Shown here piece after piece: positions 1 to 64,000 of a stretch of 64,000 bases of DNA (position 1 is the stretch's first letter; each line of letters begins with the position of its first letter). The DNA lies in assembly GCA_964034945.1 (NCBI GenBank), contig OZ035960.1, positions 31,178,368-31,242,367 on the forward strand, read 5' to 3'. Origin of the DNA: Chrysopilus asiliformis (Eukaryota > Arthropoda > Insecta > Diptera > Rhagionidae). Both the position numbers and the translations under genes were made by a program. Under the pieces are notes generated by a model. It did not search any database and was not told the DNA's origin. It was given only the letters and a program-made list of their open reading frames with translations.

Positions 1-2
1 AT

Positions 3-52
3 AACTTTGTTGAATCAACAAGTAATATCTAACTTGTTGATTCAACAAAGTT
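3..52. repeat. Perfect 20-bp inverted repeat
   Basis: Arms 3-22 and 33-52 are exact reverse complements (left arm AACTTTGTTGAATCAACAAG) around a 10-nt spacer. Transcribed from either strand this folds into a strong hairpin. It may be the end of a palindromic element cut by the window edge. Confidence 0.85.
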
Positions 53-173
53 CTTTATACTAAAACAAAGTTTACAACTAAATGTAAATTGTATAGGTCC
101 ACTTTTAAATTTGGAGAAAAAAAACTACAGCTACTAAACACAATAAAAACGCGAGAATAGTCGTATTATGCAT

Positions 174-296
174 AACTAAAATAGTTAATTTCAACAACAA
201 AAATAGTCAATTTAACCATAAAATAGTAACTTTTACTACAATGTAGTTAAATTTATTACAAAAATTCACTATTTTCGTAGTTGAAATTTATTATTT
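174..296. repeat. Dispersed AT-rich repeat with TAGT motifs (copy 1)
   Basis: Contains AAAATAGTTAATTTCAA, AAAATAGTCAATTTAACCA and GTAGTTAAATTTATTA. Closely similar strings recur at about 52,691-52,832 and, more diverged, at 24,838-24,975. The 52.7-kb copy lies inside a TIR element, so this is probably the core of a MITE family. The rest of 53-590 is AT-rich with nothing recognisable. Confidence 0.5.
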
Positions 297-596
297 CAAG
301 TATTCCCTATTATAAAATATTTAGATTTATTATTTTTTCTTTGCGTGAGTTTTGATAAAACAATTTCCTTCATAAACTGACGTAACTAGGAGGGAGAGGT
401 CACGGAAACTACGTTCGCATTAGGGGTGGCAAAACAGGTTGGAATCTGAAGACTTCTTGTAAATTGTCTTCTTATTTTTGGGTTCTCAAAAATGTTCTTA
501 AATATTCTGTGGTTGGACAAAAGAAATCACGAATGTTTTAATTATTTTTGTTTTGACCACAGAAAATTTCTATTATAAAATTTTAGGGCTTATTGG

Positions 597-1176
597 TAGG
601 TTTGCCAAACGTTCCGGAATGTCCGGGACAGTCCCAGATCCAGGCATATTGTTCCGGCGTGCCGGGAACTAAACCTTTGTCCCGGAATTATGCAATCGGA
701 TGTTGTAGTTTCTGCATCACTAAAAAATCGACCCCCCGAAAATCAAAAAATGTTTGCCTGCAGTTCAGTTTATTCAGAAATCCTCGACCAATGAGATCAA
801 AGCTTTCAACGTATGAGATCTATGAGATCAAAGCTTTCGTAGGAAATGATTGGTCGAGAAGTTTCAATCGTAATCGTTAGTCTGATTTAGGCTTTACATT
901 TTATTCAGACATTTTTCTTGAAAACATTTGACTGCGGCGCACTTTATTAAATGATTTTCAGTAGTAGGATGTTGGTTTCTGAAAGTTTCACCTGCGGCGC
1001 AATTTTTTTTTTGTGCTTTATAAAAACCATCAAAATAATTACAAACAAAAATTGAAACAAACCCTCTTCTGCTCGGGCTTTCAAAATGTTTACGGCTAAA
1101 TCGAAAAATTAAGAATTTACTCACTTCCCCGTTCTCCACCCGAGGTCTCCACCCGCTCTTCCCCCTGGGTTCACAC
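597..1176. mobile_element. hAT-like non-autonomous element, copy 1 (with nested MITE)
   Basis: Homologous in order to the element at 58,681-59,577: a left end TAGGTTTGCCAAACGTTCC, a block rich in CCGGGACA and CCCGG, a segment TTTGTCCCGGAATTAT, then a right part with CCCTCTTCTG followed by CGGGCTTTC. The better copy has TIRs TAGGGTGACCATA and a 6-of-8 matching 8-bp flank, pointing to hAT. A different MITE (about 757-893) interrupts this copy. The right boundary is approximate. No transposase is present. Confidence 0.55.
757..893. mobile_element. TWA-flanked MITE, AACGATT family, left end degraded
   Basis: The right end (TTAGTCTGATTTAGGCT, then TTA at 894-896) matches the TIR of the intact copy at 22,948-23,270. 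The core CGACCAATGAGATCAAAG and its partial inverse ATTGGTCGAG are shared with the copies at 22.95 and 62.06 kb. The left TIR is eroded, so the left boundary is approximate. It lies inside the hAT-like element at 597-1,176. Confidence 0.55.
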
Positions 1177-1399
1177 AAAAAAATATGGGCACTTTATTTA
1201 TTTGTTATTTGGAAGTATCAGATTGCTTACGGTGAACACATTAATTTTTTGCAGAAAAAAATATTTGTGCACTATATTAAAATATTTTCAATTTTTTTTA
1301 AAGTCGCAAAAGCCTCCTGGGTTACCAACTTTTCGAAACTCGTAAAAAGAACTTCGTTAAAAGCAAGCGTGTGGCAGCGCACATGAAAGTAAATTTAAA
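1177..1399. other. No recognised feature
   Basis: AT-rich spacer between the hAT-like element and the Tc1/mariner-type element. No ORF, repeat or motif could be supported here. Confidence 0.5.
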
Positions 1400-1401
1400 T
1401 A

Positions 1402-1968
1402 AAGGGTCTTTCAATAAGGACATAACAATTTTGTATTTTAAGAAAAACGCACCCTAAAACTTTTTTTATAATCTGGCAATGCTAAAACGTCAGTCAAGGT
1501 TTACATTTTTATCATGGTGAAGTTCACGAACGAGCAAAGCCACACAGCTGGTCAAACAATTGATCTATTGAAGGAGAAGTTCGGTAATCGTGTAATCTCA
1601 AGAAATGGTCTGGTTAAATGGCCACCTCGCTCATGCGATTTAACGCCCTTGGATTTCTTTTTATGGAGTTATGTTAAGTCGTTGGTTTATGCCAACAAGC
1701 CAACAACGTTAGAGGAGCTCAGGAACAATATCGAACGCGAAATTGCCAAGGTTCCGGCCGATATGTGTGGAAGAGTGGTAGAAAAATTGGCTCCAAAGAA
1801 TCAATAAGTGCAAACGTGCTCGCGGTGGCCATATGAACGACATCGAATTTCATACTTAAATGTAACATGTCCAGTCCACTACACCTGGAATAAATTTCAA
1901 CCCGATATCTCAACTATTCTGTGTTTTATTTAAATACAAAATTGTTATGTCCTTGTTGAAAGACCCAA
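1402..1968 (+). mobile_element. Internally deleted Tc1/mariner-type element with 35-bp TIRs
   Basis: The terminal inverted repeats lie at 1,404-1,438 and 1,932-1,966 (outer end GGGTCTTTCAA) and differ at one position. The flanks are TA at 1,400-1,401 and 1,969-1,970, the target duplication of the Tc1/mariner superfamily. Only the start and C-terminal part of a transposase remain between them, so the element is non-autonomous and would depend on a source elsewhere. Confidence 0.85.
1514..1859 (+). pseudogene. Tc1/mariner-superfamily transposase remnant, deleted and frameshifted
   Basis: Transposases of this group cut and rejoin DNA at TIRs using three acidic residues. The remnant opens with MVKFTNEQ, the usual N-terminus of a common insect lineage, then joins directly to a C-terminal block containing HTAGQTIDLLKEKFG, WPPRSCDLTPLDFFLW and VKSLVYANKP. 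The central catalytic region with the first two acidic residues is missing. The first frame stops at 1,805-1,807. The expected C-terminal peptide (RGGHMNDIEFHT, stop at 1,857-1,859) continues in another frame from about 1,806, which marks a frameshift. It lies between the two TIRs. Identification is by family motifs recalled from knowledge. The break is directly visible. Confidence 0.85.
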
Positions 1969-1969
1969 T

Positions 1970-3710
1970 ATAAGTCAGTAAGTTTATATTTAAATTTACT
2001 TTGATGTGCCCTTCACACTGCTTTACACGAATTAAAAAAAAAAAACTCCGATTTTTACTTTAGCGCCAATCTGCATGATTACCACGGCAGTGCGCGCCTA
2101 CGCTAAAAAACTAGATTGCCTAATTTTGATAAACGCTTGCATCCCTATATTTCGAAAAAAAATCACCAATATTTCTGAATCTGTCTAATGAAGGTTACTT
2201 AACTCTGCGAAAATAAATTCCAGTCCACGTTTAAAATCAATGCAACAGCAACAGCAGTAACAGAGTCGAGGTTAACAACATAATAAATGATTCTACTATA
2301 GCTCCACACAAAACATATGTGGAGAAGCATAAAAAACATGTTTGAGTCCCTATGAGTCGTGACGTCTTTAAAAAACATCGTCTCGGACTAAGGAGGAACA
2401 GGAATACAACACAACCGAGAAAAAACCAATTCGAATCGAACATACAAATCCAACGACTCATCTGGATTTTTTTGTTCACTGTTTTTCTCGTTTCATTTTT
2501 TCTGGAGTTGTTGTAGTGGAGACGAGATTCGTTTAAATGGGGATATAACTTGTTGTTGTTGTTAACCCTTTTTCTCTTGAGGGATATTTCTTGTCGTTTT
2601 CGTTGCTCAAAAGGTTATTTCTTTGCTGTAATACGGCCATCATTACTGATGTACTCTTCGGTTATTGTTAAGGTAAGTTTACTATTACGTATACCCGAAG
2701 CCGAAAGGATTCTCGAAAATTGTCCTCCTGTTGCCAGCGTTCAAGCGATTTCTAAAGATCTTTCATTTCATTTGCCTTCCTTTTGGCAGCCTAGACGACG
2801 ACAACCAACGTCAACCACTTCACTTCAACATTTCATTTCATCTCATTTCATTTTATTTAGGATTTCTAATTTTTTTATTCTTCTTACTCTCGATTTCTTT
2901 TCTTCTGTTTTCCAATTTCATTCCTTCATGTTGGGATGGCTTCGACCACCCCAAAAATCATCCCCCAGGCAAGCGTTTTTATCCAAACTCCATCTACTGT
3001 GGAAGTTCTTTACGTTTAAATCGTGTTCGGGTCGAAAGTATTTATTGAAACGTACGCATTTTTCCATTATTGCCATTTGTTTACCTAACTGATAGGCAAA
3101 AAACCCATAAAGGATACCGAGGGATGCAGAGGAGAATTGTATGTAGTGAGCAAAGAGAAAGTCTCATAAAGTGTATAGCGGAAGGATACGAAACTGAATG
3201 TGTTCAGGATTTTTCTGAAAAAAAAAATCTAATATGAAGCGATGACGACCAGAATAAGGATTCTGAATACAATCCAGGACCAAAGACCTGTAAGGAGTAG
3301 TACATATTTTTCTTACTTCTTTTGCTTCTGTTGTTATTTTGCTGTTGGGACCCAGCATTTTCAAGTGGAATGAGCCGAGGGGAACTGAACCTGTACACAC
3401 GTTCAAATAAAAATAAAGAAGCATTGGAAAATTGAAATAAAAAAAGGAAAAGGAATCCAAATAAAACGATGACGAAGACAAGATGTCGGTAAAGAGGGGG
3501 TTAAGAATATGTACGGTTGGAAAAACGCTGATGAATGCCGTTGAATTTATTTATCCAGCCTAAGGGATAAGAGTGGTTTAGAGTTGATATTTAAATGCAT
3601 CTCAGGGATTTCATGGAGGTTTTATGGATGGATGACTGACTGGATGGATAGATGGATGAATGGTTGCCTGTGTTGTTTTGGTTGGTACTCGAAAGGAACA
3701 GAACCAAAGC
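1970..3710. other. AT-rich stretch without a supported gene
   Basis: Contains an overlapping ORF (2,550-3,092, +) rich in Leu, Phe and Ser that looks like the translation of T-rich DNA. A donor-like AAG-GTAAGT lies at about 2,669-2,675 with no convincing exon before it. Imperfect GGAT/GATG repeats occupy about 3,623-3,662. No domain was recognised on either strand. Confidence 0.4.
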
Positions 3711-3733
3711 AAAAAAAAAAAAAAAAAAAAAAA
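3711..3733. repeat. Poly(A) tract
   Basis: A run of about 23 A at 3,711-3,733, preceded by a GATG-type imperfect microsatellite. It could be the tail of an old retroposed sequence, but no target duplication or body was found. Confidence 0.7.
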
Positions 3734-4132
3734 CGAATAAAAAAATCAAATGAAAAAGGAGGTAAATTGCCCCTTAGTACAATTCTATACACACGATGCG
3801 AATATTTTGTAGACATATTTATTTATATGAACAGTGGCAACCCTTTGCAGTGGACAGTATTAAGAATTCTTTATCGGTTTTTTATTAGCTTTTAAATTGA
3901 TGGAAAAGCACTTACAAATAGTATTTGCCTCGGTAATGAAATCGTTTCCTGTTCAATGTTTTTACAGGATAACTGGATATGATGAAATTACTTTACAAGT
4001 AAAATGTTGTAGATTTAAGATTTTTTTTTTACAAAATCAGTCTTGCTAATTTACTTATTTTTTCAAATACAAAAAAAATGGCCCCTGGTTTACTTGTAGA
4101 GGGGTTCAGAGCTGGAACTTTTTCGCTTGTCA

Positions 4133-4218
4133 CCTTTTTTTACATATATTACCTTTTTTACATATATTACCTTTCTTACATATAACGTTCCATACATATA
4201 TTACCTTTCTTACATATA
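4133..4218. repeat. Minisatellite, TTACCTTTYTTACATATA units
   Basis: About four imperfect 18-22 bp units based on ACCTTTCTTACATATATT. The stretch before it (3,734-4,132) is AT-rich with nothing recognised. Confidence 0.7.
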
Positions 4219-4854
4219 AGAAAGATATTAAAATCACTTGAAAATCAGAATGGGGCCTCGGACATCCCCGAGACGTATTCGATGAGTCCGCAATATATCA
4301 GTGTATATGTTTGTATGTCAACCTATTTTGATGCGGTTTTTCGCATTCAAAAGTTACTATCCTTCCATAGAACCTGATTGACTGTGATTTTGAGAAATTC
4401 CAATTCGAATCATGCAATCCAACTAGAATGAGATGTATGGGAAAGTTAAGTAAATTCACTTTCCTTTAAAGATTTTTTTTAATGAACCGTTTTCGAGAAA
4501 ATGGCAAAAATCCTTTCCATTTGCATTAAGAAATATCAGTTTTTTGCGATTCTTTCGAAAACTAACGAGTTTTTGGTGGTTCATTCTATGAGACGAATTG
4601 AAGAGAATAATGTTTGACACAATTTTGTCTTTCACTGTTATCCGCTATCTTTTTAATGAAGTTTCTGGACAGTCCCATATTTTTTAAAAGCTTTTCTTTA
4701 GCTTGCCTTCGGATTTGTCTGTTTGCCTGCCTGTCAGGATCAAGTCTTTTAATCTAATTATGACCCACTTCCACTCATCCGATTGACTTGAAATGTTGCA
4801 CACATACGTAAGTCCGATGACAATACAATATTTTCACTACTTCGTCCATGGAAG

Positions 4855-5130
4855 AATAAGGGAAGGTCCTGTAAAGATAGCGTGATTATCCTTGTCCTCA
4901 AATTTTCCGGAAAAAAATCTCATCTGGGAGTTTTCGGGGTCGGTGAATCCGATTCTGACGTTCACAAATCTGTAAGGATAACGGAAAGTCCTGTAGGGAT
5001 AACGTGATTATCCCTTTTCTCAAGTAAAAAATCTATTCTGGGGATTTTTGGTGTCGCTGAATCCGATTCAGGGATTAAAAAGTCTATAAGAATAACGGAA
5101 GATCCTTTTTGAATGCCGTAATTATTCTTA
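4855..5130. repeat. Tandem repeat of about 115 bp, R4 family
   Basis: Two full units and a partial one, each carrying GTCCTGTARRGATARCGTGA and then a GGGGTCGGTGAATCCGATT or GTGTCGCTGAATCCGATT segment. The same composite recurs at 13,570-13,800 and in fragments near 24,716 and 54,262. The sequence before it (4,240-4,854) has a TCTGTTTGCCTGCCTGTC patch and looks like older dispersed repeat. Confidence 0.6.
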
Positions 5131-5206
5131 AAAATCAAAAAAAAATAAAAAAAAGCTTTTATTTAAAAAAAAGCCACTAAAAAGAAAAAAAAAAGTTTTT
5201 GGCGCT

Positions 5207-5282
5207 GTGTATCAGAAATAAAAGCGAGATAAAATCATAAAAAATAAAATAAATATTTAGCTCGCTTTTATTTCTGATACAC
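5207..5282. repeat. Perfect 22-bp inverted repeat with 32-nt loop
   Basis: Arms 5,207-5,228 (starting GTGTATCAGAAATAAAAGC) and 5,261-5,282 are exact reverse complements. The flanking A-rich ACTAAAAAGAAAAAA resembles the outer part of the 145-bp arms at 40.1-40.7 kb, so this may be a decayed foldback relative. Confidence 0.85.
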
Positions 5283-5594
5283 TTGGCCCGGAAAATTAGT
5301 TTTTCCTTTTTTAAATAAAAGGTTTTTTCAATATTTTTTATTTATTTATTTTTTAATTACTTTAAAACGGGTAAAATAGATATTCCTATGTACATCGTGA
5401 TAATTATTACGTTTTCACTGTATGCACTAGAAACGGAAACTAGAAGCAATCCAATAATCCTTGTTTCATTCAAATCCATTCTCATCAGGCGGTTCCATTA
5501 GTGTTTATACATAGATTCAAATTCACATATCGGAAAATATACCCTGAAGGTAAATTTCTTATATATTTATATACGGGTTCGATAGCATTTTTAT

Positions 5595-5876
5595 TTAGAG
5601 GGTTTGAAGGAAAACATATTCAATTCCTATAGACGTTTTTTTTTTTACTTCAAAAAGGAACCAATAGCAATCCCATGAATCACAGGATTTTTGCAAAGAA
5701 GCTACACTGGCATATTCGTCGTTATAGAGACGATCCCGTAAATCTGTATAGTTTGAGTATGGTACGATGGCAATTGTGCGGGCGGGAAATATGAAATGAA
5801 CTTGGCAAGGAAATTGCTCATGAAAACCTATTGCAGATGAAATCGTGCCGTACTTGTAGCATCCTGGCAATATTTA
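5595..5876 (-). CDS. Coding-like ORF of unknown function (candidate exon)
   Basis: An open minus-strand frame of about 90 codons with a mixed composition unlike the Phe/Lys/Ile-rich shadows of AT-rich DNA. It includes PCQVHFIFPARTIAIVPY and TDLRDRLYNDEYASVASL and five Cys. On the minus strand it is preceded by a short AG (TTGCCAG). After the codons for WFLFE comes GTAAAA, a weak donor-like sequence. There is no ATG at its head, so it would have to be an internal exon. No family was recognised. It could also be a chance ORF. Confidence 0.2.
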
Positions 5877-5880
5877 CGTA

Positions 5881-7600
5881 CAGATTCGGTGACCTACGTA
5901 CTTGTAAAAGGGATCCCACCATACCGAAAGCAACTTTAACCAAACCAAAGTGGAACTGAACTGAAGCGTTTCGCTCCAGGATTCATTTTCATTCTTTTTT
6001 TTTTTTTGCCTGTAACCTATAATCGCTAAGGGTGGTTAAACGGGATTTTCATCCCTTTTCATTTACAACTACCGTCGCTATAAAGTCGATTCTCGGCGCT
6101 ATGGTATGGTATGGTATGGCGTTTTCTCTCGCTGAAGGACTCCTCTTTATGGCTCGTCCATGATTTATTCAGGTTGGGTAAATTCAAGGCACATATCAAT
6201 AAATTTTATCTGATCGTCGATAATGTGCTTAATCGTCAAATAGTTGTGCTGAGTTCTTAAACATAGGGTGTTTTTTTTCGTCCCTTTCTTTTTGGTATTT
6301 TACTTGTATTTTATCAGCGCGTGTGTGTGTGGCAGCGTAAAAGGTTTGTTACTTTCTTTTTCTACTGGCATTTTGTTACCGTTTTGAAGGATTTTTTGCT
6401 TATACGGCTCTATCCTTGTCGAAATCTACACGTAAAAATTCAGCAGTCTAACCACCTACATTTTAGTCAAGGGAGTCCTTTTATACCAGAATAAGAATGG
6501 TCGAAGGCAGGAAAAAAAAATAATGTGGAAGAAACGAATTTATATACTATTTGTTTCGATTGGATTGGATTTGTTAAGGGCCGTTTTTATGAGTTATAAT
6601 GTTACGGATAATTTAATAGCGCACCAGTTTCTCGATGGGTAATTGTGTTGAAATGCCGAAAAAAGAAGACCTTGGAGGGTATAAATCTGAACTGAGTTCC
6701 GATGAGAAACTACTCTTCGGATATCCCATATGGACATAAGGGTGAATCGCCCACACACATACAAACACTCACTCAAATATATGGGATTTATTGAAAAAGG
6801 AGCAGCTCGAACTCATGATAAACGCCTGGTGTTGTGTAACATTTAAGATCTACTCGCATTCCGTATACACGCGGAGAGTTTGAGTTTTAGATCATGATTA
6901 TGTTGATGATGATGGCCCTTTGTGCAGTTTTATTGCCGCATTGTTTAAAGGCAAACGATATCATTTCGGATTCTTTAACGGTTCTCAGACCGTAAAATGT
7001 GGCGTATAATATATTGGAAGGGTGTTTTCAGTTTGAAGTACTTAGCCGAACTGAATGCGAAAATAGTTAAGGGACTAACAGAACTCACCCTTCTTAACCA
7101 AAGATTAGTGGCCGTTATTACGTATCTTTGATTAAATTATCGAATTGGTTTATTGGATTTTCTTATTTGCTTCGATAAATGCGATAAAAGTTGTAAATAT
7201 TTATAGCTCTAGGATTTTTTTTTATATACATATGTGTAAATCGTTTGCTTTTTACTTCAAGAAATAGCTGTAAAGGATATTTCTTTAAGGCGTGTCCATA
7301 AAATATGTCACGTTAATTTTAGGATTGTTGGACCCATTTGCCCTCACCATATTTTACCGTCGCTACGATTATTCACGATTTTTTAGATGGATCTTAGTAT
7401 TGACGTTTTTCATGGACAATTTGGATTCAAAAATAATTTACACTTATTTGTGTGTTTTATTTATTCCTGGAGAAAACGATATAAACTAATTTTATAAACC
7501 ATCCTACATATAGTCCAACCACTACCAGATTCACAATCAACAACACCAAATTACTAGAAAAATACTATAATATAGAGTGCACCAAAACTACCCTAACAGC
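5881..7600. other. AT-rich, no supported gene
   Basis: Contains a short ATGGT pentamer run at about 6,100-6,118 and a GTGTGTGTGTG run near 6,322. Short ORFs here are low-complexity. No TIR, RNA gene or domain was recognised. Confidence 0.4.
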
Positions 7601-7711
7601 ATGGGAAGTCACTGCTACATAGTTTGTAGTGCATGGAACCAATCGTCGGACACAAAAATGAACTACACCAGTTTGTTGGGGATGACAATAGATTTCGATT
7701 TCCGCATGTCC

Positions 7712-7855
7712 ATCTGTCCGTCTGTTTGTCTGTCTGTCTGTCCGTCTGTCTGTCCGTCTGTCTGTCCGTCTGTCTGTCCGTCTGTCTGTCCGTCTGTCTG
7801 TCTGTCCGTCTGTCTGTCCGTCTGTCTGTCAGTCCCTCTGTCTGCCTGCCTGTCC
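7712..7855. repeat. CTGT/CCGT microsatellite inside R2
   Basis: About 140 bp of interspersed CTGT and CCGT units. ORFs reading SVCLSVCL or QTDRQTDR over this tract are its translations, not genes. Confidence 0.95.
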
Positions 7856-8061
7856 GTGAACACCATAACTTTCGAAAGGATTGAGCTAGAGACATAAAGT
7901 TTTGTATAGTGACGTTTCCATTAAATGGCTAGGTTAAATTCTTGAACGGGCAAAATCGGACCATTCCTTCCCACTTCCGCCTTCCCTCACATAAACGAAA
8001 CAGTTTTTTTAACGATTTTCTCTAAAACTTTAGTCGTATTGAAAAATTTATAAAAGTAAAA

Positions 8062-8308
8062 TGAGGCGATGAGAGCAATAGTGGCCCAAGCCACATAATC
8101 GAGTTTTTGAAGCTTTTCCACTTTTGTACTATTATTGACTGTAAATTTTTGGAAAAAAACATTCGGTGGACTTTATTCCTCAATGTTGAAATGTTCTTTT
8201 GTGCATCCAAACAATTTTATCAAAAACTCACTCGCAATAGTGATTTAAACACAAAAAAACTCACGATTTCGACATGTGGGTTAGTCCACTCTTGCTCTGA
8301 TAGCCTCA
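8062..8308. mobile_element. MITE with TGAGGC TIRs, copy 1, inserted in R2
   Basis: The left end TGAGGCGATGAGAGCAATAG is matched by the inverted right end (TGAGGCTATCAGAGCAAGAG in reverse complement). Comparison with the uninterrupted R2 copy near 60.88 kb shows the insertion directly: that copy reads through TTTATAAAGACTAAATGTG where this one is split, with AAATG on both sides. A second copy lies at 60,459-60,706 in the opposite orientation. Confidence 0.75.
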
Positions 8309-8600
8309 AATGTGTTTGGAAAATGATTTTACATATCTATACATCAAAATCCAGTTGGACCACTGCCTTTCCCCTTCGCGCATACAAATTGAATACCTTT
8401 TTTTCAAAAACGGTGCATAGTATCGAAAATTTTATGAAGACGAAATGTGTTTAGAATATGATTTTACATAAGTCTTCCATACATCAAAATCCAATCAAGC
8501 CGATTCTTCGTCCTCTACAATACAAATAGATCTTTTTCATAATAATTTTGTCTGTCCTCATATATATTTGACGATTGCCCCCTGTCAATTGTAGCGTTTC

Positions 8601-11071
8601 TTATGTTTTTATTTTATTTTGTTTTTTTTAGATCGCTCAAGGAGAGTGAAATACCATTAATAATAATCGTAAATATTTGTTGCATTTTGGAAAGATGCCT
8701 TTTTCGTCCGTAAAAGTCTTTTGTGAACATTATCGGTTATGTTCAACATAATGTTTACATTCTGGAGCCACTTTCTGTTCATTTGCGAAATTTGAAATCG
8801 GAAAACCATAAAATTTTCCTCGTACGCTAAAATATGTCTCTTTCAAGGGTGCTTTTTACTGAAGGACAACCGCATGGATACCAAACCATGTCCTTTTTGG
8901 ATATATTTAAGCCGTCGAAAAGTCAGTAAACGAAGGATTAAATTTATCCAGAAGAGTCACGCTTTATTTTCTTCATTTATTTTAACAGTTTTTTCTTTGA
9001 GTCAAAAAAAAAATTCACATAAATCGAAAGACACACAACCTTAACTTTCCAACTTTTGTTAAATTTTTAACGAAGAGCTTTCATCCATGAGTGTCACTGG
9101 ATTCACATACATCATGATGTAAAGTAATTTTTTTTCTTGGTGACTTTGAAATGTTGAAATATTGTCAGCGCAGGTTTATATTTTTTTTACTGTCATACAA
9201 AGTTGATTCGTGTAATATATAAAAATAAAATATAAATTGAAAAAAAAACATATTCCAGCCAAGAAATTGAACAGAAGTGGTGGTAAATGGAATTTAATGG
9301 AATGAACAAGGGGTGTGAATTCTGGAAGACGAATTGTTTAGCCTACGCTCTGTTCGAAGGCGATACTCGAGTCATAAGGATTAGTGCGACTTCCGCATTA
9401 TGTCAAGCTTTCCATGTGTGTGATTCTTAAGTCATTATTCTGCCAGTGAGAGTACAGGCGGAGGGGAATTCTTTTAAAATTATATGAAAAGTTTTATTTG
9501 GAATCGCTTTTTTTTTTTAAATGGCAAAATGTTAAGTAAAAACGGAGGTGCTGAATTTAGGGCACATGGAGGATGACGAAAGAAAAAGAAGAATTGAACG
9601 ACGTTAAAAATTTTATATTTTGTCATAAATTCTACATCGTCTCCTCGCCATCATGTGCACCCCCTTGTAATTGTATATCCATAACCACTTTCTTTCGGAA
9701 ATTTGTTAGCTTTCATATAACGAATATCGAAATACTCTCAAAAAAAATTTCAACATACAACTCACTCGTTGCCCTCCGCCTTCTCCTCATACAAAATGTC
9801 TTTCAATCGTCTTAGTTGTCAGCTAACATAAATACTGAGCGTTGCTGGTAGACATATATTCAACATATCGTAGATTGTTGCACAACAAGTACGTATAATG
9901 TTATAATGTTTATGCTCATAAAAGATACTAAAGGGAACTTAAGGTTTTCCTGAAGCTTTCTCGCATAAATTACAAAACTTTGTTACATTTCGGATAATGG
10001 CAAAAAGTGAATAGGAACGGGAAATGCGAAGACGAGCAGTTGATCGTCATAGGTTGAGGTTTTGCGGTGGTTTCTAAAGGTGGCAGCGACTGCTTGAGAT
10101 AAATATAAGAACAAAGGTGGGTGATTCGTGTGGGTTATGGGGTGGATGCTATACTTTAGATACAAATATCTAATATAAATGTACAAAAGTCGGTATTCTT
10201 CTTGTTTAGCCCTTAAGTAGGGTAACTTAAGTTTCACTTTTTATGCGTAATTTAATGAGAAACGAGTATTTTCATAAATTGAAATTTAATTTGCATTTCT
10301 ACAAAAGGCAAAGCTATACACGTCTTTTTGCTACGTTTTTAGTCGGCCAACGGCTTCTTCTATATATGCATAAAAATATTAAATATAAAGTATGAACCTG
10401 AAGTTAAGTGTAGCCAACTGTAGGCGCTTCAAAATTGTTGTTTTACCCCTTTTAAAAATTTCAGATCTCGATGGTAGACCGCGATAAAGTCATTTTTAAG
10501 GGTTTTTAAGCATGTCGCAGAAAGGCTTCTGCATTTCACCACATTATATGTAGTCGTGAATGGGCCAAATATAAAGAGAGATCTGAAGCTTAATATCACA
10601 TTCAAATATAATATAAATAAATGTAGGTAACATCCATAAATAAAGGGATCACAGGCCAGAAAGGAAGAGAATAATTATACCAGTCTTGAATGACGGCGAC
10701 GGCGCCAAAGATGGTCTTTACAACATTAAAATACAACAACAAAAAAACATATAACCGGTAGTAGTAAAAAGGAGGATTTAGTGGAGGCTTAATTTAAATT
10801 TATTCAAAAAATTTGAAGTGGAAAATTACAACGTGAACGATATTAAAAATATATATAAATTCACTTGATGCGGCTGCGTTTGATCAGTTACGTGAATTGT
10901 TTTAGGTAAATAGATGCTCGTTTCGCCTTGATATCTAAATTATTAGGGAGGGGTTGGTATTCACCAATTTGGAGTTTTGTCCTTAGACCGAAAAATCGAC
11001 ACAAAAATTTTATGATCATCATTTGATAAAAGGAGCCCTTAGAATTTGGGGATCCCAAATTTTATCTTGTA
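8601..11071. other. AT-rich, no supported gene
   Basis: Only short low-complexity ORFs (for example 9,573-9,815 + and 9,983-10,237 -) with no domain. No TIR pair or long repeat was found by eye. Confidence 0.4.
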
Positions 11072-11296
11072 CTAGCGAAAGAGTAACATAGAGGGAAACC
11101 TAAGTTTCGAGATGACTTTACCCCTCCCCTTACTCCCCCACCCCTCGCGCTTCTTTTCGGTATGCCTATGTTGGAACCAGAACTACCACAGACACTCATG
11201 CCAAATTTCAAGTCAATCGGTTCAGCCGTTTTTGCGTGAAAGAGGAACAGACAGACAGACAGACAGACACCAACTCATTTTTATATATTAGTATGA
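11072..11296 (-). mobile_element. Helitron-like element, truncated 5'-end copy
   Basis: In minus orientation it begins TC after a host A, followed by ATACTAATATATAAAAATGA, a CTGT tract (CAGA on +), then the conserved block containing GGTTCAGCCGTTTTTGCGTG on +. It matches the 5' parts of the fuller copies at 18.2 and 20.7 kb but loses homology at about 11,072, so the 3' terminus is missing. Confidence 0.7.
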
Positions 11297-11411
11297 TTTT
11301 GCAATCGAAGTATTTACACTTCGTTGTAAAAGGTCTGATATATATTGAAACCCCCGCTACTATTAATTTAATTTCCTTTACGAAAGATAAAATAATCATT
11401 TAGTAAATTTA

Positions 11412-11538
11412 GTGCCGTTTGCACCAACAAAACTTAGCAGCTTATTTACAACTTAAAAAATTTAAGTCGAAGAATTTCTACGGTTTAAGTAGGCTAACCA
11501 CAACTTAATTTTTTAAGAATAATACGCGCAAACAGGCC
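11412..11538. mobile_element. TWA-flanked MITE, GTTTGCGCG family, copy 1
   Basis: TTA at 11,409-11,411 and 11,539-11,541. Ends are GTGCCGTTTGCACC on the left and GGCCTGTTTGCGCG on the right (reverse complement). The interior block GGCTAACCACAACTTAATTTT recurs in copy 2 at about 42,769-42,867, which also ends in TTA. Confidence 0.7.
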
Positions 11539-11559
11539 TTAGTGATGTGCAATGATTGT

Positions 11560-12735
11560 TTTACCATTTTAAAAAAAAATTTATATAGTCGGGGGCTTTT
11601 TTGAAAATTAAAAAAAAATGTTTTTCACTCTTCTTAAAGAGTTTTGACTTTCTAATACTCGATTCAAATTTCTCTACAAGCAGTCAGTTTCATAATTTCC
11701 AACCGTCATTATTTCCAACCAAATGGCAGAAATAGGATCAAAATCAGTCCAGGGAATCAAAAAATAGTAGGAGAGGGGGTTTAAAAATTGAAAGGAAGGG
11801 GGAATTCAGGAATACTAAGAACTTCACTTCATAATTTCCAACGAAATGACGAAACGAGATCAAAATCAGTGGATCAAAAGTTATGAGGAAAGGACATATA
11901 CAAGCAGACTCTACCCCCAGACACCTTTACTCTCACCGACCTTTCAGGGATTAAAAGAAACCATTTTTTTTATTTCCAAAATAACTGAATACATATCGAA
12001 CATGGTGTGAGACACAAAGTTTCTATAAAAGACAAAACTCTAGGGAATTTCATCGTCTTCACTCAGAAAACCCGCAGTTTCGGAGTAAATTGCAAAAACC
12101 AAATTAAATATTTTCAAGAATTTCAGTTTTTTTTTTGCGAATTTTGCGAATTTTATGTAGTGGTAAATTAATAGTTAGCAACCCATAACTTTTCATAAAA
12201 ATGTCATTGCTGTTCAAATCAGATATTTTTAAAGAAAAACTACAAGTTATTTTAGTAACTAACAATTTAAATAAACGTTAACATATTTTGGTGACATCAA
12301 AAGACAAAGTTTTTCTTCTAGTTTTAACAATTTTTATTCTGTAACAAGTAAGAATGAAAGAAGAAAAAAAAACCTGGAAGCAGTAATGTAAAAGGGCAGG
12401 TAGAATATTTGTAGGGAGAACCTACCTAATTAAAATTGTTAGAGACATAAAGTTTTATATCAATTGCTTTATTGCGCACAACGTATTCTACTAATTGAGA
12501 TAATAAAGTTTTTCGTTCCAAGCGAATATTTGTAAAAAATATCTGATGTGAACAGCACAAGACTTTCTTGTACAAAATCTGCGTTCCTGTGCATTTTACA
12601 CTATAACCCGACGAAAAAAATATTAGCTTATATAAAAATATGATTTTTCTACGAAATCTGAAATAAAACATATCGGTAAAAAGCAAAAATGAATATCCTC
12701 TTCCTTTTCTTCTTCTTTTAAGTGTTTTTCCCACT
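11560..12735. other. AT-rich stretch with weak dispersed-repeat signal
   Basis: CATAATTTCCAAC occurs twice (about 11,691 and 11,830), and GATCAAAATCAGT follows each, so an old ~140-bp direct duplication is likely. Short ORFs (for example 12,426-12,734 -) show no domain. Confidence 0.35.
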
Positions 12736-12739
12736 TAGG

Positions 12740-12802
12740 AGTCTTTTTTTCGAAATTCTTCATGAATACAATACCTTATTATCCTTCGTATAAGAAAGTA
12801 AA
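12740..12802. repeat. R6 repeat tail fragment
   Basis: TTCATGAATACAATAC and CGTATAAGAAAGTAAA match the tails of R6 copies at 34.4, 50.55 and 58.65 kb. The rest of 12,803-13,214 is AT-rich without features. Confidence 0.55.
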
Positions 12803-13214
12803 AAATCGAATATTACGACGATACTAACGAAGTAACTTTGATATTGCATCGGTTATCCAAAACAGTTTTAATTACATACTTTTTCAATTACGAATATTGA
12901 AGTTATGGTGTCGTATGATACTAATTATAATTTACACTCATTATCAGATCGTTATTTTTTTTAAATTTATTAAATTACATTTATTAAAATGTAAAAAAAA
13001 TATTTGCAATGATTTATGATTTAAAAAAATTGATTTAGCCCGACTCTGAGATATCAAAGAAAAATTCTGAATATTAATTGGAAATTCTTAACTAAAAAAT
13101 AAAAAAAAAACACGGATTTATCATTAACGTACTTTAATCCAAGGTTTTTATTGGTTAACATTTTCTCCCAGTCTTTGATTCATCTATAAATATAAAATCG
13201 TTTAACCTGGGCAG

Positions 13215-13435
13215 CAATCATGTATTCCGACGCGCCTCTGTCTTTCGACTTCTCGCAGCTTTTAACTCTTGACTTCGCCATATCAGCAGCTTCAAATTTC
13301 ATGGAGTGACAGTCAGAATCACATTTCGATTCATAGTGACGATTCCGCGAAATTTCAAGCTGCAGATATGGCAAAGTCCAGAGTTAAAAGCTGCGTCGAA
13401 GTAGAAAGACAGAGACGCGTCGGAATACATGATTG
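13215..13435. repeat. Foldback, about 86-bp inverted arms
   Basis: Left arm about 13,215-13,303 and right arm about 13,347-13,435 are near-exact reverse complements (CAATCATGTATTCCGACGCG at the outer end) with a few mismatches and one indel, around a loop of about 45 nt. A GACT microsatellite starts at 13,443. No TSD could be assigned. Confidence 0.8.
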
Positions 13436-13442
13436 GTGCCCT

Positions 13443-13468
13443 GATTGACTGACTGACTGACTGACTGA
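13443..13468. repeat. GACT microsatellite
   Basis: Six GACT-type units, directly between the foldback and an R4 repeat block. Confidence 0.9.
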
Positions 13469-13569
13469 TTCATCAACGCCCAGCCCAAACCCCTGAAGCT
13501 AGAAACTTGAAACTTTCACAGTATGTCCCGACCATCACGTTGGCGTGAACGGGGGGTAAAGGGGATTTG

Positions 13570-13800
13570 GGTGTTTTTAAACCGTGATTTTCGCCATGAA
13601 TCCTGCTCGATAGGAGTATGAAAAGTTTCACTCGGGGGTTTTCGGGATCGCTGATCATGAATCCGATGTTAGATTTTCAAAACTCGAAACGGAAGGTCCT
13701 GTAAGGATAACGCAAATCTCCTTTTTCACATTTTTTTCGGAGAAAGATGGCATTAGGGGGTTTTCGGGGTCGCTGGTCACGAATCTTTCTTCGTATTCTA
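13570..13800. repeat. R4 repeat block, about two units
   Basis: Two spaced copies of GGGGTTTTCGGGRTCGCTG followed by TCATGAATC or TCACGAATC, with GAAGGTCCTGTAAGGATAACG between them, as in 4,855-5,130. Related to the arms of the foldback at 54,262. Confidence 0.6.
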
Positions 13801-13824
13801 AAACTTATACAAAAAACTTAACCC

Positions 13825-14125
13825 TTAAAGAAAAGTATTATGTTCATGACGGAGATCGACTCCAGAACGGGGGCAGATAGAAACTTTCTGATCAATAGGA
13901 AATCCGTTTCAGGAAAATGACGAGGATGTCCGTGCATGTGTGTGTCGGGCTGTCTGTTGGTCTGTCTTTCGGTCTGTCTGTCGGTCTGTCTGTCAATCTG
14001 TCTGTCGGTCTATTTATCGGTCTGTCTTTCGGTCTTTCGGTCTTTCGGTTTGTCGATCTTGCGGTCTGTCGGTCTGTCTGTCTGTCAGTTTGTCGGTCTG
14101 TCTGTCTGTCGATCTGTGTAAGATA
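13825..14125 (+). repeat. R3 dispersed repeat with CTGT tract
   Basis: Contains TTCATGACGGAGATCGACTC, AGAACGGGGGCAGATAGAAA and a CTGT/CGGT tract from about 13,945 to 14,117. Related sequence occurs at 26,246-26,310 and 58,985-59,140. ORFs over the tract are tetranucleotide translations. Confidence 0.65.
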
Positions 14126-14172
14126 TTAGAAAAAATTTATTTCGCACATTTTTTTTCGAAATTTTAAATATA

Positions 14173-14861
14173 TTGTAGGCACAAATGGAAACCCGCAAGC
14201 AGTAAAATTCTGCTCAAGAATGTCAGATCAGAAACGTCAAATGATAAGCTAGGCAACTGCCAACAACTCTTTATCATTAAATTTGTGAATTTTTATCGTT
14301 ATTATGCGTGAAAATGTCGAAATTTGTACTAAATAAGCGTCATTGGCGGGAAGTTTTGCTTTTTGCCTTCAATTCAAAAAAATCTGCGGCTGAGGCGTGT
14401 CGAATGATTGTAGAAACTTGTAAAATTGTGAAAAACCGATCACAATTAATGCGTTTGAGCCGAGCATTGAAGGGAAAACGTCCACAATTCGAGCAAATTT
14501 TTTTTTAGTGATTTTGCAGCACGATATCGCTTGGTCACATGTTGCTAATGTCGTCAAAGCCTATCAGGAAACCCTGAATTGAGACGTCCTACCCCACCCG
14601 CAATATAGTCCAGACATTGCTCCTTCCGACTACCACCTGTTCTGATCGATGACGCATGGTCTGGCTAAGAAGCACTTCCGTTTGCACGGGGAGACCAAAA
14701 ATTGCATCGATTTGTTGATCGCCTCAAGAGATGAGCAGTTTTTTCGACGCGGATGGGAAAAAGTCATGGCTAGTGATGGACAATATTTTTAATAATAAAT
14801 ATGTAAGCATTTTTCCACAAAAAAAGCCTGACATTTAGAAAGAAAAGGGTGGTTTTTCCAA
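14173..14861 (+). mobile_element. Non-autonomous mariner (D34D) element, copy 1
   Basis: TA at 14,171-14,172 and 14,862-14,863. The right end (TTGGAAAAACCACCCTTTTC inverted) aligns with TTGGGAGTACCGCCATTTT at one end of the copy at 36,554-37,321. The left end is more diverged. It encodes a decayed mariner transposase with an internal deletion shared with the other copy. Confidence 0.75.
14314..14792 (+). pseudogene. Mariner transposase pseudogene (internally deleted, nonsense and frameshift)
   Basis: It starts MSKFVLNKRHWREVLL, a mariner N-terminal helix-turn-helix region, and jumps after ACRMIVETCK to the C-terminal half (QLMRLSRALKGKRPQFEQ). A frameshift near 14,500 leads to VILQHDIAWSHV, PHPQYSPDIAPSDYHLF and VMASDGQYF with its stop at 14,790-14,792. 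Exactly 34 residues separate the HD aspartate from the SD aspartate, the D34D spacing that defines mariner. The first catalytic Asp is lost with the deletion. Two in-frame TGA codons interrupt the C-terminal half, one just before DVLPHP and one between HLF and SMTHG. It cannot encode an active enzyme. Confidence 0.9.
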
Positions 14862-14867
14862 TAGCAG

Positions 14868-15111
14868 CCCAAGTAACAATTTGAGGTTACATTCCGGTTA
14901 AGAAACGTATTTGAAACCATGGTAACAAAACTCAAAAGTTTCCCATTTGGTTTCTGTAACCTTTCAGAAACGTTTCAGAAACCCTATTTAGAAGCTGGTT
15001 TCAAAATAACCGTTTTTGGCGGGTTTATTCGGAAACCATATAAAATGTAACCAAAATGTAACCTAAATTGAAGGTTTTTTTTGTAACCACGGTTACAATA
15101 TGTGTCTTGGG
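14868..15111. mobile_element. MITE-like element with CCCAAG ends and GGTTAC/GTAACC interior
   Basis: Ends CCCAAGTAACAA and (inverted) CCCAAGACACA. The interior is filled with inverted GGTTACA and TGTAACC motifs. It lies six bases beyond the mariner element. A possible relative ends GCTTGGG at about 47,411. No TSD was fixed. Confidence 0.5.
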
Positions 15112-17616
15112 ATAGGAAAGTTTTGTGTGAATGATGTTTTTATATTGAAAGAAATAAAAATCTCAAAAGAAAAATTTGAAAAACTATTCTTTAAATTTCT
15201 GGAATATTTGTTTATTCTTAGTGGCCATACTAAGGAAAAACAAATTTGTCCATACTAAAAAAAATATTGGGGCTGTTTATACTAAACGTCACGCTAATTG
15301 CAGACTTTCCGAGCTTTGCCAAATTCTGTAGCGAATAGCGTAACTGGGACTGACCATAAAATACGTCACTCTTGTAGAGGGATCTGGGCTCTGATGGTGT
15401 GACGGCAGTAAAAAATCGCATACAAAAAGTCATAAATAAAATAAAATCATGGGCGTTTCTCAATATTTACTACCGATTTTAGCTATACATATTTGGTGAT
15501 AATACCATATGTTGAAATAAATTCAATGACTAAATAAACGCTCTGTATTGTTGTTGGTTGGTTGGTTACCATAGTTGGCCGCGAGTTATTTCCTCAGAAG
15601 TGAAAGGTAGACCCTATCATGGCACTTCGATTTTATTTCGTGATTCATTGGACATTGAACGAGATCTAAAGCGAGCTTAATTTTATTGAATTTTAACCGC
15701 TTTTCGACGTTATATTATGATTAACAGCAGCCACGTAAATACCTTTAATGCTATCCCCGGTTAACTGTTCCGTAGTATGATATCTTGGCGTATATACGGA
15801 AGTCATTTACGACAAAATGTAATAAAAAATTCTTATGATATTTGAAAAAAATCCATTGATTATACTTTCCAATAATTTCCTCATCGTTTTCAACTCAATT
15901 AAGGTATAACATTTATACGTAAATAACGATTGGAAATTCTTTTAGTGTTACGCTGATTTCATTCATCTCGGAAATTTTGGGTAAAAATAACCGGATTTTC
16001 TAGTAACATGTTTACGATTTAACAAAATCTGCGTTGGCGTAGAAAACACGAGAAAAATACTACGCAAATCGATTTACTTCTAACGTGTTAATATAAATCG
16101 ATGAGTGATGAATGATGAATCTTATTGATATGTATTTCTTTTCGTTTGCATATGTTGTATAAAAGATGTTAATATTAACAATCATGACAGTTGGTTGGTA
16201 AAAAAAAATGCTTAGTCTCTTGTGGTTTACTTGTAAGAAATTTGTAACGATTTTTTATGGTTTCCCAAATGGCACTTGAAAATATTCTTTGCAAATAAGT
16301 ATATCGCTTCTTGCTGTTATTTCCAAACAATTTTTTGGGTCAATTCCGTACTTATTATGATATTTAAAACCACGTTATTGTTATAAATGTTAAAAGCCCC
16401 TCCATTGTTTTCTAAAAAACAAATTTTAAAATATTTTGAAGAGTGTTTTATATGGTACAGAGCTATTAAAATCTTAAAAGGCTGTCGTCCTGATTCACAC
16501 ACCAGATGTTATTAAAAATGAGTATGAAAAAATAGTGCACATTCTATGTAGGAAAACGAACAACAAAACATTTTTAATAATGAGAAATGTGACTTACGAA
16601 ACAAGTAAAACAAGAAATGTATCATAAATAAAAATCTTGTGAAGTTAAAATCCTGCCAAACCACTTGTTCCTGTTTTTTTCCTTAATTGCATCGTGTATG
16701 ACCAAGTCCTGCTGAATTGGTTGCCACAAGTGTTGTGTGCTTTTAAAGTCTTTACCGTATACGCTTGTAACGATACATTGACGACGATATGAGTAGAAGA
16801 AAAGTCAGGGCGAAAAAATACGTAAAAAGGACAAGAGCCGATGGCTATTTGACCATATCGTTATGAGGTCTACTTTTATTTATGTTGATATATGCGTGCT
16901 AGAAAAATACAAATGAAAATACATAAACATTTATCCCGGGAATCTCGGGCAAAACTACATCAATTCTGTAGCACAGCGCAAAGGACCCTACAAATGTGTG
17001 GTTAAGGAAATTCTTTTAAGGATATAAGTCTTTGCTTCTAACTCGCCTTAGTTGTCGCCAGCGATGTCATTGTGGCTGTTTCCTTGCTTTTATAAGCGGG
17101 AACCCTTAGGAACAAAAGATACTGGGAGAGCAATACAGAGAGCGGTATATACATCGAAAAGGAGCCATTCAAGTGGAACATATCAAGTTTTTATGGTATT
17201 TTCTTCGTTCAGAGAATGGTACTTCTTCTTATAGCAGTTATCCCTTGTCCTGGTCCTGTTTTTATTGTCAGCTCTAATACAAGACCTCCATTTATCTTAA
17301 ACGTTATATTTTTGTGTGGCCCCAAACATTAAATTTTTGGAATTTTATTTAATGAAATACTGTATGGGATAATCGGTAAAATATAGGCCGCATTTAAGCG
17401 GCAGGGGCAAATTCGAAAAAGTTGGAAGTGTTATGATATTAGCAAGAGGAACCAGTGGGTCGGAAGTCAAAAATTGACTCAGGTGCTGTCTATCTATCAG
17501 GAGCCCTACACATGGCACGTTAACTTTCACTGGTTAGAAACCTGCTCCCTACTCGCCGCACTTTTTTGCAATTTTTACGCTCTATATGAGAATCATATAC
17601 AAGTATATTAAATTTG
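15112..17616. other. AT-rich, no supported gene
   Basis: Only short ORFs without domains (15,230-15,463 -, 16,317-16,502 -, 17,052-17,234 +, 17,345-17,530 -). No repeats were recognised by eye. Confidence 0.4.
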
Positions 17617-18228
17617 GGTATCATTTGTAACGCATCGAACCAATCATCGGACACAAAAATGACCTACACCAGGGTGTGACACAAGATTTTAATTTCCGCA
17701 TGACCGTTTGTCTGTCTGTCCGTTTCTCCGACCGTGAATACCATAACTTTTGAAAGGATTGAGATAGAGACATGAAATTTTGTTTAGTTACGTTTCACGT
17801 GAATAGCAGGACTATCTTCTTAAACGGGCAAAATCGCAACATTCCTTCTCCGCTCCCCCAAACTAACAAAACAATTTTTTTGCATTCCTTGAGAACGGTG
17901 CGTCGTATTGAAAACTTCGTTAAGTTAAGATGTGTTTAGAATAGTATTTTATATAACTCATTCACACACAAGAATCCAGTTGAACTACTCCTTCCCCCCT
18001 TATTATTCCAATTTTCACGAAAACGGTACATCATATCGAAAAATTTATAAAGACAAAATGTGTATAGAATATGATTTTACTTAACTGTTCCATACATCTT
18101 AATCCAATCGGACCACTCCTTCGTGCTCACAAATAGATTTTTTCCATAAAAATTTTGTCTGCCCTGATATACATTATTTGACGACTGGCCCCTGATAATT
18201 GAAGCCATTCTTATGATTTGTATATAAG
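17617..18228 (+). repeat. Dispersed repeat R2, copy 2
   Basis: Carries the R2 head (CGGACACAAAAATGACCTAC), a reduced CTGT tract (17,707-17,722), the block ATACCATAACTTTTGAAAGG and the tail TTGACGACTGGCCCCTGATA. A Helitron-like element begins three bases after the tail. Confidence 0.7.
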
Positions 18229-18231
18229 TTA

Positions 18232-18722
18232 CTAGCTTGCATACCCGTCGTTGCCGGGTTAAGTTTTTTCAAATTTTTATTTTATTTTTTTGATTGGAGC
18301 TAAACTTCAGGCCAATCGGCTCGGTGGTTTCCCCGCGAAAGGGTAATATAGAGGAAAAGATAAGTTTCGAGATCACTTTACCCGCACCCCTTACTCCCTC
18401 CACGCTACTTTTTAATGGATCTATGTTGGGGCTGGACCCCCGACGAACATCTATGCCAAATTTCAGGCCAATCGGTTCAGTAGTTTCCCCGCGAAAGAGT
18501 AACATAGCGCAAAAACTAAGTTTCGAAATCACTTTACCCCCTCCCCTTACTCCCCCCACCCCTCGCGTTACTTTTCCGTATGCCTATGTTGGAACCAGAA
18601 CTACTACAGATACTCATGCCAAATTTCAAGTCAATCGGTTCAGCCGTTTTTGCGTGAAAGAAAAACAGACAGACAGACAGACAGACGGACAGATACCAAA
18701 TCATTTTTATATATTAGTATGA
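18232..18722 (-). mobile_element. Helitron-like non-autonomous element, full-length copy
   Basis: On the minus strand it begins TC after a host A (18,723) and ends CTAG before a host T (18,231), the A/T insertion expected of Helitrons. Just inside the 3' end is a CCCG-loop-CGGG hairpin (CCCGGCAACGACGGG on minus). Near the 5' end is a CTGT tract, then repeated blocks containing CCAATCGGTTCAG on +. No Rep-helicase is present. Confidence 0.75.
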
Positions 18723-18807
18723 TTTCAAGTCAATCGGTTCAGCCGTTTTTGCGTGAAAGAGGAACAGACAGACAGATACCAAATCATTTTTATATATTAG
18801 TGTGATA
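18723..18807 (-). repeat. Tandem duplicate of the Helitron 5' terminus
   Basis: About 84 bp repeat the last segment of the preceding element (TCAAGTCAATCGGTTCAGCC through TATATATTAGTGTGA), giving two 5' termini in tandem. Confidence 0.7.
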
Positions 18808-20158
18808 TGATATGATAATAGCTACACATCTGAAACCATGATCCTCCTCCTATATACATCAACTATCCCTATCAGCGAGAAACAAAAATTCGACTTATAA
18901 ATATATTCAAAGAATGTGCAAAAAACTACATATTTCTTATTAAGACGGATAAACTTTCTGCGTTAAATAAGATAACTTGTGTTTGAGAAAACACAAAAAT
19001 TGTAAATGTGGTTCAGTCGCAAAAGAAATTTTTAAGTGGACAAAGAAAAAATATGGCATAAAGAAAACTCGACTAAAAAATAAGCCGAGAGAAGCAAAAA
19101 TCTATCCCTTAAAAATTCCACGGCTAGCATATGTTATGTTTATTTGTGATGCGGATGACCCAAAAAAGCCCTTGTATGCGTAACAACCACCAGCAGTGGA
19201 CAAACATAAGAAAAGGTAAAACATCAACCAAAAAAATCATATCCTACATGATGAGTTTTAGAAATTATAAACCATAAACATTTTTCTGGTCAGGTATTCT
19301 AGTTAAGACTATTCAATCTGAGTAAAATAATATTATTTCTCTTGAATGCTTGAATTTAATAAAATAACTGAGGATTTCTTAATAGATCTCCAACTATCCT
19401 TTTTAATTTTTGCGAGGAAGGGTGATTGTATTCTTGGTTACAAACCAGAGCCCTCCCCCCTATCCCCACCTTCCTCTTTCATTCAAGATTTCAACCCATT
19501 TAAAAAAATATTCGAAATGAAAATATAATAACGTAAAATAAATGCGCCTGCTAGAAAGATTAAAATACGGACCCCACCTGATTTTTTAGCAAATATATGC
19601 ATTGAATAGTTGAAACCGTACTATATATTGAAAACCTACTTAAGGTTTTCGAATATTTAAAATATTTCGTAGATTCTATGTGATTTTATCATAAAGGGTA
19701 TGAGAATTTGGAAAATTGTCATTTCCTCTTTCATCTAATTTAAGTTCTTCCTTTTCGTTGCTTATTTACGACAATTTATTTTGAAAATTCCTCGAAGCAA
19801 TGCATATGTAAACCTAGGGATCAAAAACACACGTGTAGAGAATTACACATTATAGAAAAAGGTATAAGGTTCTTTTCGCATTTGCTTAGGACTAACTACT
19901 TGTCTCGAAGTAAACACTTGGAAAGATCAAACAATTTCTTTTCCACCCATTCAAGTCGCTCTATATTTCAACAGCAGCAAAATAATGGCAGCATAAATTT
20001 TGGTCGTCGAATATATCAGGAATATAGGATAAAACACAAAGGATAAACTTAAGAAAAATCAGCGAAAAAAACTACTAGTTTATTGAATTTATGCCGACAT
20101 TTTTATATTTTTTCGGTAATTCCAATCCTGTGTTAAATCCGGTCTAGGTTATATTGCA
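18808..20158. other. AT-rich, no supported gene
   Basis: A basic ORF at 18,977-19,183 (+, many Lys and Cys near its start) is open but has no recognised domain, and its start context is unconvincing. Nothing else was found. Confidence 0.35.
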
Positions 20159-20692
20159 CTAGAATTTTGCCCCGGCTTCGCCTGGCTAAAAGCGCGAGTA
20201 GAACAAAACCTAGTAAAACAAAATTCAGTTGGTTATAAATTAGATAGCCTAGAGTAAGGTGGTCTGACCTGTGCTTTTCTCTAGTTTTTTTTCGGAAAAT
20301 AATTTTGAAAAATTGGCAATTTGAATTCACTTTACCCCTTCCCTTTACTCCCTCGACTACTTGGGCTACTTTTAAATGGATCTATGTTAGAGGTAAAGCG
20401 AGCATCTATGCCGCATTTCGGGCCAATCGGCTCGGTAGTTTTCCCGCGAAAACATAGAGGAAAAACCAAGCTTGTATAGAGGAATAACCAAGCGTCGGAC
20501 TCACTTTACCCCTCCCATTACTCACCCCACCACTTGGGCTAGCTTGCAAAAGGCTTCGGTTGGAATTAGGCCTGCAGCGAACACCCATGCCAGATTTCAG
20601 GTCAATTGGTTCAGCTGTTTTCACTTGAAAGAGGAATAGACAGCCAGACAGACAGACACACAGACACCACCTTATTTTTATAATTAGTATAA
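20159..20692 (-). mobile_element. Helitron-like element with a different 3' end
   Basis: Its 5' part (from 20,692 downward) matches the other copies. The 3' end is CTAG at 20,162-20,159 before a host T, with a distinct hairpin on minus (CCAGGCGAAGCCGGGG). A segment inside it, CTATCTAATTTATAACCAAC on minus, recurs at 61,783-61,840. Confidence 0.6.
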
Positions 20693-20704
20693 TTTTATAA
20701 AATA

Positions 20705-21189
20705 CTAGTTTGCATACCCGTCGTTGCCGGGTTAAGTTTTTTAAAATTTTTTTTGATGGTCTATGTTGGAGCTAAACCTTAGGCCAATCGGCTCGGTAGT
20801 TTCCCCGCGAAAGGGTAAAATAGAGGAAGAGCTAAGTTTCGCGAACATTTTCCCCCCTCCCCTTAATCCCCCACCTCTGGGGCTACTTTTTAATGGGTTT
20901 ATGTTGGGGCTGGACCCCGACGAACATCTATGCCAAATTTCAGGCCAATCGGTTCAGTAGTTTCCCCGCGAAAGAGTAAAATAGCGTAAAAACTAAGTTT
21001 CGAAATCACTTTACCCCTCCCCTTACTCCCCCCACCCCTCGCGCTTCTTTTCCGTATGTCTATGTTGGAACCAGAACAACCACAGACACTCATGCCAAAT
21101 TTCAAGACAATCGGTTCAGCCGTTTTTGCGTGAAAAAGGAACAGACAGATAGACAGACAGACAGACACCAACTCATTTTTATAGTATGA
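20705..21189 (-). mobile_element. Helitron-like non-autonomous element, full-length copy
   Basis: The 3' CTAG (20,708-20,705) precedes a host T, with the same GTCGTTGCCGGG hairpin on + as at 18.2 kb. The 5' TC (21,189-21,188) follows a host A. It is only 12 bp from the previous element and in the same orientation. Confidence 0.75.
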
Positions 21190-22515
21190 TAAAATCCTTT
21201 GGAGATATTTGAATATTTACGTTAGGACGAATATCAAGAAAAAAAAACACAATTGTAGTAATTTCCATTAATTAGAGGTCGGATTCAATTTGCAAATAAA
21301 TACGATTGAATTTTTAAATATGGCCCAAACTTCTAATACTACAATCAACAACGGAATTGGAAGCTTCACACAATAAAAGCCGACTTACTAACAATAATGA
21401 AATATATATTTCTTTCACAAGCTCTATTTATAGCTAAAAATATCTGAAAACACAAAAGAAAATCATTTCAATCGTCCTTTTGTCAGATTCACTGTAAATT
21501 CTTGTGACCGTTTTAAAAAATCGCCATTTTTTTCATCCATGGAAGGCCACTGGAATTTATTTTCACCAAGTTTTATACGGAGGGTGAGAGTTTTTCTGAT
21601 ACATACAAGTCGTAAAATACAAAAAAAAAGTATGACATGTGGCAAATATCCTTTTTTGCCGAGTGGACGCATTAGAATGTGATCTACCTGAAATGCTACC
21701 CCAAAACCACGTCCTTTGGGGAGATTGTCCCAATTTTTTGTATCCATTTGAAAAATGTTGTTTTTTTTGCAGGTATTTTTTGGTTTGCTGTGTGTTTTTT
21801 TTACTTTATTCAATTCAGTCGAGTTTCGCTTTGGTTTCGGTTGTTTTATTCGTGGCCTTTTGATAAATTAAAAACATGACAAGCACAGAAAATGTGTAGC
21901 ACGAGTAGCCATTGCTTGGACGAATTAGAAGCCCTTGGCCCTTTTCATAATAGATTAGGACGATGGATTTTTTGACAATGAACATGGGGCAGAAACACTT
22001 TTACACCGTATGAGTAGCACAACCCGAAAAAAAACGACGGCTAAATTGGAATATAACAATTTTTTAGAAAGCCGAAAAAAAAACTACGAGAAAAAATTCT
22101 AAATAAATGAAAAAAAAATCTATTTTGCTGATTTCATGAGGCGGTGAGTTGGGTAACCTAACTGACACTTGATATTATTTCTTTTCGCTAGCCCTTAATT
22201 GAAGCCATTAAATTTTTTTGGTTTTAAACCAAATAACGTGAAATTAATTTGACCCTTTTTTTTGCAAATATATTAAAACAAAACCTACACACTAAAATAC
22301 CTTGGGTTCAAGGATAAATTACTACCCAACATTTATAATTTTTTTTAATAACAATTTTACGAGCTTTCATAAAAAGCTGGGATTTCACCCAAATTTTTTG
22401 AGTAGAATTCGTTTGTGTTAGACAACTAATTTGAATTTGAGCCAAACTCTAAAAGTGTCAAAAGATTTAGGTTATTAGCATTTATATAACTTTAAATAAA
22501 AAAAATATAATATAA
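21190..22515. other. AT-rich, no supported gene
   Basis: Low-complexity ORFs only (for example 21,463-21,813 -). It ends at the pyrimidine tract of the ratchet motif at 22,545. Confidence 0.4.
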
Positions 22516-22550
22516 TTTCAATTTTTTTTTTCTGTTTTTTTCAGGTGAGT
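22512..22550 (+). promoter_or_regulatory. Candidate recursive (ratchet) splice site 1
   Basis: A tract of about 21 nearly uninterrupted pyrimidines (22,522-22,542) ends in CAG (AG at 543-544) and is followed at once by GTGAGT (545-550). ATAATTTCA upstream could serve as a branch region. A 3' splice site fused to a 5' splice site with no exon between is the known signature of recursive splicing in long insect introns. Use in vivo is inferred. Confidence 0.5.
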
Positions 22551-22947
22551 TTGGATTACTTTTTGCTTTCATCTAAAAATCTAAGTATTTAGTGCGGTAA
22601 TGTAGACTATTTTTTTATAACTTGAATATTAATAAAGTTGAGGAAAAGTTGAACTGGAAAAGGTTAAAAATTTATGGAAAATTGTTTTTTAAAATTTTTC
22701 CCAAATTTTTATGTTTAAAAAAATAAACGACGTGTCTAACCCAAGTTATGGAATTCTGCCAAACCGATTTATTTTGATCGAAAGCTACTATTATGTATTT
22801 TTGTGCATGTTTTTTGAAATGCGAAAGGTTTCTCATTGTGTTTCATGAGTTAACATTTGTATTATTTTCGTCTTTATAAATCTGTTAGCCTGGTACAGTG
22901 CAACTGTGGCGTTATGTTATTATTAAAATACGAAACAACTCGGCTTA

Positions 22948-23270
22948 AGCCCAATTCAGACTAACGATTGCGTTTACGAGTGCGATTACGAGTGCGATTA
23001 ATCGATTACGATTGCGAATTCGATTGAAGTATCTCAACCAACGAGATCAAAGCTTTCACCGATAAGGAAATGAATGCTTTAATCTCATTGGTCGAGGAAG
23101 CTCAATCGTAATCGGAATCGTAATCGGAATCGTAATCGGAATCGTAATCGGAATCGTAATCGGAATCGGAATCGTAATCGTAATCGTAATCGTAATCGGA
23201 ATCGTAATCGGAATCGTAATCGCAATCGTTAGTCTGAATCGTAATCGCAATCGTTAGTCTGAATTGGGCT
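22948..23270. mobile_element. TWA-flanked MITE, AACGATT family, intact copy
   Basis: Perfect 25-bp TIRs at 22,948-22,972 and 23,246-23,270 (outer AGCCCAATTCAGACTAACG), with TTA at 22,945-22,947 and 23,271-23,273. The core has a second inverted pair around AGATCAAAGCTTTCA. Related copies are at 757-893 and 62,064-62,209. Confidence 0.85.
23104..23245. repeat. Hexamer-based minisatellite inside the MITE
   Basis: TCGTAATCGGAA units, varying between TCGTAA and TCGGAA, fill the right half of the element. They appear to have grown from the CGATTAC-type motif of the TIR. ORFs reading ITIPITIP or DYDSDYDS are translations of this tract. Confidence 0.9.
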
Positions 23271-23273
23271 TTA

Positions 23274-24074
23274 CACGGTAATGATAACACATCGCCACCG
23301 TCCACTGGACCTACAGCATGTTAACTAAAAAATCTTCACGACTGACAAGGCTAAAACAAAATTAATTACTTTTGAAATAACCGTTGACTTTTGATAGATG
23401 GAAAATGCTGCCAGAATTTCACATAACAATGTGGACGGAATTGATATTTTTCAAGTTGAGGGTATCCGTTTTTTGAGCCCATTTTCTTAATCTAAATTAC
23501 AAACATATTTATTTGTTGTGTGCTAAAGTTTCTGCGTTGAAATAACCGAAAATTAAGCATGTAAATTTTTTACCATAAATCATCATTCTAATTCACCTGT
23601 TTTAGTAAAGTGGGAGCCCTGTCACCAAGTCATTCCTTCTGTCTTGATAGACACAAAACTCTTTGCGTTTGAGCATTCTAATAAAGAACAAAATACTCTT
23701 CGGTGAGAAGGGAAAATATCCCACCCAAACATGAAACAAAAATTAAATTATTTTATTTTGGAAATCTGGATTTTTAATTAGAATATTTAACCTGGCAATG
23801 ACAATTGCTTAAGTAAACAACAAGAAATAGTGGAACCTAGGCATCTATCAAAAAGTTACGGTTATAGTGCATTCAACTATAGTAAATTTTCGTTGATTTT
23901 CGGCCAACAACAAAAAATAGTTGAACTACCAACATACAGCAAGTTGCTGAAATGTAGTCAATTTATTTAACCAGACCAAATTATTGTCCACTTTTGTGGT
24001 ACTTCAACTAGTCTTAGTCGTTGGCTAAACTCGACGAAAATTGTAAGTTAATTTATCAAAACTTTTTTTTTGAG
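23274..24074. other. AT-rich, no supported gene
   Basis: No ORF, TIR pair or domain. Near 23,860-24,010 there are a few AACTATAGTAAATTTTCG-type words distantly like the TAGT repeat. Confidence 0.35.
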
Positions 24075-24077
24075 TAA

Positions 24078-24425
24078 AGGCCCAACTACGATCGACATAG
24101 CAGCGCATATGTAGCTGCATATGTAATTTCCATAATAAGAAAGTCAATGTTATTACCCACAATAGACATGTGTCAAAGTGTTGCCACTTTCAAACCTTCG
24201 TTAAACTTTCGTTAAGCATGAATGATTCGATACAAATGGAACTGGCATATGTAAATAGTAAACATAACCTAAAATTTTAGTGTGAATTTAATAATATTGT
24301 GGCCATATTAATTTCCAATTGAGGTAAAATGAAGATTAGCTTTTATTTTGACAGCTATGTATGTCAACATTCGTTGGGAATTTGACATTAACATATGCGC
24401 TTTTATGTCGATCGTAGTTGGGCCT
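24078..24425. mobile_element. TWA-flanked MITE, AGGCCCAACTACG family
   Basis: Perfect 22-bp TIRs at 24,078-24,099 and 24,404-24,425 (AGGCCCAACTACGATCGACA and two more bases), with TAA at 24,075-24,077 and 24,426-24,428. It has no coding capacity. TSD and GGCCC end are PIF/Harbinger-like. Confidence 0.85.
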
Positions 24426-24975
24426 TAAGATTAATCTTCTTTCAAGGACTCAAAGTGAATCCAGTATCCCAAATAATAAACGTTACCAGATAAAATTAAT
24501 TTACAACGCTATTAATGAATAGAGGTCCTGTACCTATATGAGTTAATTAGTCGTTTAAAAATAAGCGCAAAAATTCCATAAAATCTTACAATTAATTTTC
24601 AAATTGTTTTCGGTGGTGATAAAACGATTGCGCTAGGTTCCATCTTCAAGAAAAATTAATGGTAACGCGAGTATCCTTTTTTACTATTTTTCTTGCAAAA
24701 GCATTACGTAGTTTTTGAGATCGCTGATCACAAATCTGATGTAAAAGTTTTGAAATTTTTAGCAGAAGGTCCTGAAAGTTCACTTGGAGAATAAAATAGT
24801 CAACTTGAATTTTTGGTAGCGGAAATCGGGAATACAATTAAAATAGTTTATTTCAATTAAAATAGTTATCAATTTAAATAATTAACTATGAAATAGTTGC
24901 AAAATTGTAAATTTTACAACACAATGTTTAAAATCGACTATTTTAATAGTCATTACTCGAGAAATTGACTAATAT
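24426..24975. repeat. R4 fragment and diverged TAGT-repeat copy
   Basis: At 24,716-24,790 GAGATCGCTGATCACAAATC and AGAAGGTCCTGAAAG match the R4 block. At about 24,838-24,975 AATTAAAATAGTTTATTTCAA and AAAATCGACTATTTTAATAG match the TAGT repeat. The two are adjacent. The rest is AT-rich. Confidence 0.5.
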
Positions 24976-26881
24976 TTTTACAATCCTGAGCTGTGCTTCG
25001 GCATTAAAGGGTCTTTCCATGAGCTCTGGCTGAAATTATAACTATAGTATTATGTGTTGAAAATAATTATTTTACTTGTATTCCAGATTTTCGCTGTCAG
25101 CTAATCAAATTGGCTATCTTTTCATATAAACTACCATATCCAAAGTTGTTAAAAAAGTTATTGTCGGAATTTTTCCATATTTCTAAAAAGTATCGGCGAT
25201 AGGTCCAAAACACAATTATCATTTCAATACCTGTAAGTGTTTTTTTTTATGTTGTGATTGTGAAGTGGGCTCTTCGGTCGAATTTATATTTTTTTTAGCT
25301 TTCATCGTTACAGATTTTTTTTTTGATATTTGTTTCAAAATTAAAAGTTTCAGGAAAATGTCCAGCGTCGTGCACGTTCTATAATGAATTATTTTCTCTC
25401 ATTTACACAATTAAGTAGTTCTCAAATATTTATCTATTTTAAAATTTAGATTTAGACACCGAAAAAAAAAATTATAATTCATTGTTCTAACACGCACTCG
25501 TAATAGATCTTTATGTTTTAACGTATTTTTTTATTATTACCAGACTGGGTACTAAAAATGAAAAGATTTATACTGCAGGCAGGCAATATGGTCGATCCTT
25601 TTTCATTTTCAAGTATTTATCTTAGCCGTAGATTGTTCGGATGTTTATAGTCTAGATAGAAATAAAATAAAATGGAGTCTCTTGTGAAAAGGGTGCGATA
25701 TGGGAAAAGGGTCGTACCTTTTGGTCTGACATTTCGAGAAAAATATTTTATAGAAAAATTCAATTCAGTGGCGCCATCATCAACATAATTCAATGGGGAA
25801 AATCTTCTATACAAAGGAAAGTAAAGTTGAGTGCAAAATTCGTATACGTTGCTTAGAGGCGAAAAAATGCTATAGAAATATCGTTATGCTGAGGCGAACA
25901 GCCGACATCGTAACTGGAACTAAATTAATTTCATTTTAATTTTCTCCGATTCCTAATTAAAATTCCAAGCGTATATACCTAATTCCCAAAATCAACATTC
26001 TATTCAAGTTGGTATATTTTAGCGAGATGTGGGTTACTTGAAGGCTGAAGGTTATAGCGCCTAACTCTATTCTGACCATTTCCAGGCCTTCAGATATGGA
26101 TACGAAATTTACGGCCAAGGACGAAAAGCATAAAGACGAAGGATATAGCGTTCTTGATGAATATACCTACTTATCTGCATAAATATTAGATGGACATATG
26201 ATTTTCCGAACAGTAACTCTGCTATTTCGAGACGCGTTTTTAATGCTGGAGAGGGAAAGTATTGTATTCATGACGGACACCTACTCTAGAACGGGGGCGT
26301 TTTGGATCAGCAACTTCAATGCAATACTTGCTTAAAAGTCAAAATGCAAAGGATACACTTTTCCAAAATAATTTGATAAGCGGTATAAATGAAAGAAAGC
26401 CTTTTAAGATTAAAAATTTAAATAAACAATAACTCTTTCATAGCATCTCTTATTTTTTCTGCTACATGTTTCATCCCATTATTTCTGCTTATTCCGGAAT
26501 TAGAAATTGTTCCCAAATCTTCGTTGTTAGTTTCTACCAAATCTTCTTCAACATTATAGTGTATACAAATCGTCAGTCTAATGCTAGTTTGTGCCACTGT
26601 CATACGTTTTGTCACACCTATAACCCGAACTGGCATTCAGCTTCGGAAATGTTATGCAAAAACACCAATTTTACTATGATCCTAATAACTCGTTCTGGAA
26701 ACCCCTACATTCCATGCTTTTAATTTTAAAAATTCTAAAATCTATTGTTCACTTTCAAATTTACGAGAAAAAAGCTGCAACTGTCTGCAAAAGGCACAAA
26801 CCGATATGTGATGATACCTCATTAGCTTTCGTTCAATTTGAAAGCCCTGGTTTTTGCATTAAATAGTGCATCAATCAAAAA
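24976..26881. other. AT-rich, no supported gene; R3 fragment
   Basis: R3 fragment at 26,246-26,310 (TTCATGACGGACACCTACTC, then AGAACGGGGGCG). The ORF at 26,418-26,636 (-) was considered as a decayed transposase but not accepted. No other feature. Confidence 0.4.
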
Positions 26882-26970
26882 AAATGTTCTCGAACGTTTT
26901 TTTCTGATGACGCCAAGTCAGGAGAATAAGGTGGATGTGAAAAAACTATCTATTCGAGCTTTATGTGATT
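26882..26970 (-). pseudogene. Tc1/mariner-type transposase relic
   Basis: One minus-strand frame reads IKLE, a stop, IVFS, then HPPYSPDLASSE and NVREHF, ending at a stop. HPPYSPDLA followed by an acidic position is the region of the third catalytic residue in mariner-type transposases. At least one stop lies upstream and no TIRs were found. The relic is short and may be coincidental, but the motif is specific. Confidence 0.4.
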
Positions 26971-28660
26971 TTTTTTCCTAGGTGTATCAATGATTTCTAC
27001 TAGCCTTTCTACCTGAATTCATTGCTTAATTAGTGCAACCGCGTTTGTTAGTGGTCAGCTGGAAAGTATCTGCCACTAAAAAACATACACTTCTCGTGAC
27101 AGATACATAAAAAGGCTTATGAAATAGAAGTTTGCAGAGAAAAAAAAAACTACTTCCTTAGACATAATATAGCGCAGTAATCTATGAATATTGAGATTTT
27201 ACGTTCATGTTGATGCTTAACCAAGTGTTATTTTATATACTTGGAATTTCTTCCAATAATTACATAAATTTTATAAGTACAGTAAATTTCTACCACTATG
27301 TTTTTAACCAAAAATAGGTGAATATCAGGCGTTAAACGCAGTCACAATAATTTGAAATATAGATGATTTCATTCAAACTATGGGCGACTGCTGTCCAGAA
27401 ACTGATGAGTACATGACGAAACGGGACTGGTCAGGGGCAGTGAAATTTTCTAATATGGGAAATTTTGAAGAGAAAACATTAGCCCAAGGAGTTGAATGAT
27501 GCCTAAGGGACTCGAGAAACTCTCTGCTTTTGTTTATGAAGTGCATAAAACTCTCCAAACATAGGGCAAGGCAACCACTTCAGTTTCTGGCTTTTTGTTT
27601 GAATTTCTTAGAAAATTGCTTTCCAGAGGTTATATTTAACTAAATATCTCCTTAGATACATGACTAAATATAAACGAGCACATACATACGAAGGATACAC
27701 GTGCTTTCCCAGTGACAAGTTGCCTCATATTATACGTACAGTACATCTATCTATAGCCATATCTAAATTGGATGTAGTCGGTTTATAACACTACCAAATG
27801 AATGGTGAGAATAAAAGCGCCCACTCCGATAGAGTCTATCTGCTCTATTTGCTCTCGCCTGATGACTATGGAGGAGACTATAGAATTCGTTTTGGGATTT
27901 GGGGATTCAACCTTTATTATAGACTACTGAGTTCCTGCCACACCTTCATGTGATACAATGAAATGTGCCTTTGGCTAAGTTGCAAATAGCACACAAAGGC
28001 ATGGACGAAATATAGAAACATAGGCAAATCAAAGGATCTATTTCTCTGTCAGAAATTGACCCTTAGGCGATATTATTTAGTCGTTACGTTGACGATCTTA
28101 TAACAGCATAATTGGAGGTGGATTTTATGGTTAGGCAAATACTTTTGAATGTTTAAATTGGCCAATTTCATTGAAACGGGCTCCAGTCTAGCTGGCAATG
28201 GCAAAATGCGCGATATTATGCACTTGGGATTCAAACGAGAAAAATCTCAAAATTCTATACAAGGATGTCATTGTGTGGGCATCTATTTATTTACATATAC
28301 TTGATTATATTGCAAAATTTTAGGAAATCAGTTTTTTCAATGTCTCCGTTGGATAATTTTGAGAGTTTTTTTTTGTTTTCCGTTCGGAAGGATTTAGGAT
28401 TTTTTTAAGTCTCACTAGAGGATTTTGTACTGATAGTGAGTTTATGTTAATGTAATTACTTTAGTTGTGGTGGAATATTTTATTTGATGAAAATTCAAGC
28501 TTCCACTTGTTTTATTAAACTTTTAAATTGTTTTTTTTTTAAATTTTAGATTCCATCGTTTTTAATTTGAAACGAAAAAAAATTTACATCAAAATACTTT
28601 TTCCCGTTTTAAATCAATATTTCACATGAATATTTTTCAATCATATAATTGTGTCAACAG
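26971..28660. other. No recognised feature
   Basis: Somewhat less AT-rich between 27,370 and 28,000, with short ORFs on both strands (27,373-27,558 -) that show no domain. No repeats were identified by eye. Confidence 0.35.
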
Positions 28661-28710
28661 ATATGCAAACTGATTTTTTGAACCAAACCAAAAACCAGTG
28701 GAGCATTTAA

Positions 28711-29107
28711 CACGTTGAGCGCCACGTGCCCACCGGTGGTCATTCTTTAAATTACGCAGTAGGCCGCGTGCTTACGAGCGGGTATTCCTTGGTTGACATT
28801 CTGGGACCAACATTTTTTTTATTTTTTTTTATTGATTTATTGCAAGTACTATCGATTCCAAGTAAAATAGGTTTACATACTGGGACCAAACTTAATATTT
28901 CTCAAAGCTAAATATACATATGTAAAAGGTTCTTACTAGTGGTCACGATGTCTCGGAATGAAAATGTAGTGTGCCCGCGGGTGGTCACGTTGTCCCACCA
29001 TCGACATCCAATAATGACCACCGGTGGTCACTTGGTCTTCTGTTGGTCTTCTGTTAGTCTTCTGGAAAATTAAAATGTTCACCGGAGGGCACGTGGCGCT
29101 CAACGTG
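28711..29107. mobile_element. piggyBac-like MITE with TTAA target duplication
   Basis: TTAA at 28,707-28,710 and 29,108-29,111. TIRs begin CACGTTGAGCGCCACGTGCC on both sides with few differences over about 31 bp. Subterminal ACCGGTGGTCA-type motifs recur several times. TTAA is the piggyBac signature. No transposase is encoded. Confidence 0.85.
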
Positions 29108-29280
29108 TTAAATTTCAGTAAACCAAACCAAACCATTTTCTAAAACAAATGCGGTGTTAAACATGACGAGAACCAGAAAAAATGTTAAAAATGCCTAGAA
29201 CCAAAACCAAAAAAAAAGACCAAGAACCAGAAATTTTTTAAGCTTTAAATTTGAATTTTTGGGATCGAAAAGTTGTTATA

Positions 29281-29566
29281 GACTGTGTTTACATTAAGAT
29301 TCACTTTGAGGCGGCACGTATTTCCTCATTTCTCTGCCGTGTGCACGCGGTTCGCATCATCTGGATTCACTAAACCGGTTTCATCAACAAAACTAACCGA
29401 AACAGGTCACAACAACCAGACTCAAACCAGTTTGCGACCGATAATTTTAAGTGAATCTAAACTTCGTTCGCTCTTTTTGGTTTCCCTCCCCACTGCGTCC
29501 CTCACCATCACTTGGCCGGGGCGAAAGACGTGCCGCCTCAAAATGAGTTCTAATGTAAACACAGTC
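29281..29566. mobile_element. MITE with 39-bp TIRs (GACTGTGTTTACATTA)
   Basis: Arms 29,281-29,319 and 29,528-29,566 share GACTGTGTTTACATTA at the outer end and TTTGAGGCGGCACGT at the inner end. GTTTACA matches the subterminal core of the TWA cohort, but no clear TTA/TAA duplication flanks it. The ORF at 29,285-29,620 is not considered a gene. Confidence 0.75.
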
Positions 29567-29593
29567 ATTGTCATCTATTTTGGACCAGACTTA

Positions 29594-29911
29594 GGCCTAT
29601 GTTACACACGGCAACTTTAAACCGATATACGATACAAAAAGTTGCTGGTTAGTGCTGCACGCGGAAACAAGTTTCCGGAAACTTCTGTATATTACACAGT
29701 GAGTGTTTCATGTGTGTGTGAAGTTGGACGAACTGTCAAATCGCAAAAAAAACTTTCACAAACCCGTTCTTTGTGATTTCGTGCTTGTGTGCATATTTTG
29801 TCGCCTTGTTTCTACTTTCGGAACTGGCGACATTAGCCACCGCTTCCCTTACTTCTCGCGCCTATACTTAAGAAAAGTCACCGCTTAAAGTTGCCCTGTG
29901 TAACAGGGGCC
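29594..29911. mobile_element. TWA-flanked MITE, GTTACACAGGGCAAC family
   Basis: TTA at 29,591-29,593 and 29,912-29,914. The left end GGCCTATGTTACACACGGCA and inverted right end GGCCCCTGTTACACAGGGCA both lead into ACTTTA. The body is moderately GC-rich, and its ORF (29,703-29,888) shows no known domain. Confidence 0.8.
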
Positions 29912-30227
29912 TTAGAGTTCAGCATTTTTTTATGTTAATCTACTACCAAAAAGCATTTTACAGTCTAATGTTACAAACAAAACCAGTAAACCATTAAAAT
30001 TCCAGTGAACCAAAACCAGCAGCAAAACAAATTTTCGAATTTTAGAAACCAAAATCAAAACCAGAAATAAATTTTGAAATTTTAGGAACCAAAAACAAAA
30101 ACCAGAAACCCGATTCCTCCTTGAACAAAAACCGGAACTCACTCAAAAAACTTTTGGTTTGATTCTCTGGTGAAAAATCTTTTTTTTATCTTTTTAATTG
30201 CATTAAAAACATAATATATATTCATAC

Positions 30228-30416
30228 CTATTCTGGAATCCGAAGTATCGTTAAATTTGTTCGATTTGTATTCTTGGATCTGCTGCGTTTCAATTCTGTT
30301 CGATTGCGTATGATTGCGTATGATGTATGATACTTCTGCATGATGTTATACCAATTGAGTGGCGAATCGAATCGACTAAGTTTGGTTTTACGTTTTAACT
30401 TCGGATTCCAGAATAG
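30228..30416. mobile_element. MITE with CTATTCTGGAATCCGAAG TIRs
   Basis: Perfect 18-bp TIRs at 30,228-30,245 and 30,399-30,416, extending imperfectly inward. The interior contains repeated GATTGCGTATGAT. No TSD was assigned. Confidence 0.7.
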
Positions 30417-32349
30417 CCATGATTGTTTACAATTAATTACATTAATTTCGTGTAATTAATAAAAGTTGATTACGCGTAATTGACCTACACTGACGTATAA
30501 CCAGTGTCGGTTCGGGTCAACCTAAAATGTTATCATACTTGGAATTGTTTTGTTATGACCCAACTTTGTTAAAAAGTTTTCTTATCATATTTGTCAAAAT
30601 AAAAAATCAACTCCTGATAACAAAAACCGTCAACAAAAAAAACCCCCCCTATTTAAGTGCAGCTAAATTAAGAAGAAACCTTTCAATGACTTGTAATTGT
30701 GGGGGCGTAGCACGATTTACCATAAGCTCGATGTGGGATGTAATAAATCCACGGAAGTCACTTTAAGACAACCGGACCAAATTGGCTTTCCGGCCTTTCA
30801 ATGAATTCGAAACAACACTCAAATCACGCATACATAGCTATGGTACTCTCGGTTTATATCGCATTCAGAGTATTGGTTCATTTTTCTTGCTCACAGTTCA
30901 GTTGTACACTTTGCTTTTGTCACCCTGGGGTGGCAGATATTCAACCCTCAGCGTAAACGAGTCCTTCCACTTCCGCCGTACCCTATATTTCATTCGACTT
31001 TTCCTATGTTTTTTTTTCCTTTTTCCAACACTTCCATGGAAGAGCTTTCTTCTTATTGTAGGGAATATTGTACTGATGGGAACTAAAGAATTCTCTTCCA
31101 TCGTGGCAATGCCTTCAAGTGGTGACTCGTTAGAATGGATTCCATAAGCTCCAAGTATAGATGAGAATTTTCTTAAATTTTTATCTACAGATTTTGTTTT
31201 CCTTTCACATTTTCCGAATTTACTTTAAGGTCATTGAAATTCATCTTTCGTTTTCTGAAGTTAATTTGTTTTTCTTTTTCGGGTCCCTAACGAGCGCCAA
31301 TCCCTGAATTCATTTCATATACATCTAGGCTTCCAGTTTCTGGCAGCTATGTAGCCCTTCGTAATACGTCGTGGTCCTTTGATTCGTGAGACAGCAAACA
31401 TCCGACCGGGGACCGAAATATATATTAAACACTACCAAAACACTTGTTTCAATCTTCGGTAGCGCTGCACTCCCTATATTTTTCGACTCCTTGTTCCCGT
31501 TCCACGTGTACCACCCAACCCCATCAGGAGCTATGCCTCGATCAATTGATTGTAATCAGGCATCAAAGCGGGCGGCAGGCAATGTAAGAGCTTACGACAT
31601 ATAATACAAAATAAATCGGCTTTCAATCGGAAAGGACTTGAACAAAAAAAAAAAAAAGAAATTCCAAAGAAAAATTTCTATATAAATAAATAAAATATGA
31701 AATGAAAGGAAAAATTTCTCGGTCTTCCCTTATATATACAGAGCGTAGCTTAAAGGAAAATTTATCGGAAAACGCCTTTTAATGGAATCATTGAAACGCT
31801 TGTCTGAATTTTCCGGCAATGTGTTATTTATTCATGTAGATTTAAAAGTAGCTACACCCACCTACTAGGTACACAAATAGATAAATAGATGTATACATGT
31901 AGATTACGAAAAAAATTACTTTCTCGTACTGTTACTGCTGCCACAGTCTAAAGAAATCAAAATTTTTCTCCATCTTGTTGTATGTATGGAATTTTGTCGA
32001 TTTATTATTTGTTTATTCTTTGTTTGTTTACTGTATTTTATTTCTACTTCGCAGTTTTTTCATTTTTCTGCATTTTCTCCATTTTTATTAATTTTGGGGA
32101 AATTCATTCATATTTAGCTTTCTGGATCTTAAGAATTCAATTGTTTTTAGGCATAATGTTTTATTCATTGACTCATAATTTTATTATTGGCGCATTAGAA
32201 ATTAGATTAAGGTAAATTTATTAAATTGCCTTAAAAAGACCTTATGATTTATAAAAAGCTGCTTGTCTATGAGTTAAAAAAACGTTTTTCAAGGATTTCC
32301 TCATTATTTATGTTGAGACTTTAGTTTGATAATTTTTTTAAAGTTAGTC
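30417..32349. other. AT-rich, no supported gene
   Basis: Includes slightly richer DNA at 30,780-31,150 and 31,320-31,600 with ORFs (30,782-31,147 +, 31,386-31,604 +) lacking recognised domains or splice context. Confidence 0.35.
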
Positions 32350-32460
32350 GAAAACGTTTAAAAATCCCATCCCCCTCTCCATACAAATGAAATGGTTTTT
32401 TGCGTTTTTCTCGAAAATGATACATCGTACCGAAAAATGAAAAGAGGTAAAATTGTAGCT
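32350..32460 (+). repeat. R2 fragment
   Basis: Matches the R2 segment with CCCCCTCTCCATACAAATG, a T-run and TCTCGAAAATGATACATCG. Confidence 0.5.
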
Positions 32461-32620
32461 TTTCTTATGTTTTCATGTTTCATTTAGATGAATTTTCGTT
32501 TGAACGATCGTACTGGGTGTACTTTTTAAAATTTTTTCGAATTGAATTTTAATGTATGGAAAAAATAATGCCAAATCGCATATTTTTTCTCTACCACGTG
32601 ACGGTTTTGAGAAAGGTGCA

Positions 32621-32752
32621 GAAGAAAGTTTCAGAGTCATATTAGCGCAAAGGGGGAACCATACAAAACGTGACAATGGCAAGTAGGGGACGTCCAAAAA
32701 AGCAAAAAAAGGCAAAAGAAAGAAGAAGAAAGTTTCAGAGTCATATTAATTG
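32621..32752. repeat. Direct repeat of about 25 bp
   Basis: AGAAAGTTTCAGAGTCATATTA occurs at about 32,625 and again at about 32,729 in a purine-rich context. Just after it, TTAACACTCTAACTGCCACG at about 32,786 resembles a piggyBac-like MITE end without a confirmed partner. Confidence 0.6.
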
Positions 32753-32961
32753 CTGATAGGGCAGTCCCACTTCCTCACCTTGCCTTAACACTCTAACTGC
32801 CACGTCAGTCAAAAAGACCTAACGCCTAATTGTACACAACGGCCAGAATGAAAATTATTAAAGTGTTCGCTGCAACCGCGACTTTTTTTTGTAGTTGCAC
32901 ACATTTTATGGTAATAAAATAACATTTAGGTATAATTTTGTTTCAATTTTTTTTTCTCTTA

Positions 32962-33427
32962 AAGCTGATTTACAATGCAGCAGCAACGCCGACAGCAACA
33001 GCAACGTCACGGAGAAAGTGTTTTGATTGGTCGAGAATCGACTCTTTGACGTCAGATTTTCAGAGAGATATTTTGCTGCCGATTCATTTCTAATTCTAAA
33101 TTTGAGCAGCAACGCTAAGCAGCAACGTTGATAGCTGGTTTTTGTTGGTTATGTATACATATGATTGACATTTTAGGAACGAATTTCGTGGCGAATTTTG
33201 TGTTTAAAATGAAGTTTAAGATTGTTAATTAATAAAAATTTAATTTAGGTAATCATGAAAGAAAGATTAATCCCCAAAAAACTTCTAACAATTCGGGAAC
33301 GTCAATTTTTGCTGTTGCTGTTGCTGCTTCATTGTAATTCATCCGACAGCATTTCTCTTTTTGCCGTCGCTCTTTACGTCGACGTTGCTGTTGCTGTTGG
33401 CGTTGCTGCTGCATTGTAAATCAGGCT
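32962..33427. mobile_element. TWA-flanked MITE, GCAGCAGCAACG family
   Basis: TTA at 32,959-32,961 and 33,428-33,430. TIRs of about 45 bp share CTGATTTACAATGCAGCAGC followed by AACGCC and ACAGCAACAGCAACGT. Inner partial copies of the same CAGCAACG motif lie on both sides of the centre. CAG/CTG-rich words give short artefact ORFs. Confidence 0.85.
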
Positions 33428-33534
33428 TTAGTGCCTTTTTGACTGAAAACTAAATATTCGATAAAGGCCTAAAACTGAACTGAATTTTTTTTTTCGAATA
33501 ACGGTTTACCGTCATTATCTCGATACCGGTCTAA

Positions 33535-33799
33535 GAGGTTGTTTACATCTGACACTTTACTCCGCGAATTTATACTTCGACACGAAATCCATGTTGCACG
33601 ACCGTTTACACTACGATACAAAATTCTGAAATTTATTTCTGAAAAACGTCCGAAATCGAATTTTCAAAAGCATAAATTCAAATTTTGACAACTTTTACTA
33701 CGCGAATTTATTCTGCGATAGATGAATAAAATCCGCGGAATAAATTCTGAATAAAATTCGTGGAGAAATTCAAGAAAAATCGCAGGTGTAAACGGGGTC
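33535..33799. mobile_element. TWA-flanked MITE, GACCCCGTTTACACC family, copy 1
   Basis: TAA at 33,532-33,534 and 33,800-33,802. Ends are GAGGTTGTTTACATCTGACA and, inverted, GACCCCGTTTACACCTGCGA. Its partner at 47,586-47,848 has nearly the same length (265 versus 263 bp) and shares internal words such as CTGAAATTTATTTYTGAA. Confidence 0.85.
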
Positions 33800-33884
33800 T
33801 AAGATATCGAGTTCTAGTACAAACATTAGTTTTATTGGCATCAACTTTTGTCACACATAAAACTAATGAAAAATTCGGAACTTC

Positions 33885-34440
33885 GAAGTTAATCGCGAAA
33901 AACGAAATTGCGATTTTGAAAAAGCCGCCATTTTGGATACTTCTGGTTAACGGATTTTCAACAAAAGTTGGTGGGATTGTTCCATTCCAGGACCAAACAT
34001 GTCTGTAAAATGTTATGGCTCTAACTCTATTAGTTTTTGAAAAATCTTGTACACAGACTGAAAAACTGACAGGCAGAAAGACATTTTTGTTTTAAAGCCT
34101 CAACCACAATCACGCGTTCGTGCGTGCGGCACCCACGCGGTGAAGGTAAAAACTACGCATTTATATGAGTAAATGTATAATTGCGCGCTGCTCAGACGCG
34201 TTGCCGCGTCCCTGCCGCGTAGAGTAGGCTCAGTCTCTACTTTTAGACGCGGTGACAACTACTAGATGCCAAAATAAAATCATGCCACACGCACGGACGT
34301 ATGTTTCTGGTTCTACCTTAATGCTTCAATCGACTCAGGCGTACTTAGGAAATGTTTTTTTTTGGGAAAAATAAAAGGTCGAAATTTTTCATGAATACAA
34401 TACTGTCTTAAGGCAAGGAGGGGACGTCCAAAAAGTATCG
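33885..34440 (+). repeat. R6 dispersed repeat, copy 1 (interrupted by a MITE)
   Basis: R6 runs from a CGCCATTTTGGATACTTC block through CCATTCCAGGACCAAACATG, TTATGGCTCTAAC and AGACATTTTTGT to a tail with TTCATGAATACAATAC. Related copies are at 50,315-50,580 and 58,495-58,680. The MITE at 34,096-34,318 interrupts it. Confidence 0.65.
34096..34318. mobile_element. TWA-flanked MITE, GCGTGCGGCA family, inside R6
   Basis: TAA at 34,093-34,095 and 34,319-34,321. Ends are AGCCTCAACCACAATCACGC and, inverted, AGGTAGAACCAGAAACATAC, converging on CGTGCGTGCGGCA. The R6 copy at about 58,530-58,560 gives the empty site (CATTTTTGTAATAATGCTCC). The body is unusually GC-rich for the window. Confidence 0.8.
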
Positions 34441-36553
34441 TAACGTATTTTATAGACAGTGTCGAAGACAAAAAAAAAACATTTAATTTTTTTTATAATT
34501 AAAAAGTAATTTTTTGTCAGGATTTATTAATTTAAAAATCAATCATCACCGTCTCGACAAATCGAATAGCTTATTTAAAAATCCGTCAAAATTCATCATA
34601 TTCATAAATATTGAAATAAAATTCTGCCGTCTATAGAAAAAATCGTCAACGAGTATAAATCCTTCCGTATATATTTTTCCCTATTCTCCTGTTATTCAAA
34701 GAAAGTGCCATTCATGAAAATGATTTACAAGGATATAAAAATTTAACATGAATTTCGCTTTATATCAATGGTGAATTGAGTGTTTAAAGGCATTTTTAGG
34801 AGTAATTTTATTTTTACATCTTCATTACAAAGGTCGTTGACGGGGAAAAACAAAAGGGAAATTTTGGGAAATCAAAACTTAGTTAAATTGTTATCGTCCC
34901 CCTTAATTTGCACGTATTTCCATAGGAAAAAGGACTAAATGAACGACAATGGAAGAAGGGACAAGAAAATTGACAAATAGTCAACTCGGAAAGTTTACGA
35001 AATGAAATTCAACAAAGTTAGGAGTTTCGAGGTCCCCCTTCTGTGCCATAAGTTCACTATTTAGGCCTCATCGTTATGTTAAACGGGAACATTGAAAGTT
35101 TTTCGAACAGGAGACGCTGCCGCCGCCGCCGCCGACAGGGTCACCAACCATCCCTTAAGCCACTAGACGAGTGTGCCGAATTTTTGTTCTGGGATGGGCG
35201 ATATCGTATTTTGCTTCCATTCCCTCTCTGTCGCCCAGGACAATTGGGTTATGGGTTAGGTTGGATCTTAATTCAATTTTGATTGCTCTTCCATCATTGT
35301 AAAAAAAAAATTCGGTATTCGCTCAGTTCCCGACTTTTTATTATTTTTTTATATTTGAATTTTCCCCCTGTTTTGAAGGGGTCGTTTTCTCAGCCATAAA
35401 ATGTAATTAAGTTTAAAATTTGTTTTTAACTTTTTTTTTTACTTTTTTGGTTCTAAAACGAATAACTTTGTATTTTCATTCTGTTCGAGGCTGGATGGTT
35501 TTCTAACCAAAGTCTTTTTTTCATTCTTAGGTTTCACATATTTCTTCTCACACCATTTTTCCATTTTTTCCTAGTTTTGTTTTTCTTTCTTTTTGATTTT
35601 TTTTCAGATTTTAACCGTTGTTGTAAATGGGAAAGAAAGTATTCAGGTCTAATGAGAGACCATAATTTTCGCTTAGCTTAATGGCTTGCAATTGGGTTAT
35701 ACCAATTATCAGAAAAGAATAGGAAAAACAGAGGGAAATTATGGGTGGCCGGTGGTATAGAAATATGAAATTTTCCGGAAACTGGGGCACGGTGGCACAC
35801 GAGAAGAAAAGAAACTTTGGAATAATGCCAAGTGTTATTGTTGTTGTTTGGAGTTTTTTTTTCTTCTTCTTAGTCTCATTCTCGAAGCTTTTTCGAGTTG
35901 GTGCTTTTTTTATTGGGTTGAATGGATGGATGAATGATAAGTGGTTCAAATGACTTCAGTGCGGCTTGGCTCTGATACAGGGTGTGCTGCTTATTGTTGT
36001 TCTGTAATTGAGCTTAAAATTGCCAAGTTCTGATTGAGGAAAGTGAAATAAAGAAGAAAGAAGTCTACTCCAGAAATTGTTTGATGGACGAAACAAACTG
36101 AAAAATATGAGAATTTTTTAATAAAAATAAGGAAATTATTCTTGTACAAGAAATTGCATTGCATTACAACTAACCCAGGAAAATAAAGTGATTATAGAAC
36201 TCATAACTCTATCATTGATAAAATGATATCTTGGTATGAATGTTTTATAATTATCTTCATTATTAGCGTTTTTTCGTTAAATTGAGCAATCAAAGAAATT
36301 GGCGAAAGCACGCAATCATGTGAAACGATAAAAAAAAAGTTACATATGCAGGCTGCACATATTCCGTAATTATGCTTCAATAATTCTGTCAGTTGAGCTT
36401 TCGATAATTGCTCATAACAGAAAATTTCTTTATTAAAATTTGTTTCAATGCAAATGAGTGAGAATTCTTTCTCAAAGAAATCTCCAAATAAGTTTTATAA
36501 GTCAATATATTCAAAAAAACAAAAAAAAAAACGATTTTCATATTTGGAAAATA
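34441..36553. other. AT-rich, no supported gene
   Basis: A short GCC run lies at about 35,116-35,135. ORFs are low-complexity (35,076-35,282 +, 35,611-35,949 -). No TIR pair or domain was found. Confidence 0.35.
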
Positions 36554-36618
36554 AATGGAAAATCGCCGTTTTAAAAAAAAAAAATGTGAGGCTTTTTTGT
36601 GGAAAAATGCTTACATAT

Positions 36619-37120
36619 TTATTCTTCAAAATATTGTCCATCACTAGCCACAACTTTTTCCCATCTTTTTGGCACCATACGGATTCTGGGTTGAAAAATT
36701 GTTCGTCTCTTGAGGCGATCAACAAATCGATGCAATTTTTCGTCTTTCCGTATGAACGGAAGTGCTGCTAGCCAGGTCATGCGATATCGATCAGAACAGT
36801 TGGTAGTCGGAAGGAGCGAAGTCTGGAGAATACGGCGGGTGAGGTAGGGCGTCCCAATTCCGGGTTTCCTGATAGGTTTTGACGACATTAGTAACATGTG
36901 GTCGAGCGCTATCTTGCTGCAAAATCATTATGTCATGTCTTTGCTCGAATTATGGCCGTTTTTCCTTCGATGCTCGGCGTTTGATTAATTGTGTTCGGTT
37001 TTTTACAGTTTTACAAGTTTCTACAATCATTCGACACGCGTCACCCGCAGATTTTTTCGAATTGAAGGCAAAAAGCAAAACTTCCCGCAAATGACGCTTA
37101 TTTAGCTCAAATTTCGACAT
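36619..37120 (-). pseudogene. Mariner transposase pseudogene, same lineage as 14,314-14,792
   Basis: Reads MSKFELNKRHLREVLLFAF and ACRMIVETCK, then passes straight to the C-terminal half with ILQQDSARPHV, PHPPYSPDFAPSDYQLF and RWEKVVASDGQYFEE. The two aspartates are again 34 residues apart. The His before the second Asp is replaced by Gln. Stops interrupt it at the codon after EKRP and between QLF and SISHD, and a frameshift follows. The second stop and the deletion joint are shared with the other copy, so both defects predate their spread. Confidence 0.9.
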
Positions 37121-37158
37121 TTTCACGCATAACGACGGATAAAATGCACAAATTTAAT

Positions 37159-37260
37159 GATAAGGAGTTGTTGCCAGATGCCTAACTTATCATTTGACGT
37201 TTCTGATCTGATAAGGAGTTGTTGCCAGATGCCTAACTTATCATTTGACGTTTATGATCT
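37159..37260. repeat. 51-bp tandem duplication in mariner 5' region
   Basis: Two copies (37,159-37,209 and 37,210-37,260) of a unit beginning GATAAGGAGTTGTTGCCAGA, differing at one visible base. The other mariner copy has a single unit. Confidence 0.9.
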
Positions 37261-37466
37261 GACATTTTTGACCAGCATTTTACTACTAGCGCCACATATT
37301 GGAAAATGGCGGTACTCCCAATACATAGCATAGATTAAACACTTAAGCGTAATCTCCATGCAGCCGACTTCCTTATCTGCCGCAAAAAATCAGAAAACTA
37401 GTAAGAAATAAACTTTTGTAATTTTCTGTAAGAGTGACTAATTAAAAGCAGCCAGAGCCTCCCTAC

Positions 37467-37947
37467 TAGGGATGTCAATTTTTTGAAAAAACCGGTTTTC
37501 AGTTAAATCGGTTTTCAGTTAAACCGGTTTTTAAGACTTCGGTTTAAACAGGGCCGGTTTAACCGGGTCCAAAAAACCGGTTATTAAAACACCGAAAAAC
37601 CGTTTTGTTCAAATTGGTTAGGTTAGGTCTTAGACGCAACAAATACACTATAATACAAACAAAAGACGTGAAGTGTCATATAATCCATTAAGAGGCCATA
37701 AATGGCACAATATGATATTGTATTTGGTTTAGAGTGCCTAAAAAGAAATGTTTCTAACAAATCAGTTGCACGAAAATTAGTTTAAAATTATTTTGCCGTA
37801 CCAAAAAAAATGATCGGTGTTTTTGAACGGTTTTTGGCTTTAAAAAACACCGGGTATAACCGTGCAAAAAAAACACCAAAAAAAACCGGTTAGCCGAAGC
37901 AAAAACACCGGGTAATCGGTTTAACCGGTTCTTTTTTGACATCCCTA
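37467..37947. mobile_element. hAT-type MITE with exact 8-bp target duplication
   Basis: TIRs TAGGGATGTCAA lie at both ends, continuing into AACCGGTT-rich sequence. CTCCCTAC occurs at 37,459-37,466 and 37,948-37,955, an exact 8-bp duplication diagnostic of hAT. The interior is dominated by AACCGGTTTT-like words on both strands, and there is no ORF of interest. Confidence 0.88.
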
Positions 37948-38336
37948 CTCCCTACCACATTTTAGGAAATCATGTATTTCCCCTTTCAATTGAAGTCAAT
38001 TGTATGCTAATTTCAGCGTTAATCTAATGGCATACAAATCAAACTCCAATTATAAGGAAATTGCTTATGCGTAAAGGTCTCGTGTGCGGTTATTGTGACA
38101 GTATGCAACTGCAGATGAAAATGCCAGAAATCAGACGAACAAGTTCATCTGTTGTTGAGTGAAATCATCTGAAGATCGAAAATCGGTTGCGAAAATTAGA
38201 ACTTTATGGACCTGCAGAATTTGTAGGATCCCTTTTCTGTCCCTTTCTGTCCAACCAGTATTTGCATAATTGCATCTCATACTTGGAACAGATGAAAAAA
38301 TCGGCTGTATGGAGACTACGCCTAGGCTGGGCGTTA

Positions 38337-38517
38337 AGGGGCCTCCACACGTTCAATGTTACTTGACACTTTTACTTGAATGACTCATGTTTCAAGTAAC
38401 ATTGATCGTTTGGATACTCTTCAATGTTACGTTTGCAGGCAATTTCCATCATTGTTACTTGACGAAAATTTTCATCAATAATACTTGTCAAGTAATATTG
38501 AACGTGTGGAGGCTCCT
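38337..38517. mobile_element. TWA-flanked MITE, CCTCCACACGTTCAAT family
   Basis: TTA at 38,334-38,336 and 38,518-38,520. TIRs of about 32 bp (AGGGGCCTCCACACGTTCAA versus AGGAGCCTCCACACGTTCAA) run on to TTACTTGACA. The interior has further copies of CAATGTTAC in both orientations, so the whole 181 bp is highly self-complementary. Confidence 0.85.
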
Positions 38518-38699
38518 TTAGGATAATTCTTTCTCTTCAAAATTTATTAGAAAAGTGATTTCTGCGATATTTTCCAAACGCATGCGAAAAAAAAACTTTT
38601 AACCAGCAACGACAAGTCCACATTCTAGTTTGAAATAAGTGAATATAAGTGCAAATTTGAATGTACGATTTTTTGTAAAAATAGAAGTTTTTTCTTTAT

Positions 38700-39165
38700 T
38701 TTTTAACCGACTTCCAAAAAGGAAAAGGTTCTCAATTCCACCTGAATATTTTTTTTTTTTTTATGTATGTTCACGCCTAACTTTTTACTGGGTTGACCGA
38801 TTTTGGTCATCCCAAAGAGAAAGTTGTAGAGAAAGTTCCTGGTTGGACCCCGGTTCGTTCGTGGGCAAAAATGGACCATTAGGGGGGGTACCCCCCATAC
38901 AAACGAAAACGTTTTTTCCGAATATCTCAAAAACGGTGCATCTTATCAAAAAAGTCCAAGAACAAAAATTATTTAGGATATGATTCTACATAAAACTCCC
39001 ATACATCAAAATCCGATTGGAATAAATTTTAAAAAATCTTATTGGAAAGTTCGACTTCAAAGTGTAATTTTGGTACAAATGCTCAAATTAAGATACCAAT
39101 ATCACCATACAGGTTTTCAATAATTGCCAGATTGGCAATTATAGCTTTTGTTATGTTTATACCCG
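38700..39165 (+). repeat. R2 copy 3, 5' part replaced
   Basis: Begins with an ACCGACTTCCAAAAAGGAAA block unlike other R2 heads, then contains GGTACCCCCCATACAAACGA, AAAACGGTGCATCTTATC and the tail AATTGCCAGATTGGCAATTA. Directly followed by copy 4. Confidence 0.6.
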
Positions 39166-39303
39166 TATGGTGAAACGAAAGGGTATATTAACTTTGCCTT
39201 ACCGTTTGTAACGCCAAGATCCCTTCATCACACACAAAAATGAATTACACTAGTGTGATAAAAAAAAAAATGATAAAAAAAAATTGAATTTTCCATGTCC
39301 GTC

Positions 39304-39334
<31 letters not shown>

Positions 39335-39975
39335 GGCGCGGATTGCGGGCGCATGGATTGAGCTAGAGACTTGAAATTTTGCGCAGATCCGTTTTTCGTA
39401 AAATGCGAGGCTAAGTTCGTTAACCCTAATACTGTCCTTAAAAAAAATAACGTATGATGTCTTCGTGGGTCAAGAATGACCCTCTATATAGAATACTACA
39501 CCCGTCACAATTATCAGTGCTCTTCAATGGATTAAAATATGAACAAATAGATTATTGTTATCGGTATTCAAAAGAAATTTGTTCACTGGGCCTACATCAT
39601 ACAAACATTTTTCATGTAGTTGAGAAGACACTTTTAATTAAAATCGAATTTGGGTCAGAAATGACCCGAGGACAGTATGAGGGTTAATGGGCAAAAATGG
39701 GGGGGTACCCCCCATAGGAACGAAATCGTTTTTTCCGAATTTCTCAAAAACGGTGCATCTTATCAAAAAAGTCTAAGAACAAAAGTTATTTCGAATATGA
39801 TTCTACATAAAACTCCCATACATCAAAATCCGATTGGAACAAGTTTTAAAAAAATCTGTTTGGAAAATTTGAATTCAAATGAATATTTGATACGCCGTTC
39901 AATTAAATCACCATACGGGTTTTCAATAATTGCCAGATTGGCAATTATAGCTTTCAATAATTGCCAATTGGCGTT
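39166..39975 (+). repeat. R2 copy 4
   Basis: The head GAAAGGGTATATTAACTTTG, a CTGT/CCGT tract (39,298-39,333), and then the same GGGGGTACCCCCCAT through TAATTGCCAGATTGGCAATT module as copy 3, about 820 bp further on. A stretch from about 39,450 to 39,680 is unlike other copies and may be an insertion. Confidence 0.6.
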
Positions 39976-40147
39976 AACCTACCCCTTCAAACCCCTTCCT
40001 GCTTGGGATATCGAGTAAAATTCTTTGTATTGTGTTCAGTACAATATCTGGAAGATTCTTTTATATATTTCTCATCTGCGGACTTATCCCCTCAAACCCT
40101 TTGTAATTTTACCTATATTAAAAATTGAAACTAAAAACGTTCGAAAT

Positions 40148-40754
40148 AAAAAAAAAATTTTCTAAAAAAAATAAAACCGACTTTAAAAAAAACTGAAAAG
40201 AGAAAAAAGCACTAAAAAGAAAAAAATAATTTCAAACTATGTCCATTAATAGCGTATTTAAAATTCGGGTTTTTTGGAGTGGCGTTAAATTTGCAACTAA
40301 AATAAATTACATACTTTCTAATCGTTTACATACTTTCTAACCCTTAAGGCTAACTAAGAACTAAGATCGACTCCGAAAATTTTGTTGTCAAACAGATTAA
40401 CTATAGACACGGCTCTTAGAAGCACCAAAACTAAGTTCTTTTATGTCCCGAATTGGATTCCCTATTTTTAAGCAATCGCTATAAAAAAAACCCACTGTCT
40501 CATATGTTACTATTTTTTGTAGAAATCTATCCTATTTTTTGTCTCCATGCACAAATTGATTTTGTGCGAAACTTGACAATAGAAATTTTACAACGATTTT
40601 ATTTAGTGTAAATTTAACGCCACTCCAAAAAAGCCGAATTTTAAATACGCTATTAATGGACATAGTTTGAAATTATTTTTTTCTTTTTAGTGCTTTTTTC
40701 TCTTTTCAGTTTTTTTTAAAGTCGGTTTTATTTTTTTTAGAAAAATTTTTTTTT
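40148..40754. repeat. Long foldback: 145-bp arms, 317-nt spacer
   Basis: Arms 40,148-40,292 and 40,610-40,754 are nearly exact reverse complements, including TTAATAGCGTATTTAAAATT, TGGAGTGGCGTTAAATTT and AATAAAACCGACTTTAAAAA. A transcript across it would form a duplex of about 145 bp. The outer part belongs to an AAAACCGACTT repeat family that I believe is common in insects. No ORF. Confidence 0.9.
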
Positions 40755-42768
40755 AGATTAAAATTTTAACATTGGCTTAACAGCACGAGTATCCGATACA
40801 AAAGGGTTAAGTATCCTTGTTTATTCGTGACCTTTATTGTAAAACTTTGGATCATTTCCATTCATACAATGACTGTTAACATATAAGTTATAAATACTTT
40901 TCAGTATAAGGACGTGGAATTGTAAAATTCACAAATTAAGTCTTGTTCCAAAATAACTCTGTCTTAAAATCCTCCAGTTAATTGTATAAAGTTGAATTTT
41001 ATTTGGCTCTTCAACAGTACATTTAACTTATATACTTTAAGTATATTTAATATGTATAAAAAATAATAATACAAAATGGAATGAAACAAAAACCATTCAT
41101 ATAAATATGATTGTATACTAGTAATAGTGTATACTATTAGTACATTTATATGAATACGAAAAGCATAATCATTTCGAAAATGAAACACACTAAGTTTTTG
41201 GTATATTTGCGCTTCAAGTACAAACATTAAACATATTATGGGCCACCATCAACGAGGCCTGTGTTATGTAATTGGTATAATTAAGTTAATGACATTCCTT
41301 ATTTCAAGAAAAACGCTTCAAAATTTACTATACGCACATATACACATTAGCTGGATATAATTTGTGTGTTTCAAATGTTTAATAGTGGATTGTCTATATA
41401 TATATATAATACTTGTGTTAAATAACCATTTTTTAACATACATTCAGACATATATGTTGAAGTAAGTACAAATGTGTATTTATGGTCAGGACTGACTAAA
41501 TGTATTTTTACATAGCGCTTAAAGGGAAGGAGTTTCGGAAATGTAGCATAAGTAAAAGTTTCGTCACAGAGATGGAGAAAGCTTCAATCGAGTAAGAGAT
41601 CCATGGTGAAAACCTAGGCTTAAGTATGGAGTCCTTTTATGCCCGAAGGACACAGGAAAATTACCAACCGACTTGAAGTTGAACGCTCTCTTGTCTGAGG
41701 CCTCTCCATGGTGCCGGAACAAAAGTTAGAAAATGTTAGTACAAGTAGCTGGGAAATTGTTTTCTTTCTCGTAACTTTTTTTTCGCTTTCCATGCTTATT
41801 CTTTTGGAACTGAACAAGAACAAAACCAAGAATAAGACCAACATCGAAACCAAGTTTTCTTTTGCCTTTAGTTTTTGTTGTCATTTTTGTTGTTCCTGCT
41901 AGATTATTTTACTTTGGGAGATTTTTTTTCTTGTTTACTCTGTTTGTGAGTGTTTCGTTACTTTTTTTCTGTTCTGCCTAAGATGAAAATCTAGAGTTAA
42001 GTATCTACTCTCATGGATTTCTTGTGCCTCCGAAATGTGCTTGAACAATGGATTTAAGTGCAAATTAGGTTCTTAACTGATAAGTGTAATAGCGCCAAAA
42101 AGTTCTACAAGCATAAAAGGTAAGTTTGATGTTAACCTTAATATGGAAGCGATGTATATATACCTTATATTGCTGTATCGCAACGGATGTACCTACATAT
42201 ACCTAAAGTAAAAAAAAATGCATCTATAGTATACCTACTAAACTAAAAGATACACTAACGATCTACTTATTCGCTATGGCAGCCAGCATGCCTATTCCAT
42301 ATCCCATATTAAAATTGGTTCTACCAAAACCTACATATAAACCAGTAAAACATACATATTTCTACTTCGTAAGACGTCTCTTAGGTCGTCATAGTAAAAT
42401 AATATCACGTTAGATATGATAAGGGAACTTTCCTTTGCATGAAACTTTAAAATGAATATTTACTTTAAAATTGGTCTAACATAACATGCTTTTAACTATA
42501 ATGAATATTGCGACATGAAGCTGATTATTATAATAAAGACGCAAACATAACTATGATTATGATCCCGTCGTTTTGGCCGACCTAAACGAGTCCTTACGAC
42601 GACTTTTATTTAAATTTATTTCTTTATTTGCGCATCCCCTTTCATTTTATTAAGCAACTTTTTCGCAAGCAAACCGCTATCTTTAAATGTTGTCTTTCTT
42701 AAAGATTTTCTTTTAGGATACGGTGGGCCCTACGTTTTCCGAAACTACTTTTGATGTGAAAAAGTAGG
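40755..42768. other. AT-rich, no supported gene
   Basis: A TA run lies at about 41,392-41,410. AAAAG-GTAAGTTT at about 42,116-42,125 resembles a splice donor without a supported exon. ORFs are short and domain-free. Confidence 0.35.
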
Positions 42769-42867
42769 GTTGCCGTTTCTATATTTAGAATACTTTAAGT
42801 CCCAGAATTTCTAAGGTTTAGGCTAACCACAACTTAATTTTTGAAGAATAGTACGCGCAAACGGGCC
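42769..42867. mobile_element. TWA-flanked MITE, GTTTGCGCG family, copy 2
   Basis: The right end, inverted GGCCCGTTTGCGCG, is followed by TTA (42,868-42,870). GGCTAACCACAACTTAATTTT and GAATTTCTA are shared with 11,412-11,538. The left end (TTGCCGTTT) has lost its clear TSD. Confidence 0.6.
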
Positions 42868-43235
42868 TTAATAAATGAAAAAAACCTAAGTTTTACCACA
42901 AAAGAGACAAGTTTTATATTGTTAAGAATCAAACCCCTATTTTTATATGGAGGTTATGTTTCCTACAGCGCGATTTTCTACAACGCGATATTTCCCAGGA
43001 ACCTAACTACCGCGTTGTAGGAGGTTTACCTGTATTTGCATTTTAAAAAAATCTACTACTTTCCATTAAAAATCTGCTACTATCAAATCATAACAGAAGT
43101 CTTTATTAAATTGAAATGAATCTTACACCTCACGCATAGGAGTTATTTTCGGAGAAATTTTAGACACTTTTGAGATGGTATGGCCATTCGGATCAAACAA
43201 TGTTCACAACAGACACGTATTTGAAGAATTTCTTA

Positions 43236-43672
43236 AGGGAGAACTCCAATTGGGCAGAGGCAGCAGCAGAGGCAGAACCAGTAGCAACAGCAGAAGCAGA
43301 ATCTGCTTTCTGTCCCACAATGAAATTTGAATTCTGACGAAAATAGCAGAAACCTGTCAAAATATTGTACGTATTTATATTCGCGACATGATTTGTCGTA
43401 GAATGTTTTGTTGTTTTTAACATATTCAATTAATTTCTCCTCCATTTCAAGTATTACAAACATTTACTTCCGTTCATGTATGCAACAAATGTCAACAACG
43501 ATTTGTGAGGTTAAATTGAAAGCAGAAATTTAGAGATTAGAGCTAAAATGTGTTTCTGCTTCTGCCACTGCCTCTGCTGCTGCTTTATTGGAGCTCATCA
43601 CATAAGACGCTATGTGGTCTAAAGTTCTGCTTCTGCCTCTACTGCTGCCTCTGCCCAATTGGAGTTCTCGCT
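43236..43672. mobile_element. TWA-flanked MITE, GCAGAGGCAGCAG family
   Basis: TTA at 43,233-43,235 and 43,673-43,675. TIRs of more than 40 bp (AGGGAGAACTCCAATTGGGC, then AGAGGCAGCAG) match closely. The right terminal module is partly repeated inward at about 43,553-43,604. The Ala/Ser-rich and Cys-rich ORFs at 43,193-43,463 are translations of GCAGCA repeats. Confidence 0.85.
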
Positions 43673-43849
43673 TTAATGTAAATATTGGCGCAAGGTGTAT
43701 TTGTGTATGACTTATTTCTATGAAATAGAAAAATAAAAACGCATTTTTTCTAATTGAATATTTTTTTTTGGGTTAGAATTTAAAGTGAAATTAAAAAATT
43801 AAATTTTCGTGTGGATTTCTGTTTTAAAATCGAATGGGGCGTTGGACCG

Positions 43850-43990
43850 ATTTTGCCCATTTACGAACTCGAACTTTTATTTTAAATAAAACGGGTACAT
43901 ATCAAATTTTAAGTTTCTAGCTCAATGTTTACTCGAGATATCATGTTCACAGACAGATATACAAACATACATGAATTCTCGGCATTCTGT
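43850..43990 (+). repeat. R2 fragment
   Basis: Contains GGACCGATTTTGCCCATTT, ATTTTAAGTTTCTAGCTCAA and a short ACAGACAGATA patch, as in R2 heads. Confidence 0.45.
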
Positions 43991-44039
43991 GTTAAGTACC
44001 TACCCTGGTCCAAATATTTGGAAAATTAGGTACAGAAAA

Positions 44040-44154
44040 AACCTTGAAATTTTTACATTCTTTTTGCGATCACATATTTAATACTTAAAATTTACATACT
44101 AACAGTAATTTCACAACAAAAATGTTGTGAAAATTTTCAACTTTAAATGTTGAA
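44040..44154. repeat. Dispersed repeat shared with 57,468-57,580
   Basis: TTTTTACATTCTTTTTGCGA, TTAAAATTTACATACTAA and CAGTAATTTCACAACAAAA align with 57,468-57,580 at high similarity. It ends at the piggyBac-like element. Confidence 0.65.
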
Positions 44155-44358
44155 ATGTTGACTGCCATGACTATCATTTTTGATAGCCAGTGAAAATTGG
44201 CAGTAATTCATGAGCGGCCAAGGCTATCATTTTCGATAGCTGGGTCTACAATCTACATGCATACATACATACATTCATACATACGTACATTCTACCTACG
44301 TCTACATGTATTGGCATCTCCCTTACATTTTTGCAAAATTGGTCTGGCAGTCAACGTA
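44155..44358. mobile_element. piggyBac-like MITE, left TTAA decayed
   Basis: The right end, inverted TACGTTGACTGCCAGACC, abuts TTAA (44,359-44,362). The left end ATGTTGACTGCCATGAC abuts TGAA. Inside are two GATAGC hairpins and CATA repeats (44,259-44,290). Confidence 0.6.
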
Positions 44359-44362
44359 TTAA

Positions 44363-45030
44363 CTCTGTATCTATAATGTCAATTTTGACATTTCAATTTT
44401 ATCCACAAAATTTTACATTTGAATTAATATAAATTTTTGTACAACTAACGAAAATTATTCACAAAATGCATATTTTTCGCAGTTTTTTGAATCACAAGTT
44501 TACGTCCTCAGTTTCATACCGCGTAAATTTACAGAGAATGAATTTGACAACTAACTGAAGATACAGAATGTCAAAAATACGATTTTTGAATACGAAAGTG
44601 GGCTGTGAAGTTTAAGCTGCGGACACAGACGGACTTACAATTTGTGTCCAAGCGCGAAAAATTAAATATTCTTGTTTACTCTGTTTGTAAAACAGAGTTT
44701 TCATGTTGTTTTAAGGTTTCCAATTAGTTTTTCTTTAACCTGATTAATGTGTATATCCCGCTTCAATAAATCCATGGTACATTGCGCCTCCTTTTAATAA
44801 CAAAAAAGTTGCTCTACTTTTATGATATGGCGGAAAATCGCACAAGAAATTAATCCAGTTTTCCGTCACTTTTTTATATTCTTCAATCTTTAAGCAAACA
44901 TAAATAAATCAATAATTCTTTGTCATTAATTTCTGCGTTGGCAAATACTAAAGATGTTGTCGTCGACAATAATCATTGCCAAGGAAACCATTACAATTCC
45001 TAATAAAAAGCTCTCCATTTCTCACATGCG
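44363..45030. other. No recognised feature
   Basis: AT-rich with small palindromic words (TGTCAATTTTGACA near 44,378). No ORF or domain. Confidence 0.35.
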
Positions 45031-45035
45031 AATCC

Positions 45036-45317
45036 TATATAAAGACGGCTTTTTTCATTCATGATCGTAATTCGGAAGCCTTTTTTCTCCTAGTAATGGG
45101 TTCGAATCTATTCCTGATAATAAAATGAACCATTCAAAAAAAATGTTCTAGAATAGACGAGAAAATGAAAAAAAAATCATTTTCATCTAACATAAATAGA
45201 TAATAAAAGAAAGTGTTTAGTTTCCTCGGAATTGGCAGTCAGGAAACATCACCGGCTATGATTCTATATGCCTAAACATGGAAAAAAATAAAGATTTCTC
45301 GTAAACGCAACAGGTAA
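45036..45317 (+). promoter_or_regulatory. TATA-like box and downstream splice-donor motif
   Basis: TATATAAAG at 45,036-45,044 is followed, about 270 bp on, by AACAG-GTAAGT (junction 45,311/45,312). An initiator-like TCATTC at 45,055-45,060 is too close to the TATA word for the usual spacing. The pair could bound a non-coding first exon, but stops occur in all frames and there is no other support. Confidence 0.2.
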
Positions 45318-47103
45318 GTATTTTTATCATAAAAACTGAAATAAAAGGAAGCAAAATGCTCACATATTGCCCGTATTCTAAGTGTGTATACATAATAATA
45401 TCAGGGATGTGTTCGACACGAGATGAGTGCGCAATAACTTCACTCAGGGATCAAAATTGTATCTAATTCTGTGCTAGCATACCTCTGATCGTTGATACCA
45501 AATATTGAGGTGATTCTTGTAGGTACGTAAATGAGAGGATCGATTCCTGAAACACCTGAAACTCCGAAAAATGAAATAAAACAACAACAACAACAAAAAA
45601 GGAAGAATTTTAACAACCAGTTAAGCAAAATTATACTTAAGATTGCTATTAACTAGGATGCTTTTCGTATTGTTAAAATGTTCTGCATAGAACTACACAA
45701 ATACCTATATATATATATAGATGTATTTTGGTATCCTACTTAAATAAGGGGCGTCCAGTTCAACTTGGATCCAAAGTCTTTAAACAGACTTCGTCTGTCG
45801 GAGGTACATAAAACTGTTGTGTTAATTAAATTGGCCAGGGACAACGACTTACTGAATGGTCCTGTTCGGGTTTATGGACCCCGCGATCCCCGCAACCCCC
45901 GGCGCACTGTACTAGTAATTCCAAAAATTCTCATCTGATATGTTTAGTACGTAAAATCCCACCTGCTCCACAATATCGTCACCATCGGCCGTTATCAACT
46001 AACCTTCCATATCCATCTTCTACCCATGCCAATACCATCTTCACAATCATGGCCGCACATGGTAGAGTAGCTCCGAATTCCGGGGGGTAGTTTGGAATTG
46101 GGGCTCAATCTTCTCAATTCGTTTCTCCTCTGCTCTGATATTATTCATGGAATACAAAAGACGGCCGTCTTCTTTACATAAGTAAATGACACTGCTTAAG
46201 CATATCGAAGTAAGTAGGCGAAATAATCATGAGAGATCCTAGTCAAATTGTAGCCGAACCGAAAATTTTTGGGCCAGACCAAAAGCAAGCAATTTTAGAT
46301 CCCTTCGTCTCTGTAATGTTTTTTTCGTTTTGTACACCATCGCATCGGTATAGTACTTTATACCTTTATTTCTAGCATTTAAAGCTAATTAAGAAGACAC
46401 TCAAGGAATTTTACAACTGTACGCCCGGCAATCAGACCTATTAATGTAACGACAATATTATGTTAATGGCCCTTAACAGACATTTCTAATTGACAAGTAC
46501 AACAATATTTGTGCTACTAATGAAATGTTTTGACAGGTAATTTTAGATTATTTTCATGCAGAAATAAATATAACAGCTATTAACATTCAACTTTGCCTGA
46601 TATGATATGCTGGCTGTAAGTCGGTATCCTATCAGCCGCATAGAAACGAAGACAGAAATATTTATCTTATCATTTCCAGAAAAATGCCCGCCCGAAAAAT
46701 ATGAGAAAAGGTAAAAAAAAAAAAAATAAAGGAAACAGGACAGAAAAATATAGGTATTTCCTTTAATCTATCTAAGGGCTGTTTTATTACTTATTTGTTT
46801 AGATACCATTGCCCCGATATGGCCATTAGCTGGAATCATATTTATTAATATTGTTCTACTAAAGTGACGATAAAAAAGAAATATAATGTGCCTAATGACT
46901 TGATTTGTATCATTTTAGATATACCTGCTTGTACTGCAGATATAGTAATTTATAAAACTGCTGTCATTATTACTAAAAGTTTGTTAGAATTTTTCCAGAT
47001 TTTTTGACCATAGGATTTTTGAAGCTGCGAACAGCTGTTCATAAAAAACGATACCCCGATTTTTTAATCTTTTTTGGATTGTAATTTCAAAATCGTCAGA
47101 GAA
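45318..47103. other. No recognised feature
   Basis: A slightly GC-richer patch at 45,830-46,090 contains no convincing ORF. The rest is AT-rich. No TIR pair was noticed. Confidence 0.35.
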
Positions 47104-47117
47104 GGGGGGGGGGGGGG
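47104..47117. repeat. G14 homopolymer
   Basis: Fourteen consecutive G in an AT-rich context. Such runs are prone to length error in assemblies. Confidence 0.9.
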
Positions 47118-47215
47118 TGGTTAACACACGAAACAAATAATTCTTACAGAAAAATCTTGATTTGGATGAAAACTAAGGGAAAACAATCAAGAAATACACG
47201 GCGCACTTGAAAAAA

Positions 47216-47415
47216 AAAACGATATGGTTTGCAACGGTGTATTTGAGATCGGTTACAAAATAACCAATTTTAACCCGGTTTTTTTTGTGACCGGTCACAA
47301 GGCAACCGTCATATAAACGGATTTGCAACCGAATATAAACGGATTTGCCACCGCAACTTTGCGACCAGTGGCATTATTGTACCCTGAGTCAACCAAATTG
47401 TTGCTTGGGTTATGT
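47216..47415. repeat. CCCAAG-type MITE relative, partial
   Basis: The right end AATTGTTGCTTGGG resembles the ends of 14,868-15,111. The interior has alternating GGTTACA, AACCGG and GCAACCG words. The left end was not recognised. Confidence 0.4.
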
Positions 47416-47585
47416 CTCACACCATCAGAAAAATTGAGATGTGCCGAAATTATATAATTTGTCACTTTCAAAGCGTTTTGTTTTTAAACCCCAGAAAATA
47501 TTTTTTCAAAATTACGTAAGAATTAAAATTATTTGCAAATATTTCTTAAAAATTTAATTGAGAAATTTAAAACCAAATATAATAA

Positions 47586-47848
47586 GGCGCCGTTTATACC
47601 TGACACTTTATACGGTGAATTTTATTCTTACTAAATTCATTTTACACTAAGCCACGAAATTCTGAAATTTATTTTTGAACGACTCCCGAACTCTATTTTT
47701 TTCGTATGAAACAGTCCAAAAAAATTCAAATTTTGAAAACTTTTGCGAAAAGAATTAATTCTACGACAGATTGATAAAATTTGCGGAACAAATTATGCAT
47801 AAAATTCGGGGAGAAATTTAAGAAAAAATCGCAAGTCTGAACGGGGTC
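47586..47848. mobile_element. TWA-flanked MITE, GACCCCGTTTACACC family, copy 2
   Basis: TAA at 47,583-47,585 and 47,849-47,851. Ends are GGCGCCGTTTATACCTGACA and, inverted, GACCCCGTTCAGACTTGCGA. Same family and size as 33,535-33,799. Confidence 0.85.
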
Positions 47849-48059
47849 TAACAGTTGCTGCGAATAATTAAAAACATTATGAGCGAATTCTTAAGTCAGA
47901 CACTTCATTAATTCAGTAGCATTTCTGATGTTGATCGAAGAGGCATTTCGAGAAGCAGGGAGAGGCCGTAGCAATTCTGATGTTGAGGTCGTGTATCGCT
48001 TTTTTTCCTCTGGTAGATTGATATACAGTGAGGTACAAAAATTCACGCCATGCACTTAG

Positions 48060-49015
48060 TAGGGTAGATCGGGGATAGTAGACCCACTTTTTATAATCTA
48101 CTTTATAAAAGTTTTACTGTAATTATTTCAGGTGTAGTAAAGACGTTTTTGGTTGGTTTATTCAATTGTGTTTCTTAGTCAATCTTTTATTTTGACTAAT
48201 TATAAGTGTTTCAAATATTTTTTTTCATTTTAAAAAAAGTTGTTCGATGAGTCGACTAACCCCGTGTCTGGGGCTTGTTCACTCTGTGAACGGGGTTATT
48301 TGACTCTATACTTTTTATGGGGAAAATGTGTTGGAACATATTAAAAAACTATAATAATTCTGAAAAAAATTATTCTTTAAAAAAATAATAACATTTCAGA
48401 TTAACATAAATTAATACCCCGATTGCGAGTGTCGTGTCGTTTTCGACAAGAGTCGTTTTACGTGTTGTTGTTGGTAGAAAAACACTAACAACAACACGTA
48501 AAACGACTCTTGTCGAAAACGACACGACACGCGCAATCGGGGTGTAAATTTCATCTAATTTAAAAAAATAAAATTAATTAACAAAAAAATATAGGTAATT
48601 CATATCGGGTCATTTAACCCCAGTATACTGTGAGTCAACTAGCCCCAAGCCGCCATTTTATTTTTAACACACTCGTGAAAAAAAATGAAAAAGTATGGGT
48701 CAGAAAATGCTTCACTAACTTGTTAACTCATACATAAATTTTCACTTGAAATCATTGACGAGTTCAATACAATGAAAGTGTAAGCTACAAAACAATTTAA
48801 TTACCAAGAAAAAAAATTACTCCCACGCTTGAAATTTCGTTTTTCCCCCTCACAGTTCGTTCCAAGAGCACTGTGGTCTAACGACATAGGTTCACCGATA
48901 GCTGTCAGTCGACTGAATAAACAGTCCAATTCACGCAGGTTTGTTTTCAACCGTGGTTGACTTAACCGCAATGAGTCTACTTACCCCTATAGCCAACTAA
49001 GCCCGGTCAGCCCTA
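48060..49015. mobile_element. TIR element with repeated CTAACCCC/GGGG motifs
   Basis: Ends are TAGGGTAGATCGGGGATAGT and, inverted, TAGGGCTGACCGGGCTTAGT. Inside, motifs such as GTCGACTAACCCC, GAACGGGGTTATTTGACTC, GTCATTTAACCCC, GTCAACTAGCCCC and GTCTACTTACCCC recur every 50-250 bp in both orientations. A different palindrome is nested at 48,417-48,542. No ORF or TSD was established. Superfamily unknown. Confidence 0.55.
48417..48542. mobile_element. Near-perfect 126-bp palindromic MITE
   Basis: Arms 48,417-48,475 and 48,484-48,542 pair with only two mismatches around an 8-nt loop. The outer end is CCCCGATTGCG, and the arms contain GTCGTTTTCGACAAGAGTCG and GTTTTACGTGTTGTTGTT. Little divergence between arms suggests recent insertion or gene conversion. 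Confidence 0.85.
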
Positions 49016-49343
49016 TCTTTCATTTTTTTTATTTTCAATAATGAAGCACTCATACCCTGACTTATATTGGGAAAAACAATTTGAAATGTGATTACATTTG
49101 CAAAAAAAAAAATTGTAAAAAATAAAAATGTCGAAAATTTATTTGAGAACAAAATTTTGTGGTCCACTGTGTTCATATGATATCAGCTTGCCAAATCTCA
49201 ATTCAATTTCGTTTTTTTGTGCAATAAGAGACCAAAAAATTGCGAGTAGTGGTAATTCAACACATCTAAGTTGAACATCTCTGATGTAGACACTGCGAAA
49301 AATGTGTAAAAATGCCACTTTATTTCCTTTTTCCTAATTCTAG
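49016..49343. other. No recognised feature
   Basis: AT-rich sequence ending in the pyrimidine tract that precedes the candidate exon at 49,344. Confidence 0.35.
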
Positions 49344-49497
49344 GTGCACAAAATATCGAAATCATACAATTTATGTGGCGAAATTACTGACAGCTGGTTT
49401 GTTTTCCCACTTAAGACAGATACAGATAAGCGATATCAAGTAAAACGAAAAAATAGCAACGTAATAGGAACTACCCTATTTTGCATACGAAACACAA
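49344..49497 (+). CDS. Candidate internal exon, unknown protein
   Basis: A good acceptor (TTTCCTTTTTCCTAATTCTAG) precedes 49,344 and GTAAGTT follows 49,497. The 154-nt interval is open in one frame throughout, with residues SYNLCGEITDSWFVFPLKTD and later GTTLFCIRNT. No family was recognised. Acceptor, open frame and donor on the strand of both ratchet motifs raise the prior, but the last exon bases (CAA) are a weak donor context and the length is short enough for chance. Confidence 0.22.
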
Positions 49498-50040
49498 GTA
49501 AGTTGAAAAAACGGTTCCGCTTGTAAATTAAATATTTAAAATTATTAAAAATCGGAATTGTTTGATACACAGTGTTACACCCTGTCAGAATTGTAACTAT
49601 TGATTCAATAAACTTGAATTAATAGAAGCTTTTAATTGGAAAATTCTTGCTTTTAGTTGATTTACTTTAAGGGATTTTCTCGTAAATAAAGGAACAACTC
49701 AAAATTGGCCAAGTTAATTTCTTTGAGTTCACAACAGACAAACTTGCTCTGTTTCCATTGACATTGATATAAATAATTGAAATGCCCATCCTTAGTAAAT
49801 ATACAAGAAATTTTCATCTCACGAAATATTTAATCCTCAGAGTAGTTACATACAAAATTGGGCTGAAATTAAATTATTTCGTAGATAAATTTTCACTATA
49901 AATCAGTAAAAATAGATATTCGTTTTAGTATAAATAGATACTCGTTAACGGTATATCTCTATACTGAGTTTAAATATCCAGTTCTTGTAACTTTTTACTA
50001 TCTTCAACTCTTGTCATACATTAGACTACTGAAATACACA
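49498..50040. other. No recognised feature
   Basis: AT-rich. Short repeats of AAATAGATAYTCGTT lie near 49,911-49,945. No ORF. Confidence 0.35.
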
Positions 50041-50042
50041 TA

Positions 50043-50314
50043 CACTCAGAAAAATGGAGGCTAACTCGACGACCTACATACGGCGTAATTGGCCTCGGGC
50101 AGGCGCGCGTTCGCCTGCATGTGGGCAAGTAAAACTGAGTTGACCTGTGGTCGGAGAAATTCTGAAATTAAGCCACCAGCAGGTGAAGTAGGGCATTGAG
50201 AGCTGCACGAGTTGACCTTAGATAGGTTAACTCTGACCGCTATCTGGCTTACAGACACCTCTGTAAGGTCAGAGTTAACCTGACAAAAAGTTGACCTGGA
50301 CATTTTTCTGAGTG
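50043..50314. mobile_element. Tc1/mariner-type MITE with CACTCAGAAAAATG ends
   Basis: TA at 50,041-50,042 and 50,315-50,316. Both ends carry CACTCAGAAAAATG. The GC-rich interior has several GGTCAACTC and GAGTTAACC words in inverted orientation. The minus-strand ORF inside is not convincing as a gene. Confidence 0.8.
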
Positions 50315-50580
50315 TAGGTTCGCAGTAAATTGCGAAAAATGATTTTTAAAAAGTCGCCATTTTGGTTACTTCCGGTTCAAGGATTTCCACCAAAAGTCGT
50401 CCCATTCCAGGGCTAAACATCTCCGTAAAATTTTATGGCTCTAGCTCCAGAAGTTTTTGAGAAATCTAGTATATAGAGTGACAGACACAAATACATTTTT
50501 GTAGTGATTTTCAGGCAAAATTAAGACGTCGAAAATTTTCATGAATACAATACTTTATAAATATAAGAAAGTAAAGATTA
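50315..50580 (+). repeat. R6 dispersed repeat, copy 2
   Basis: CGCCATTTTGGTTACTTCCG, CCCATTCCAGGGCTAAACAT, TTATGGCTCTAGCTC and the tail TTCATGAATACAATAC match the other R6 copies. The MITE at 50,043 ends where the copy begins. Confidence 0.65.
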
Positions 50581-50873
50581 TATTTAGTTATTTACTTTCA
50601 AAATTAATATCAACTGAGACTGTTGAATTTATATTTTAAATAAAATAGGAGATATTTGTAATAGTCTTCTATGAAACTCATTTAGGAAGTAATATTTGTC
50701 CCTAAGTTTTCTTTGCTTCCCTTACTTTTAGTGATAGATCGTTTTCTAAATCAAATTAACTTTTTGATAATGGAATTTAAAGTAAGAAGTAATTCTATGT
50801 ATTTTCTTCTCTGAGGAAATGTTTGATTTAACAAAGGATGCCAAGTTTAACAAAAAATGTATTCTATAAACAA

Positions 50874-50912
50874 AGAATTAATTTACTTTTTTTTTTACTT
50901 TTTCAGGTAAGT
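50874..50912 (+). promoter_or_regulatory. Candidate recursive (ratchet) splice site 2
   Basis: GAATTAATTTAC (branch-like TTAAT) is followed by a pyrimidine tract with one interruption (50,886-50,903), then CAG (AG at 905-906) and directly GTAAGT (907-912). This is the textbook ratchet-point arrangement. It lies 28.4 kb downstream of candidate 1 on the same strand. Confidence 0.55.
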
Positions 50913-52636
50913 GAAATTACAGACTACAATTGACTAAAAGCAGGATAACATGAAAGCGATACGAGTTTTTCAATCATTTATTTACAGTAAGTACAGAACA
51001 AGAAAAAAATATTCTCAGTACCCAAATTTGTTCCTCAAAAATCGATTCAGGCCACGAACATGGAATTTTTATTATGACTTCTTAAGAACTTTCCTGAAAA
51101 CTTTAGGTCAAAATGTTCACCAAGTTACAGAACTTGTCTCGTAGGTACAATAAAAAGGTATACTTAAACGCGTTTAAAAGTTCCGCTGCTTTTGAATAGA
51201 TTTTCTTGTGTTTTCGATTTCTTATCCATTTGTTTTTTATCACTTTTTTTTCAATCTCAGTAATGAGACGAAAAACTTTCCAAAGTTCCCACGGAACATT
51301 TCAAAATGCATCTGAAGTGCAACATAATTCTTATAACGGTTTTAAACACTCGAGTCTTTACTAAAATGCTAAGAGGATGTATCCAGTTACATCGATGGCA
51401 TTATTTACACATATTTTACCGAACAAAATCTTAATGAATCCGACGGAAAATCACATTTCGCGAGTAGATTTTCCTTGATGTAATTTTTTTCCAAGATAAC
51501 CTTTCAACAATCATTAATGGTTTTTTATAGCACGTTACTGAATTTCTGCTCAAATAGACACATGTGTAGATAAAAATGTGTATCTTCTTTAACAATATGC
51601 GTAATAAAATCAGACAGGTATCTAAATACAGTTAAATATAGTTTCCCTCATCGAATCCGCTGCATTGACGCAGTATCTGGATATGCTTGAATAGAAAATA
51701 GATGCACCGTCACTATCTAATGCCCAGCCTGTCATCAAGTTGCATTTGTAGCAGATATCATGTATAAAAATATACTTGAGATTTGTTCATATGTTTGCCA
51801 AGGTATCCCATCTCATCTTACTGTTTTTCAGACTGCGACATCAATCTATTTCCCCTTCCACATCCCACTGCATATCGCCACATCTATTCGAGAAAATGGA
51901 CAAATATTGAATTATCTGTGACCATAGATTTTTTACATATACTCATACTATAGGTACACTAGTTTACTATCCGCATATGTATGTAAATATCTGGCTTTTA
52001 GTTCATCTATCTGTCTCATGGGTAAATAATAAATGTGATCCATTAGTCTGAGTAAAGTGAAATTAACGGTGACATCTCTATATGAGGGAATATCTTTGTT
52101 AGACACCTGCCTGAATTTGTAAAATATTTAACACACACTCAAACTGAAAATGTGCCTAGGCGAAAAAGGATCAACTCAATTTTCCATGCTTCGAATTTTC
52201 TAACTTGCAGTAACTCGATGAGGCTTTAAATTTTCCTACACAGAAATAGTCAACGACTACAATTTAGAATTTAATGATTGAATAGCAACATGAAAATAAA
52301 TTGATTTGTGTACTTTTCACATATCTGTCAAAATTTATTAATATGTGAAATCATAATTAACGCCCGAACAAATTGTTTTTGTAACCTCAACTGGTTGACT
52401 ACTATAATTACAATTCAATCCGATTTGGATTAAATTCTGTCCATGGGCGGATGTGATGTCTTTTACAGGCACCAGAAACATGAAAGTTTTCTCATGCCAA
52501 AGGCATTTTAAAGAAAAAATATAGATAGGTATCGAAAAAAAACTTGATTTGTAACGGTTTTCCACTGAAAATTGTTCTGAAGTTGTCATTAATCTTGCTT
52601 TGGCAAAAATCGAGAATTCTATTAGTTTTTTGGTTA
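50913..52636. other. AT-rich, no supported gene
   Basis: A short ORF at 50,950-51,144 (+) follows the ratchet motif but has no recognised domain. Elsewhere there are only low-complexity ORFs. Confidence 0.35.
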
Positions 52637-53010
52637 CACAAAGGGAAAAAATAACAAATTTACCTAAAGTTAATTTCAATTACAAAAAAAGTAAAATAGT
52701 TAATTTCAATTACAAAAATAGTCGATTTGACCACAAAATAGTGAATTTTACTAAAAAGTAGTTAAATTTATTATAAAAATATCCGATTTCGACTATTTAT
52801 TGTAAATGAAATCGACTATTTTAGTAATAGTCACAATCGTAATTACAATATTAAAATTGTCCTGATAACCGGACAAGGACAGTGTTCTGAAAATGTGTAA
52901 TTTCGTTTTACACTTCGTATTGTAATTTTACACTTGGTTTGTAAATTTATATGCGTGGAATGTTGTATTTTTTTAGCTGTGCAGTTAAATTTACTATTTT
53001 TCTCTGTGTG
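52637..53010. mobile_element. Tc1/mariner-type MITE carrying the TAGT repeat
   Basis: TA at 52,635-52,636 and 53,011-53,012. Ends are CACAAAGGGAAAAAATAAC and, inverted, CACACAGAGAAAAATAGTA. The TAGT repeat (52,691-52,832), with AAATAGTCGATTT and its inverse AAATCGACTATTT, forms its left half. Confidence 0.65.
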
Positions 53011-53012
53011 TA

Positions 53013-54261
53013 TAGCTCTAAAATCGTAAAAGATCCGATTTTGATGTCTTCAAATGAGTAATAATTAGATTTTCACCGAGATTTCAGGGAAAAGGCTCAG
53101 TAGTAAAATCCTCGAATTTCACGAACCTTTCCATGACAATGGAAAATTTTTATCAAAATTTTCTTCCAAAATATTTATTTCGGATTTCTAAGAAAATTCT
53201 ATTCTATTTTATATACATATCATATATCTGTAACTAACCATCCACGAGCTACGAATTTTTTAAAAATTGATATTTTGGGGGAAAAACAAAACAAAAAACG
53301 TTATTTCTTTATAGCTCAGCAAACATTATCATAGATTAGATAATATAGATGGGAAGGCTCTAACGACAAATATCAGCTGAGAAGAGTACGGCTGCCAAAA
53401 TTGTGTCTATCTCATTGCCTGCGTGAACACAGGAGTAAGCTTTGTGTACGTTCAGATGGTGTTGCCGCATCTCAATTTTAGGCCTCTTTAAATACTTTTT
53501 TTTTGAAATTATTAATTATTGTTTGATTTTTTTTGTGAATAATTAAATGTGGTTTCCCTCACCACCTTCCGCAAGATTCGTTTTTAACTTAAAACTACTC
53601 TATTTCTGAATTTGTTTGAAACTTAAAGAAATCTTTTCACGTAATTGACATAATAGCTTAAAGCCACAATTATTTTTTACATCTGTTTTTACATAGGTCA
53701 GAATAAATAATCAAACATGTACACATAGCTACAATTAGCTGTACGCACATACGGAAATCCCTATATGGCGTAATTTAAAAACTTTGGACACGAAAAAATC
53801 CAGTTCGAGTAATGAATAATCAGAACGAAAATTTACAAAATGGTTTAAAGGTTACAAAATTTCACTCATTTTGGTCAAACAGTTTTAAAGTTCTTACAGA
53901 CATACGTATAGCAACTATAATTTTTTGTTACTAGCGTTGGTATCATAGGACATATTTTTTAAAAATCTTAGATGAATAATCGTTGGCAAAGAGATTACAG
54001 GAAAAGCTTTTTTCTTAACCCTTTGTACAACAACACCTTTTCTAATTCAGTTTTTTAATATTATTTCATGCACTTATATTGACTAAATTCATTTCGTAAG
54101 TATCCTAGGACATCAATTGTTATGAAAAAAGTAATATGCGCTTTTTTTATAATTACTGCATTTTATAAATAAATAAAAAGCAAAAAAGTAGCTATTTTGC
54201 AGATTAAATGTAACTGTGGCAAATCTATTACAGTTAAAAAATCGGTAATCAGCTTTATAAA
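53013..54261. other. No recognised feature
   Basis: AT-rich. No ORF above background and no TIR pair or known repeat recognised. Confidence 0.35.
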
Positions 54262-54455
54262 GGTTTTTGGGGTCGCTGATTACGAATCTGAAGTCAAAAA
54301 TTCAAAATGACGGATCCAATATGGCGGTCAATAAAGATAAAATTACGTACTAGTTTTCAGCGTAATCTAATGAATTTTATCTTTTTTGACCGCCATATTG
54401 GATCCGCCATTTTGAATTTTTGACTTCAGATTCGTAATCAGCGACCCCAAAAACC
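54262..54455. repeat. Foldback with 83-bp arms, 28-nt spacer
   Basis: Arms 54,262-54,344 and 54,373-54,455 are nearly exact inverses, containing GGGGTCGCTGATTACGAATC and GGATCCAATATGGCGGTCAA. The first motif links it to the R4 blocks at 4.9, 13.6 and 24.7 kb. The family appears widespread in arthropod genomes from memory. Confidence 0.88.
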
Positions 54456-55575
54456 CTCGGATACCAAAAACCGTGAAAATTAATTCCATAGAAAAATGTA
54501 TGCATGAAAGGGTTAAGACGATTCAGAGCACAAAACATCGATTTTCCGAAGTGAATCTCGCAAAATCAGTTCAATTTATTGAATTTAACCAGATTTTTTT
54601 TCTAAAATAAATTGTGGTTTTTGTTAAAGGTGGACAACCACATTATTAAAAACATCAAAGTTAAAGCGATCAAATACTATACATTTAACAAATTGAATCC
54701 CAAATATGACAAATTTGTTAACATCAAATATTTGAAAATTTTCTCGTCTTTAATTTATGCGATCTGGTAATACGAAGTCCAATCTGTCAGTTTAAAATAA
54801 ACAAATAAATCGAGTGCGAGTGACAAATCACAAAATGTAATATTTTTTGTGAAATAGATATTTTAAGCAGTGTTAAATATTATTGTTCGGACATTTTGGG
54901 AAAGTTTTAATTAATTAAAGTGGAGAAATCTTGTTCCATTTACTTCAGAAGCAAAATGTAAACATTGGCGCTGGCCGAAACTTGTTAGTGTATATGTTGT
55001 GCAGTGTCATATTGGAAATAGGGTCGGCTAAAAATCAGTTTTTCTTATTTTTTGTGTTCCGTGAAAATATATGTAAATTCAATTGTAGGGAAATGGAGCC
55101 CTTCAATTTTGTTCATTTGAACATTTATTTAACAGAATCATGACTAAACAAGATGCGTTAGACAACTTTTATAAGTGATTTTTTTCTGTTTTCTCCTAAA
55201 TATTTTTTATTTTGTTGCTCCCTGCGCCATCGCAAGAAAATAACAAGTCAGATGTTTTTTTATGAACTGCATTTAAGTGTGAAGGAGAAAAAGAAAAATC
55301 ATATTGGTTCGAGTTTTTGTTCCCATAGTGGCTCTCTTTGCACTCATTACGCAAACGAGAAATTGGGTTTACTTCCCATCTATATATATCTAATCTATGA
55401 CATTATCGACATCACTTTTGTGTCTTCGTATAAGTAATAAATAACAAAACCAAAAAAAAAAGATACAATATTAAAATTGGTGGGTAGGCAAAGGGTATTT
55501 GGTGAAATTTTGCAGAATTTTCCTGTGCCACAAAACAATTTGTGGAAAATTATAGTACGATATTTTTTTTAAAGC
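54456..55575. other. AT-rich, no supported gene
   Basis: Short ORFs (54,931-55,143 +, 55,252-55,437 +) without recognised domains. No repeats noted. Confidence 0.35.
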
Positions 55576-55578
55576 TTA

Positions 55579-56223
55579 TACTATGTTCACACCGACGCAA
55601 AATTACGTAATTTTGAAGATTTTCGTAATTTTGAACGAAATCTTCCTCGAAACCACGAGATTTCCAGTACATTAACCTATTTTCAAAATCACTAAAAGTA
55701 TGCAATTTCCACAAAATTAGGAACGGAATCAAGCAAAAACAATGTATACAACCCTGCATCACTTATTCAGCTCTCTTCAGTACATCAGTTTTGAGAAGTT
55801 TTGACATTTGTGCTGCATTGGAAAAACGGAAATATAAGAAAAAGAAGCCGTGTTCCGCACGCGAAGAGGATATATTAGTAAACAACCTACGCGGGGCAAA
55901 AAAATGGACCTGTTTTTGATGCGATTAGATATGAAATGGGAAATAATTGTTTATTTTTATTACAGATAATTTCCATTGTCGTCTAAAGTGTCTAATTCTG
56001 TTTGCACATATTTGATCGATGTTTTGAATTGTATTATTCATCATATTACTAAAATTCATAGCAATCCTACACTAAAATTCATAGCAATCCTACACTAAAA
56101 TTCATAGCAATCCTGTAGTTGAAATGTCAAACAGAATTACCTTAACCTCTGTGTGAACACTTTGGTTTAAGATTTAAATCATTTCGCAAAATTACGTGAT
56201 TTTGCGGCGGTGTGAACTTAGTA
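55579..56223. mobile_element. TWA-flanked MITE, GTTCACACCG family
   Basis: TTA at 55,576-55,578 and 56,224-56,226. Ends are TACTATGTTCACACCGACGC and, inverted, TACTAAGTTCACACCGCCGC, both continuing AAAATTACGTAATTTTG or a close variant. At 645 bp it is the longest of the cohort. No transposase fragment was seen inside. Confidence 0.85.
56051..56118. repeat. 23-bp tandem repeat, three units
   Basis: AAAATTCATAGCAATCCTAC plus ACT repeated at 56,051, 56,074 and 56,097, the last diverging at its end. It lies inside the MITE. Confidence 0.95.
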
Positions 56224-56226
56224 TTA

Positions 56227-56834
56227 AACAATTTTAATCACTTTTGATATGAGGATCATATATCTGGGAGAAACTTTTCGCGATATATTGTACAATTTTT
56301 TGAAAGAAGTGAGTTTTGAGAAAGTCAGAAATTTTTTTACAGTTTTCCGGAAAGCCTTTTGCAGTGTCGAAGAGTCAGAGTAGACTGCACAGTTAAAAAT
56401 AATTACAACATTCAATGTTGCCAAAAATTGTACCAACTTTGAATGGTGTGAAAACTCATCACGAATGTAAATTTACATCTCAGTGTTGTAAAATTGCAAT
56501 TACCTAATCTGTAATTTTGCATCGTTGTTAATGTAAAATATTTCATAGATCTTTTCCTGAAAAAAGAATTTACTGAAATAAAAAAGAAGTAAAAATGAAA
56601 GATTAGAAATTTTTATCAGAACACTTTTACGAATTTAGTCGTAGAAAATGGGTTCGTTTAGGGAAGCTTTTACGTTTTACCTACATTTATTCTATTAAAG
56701 GAAGCTAACTAAAATGTACCAGTAATTCAATTTTTCTAAAACTTAAAAACTAAAATTAAAGAAAAGCAAGGAAGTAATACTCATTCGAGTTCTCCGTGTT
56801 GAATGATTCATGTGGCTTTGTGTCCCACAATTTA
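56227..56834. other. No recognised feature
   Basis: AT-rich. Words such as AAATGTAAATTTACATC near 56,466 resemble the TGTAAATTTACA-type repeats at 44 and 57.5 kb. Confidence 0.35.
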
Positions 56835-57315
56835 TCATACTAATATATAAAAATGAGTTGGTGTCTGTCTGTCTGTTTGTCTGTTCCTCTTTCACGCAAA
56901 AACGGCTAATCCGATTGACTTGAAATTTAGCATGAGTGTCTGTGGTAGTTCTGGTTCCAACATAGGCATACGGAAAAGTAGCGCGAGGGGTGGGGGGAGT
57001 AAGGGGAGGGGGTAAAGTGATTTCGAAACTTAGTTTTTGCGCTATGTTACACTTTCGCGGGGAAACTACTGAGCCGATTGGCCAGAAATTTGGCAGAGAT
57101 GTTCGTCGGGGGTCCAGCCGCAACATAGATCCATTAAAAAGTAGCCCGAGAGGTGGGTGAGTAAGGGGAGGGGGTAAAGCGATCTCGAAACTTACCTCTT
57201 CCTCTATGTTACCCTTTCGCGGGGAAACTACCGAGCCGATTGGCCTGAAGTTTAGCTACAACATAGACCATAAAAAAAATTTGAAAAAACTTAACCCTGC
57301 AACGATACCCGTCGT
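56835..57315 (+). mobile_element. Helitron-like element, + orientation, decayed 3' end
   Basis: Begins TC after a host A (56,834) with TCATACTAATATATAAAAAT and a CTGT tract, and follows the 18.2- and 20.7-kb copies through CCGATTGGCC blocks to a degenerate GCAACGATACCCGTCG, where the terminal CTAG is lost. Confidence 0.75.
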
Positions 57316-57467
57316 AATTTATAATCTATTCATAATTTTAGTATTATCAGAGTTGCAAATTTACAACGATTCACTCAATTTCACATACAAGCTCTGTAAT
57401 ATTACAGCAAACATTTATTTTTACATTATTTTTCTGGAATTGCAAGAAATCACAGAAAATAATATGT

Positions 57468-57580
57468 AATTTTTACATTCTTTTTGTGATCATACATTTT
57501 ATCATTAAAATTTACATACTAAGAGTAATTTTACAACAAAATGTAGTGAAAATTTCCAAATTTGGATATTGGACTTGAAG
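57468..57580. repeat. Dispersed repeat shared with 44,040-44,154
   Basis: Aligned words: TTTTTACATTCTTTTTGTGA, TTAAAATTTACATACTAA, GTAATTTTACAACAAAA. Function and class unknown. Confidence 0.65.
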
Positions 57581-57782
57581 CATCACTGTTAACTGTGTTC
57601 ATAGACATTTATACTGTTTTGAGAGCAAAAGATATTTCTTATACTGTTTTGAGAGCATCCCTGAAAATTTGATCTAAAAAAGAAACCCAAGCATAATTTT
57701 TCCACCAAGAAATGCTAGATTTCTAACATTCTCTCAATGTCGACATATCAGCTTCTGTCGTCTAATTCCATAATTTTCCAGT

Positions 57783-57854
57783 GCACATAGTCTTAGACAA
57801 GTAAAAACGCGATATAAAGAATCGACTTCATCACGTGGATGCAACAGGTGAGTT
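57783..57854 (+). promoter_or_regulatory. Possible short exon bounded by splice-like motifs
   Basis: TAATTTTCCAG precedes 57,783, and GCAACAG-GTGAGT places a donor at 57,848/57,849. The 66-nt interval ends in ATG CAA CAG. It may be a 5'-UTR or start exon, or chance. Confidence 0.18.
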
Positions 57855-58309
57855 TAATGCAAATTTGCGATAACGACAGGAAGGTAGAAAAAATGTACTA
57901 CTCTTAATGTTTTATTAATCATAATTCTGCATAAGGATGTGGGAAATAATCAAATAATAGCAGCGAGATTATATCGTATGGTTCAGTCAATGTTTGGACT
58001 ATTCACAATGTCGTTGAAGTTATCATTATGAAAGCTGAGTCTTTATAATGAGCAATTTCCTTTAAAAACTGCCACCGATGATAAAAAAAATCTATTCATT
58101 TAATCGCTATTGCCGTCATGATGAAAATAAAACACAAAATGATGAGAAAAACAGTAACTTGATCTGAAATAAAACTAAAATCGAACGAAGACCAAAGGAA
58201 AAATATCTGATGCGAACAGCACATGATTTTCTTATACAAAATCTATGTTTGTGCACAATTCACACTATAAACCCGACCACAAAAACAGTTAGTATAATAG
58301 TTAATATGA
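57855..58309. other. No recognised feature
   Basis: AT-rich. The following R2 fragment begins at about 58,310. Confidence 0.35.
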
Positions 58310-58680
58310 ACCTTAAAGAAGCTGCAATTGCCAGGGGCCAGTCGTCAAATACAGGTAAAATTTGGATGGAAAAAACCCATTTGTATGAGAGAGGGGGGAA
58401 GGATTGGTCCGATTAGATTTTGATGTATGGAACGGTTATGTTATGTTAAAAAGCCACAACGGTTATGTTATGTTTTGTTATGTTATGTTATGTTAAAAAG
58501 CCCCCATCTTGGTTGTTTCCGGTAACAGACAGAAAGACATTTTTGTAATAATGCTCCAATTGACTTAGAAGTGCTCGGAAAATGTTTTCTAACTAAAATT
58601 AAAATGTTGAAGTTTTTCATGACAACAATACTTTATTAAACTTCGTATAAGAAAATAATTATTAAAACATTACCAATAAT
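58310..58680. repeat. R2 fragment (-), TTATG pentamer run and R6 copy 3 (+)
   Basis: R2 tail and body, inverted, at 58,310-58,440 (TTGCCAGGGGCCAGTCGTCA). TTATG units lie at about 58,436-58,491. R6 follows from 58,495 (CCATCTTGGTTGTTTCCGG to the tail near 58,670) without the MITE that splits copy 1. Confidence 0.65.
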
Positions 58681-59577
58681 TAGGGTGACCATACGTCCCG
58701 GAATGGCTGTAACAGTTCCGAATTTAGACATGTTGTCCCGGGGTACCGGAAACTGAACTTTTGTCCTGGAATTATCGATTGTTGCAATATCTTAATCACT
58801 AAAAAAATGACGTCGAAACCCAAAAATTTTCGACTGGGGTGTAGTTATTGCCCCTAGCGCAAAAAAATCACCTGTAGCGCATTTCATTAGGTATTCTTCG
58901 ATCTTGGAATGTTTGTTTTGAAAAGTTTCGCTTCCAGTGCCATTTTTGCTGTATTTTGAAAACATAAAACATCCATGTAACACTTTTTACTTTCTTCTGC
59001 TTAGTTAATAGGAACGCATTGTAATTATGACGATGACCGGCTCGAGAACTGGGTCAGATAGAAACTTTCTGATCAGTACGGAATCCGTTTCAGGGAAAAT
59101 TATGAGGATCTCAGTGGATCTGTCTGTCTGTCTGTCTGTCCATTGTACGTATCTTAAATAACTCAAAAACGCGTAAAATTTCTCAAATTAAATTTAAGGA
59201 AAATATATTTTCCCACATCTTTTGCTTCAACGGGTTTTTTGTATCCCCTAATGGAAAAATATTTTTTATATATTTTTTCCGAAACTCTCAGTATTGCAGC
59301 ACAAGATTTTATGTTGACCATAATTGATATTTATCTCTGTGGCAACAAGACAGGGCCTAAGTCGATTTTCAGATTTATAGGCAGTGCAATTTGGCTTAGC
59401 TGAAAAATGGACATATTGTTGCCACAGATATAATCATAAACAAACATTTAAACCCTCTTTTCTTTGATCGGGCTTTCAAAATTTTTACGATTAATATCGA
59501 AGCATTAAAAATTTCCTCACACTTCACCCTCCCGGTCTCAACTACTAGTCTGTCCCAACTGAAATATGGTCACCATA
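58681..59577. mobile_element. hAT-like non-autonomous element, copy 2 (interrupted)
   Basis: Ends are TAGGGTGACCATA and, inverted, TATGGTGACCATA. The 8-bp flanks CCAATAAT (58,673-58,680) and CCTTTAAT (59,578-59,585) match at 6 of 8 positions, as for an aged hAT duplication. About 58,985-59,435 is foreign: an R3 copy with a CTGT tract (59,121-59,140) and a small TIR element. Homologous to 597-1,176. Confidence 0.65.
59332..59430. mobile_element. Small MITE-like element with CTGTGGCAACAA ends
   Basis: CTGTGGCAACAA on the left and its inverse TTGTTGCCACAG on the right, 99 bp overall, with a weaker inner pair (TTTTCAG and CTGAAAAA). It lies within the foreign segment of the hAT-like element. Confidence 0.5.
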
Positions 59578-59585
59578 CCTTTAAT

Positions 59586-60458
59586 AGATGATGAAAATAG
59601 TTATAATAGATGTAGATGAAAATATCTTCAACACAATCCACTTCACTCAAATAGGCCCTTGAGCAAAAAGACTTTGAATAATTTCTCTCCATCTTCAAGT
59701 TTTCCAACAGACTTGTTAGAAAAATCTTTTTTTTAATAAGAAATTGAATGCATAAAAAATATTATGCTTTCAAAACGTTCTTAGACTTGAGTGAGACTAA
59801 AAGAAGGTGGAAAATGTTTAAGAATGTGAACAAATTTTATTATTTGACGCTACTACATAGTATAATTGAAAATCCGTTTTCTTTGCAAAATGATTTAATG
59901 AATTCATTTATGTTCCATGGTAACACTGAACTTTAGCTTCAATTATATTATGCGCTTTTTGTCCGTGGGAAACATGATTTGAGTAGCATATATTTTACAA
60001 ATTATACTTCAAAAGACGGCTCAAGTTTGTATAGGGAGTAATCAAAAGGATAAAATTGAATTTTGTTACACTTGTCGCGCACGTTAGACATTAAAGGGTC
60101 TTCTTTCTGCGAACGAAATTAGTAAATTCAATTATTTATGAATCCAAATCGGGACTGTAACTAAAACTAGTAGTTTGTGCAAATAGTCAATTTTATAACT
60201 GAATTGTGACAATAGAATCGACTTTTAGGTATTTTTTTTAGTGACCCCATGGTTTCCGGGTTTAAGATCTTTGAATACATTTTTAAAATACCGAAAAAAT
60301 AATACAGAAACCACTTATGGAGAAAATATTTTTGTCCTTACAGAACTTTTGGGTACAATTTTCAAAATTTTTATACCAGATTCGTATTCAGTTACCTATT
60401 GGCTTACTCATTCTACTCTGCCTTGTATCTTGAGGTAAAATTACCCATCATGCTAATA
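59586..60458. other. No recognised feature
   Basis: AT-rich. A faint TAGT-repeat relative lies at about 60,150-60,230 (AAATAGTCAATTTTATAAC). Confidence 0.35.
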
Positions 60459-60706
60459 TGAGGCGTTAAAAGCTAGAGTGGACCAACCCACATGTCGAAA
60501 TCGTGAATTTTTTTGTGTTTGAATCACTATTGCGAGTGAGCTTCTAGATAAAAATGTTTGGATGCACAATAGAAGATTTCAACATTGAGTAATAAAGTCC
60601 ACACCAATTTTTTTTCCAAAAATTTACAGTAAATAATAGTACAAAAGTGAAAAAGCTTCAAAAACTCGATTATGTGGGTTGGTCCACTCTAGCTTTTAAC
60701 GCCTCA
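60459..60706. mobile_element. MITE with TGAGGC TIRs, copy 2
   Basis: TIRs of about 34 bp (TGAGGCGTTAAAAGCTAGAG, then TGGACCAACCCACAT) are almost perfect. The interior matches 8,062-8,308 in inverted orientation. It sits at the tail of R2 copy 5, a different site from copy 1. Confidence 0.8.
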
Positions 60707-61202
60707 TATATAAACATAAGAAAATTTACAATTGTCAGGGGCCAATCGTCAAATACCATATGATGGCAGACAAAATGTTTATTTAAAAAAATCCATCTGA
60801 ATAAGAGAGGGGGAAAGGAGTGGTCCGATTGGATTTTGATGTGCGGATAAGTTGTGGAAAATCATATTCCAAACACATTTAGTCTTTATAAATTTTTCGA
60901 TACGATGCACAGTTTTCGAGATAACAGGAAAAAAGTATTCCATTTGTATGGGAGAGGGGAGGGGGGAAGCAGTAATCCTTTTGGATTTTGGTGTGTGAAT
61001 GAGTTATGCTAAATCCTATTCTAAACACATTTCGCTTTTATAAATTTTTCAATATGACCTACCGTTTTGGAGTAAATTAGAAAAAACTGTTTCGTTCGTA
61101 TGCTGGAGGGGGGAAGGAGTGGTCTAATTTTGGTCGTTCAAAAAATTAGTCTAGCATTTACGAGAAACGTAACTATACAAAATTTCAAATCCCTATCTCA
61201 AT
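60707..61202 (-). repeat. Dispersed repeat R2, copy 5
   Basis: Reads R2 inverted: tail (TTGTCAGGGGCCAATCGTCA), TTGGATTTTGATGTG twice, and the CTAGCATTTACGAGAAACGT block before a greatly expanded CAGA tract. Confidence 0.65.
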
Positions 61203-61593
61203 CAGACAAACAGACGGACAGACACATGGACAGGCAGTCGGACATACAGACGGACAGACAGACGGACAGATGTACACACAGACAAACGGACAGGCGGTTA
61301 GACAGACGGTTAGACAGATAGACAGACGGTTAGACAGACGGTTAGACAGACGGTTAGACAGACGGTTAGACAGACGGTTAGACAGACGGTTAGACAGACG
61401 GTTAGACAGACGGTTAGACAGACGGTTAGACAGACGGTTAGACAGACAGTTAGACAGACGGTTAGACAGACGGTTAGACAGACGGTCAGACAGACGATCA
61501 GACAGACGGTCAGACAGACGGTCAGACAGACAATCAGACAGACGGTCAGACAGACGGTCAGACAGACGGTCAGACAGGCGGTCAGACAGACGG
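61203..61593. repeat. Expanded CAGA-derived minisatellite with 12-bp units
   Basis: Starts as CAGACGGACAGA-type tetranucleotides, passes into many near-identical 12-bp units GTTAGACAGACG (about 61,297-61,485), then into GTCAGACAGACG variants. The Arg/Asp and Ser/Asn/Arg/Leu repeat ORFs on both strands are translations of this array. Confidence 0.95.
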
Positions 61594-61596
61594 ATC

Positions 61597-61690
61597 AATT
61601 GAGGGGTCGGGGGAGGGGGGTTGCAGTAAGGGGGTGGCAGTAAGGGGGGAGAGTACAGTAAGGGGAATGGGTACAGTAAGGGGAATGGGC
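61597..61690. repeat. G-rich tandem block
   Basis: Runs of 3-7 G separated by short spacers, with CAGTAAGGGG units repeated at least four times and AAGGGGAATGGG twice. It has G-quadruplex potential on the + strand. Confidence 0.8.
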
Positions 61691-61782
61691 GTGGCTACAG
61701 TCAATCCGATTCCGAAGGCTGGAATTTGTTGTCTTTTTGTTAGTTTTGAAAACCATTTTCGGAAGAGAAAAATCTTTAAAGA

Positions 61783-61840
61783 AAAACGCGGACCGCCCAC
61801 TCTAGACTATCTAATTTATAACCAACTGAATTTTTTTTTT
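61783..61840. repeat. Fragment shared with the Helitron-like copy at 20.2 kb
   Basis: CTATCTAATTTATAACCAAC and the bases before it match the inverse of 20,215-20,275. The rest of 61,841-62,060 has no recognised feature. Confidence 0.55.
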
Positions 61841-62063
61841 GGATTACAGGGTAAGGGGTTTTTGATCAAAATCCTTTCACCAATCTAGGAGATATCAAGA
61901 GAGGGCCAGAAATTTTTTTCTTCTTTTTTAACATTTAGATTCTTATTTAACCGAACGTGGCCAAAAACAATCGCGGCGACTCCACGCAATATGTAGATTC
62001 CGAAAGATATCAATAATCAAAACAAAAATCTATGATTCTAGTGAAAAAATGTCGGTAGCCTAA

Positions 62064-62209
62064 TGCCCGCAGCACACTGACGATTGCGATTACGAATGAA
62101 GCTTCTCGACCAATGAGATCAAAACTTTCAACGATAGGGACATGAAAGCTTTGATCTCATTGGTCGAGGAAGGTCATTCGTAATAGCAATCGCTAGTGGG
62201 ATACGGGCA
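62064..62209. mobile_element. TWA-flanked MITE, AACGATT family, short copy
   Basis: TAA at 62,061-62,063 and 62,210-62,212. Ends are TGCCCGCAGCACACTGACGA and, inverted, TGCCCGTATCCCACTAGCGA. The core CGACCAATGAGATCAAA and its inverse are shared with 22,948-23,270, although the outer 15 bp differ. Confidence 0.85.
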
Positions 62210-62212
62210 TAA

Positions 62213-62678
62213 AGGTTAATGCCAGATGATTTTCTGCTAGCACATAAAACCGCATGGTTGAACGTTTTAAAAGTTATCTAGGGAGAGGTGCGAAAGCGCG
62301 TAGGGAGGTCAAAATAAAGTATGCTATCCATTTTTCTCACCAGTGTTTCACCAGTGTTTAAAATTTGATTGCACACAGTTGACCGGTGTCGAAAATTCTT
62401 GGAAAAATCCGATATCTAAAAAAATTACCTTCCCCCCCACCCCTACAATTGTATTTTAGTCACAATAAAATGTTATGTAGTCCAAGAGGTATTTTTCATT
62501 TAAGAATTTTTCGATAAAAACTTAAGGCAAGTGAAAAATCTACAAAAAAAATCTTGTGTTTTTAACGATTTTAGTAATTTTACTAACCCATTTTACATGT
62601 ATTTACATTAAGTGATAGTTATTGTAAATTTTTTTTTCAATTCATATAATGGATTTATTCAAATATTTACATGAATAG
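62213..62678. other. No recognised feature
   Basis: AT-rich. Contains TTCACCAGTGTTTCACCAG near 62,337 (short direct repeat) and a C-run near 62,433. Confidence 0.35.
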
Positions 62679-62945
62679 GATTTTGCAAATGCAATTGATC
62701 TCTCTCTCTCTACGTACTTGCACTACATTTATGCCAACGACGATTTCGAATGTAAAATCAACCACCGTGGCAATCAGGGTTCGATCAATTTCTCATTTTG
62801 TGGCATTAACGACATCGGAATGCATTTATTTGATAAATGGCAAAGTTGCCGGAAGATAAGTTCCTTCACATATCCACAATGCATCCAGATAGATGTTCGA
62901 AATGCTGGTAGAATCCGAATGAAAATCAAAATCAACCAATTTTGA
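62679..62945 (+). CDS. Coding-like ORF of unknown function (candidate terminal exon)
   Basis: Open for 88 codons from an AG at 62,677-62,678 to TGA at 62,943-62,945. Codons are often C-ending (AAC, GAC, ATC, TTC, TGC), unlike the surrounding AT-rich DNA. The peptide includes YANDDFECKINHRGNQGSI, FCGINDIGMHLFDKWQSC and TYPQCIQIDVRNAGRIRM, with four Cys. It has no ATG at the head and a weak acceptor (ATGAATAG) without a strong pyrimidine tract. An overlapping frame from 62,671 begins with ATG but is less protein-like. No domain was recognised. Confidence 0.3.
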   Translation, partial: DFANAIDLSLSTYLHYIYANDDFECKINHRGNQGSINFSFCGINDIGMHLFDKWQSCRKISSFTYPQCIQIDVRNAGRIRMKIKINQF

Positions 62946-64000
62946 CGCTATCGAACTATTCGAAATATACGGAGTTTTCCAGCTACGAGTCAGCGAAATC
63001 CATCAACATTTATTGATTTTCTATGTTTCTTCTGCTAACATGAATCCAATGTGAATGTTCTTTTGTGATTGAGATGGTTCAAGTATTTTTGGGGTATCTA
63101 CCAGTAGTTTGTAACTAGAGTATTACGTATCTACAATTTCTATTTTAGATACTTTATATGGCAAGTTGATTACCATGGCACAGGCACACACATGCACATA
63201 TCGATCGAATGAAAGGAGCATTTTGCTTTAGGTGTTTTGCAAGAAGTCGAAAATGTTCTCTTTGTTTAATTTCGGTTCATTCTGGGATCAAATTTAACTC
63301 ATCTAACTTATTGCACAAAACTAATTGATATCGAATACTATTATAGATTTAGTAATTACCTCTTGTCTAGCTACACTTAGCTGATTGATTGAGTTAAAGA
63401 TATGCTGAAATATGTAATTTGTCTAACTGTTGTGATATTATATGGAGAATTATTGTACAAGAACAAACATCTTAAAACGCATACTATCAGGGGGAGGAGA
63501 GGACTAATTCAGAATAAAATTAGTATTCTTAAACTAAACAATAGTTGGGTTTTTTTAATGTTCTGAAGCAATTCAGAACAAGCTTTCCATACAAAATCCT
63601 GCACTACATTTTCATCTCGAACAACGCTTGGACCAAAGAGAAATTTTATACGGTAATGTACGGTAATGTACGGTAATGAAATGCTGCTAACTTCAACATA
63701 ATAAATCTGACATTTTATTCTCAATTGAGGATTTTCTGTTGATTGTTCTTTGGTTCTGTTCGACAGCGAAATAGTTTTAATCATGGGAGATAACGAATCG
63801 TGATTATATCAAGAAAATATAGCAGTAACGGCCTACTGATCTAACCAACGTGAAGTTAGTTGCGATTCGAACTCGATGAAATTTCCCACTTACTCTGGAT
63901 CGCTTTTTCAATGTTCTGTGTTCTAGAACATTAAAAAAACGCAACTAATGTAAACCGATACTATTTATGCTTACTAAAGTCAAGCTTCATGATTCTATCT
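62946..64000. other. AT-rich end of window, decamer tandem
   Basis: A three-unit TACGGTAATG tandem lies at about 63,650-63,679. The minus ORF over it (63,509-63,784) has no recognised domain. No other feature. Confidence 0.4.

What the first reader, a model, noticed from the sequence alone, without database searches (positions are those of the whole stretch)
11412..62212. A cohort of at least twelve MITEs sharing TTA/TAA target duplications and a GGCCC-n-GTTTACAC-like end
Seen directly: elements at 11,412, 22,948, 24,078, 29,594, 32,962, 33,535, 34,096, 38,337, 43,236, 47,586, 55,579 and 62,064 each have TIRs of about 14-45 bp flanked on both sides by the same TTA or TAA. Two more (757-893 and 42,769) keep one good end. 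Interiors fall into about nine unrelated families, from CAG-rich to palindromic AATTACGTAATT. The outer ends align to (A)GGCCC-n-GTTTACAC with drift. TWA duplications are known for PIF/Harbinger. Inference: one transposase source has mobilised many unrelated short DNAs. I do not know this set as a described system.
Basis: partly seen in the sequence, partly recalled or inferred. Interest (0 to 1): 0.75.

Follow-up and report, generated by a model that had tools for sequence, protein, structure and literature searches.

The report
Tourist-like PIF/Harbinger MITEs in arthropod DNA
This stretch of (most likely arthropod) DNA carries about a dozen old, short, gene-less jumping-DNA copies that look like the well-known Tourist-like MITEs of the PIF/Harbinger transposon superfamily; they are real but ordinary.

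Summary
A blind scan finds 7 TTA/TAA-flanked pairs with at least 14 of 16 end matches; 60 shuffles average 0.1, at most 2. Interiors form about ten families, three with two or three copies in the window. The ends share a weak but real profile, roughly (A)GSCC-n-n-TTYACAC: with each family left out, its ends rank at a geometric mean tail of 0.001. The profile also picks out 4 of 4 TWA/TDA-flanked silkworm MITE families and 0 of 11 others scored (PMC2997013). Ten of 12 rebuilt target sites read CTTA or TTAG (P 5e-5), in line with the extended target preference of PIF/Harbinger. No Harbinger-type protein was found in window 1-59,990. Best reading: non-autonomous Tourist-like PIF/Harbinger MITEs, a known kind in insects. 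One single transposase source is not supported: end identity is 0.47 between families, 0.75 within, 0.41 shuffled. The genome search did not complete, so the autonomous partner is untested.

The parts
757..893 (.). Family A relic, only the right end (893) intact, TTA follows
   Evidence: 71-75% alike to the 62,064 and 22,948 elements over 92-96 bp; leave-family-out end tail 0.0007
11412..11538 (.). Family C MITE, 127 bp, TSD TTA
   Evidence: weak TIR (9/14)
22948..23270 (.). Family A MITE, 323 bp, TSD TTA, first 20 bp of the TIR identical, interior rich in CGATTACGATTNCG repeats
24078..24425 (.). Family D MITE, 348 bp, TSD TAA
29594..29911 (.). Family E MITE, 318 bp, TSD TTA
32962..33427 (.). 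Family F MITE, 466 bp, CAG-rich ends, TSD TTA
33535..33799 (.). Family B MITE, 265 bp, TSD TAA
   Evidence: 72% alike to the 47,586 element; weak TIR
34096..34318 (.). Family J MITE, 223 bp, TSD TAA
   Evidence: TIR only with a gap, single copy, the least certain of the twelve
38337..38517 (.). Family G MITE, 181 bp, near full-length palindrome, TSD TTA
42769..42867 (.). Family C relic, right end (42,867) intact, TTA follows
   Evidence: 87% alike to the 11,412 element over 78 bp; leave-family-out end tail 0.0003
43236..43672 (.). Family H MITE, 437 bp, CAG/GAG-rich ends, TSD TTA
47586..47848 (.). Family B MITE, 263 bp, TSD TAA
   Evidence: weak TIR
55579..56223 (.). Family I MITE, 645 bp, AATTACGTAATT palindrome near the ends, TSD TTA
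62064..62209 (.). Family A MITE, 146 bp, near full-length palindrome, TSD TAA

Best explanation
These are non-autonomous Tourist-like MITEs of the PIF/Harbinger superfamily. Each was cut and pasted in trans by a PIF/Harbinger transposase with its Myb/MADF-type partner, encoded elsewhere in the genome. That machinery recognised the short terminal end and inserted into TTA/TAA, preferably CTTA or TTAG, duplicating three bases. The ten families most likely come from several related autonomous lineages at different times; only the superfamily-level end signal is common to them. Shown: TSDs, TIRs, shared end profile, target preference. Inferred: the transposase, its partner, trans-mobilisation and the number of sources.
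For: 12/12 TTA/TAA duplications. Excess over shuffles and over permuted partners. Leave-family-out end profile: geometric mean tail 0.001 over 26 ends; mean log tail -6.7 against -1.4 (sd 0.5) for 40 column-permuted profiles, 0 of 40 reaching it. The profile recognises 4 of 4 TWA/TDA silkworm MITEs and 0 of 11 others at tail < 0.03 (TIRs from PMC2997013). CTTA or TTAG at 10 of 12 sites against 26% background, P 5e-5; an extended target preference around the 3-bp TSD is described for PIF/Harbinger (PMC2836001, passages). Sizes 127-645 bp; no Pfam match at E 0.01 inside the 11 elements that lie in the scanned part.
Against: No transposase or Myb/MADF gene was found in window 1-59,990, and the genome could not be searched. 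Plant PIF/Harbinger ends score less well: 7 of 11 have a best tail below 0.012, the mPing end only with an added A. Of 21 control placements on 19 other inverted repeats, 7 reach the worst true-end tail (0.0138) and 3 reach 0.0025, each at the best of six positions, so the profile alone does not prove an element. Families D and H lack the TTYACAC core. The target test was made after seeing the sites, among 14 flanking positions.
Confidence: 0.93

Rival explanations
1. One single transposase source with relaxed end recognition mobilised all ten families.
For: A common end profile and a common target preference; mobilisation of mPing by the related Pong as well as Ping is described (PMC2836001, passages).
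Against: First 16 bases are 0.47 alike between families, 0.75 within, 0.41 when shuffled. Main within-family matches differ, 71-87%. The same profile fits silkworm families, so the shared part marks the superfamily, not one source.
Confidence: 0.1
2. Another superfamily with 3-bp duplications (recalled: Zator, some CACTA or Academ elements) made some or all of them.
For: A 3-bp duplication alone does not name a superfamily (recalled).
Against: TTA/TAA specificity, CTTA/TTAG preference and the match to Tourist-like silkworm ends.
Confidence: 0.04
3. Chance inverted repeats in AT-rich DNA beside frequent TTA/TAA.
For: Weak TIRs in four of the twelve elements; other 3-mers also give pairs, and at 13/16 they too exceed the shuffle mean (14 against 6.8); AAT and ATT pairs.
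Against: 7 observed against 0.1 in shuffles at >=14/16; 2 of 10,000 permutations; out-of-family end ranks.
Confidence: 0.01

Closest known systems
Tourist-like MITEs BmMITE-4, -5, -6 (TWA) and BmMITE-7/Organdy (TDA) of Bombyx mori (PMC2997013)
   Same: TWA-type TSD, size 213-567 bp, ends that score 10.6-11.9 on the profile made here (tails 0.0002-0.0003)
   Different: Other TIR letters and species; the paper sees no TIR similarity between its TWA families, whereas a profile shows a weak common end here. It files Organdy as novel, not as Tourist-like. Interiors were not compared
PIF/Harbinger-like elements and Tourist MITEs of plants (Medicago MtPH, rice mPing; PMC2213677, PMC2836001)
   Same: TTA/TAA TSD, extended target preference, ends with early G and a GTT or CACAATG motif
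   Different: Weaker match to the profile; autonomous partners are known there, none found here
PIF/Harbinger MITEs of Helicoverpa (PMC9033116)
   Same: Many families of 55-720 bp in one insect genome, classed by TSDs TWA, AT or AWT
   Different: TIR letters were not seen, so ends were not compared

Membership tests
PIF/Harbinger superfamily (as Tourist-like MITEs) | 3-bp TTA/TAA target site duplication | tested here: met
   12 of 12 elements, above shuffles
PIF/Harbinger superfamily (as Tourist-like MITEs) | Terminal inverted repeats with the superfamily's end signal | tested here: met
   Leave-family-out ranks; 4/4 silkworm TWA/TDA MITEs recognised, 0/11 others; plant ends weaker
PIF/Harbinger superfamily (as Tourist-like MITEs) | Target preference that extends beyond the TSD | tested here: met
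   C before or G after TTA at 10 of 12 sites, P 5e-5, chosen after seeing the sites; stated as a superfamily feature in PMC2836001. The CWCTTAGWG consensus of maize PIF is recalled; a search for that word found no paper
PIF/Harbinger superfamily (as Tourist-like MITEs) | Autonomous partner with DDE transposase plus Myb/MADF protein and the same ends | tested here: inconclusive
   Not found in window 1-59,990; the genome search did not complete
MITE | Short, non-coding, multi-copy | tested here: inconclusive
   Short; no Pfam match in the 11 elements scanned; copy number could be seen only inside the window, 3 of 10 families with 2-3 copies

The most novel reading that the evidence does not exclude
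A single PIF/Harbinger transposase lineage with loose end recognition has mobilised ten unrelated short DNAs, including simple-repeat and palindromic ones, needing only a degenerate (A)GSCC-n-n-TTYACAC end.
Probability: 0.1. Interest if true: 0.4.

Novelty: new member of a known kind. Interest (0 to 1): 0.15.

Why it matters
It is useful mainly as annotation: ten PIF/Harbinger-type MITE families in 64 kb, and a degenerate end profile that transfers to silkworm families which were reported to share no TIR similarity. That profile could help find decayed Harbinger MITEs in insect genomes. If one transposase did move all ten, it would bear on how much end specificity a Harbinger transposase needs.

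Tried and rejected
An autonomous copy in the window: six-frame Pfam scans (stops as X, E 0.01) of 1-59,990, 24 segments in 12 searches, gave only two sub-threshold Mos1-type HTH_48 pieces and two weak other matches, TrAA12 and PT. Larger TTA/TAA-flanked pairs up to 9,000 bp among ends with profile tail <=0.005: no long pair with good TIRs (best over 1 kb was 11 of 16, for 32,963-36,014). That scan listed 118 TWA-adjacent rows in two registers; 36.9 are expected per register, so unmatched single hits are not counted as elements.

The 48,415-48,544 pair (TAA both sides) was rejected because the palindrome extends beyond it. 29,281-29,566 has a Harbinger-like end but no duplication and was left out. 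Rfam gave nothing at gathering thresholds. Exact patterns: family D end, 0 in viral contigs; family A end, 0 in genome contigs; family A interior, 0 in viral contigs and 1 in genome contigs, in a Shewanella contig, taken as chance and not followed. A literature search with two window words gave no paper holding two of its three terms in the top rows and was not pursued.

Caveats on my counts: low-complexity and GC-poor arms were filtered out before counting. Family C ends were shifted by one base to fit the profile. The right end of 34,096 was misplaced by three bases and corrected from then on. Of the 17 silkworm families, BmMITE-11 and -12 were not scored because their TIRs are too short.

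Full report
What is there. The window is AT-rich (GC 30-37%); Pfam finds hardly any coding sequence in 1-59,990. This points to an arthropod host; the species was not determined. The two relics keep one end each, at 893 and 42,867.

Chance. In a blind scan (16-base ends, 60-1,000 bp apart, low-complexity arms removed, overlaps merged), 7 TTA/TAA pairs reach 14 of 16 matches; 60 dinucleotide shuffles give a mean of 0.1 and at most 2. All other 3-mers together give 2 against 0.63. At 13 of 16 the result is 9 against 1.05 (maximum 4) for TTA/TAA and 14 against 6.8 (maximum 14) for the others. Of the 9, one is nested in the 22,948 element and one (48,415) lies inside a longer palindrome. Independently, 28 maximal inverted repeats were taken without regard to duplications: 6 carry TTA/TAA at the edge, against 1.14 when right partners are permuted; 2 of 10,000 permutations reach 6. 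An unmerged, gapped count per A/T 3-mer is less clear-cut, because tandem repeats and palindromes feed it: at score 14 or more, TAA 22 of 38,086, TTA 13 of 36,640, AAT 18 of 65,257, ATT 10 of 60,916, ATA 5 of 32,987, TAT 4 of 31,193, AAA 2 of 172,790, TTT 2 of 173,892.

Families. BLAST of the elements against the window groups 22,948, 62,064 and 757-893 (A; main matches 71-85%), 33,535 and 47,586 (B; 72%), and 11,412 and 42,769 (C; 87% over 78 bp). Seven are single in the window: D 24,078, E 29,594, F 32,962, G 38,337, H 43,236, I 55,579, J 34,096. That makes ten families. F and H are both CAG-rich but gave no match to each other at E 0.001.

Ends. A family-weighted profile of 26 ends reads roughly (A)GSCC-n-n-TTYACAC with low information per column. 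With each family left out in turn, its ends fall at a geometric mean tail of 0.001 of all window positions (26 of 26 within 1.4%); 40 column-permuted profiles give a far weaker mean (log tail -1.4, sd 0.5, against -6.7). Controls: 21 placements on the 19 inverted repeats that are not in the elements, each at its best of six positions; 3 reach 0.0025 or lower (1,404, 24,818, 48,415) and 7 reach 0.0138, the worst tail of a true end. So the profile is a group signal, not proof for a single end. The strongest outside check is the silkworm MITE table of PMC2997013 (passages seen). Scored on 13 columns, its three TWA families and the TDA family Organdy have tails of 0.0002-0.0005; the eleven other families long enough to score lie between 0.037 and 0.91. 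Plant ends are weaker: 7 of 11 have a best tail below 0.012.

Target. Joining the flanks gives 12 empty sites. Turned to read TTA, 7 have C before it (background 13%, P 0.0003), 6 have G after it (15%, P 0.005), and 10 have at least one of the two (26%, P 5e-5). These P values are not corrected for the 14 flanking positions looked at. PMC2836001 (passages) describes an extended target preference, 9 bp in plants, as a superfamily trait. The maize consensus CWCTTAGWG is recalled only.

Mechanism. From PMC9710019 and PMC2836001 (abstract and passages): PIF/Harbinger elements encode a transposase and a Myb/MADF protein, both needed for transposition where tested, and they mobilise Tourist-like MITEs. 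The elements here carry the signals and no detected protein, so trans-mobilisation is the inference. Six-frame Pfam scans of 1-59,990 found no Harbinger-type transposase and no Myb/MADF domain. The genome search was unanswered ten times.

One source or several. First-16 ends are 0.75 alike within families (26 pairs), 0.47 between (299 pairs), 0.41 after shuffling, and within-family copy identities run from 71 to 87%. The common part of the end is shared with silkworm families, so it is a superfamily signature. Several related sources over time fit better than one. PMC2997013 already suggested that unrelated TWA families may share a transposase.

Verdict. Real, well observed, ordinary: Tourist-like PIF/Harbinger MITEs, perhaps new families, of a known kind.

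Noticed in passing
28711-29107: Inverted repeat with TIR CACGTTGAGCGCCACGTGCCC flanked by TTAA on both sides (28707-28710, 29108-29111): candidate piggyBac-type MITE.
   Followed up: partly
1402-1968: Internally deleted mariner-type element; its ORF fragment is up to 80% identical to spider-named DD41D transposases, ends inverted, TA on both sides.
   Followed up: partly
14335-14418 (+) and 37013-37099 (-): Two sub-threshold Mos1-type HTH_48 fragments.
   Followed up: no
29281-29566: Inverted repeat with GACTGTGTTTACATT ends resembling the Harbinger end, no clear duplication, directly beside the 29,594 element: possible decayed extra member.
   Followed up: partly
40147-40755, 54262-54455, 48369-48590, 60456-60709: Long inverted repeats (arms 98%, 98%, 80% and 100% complementary) not counted as TTA/TAA elements; other transposon or foldback types.
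   Followed up: no
18294-18722 (+) and 56743-57255 (-): Open frames sharing the peptide NFRPIGSVVSPRKGNI and EITLPPPLTPP-like stretches: an interspersed repeat of unknown type.
   Followed up: no
61150-61694: Repetitive stretch open on both strands (RLDR/SDRR and SNRL/SDRL repeats).
   Followed up: no
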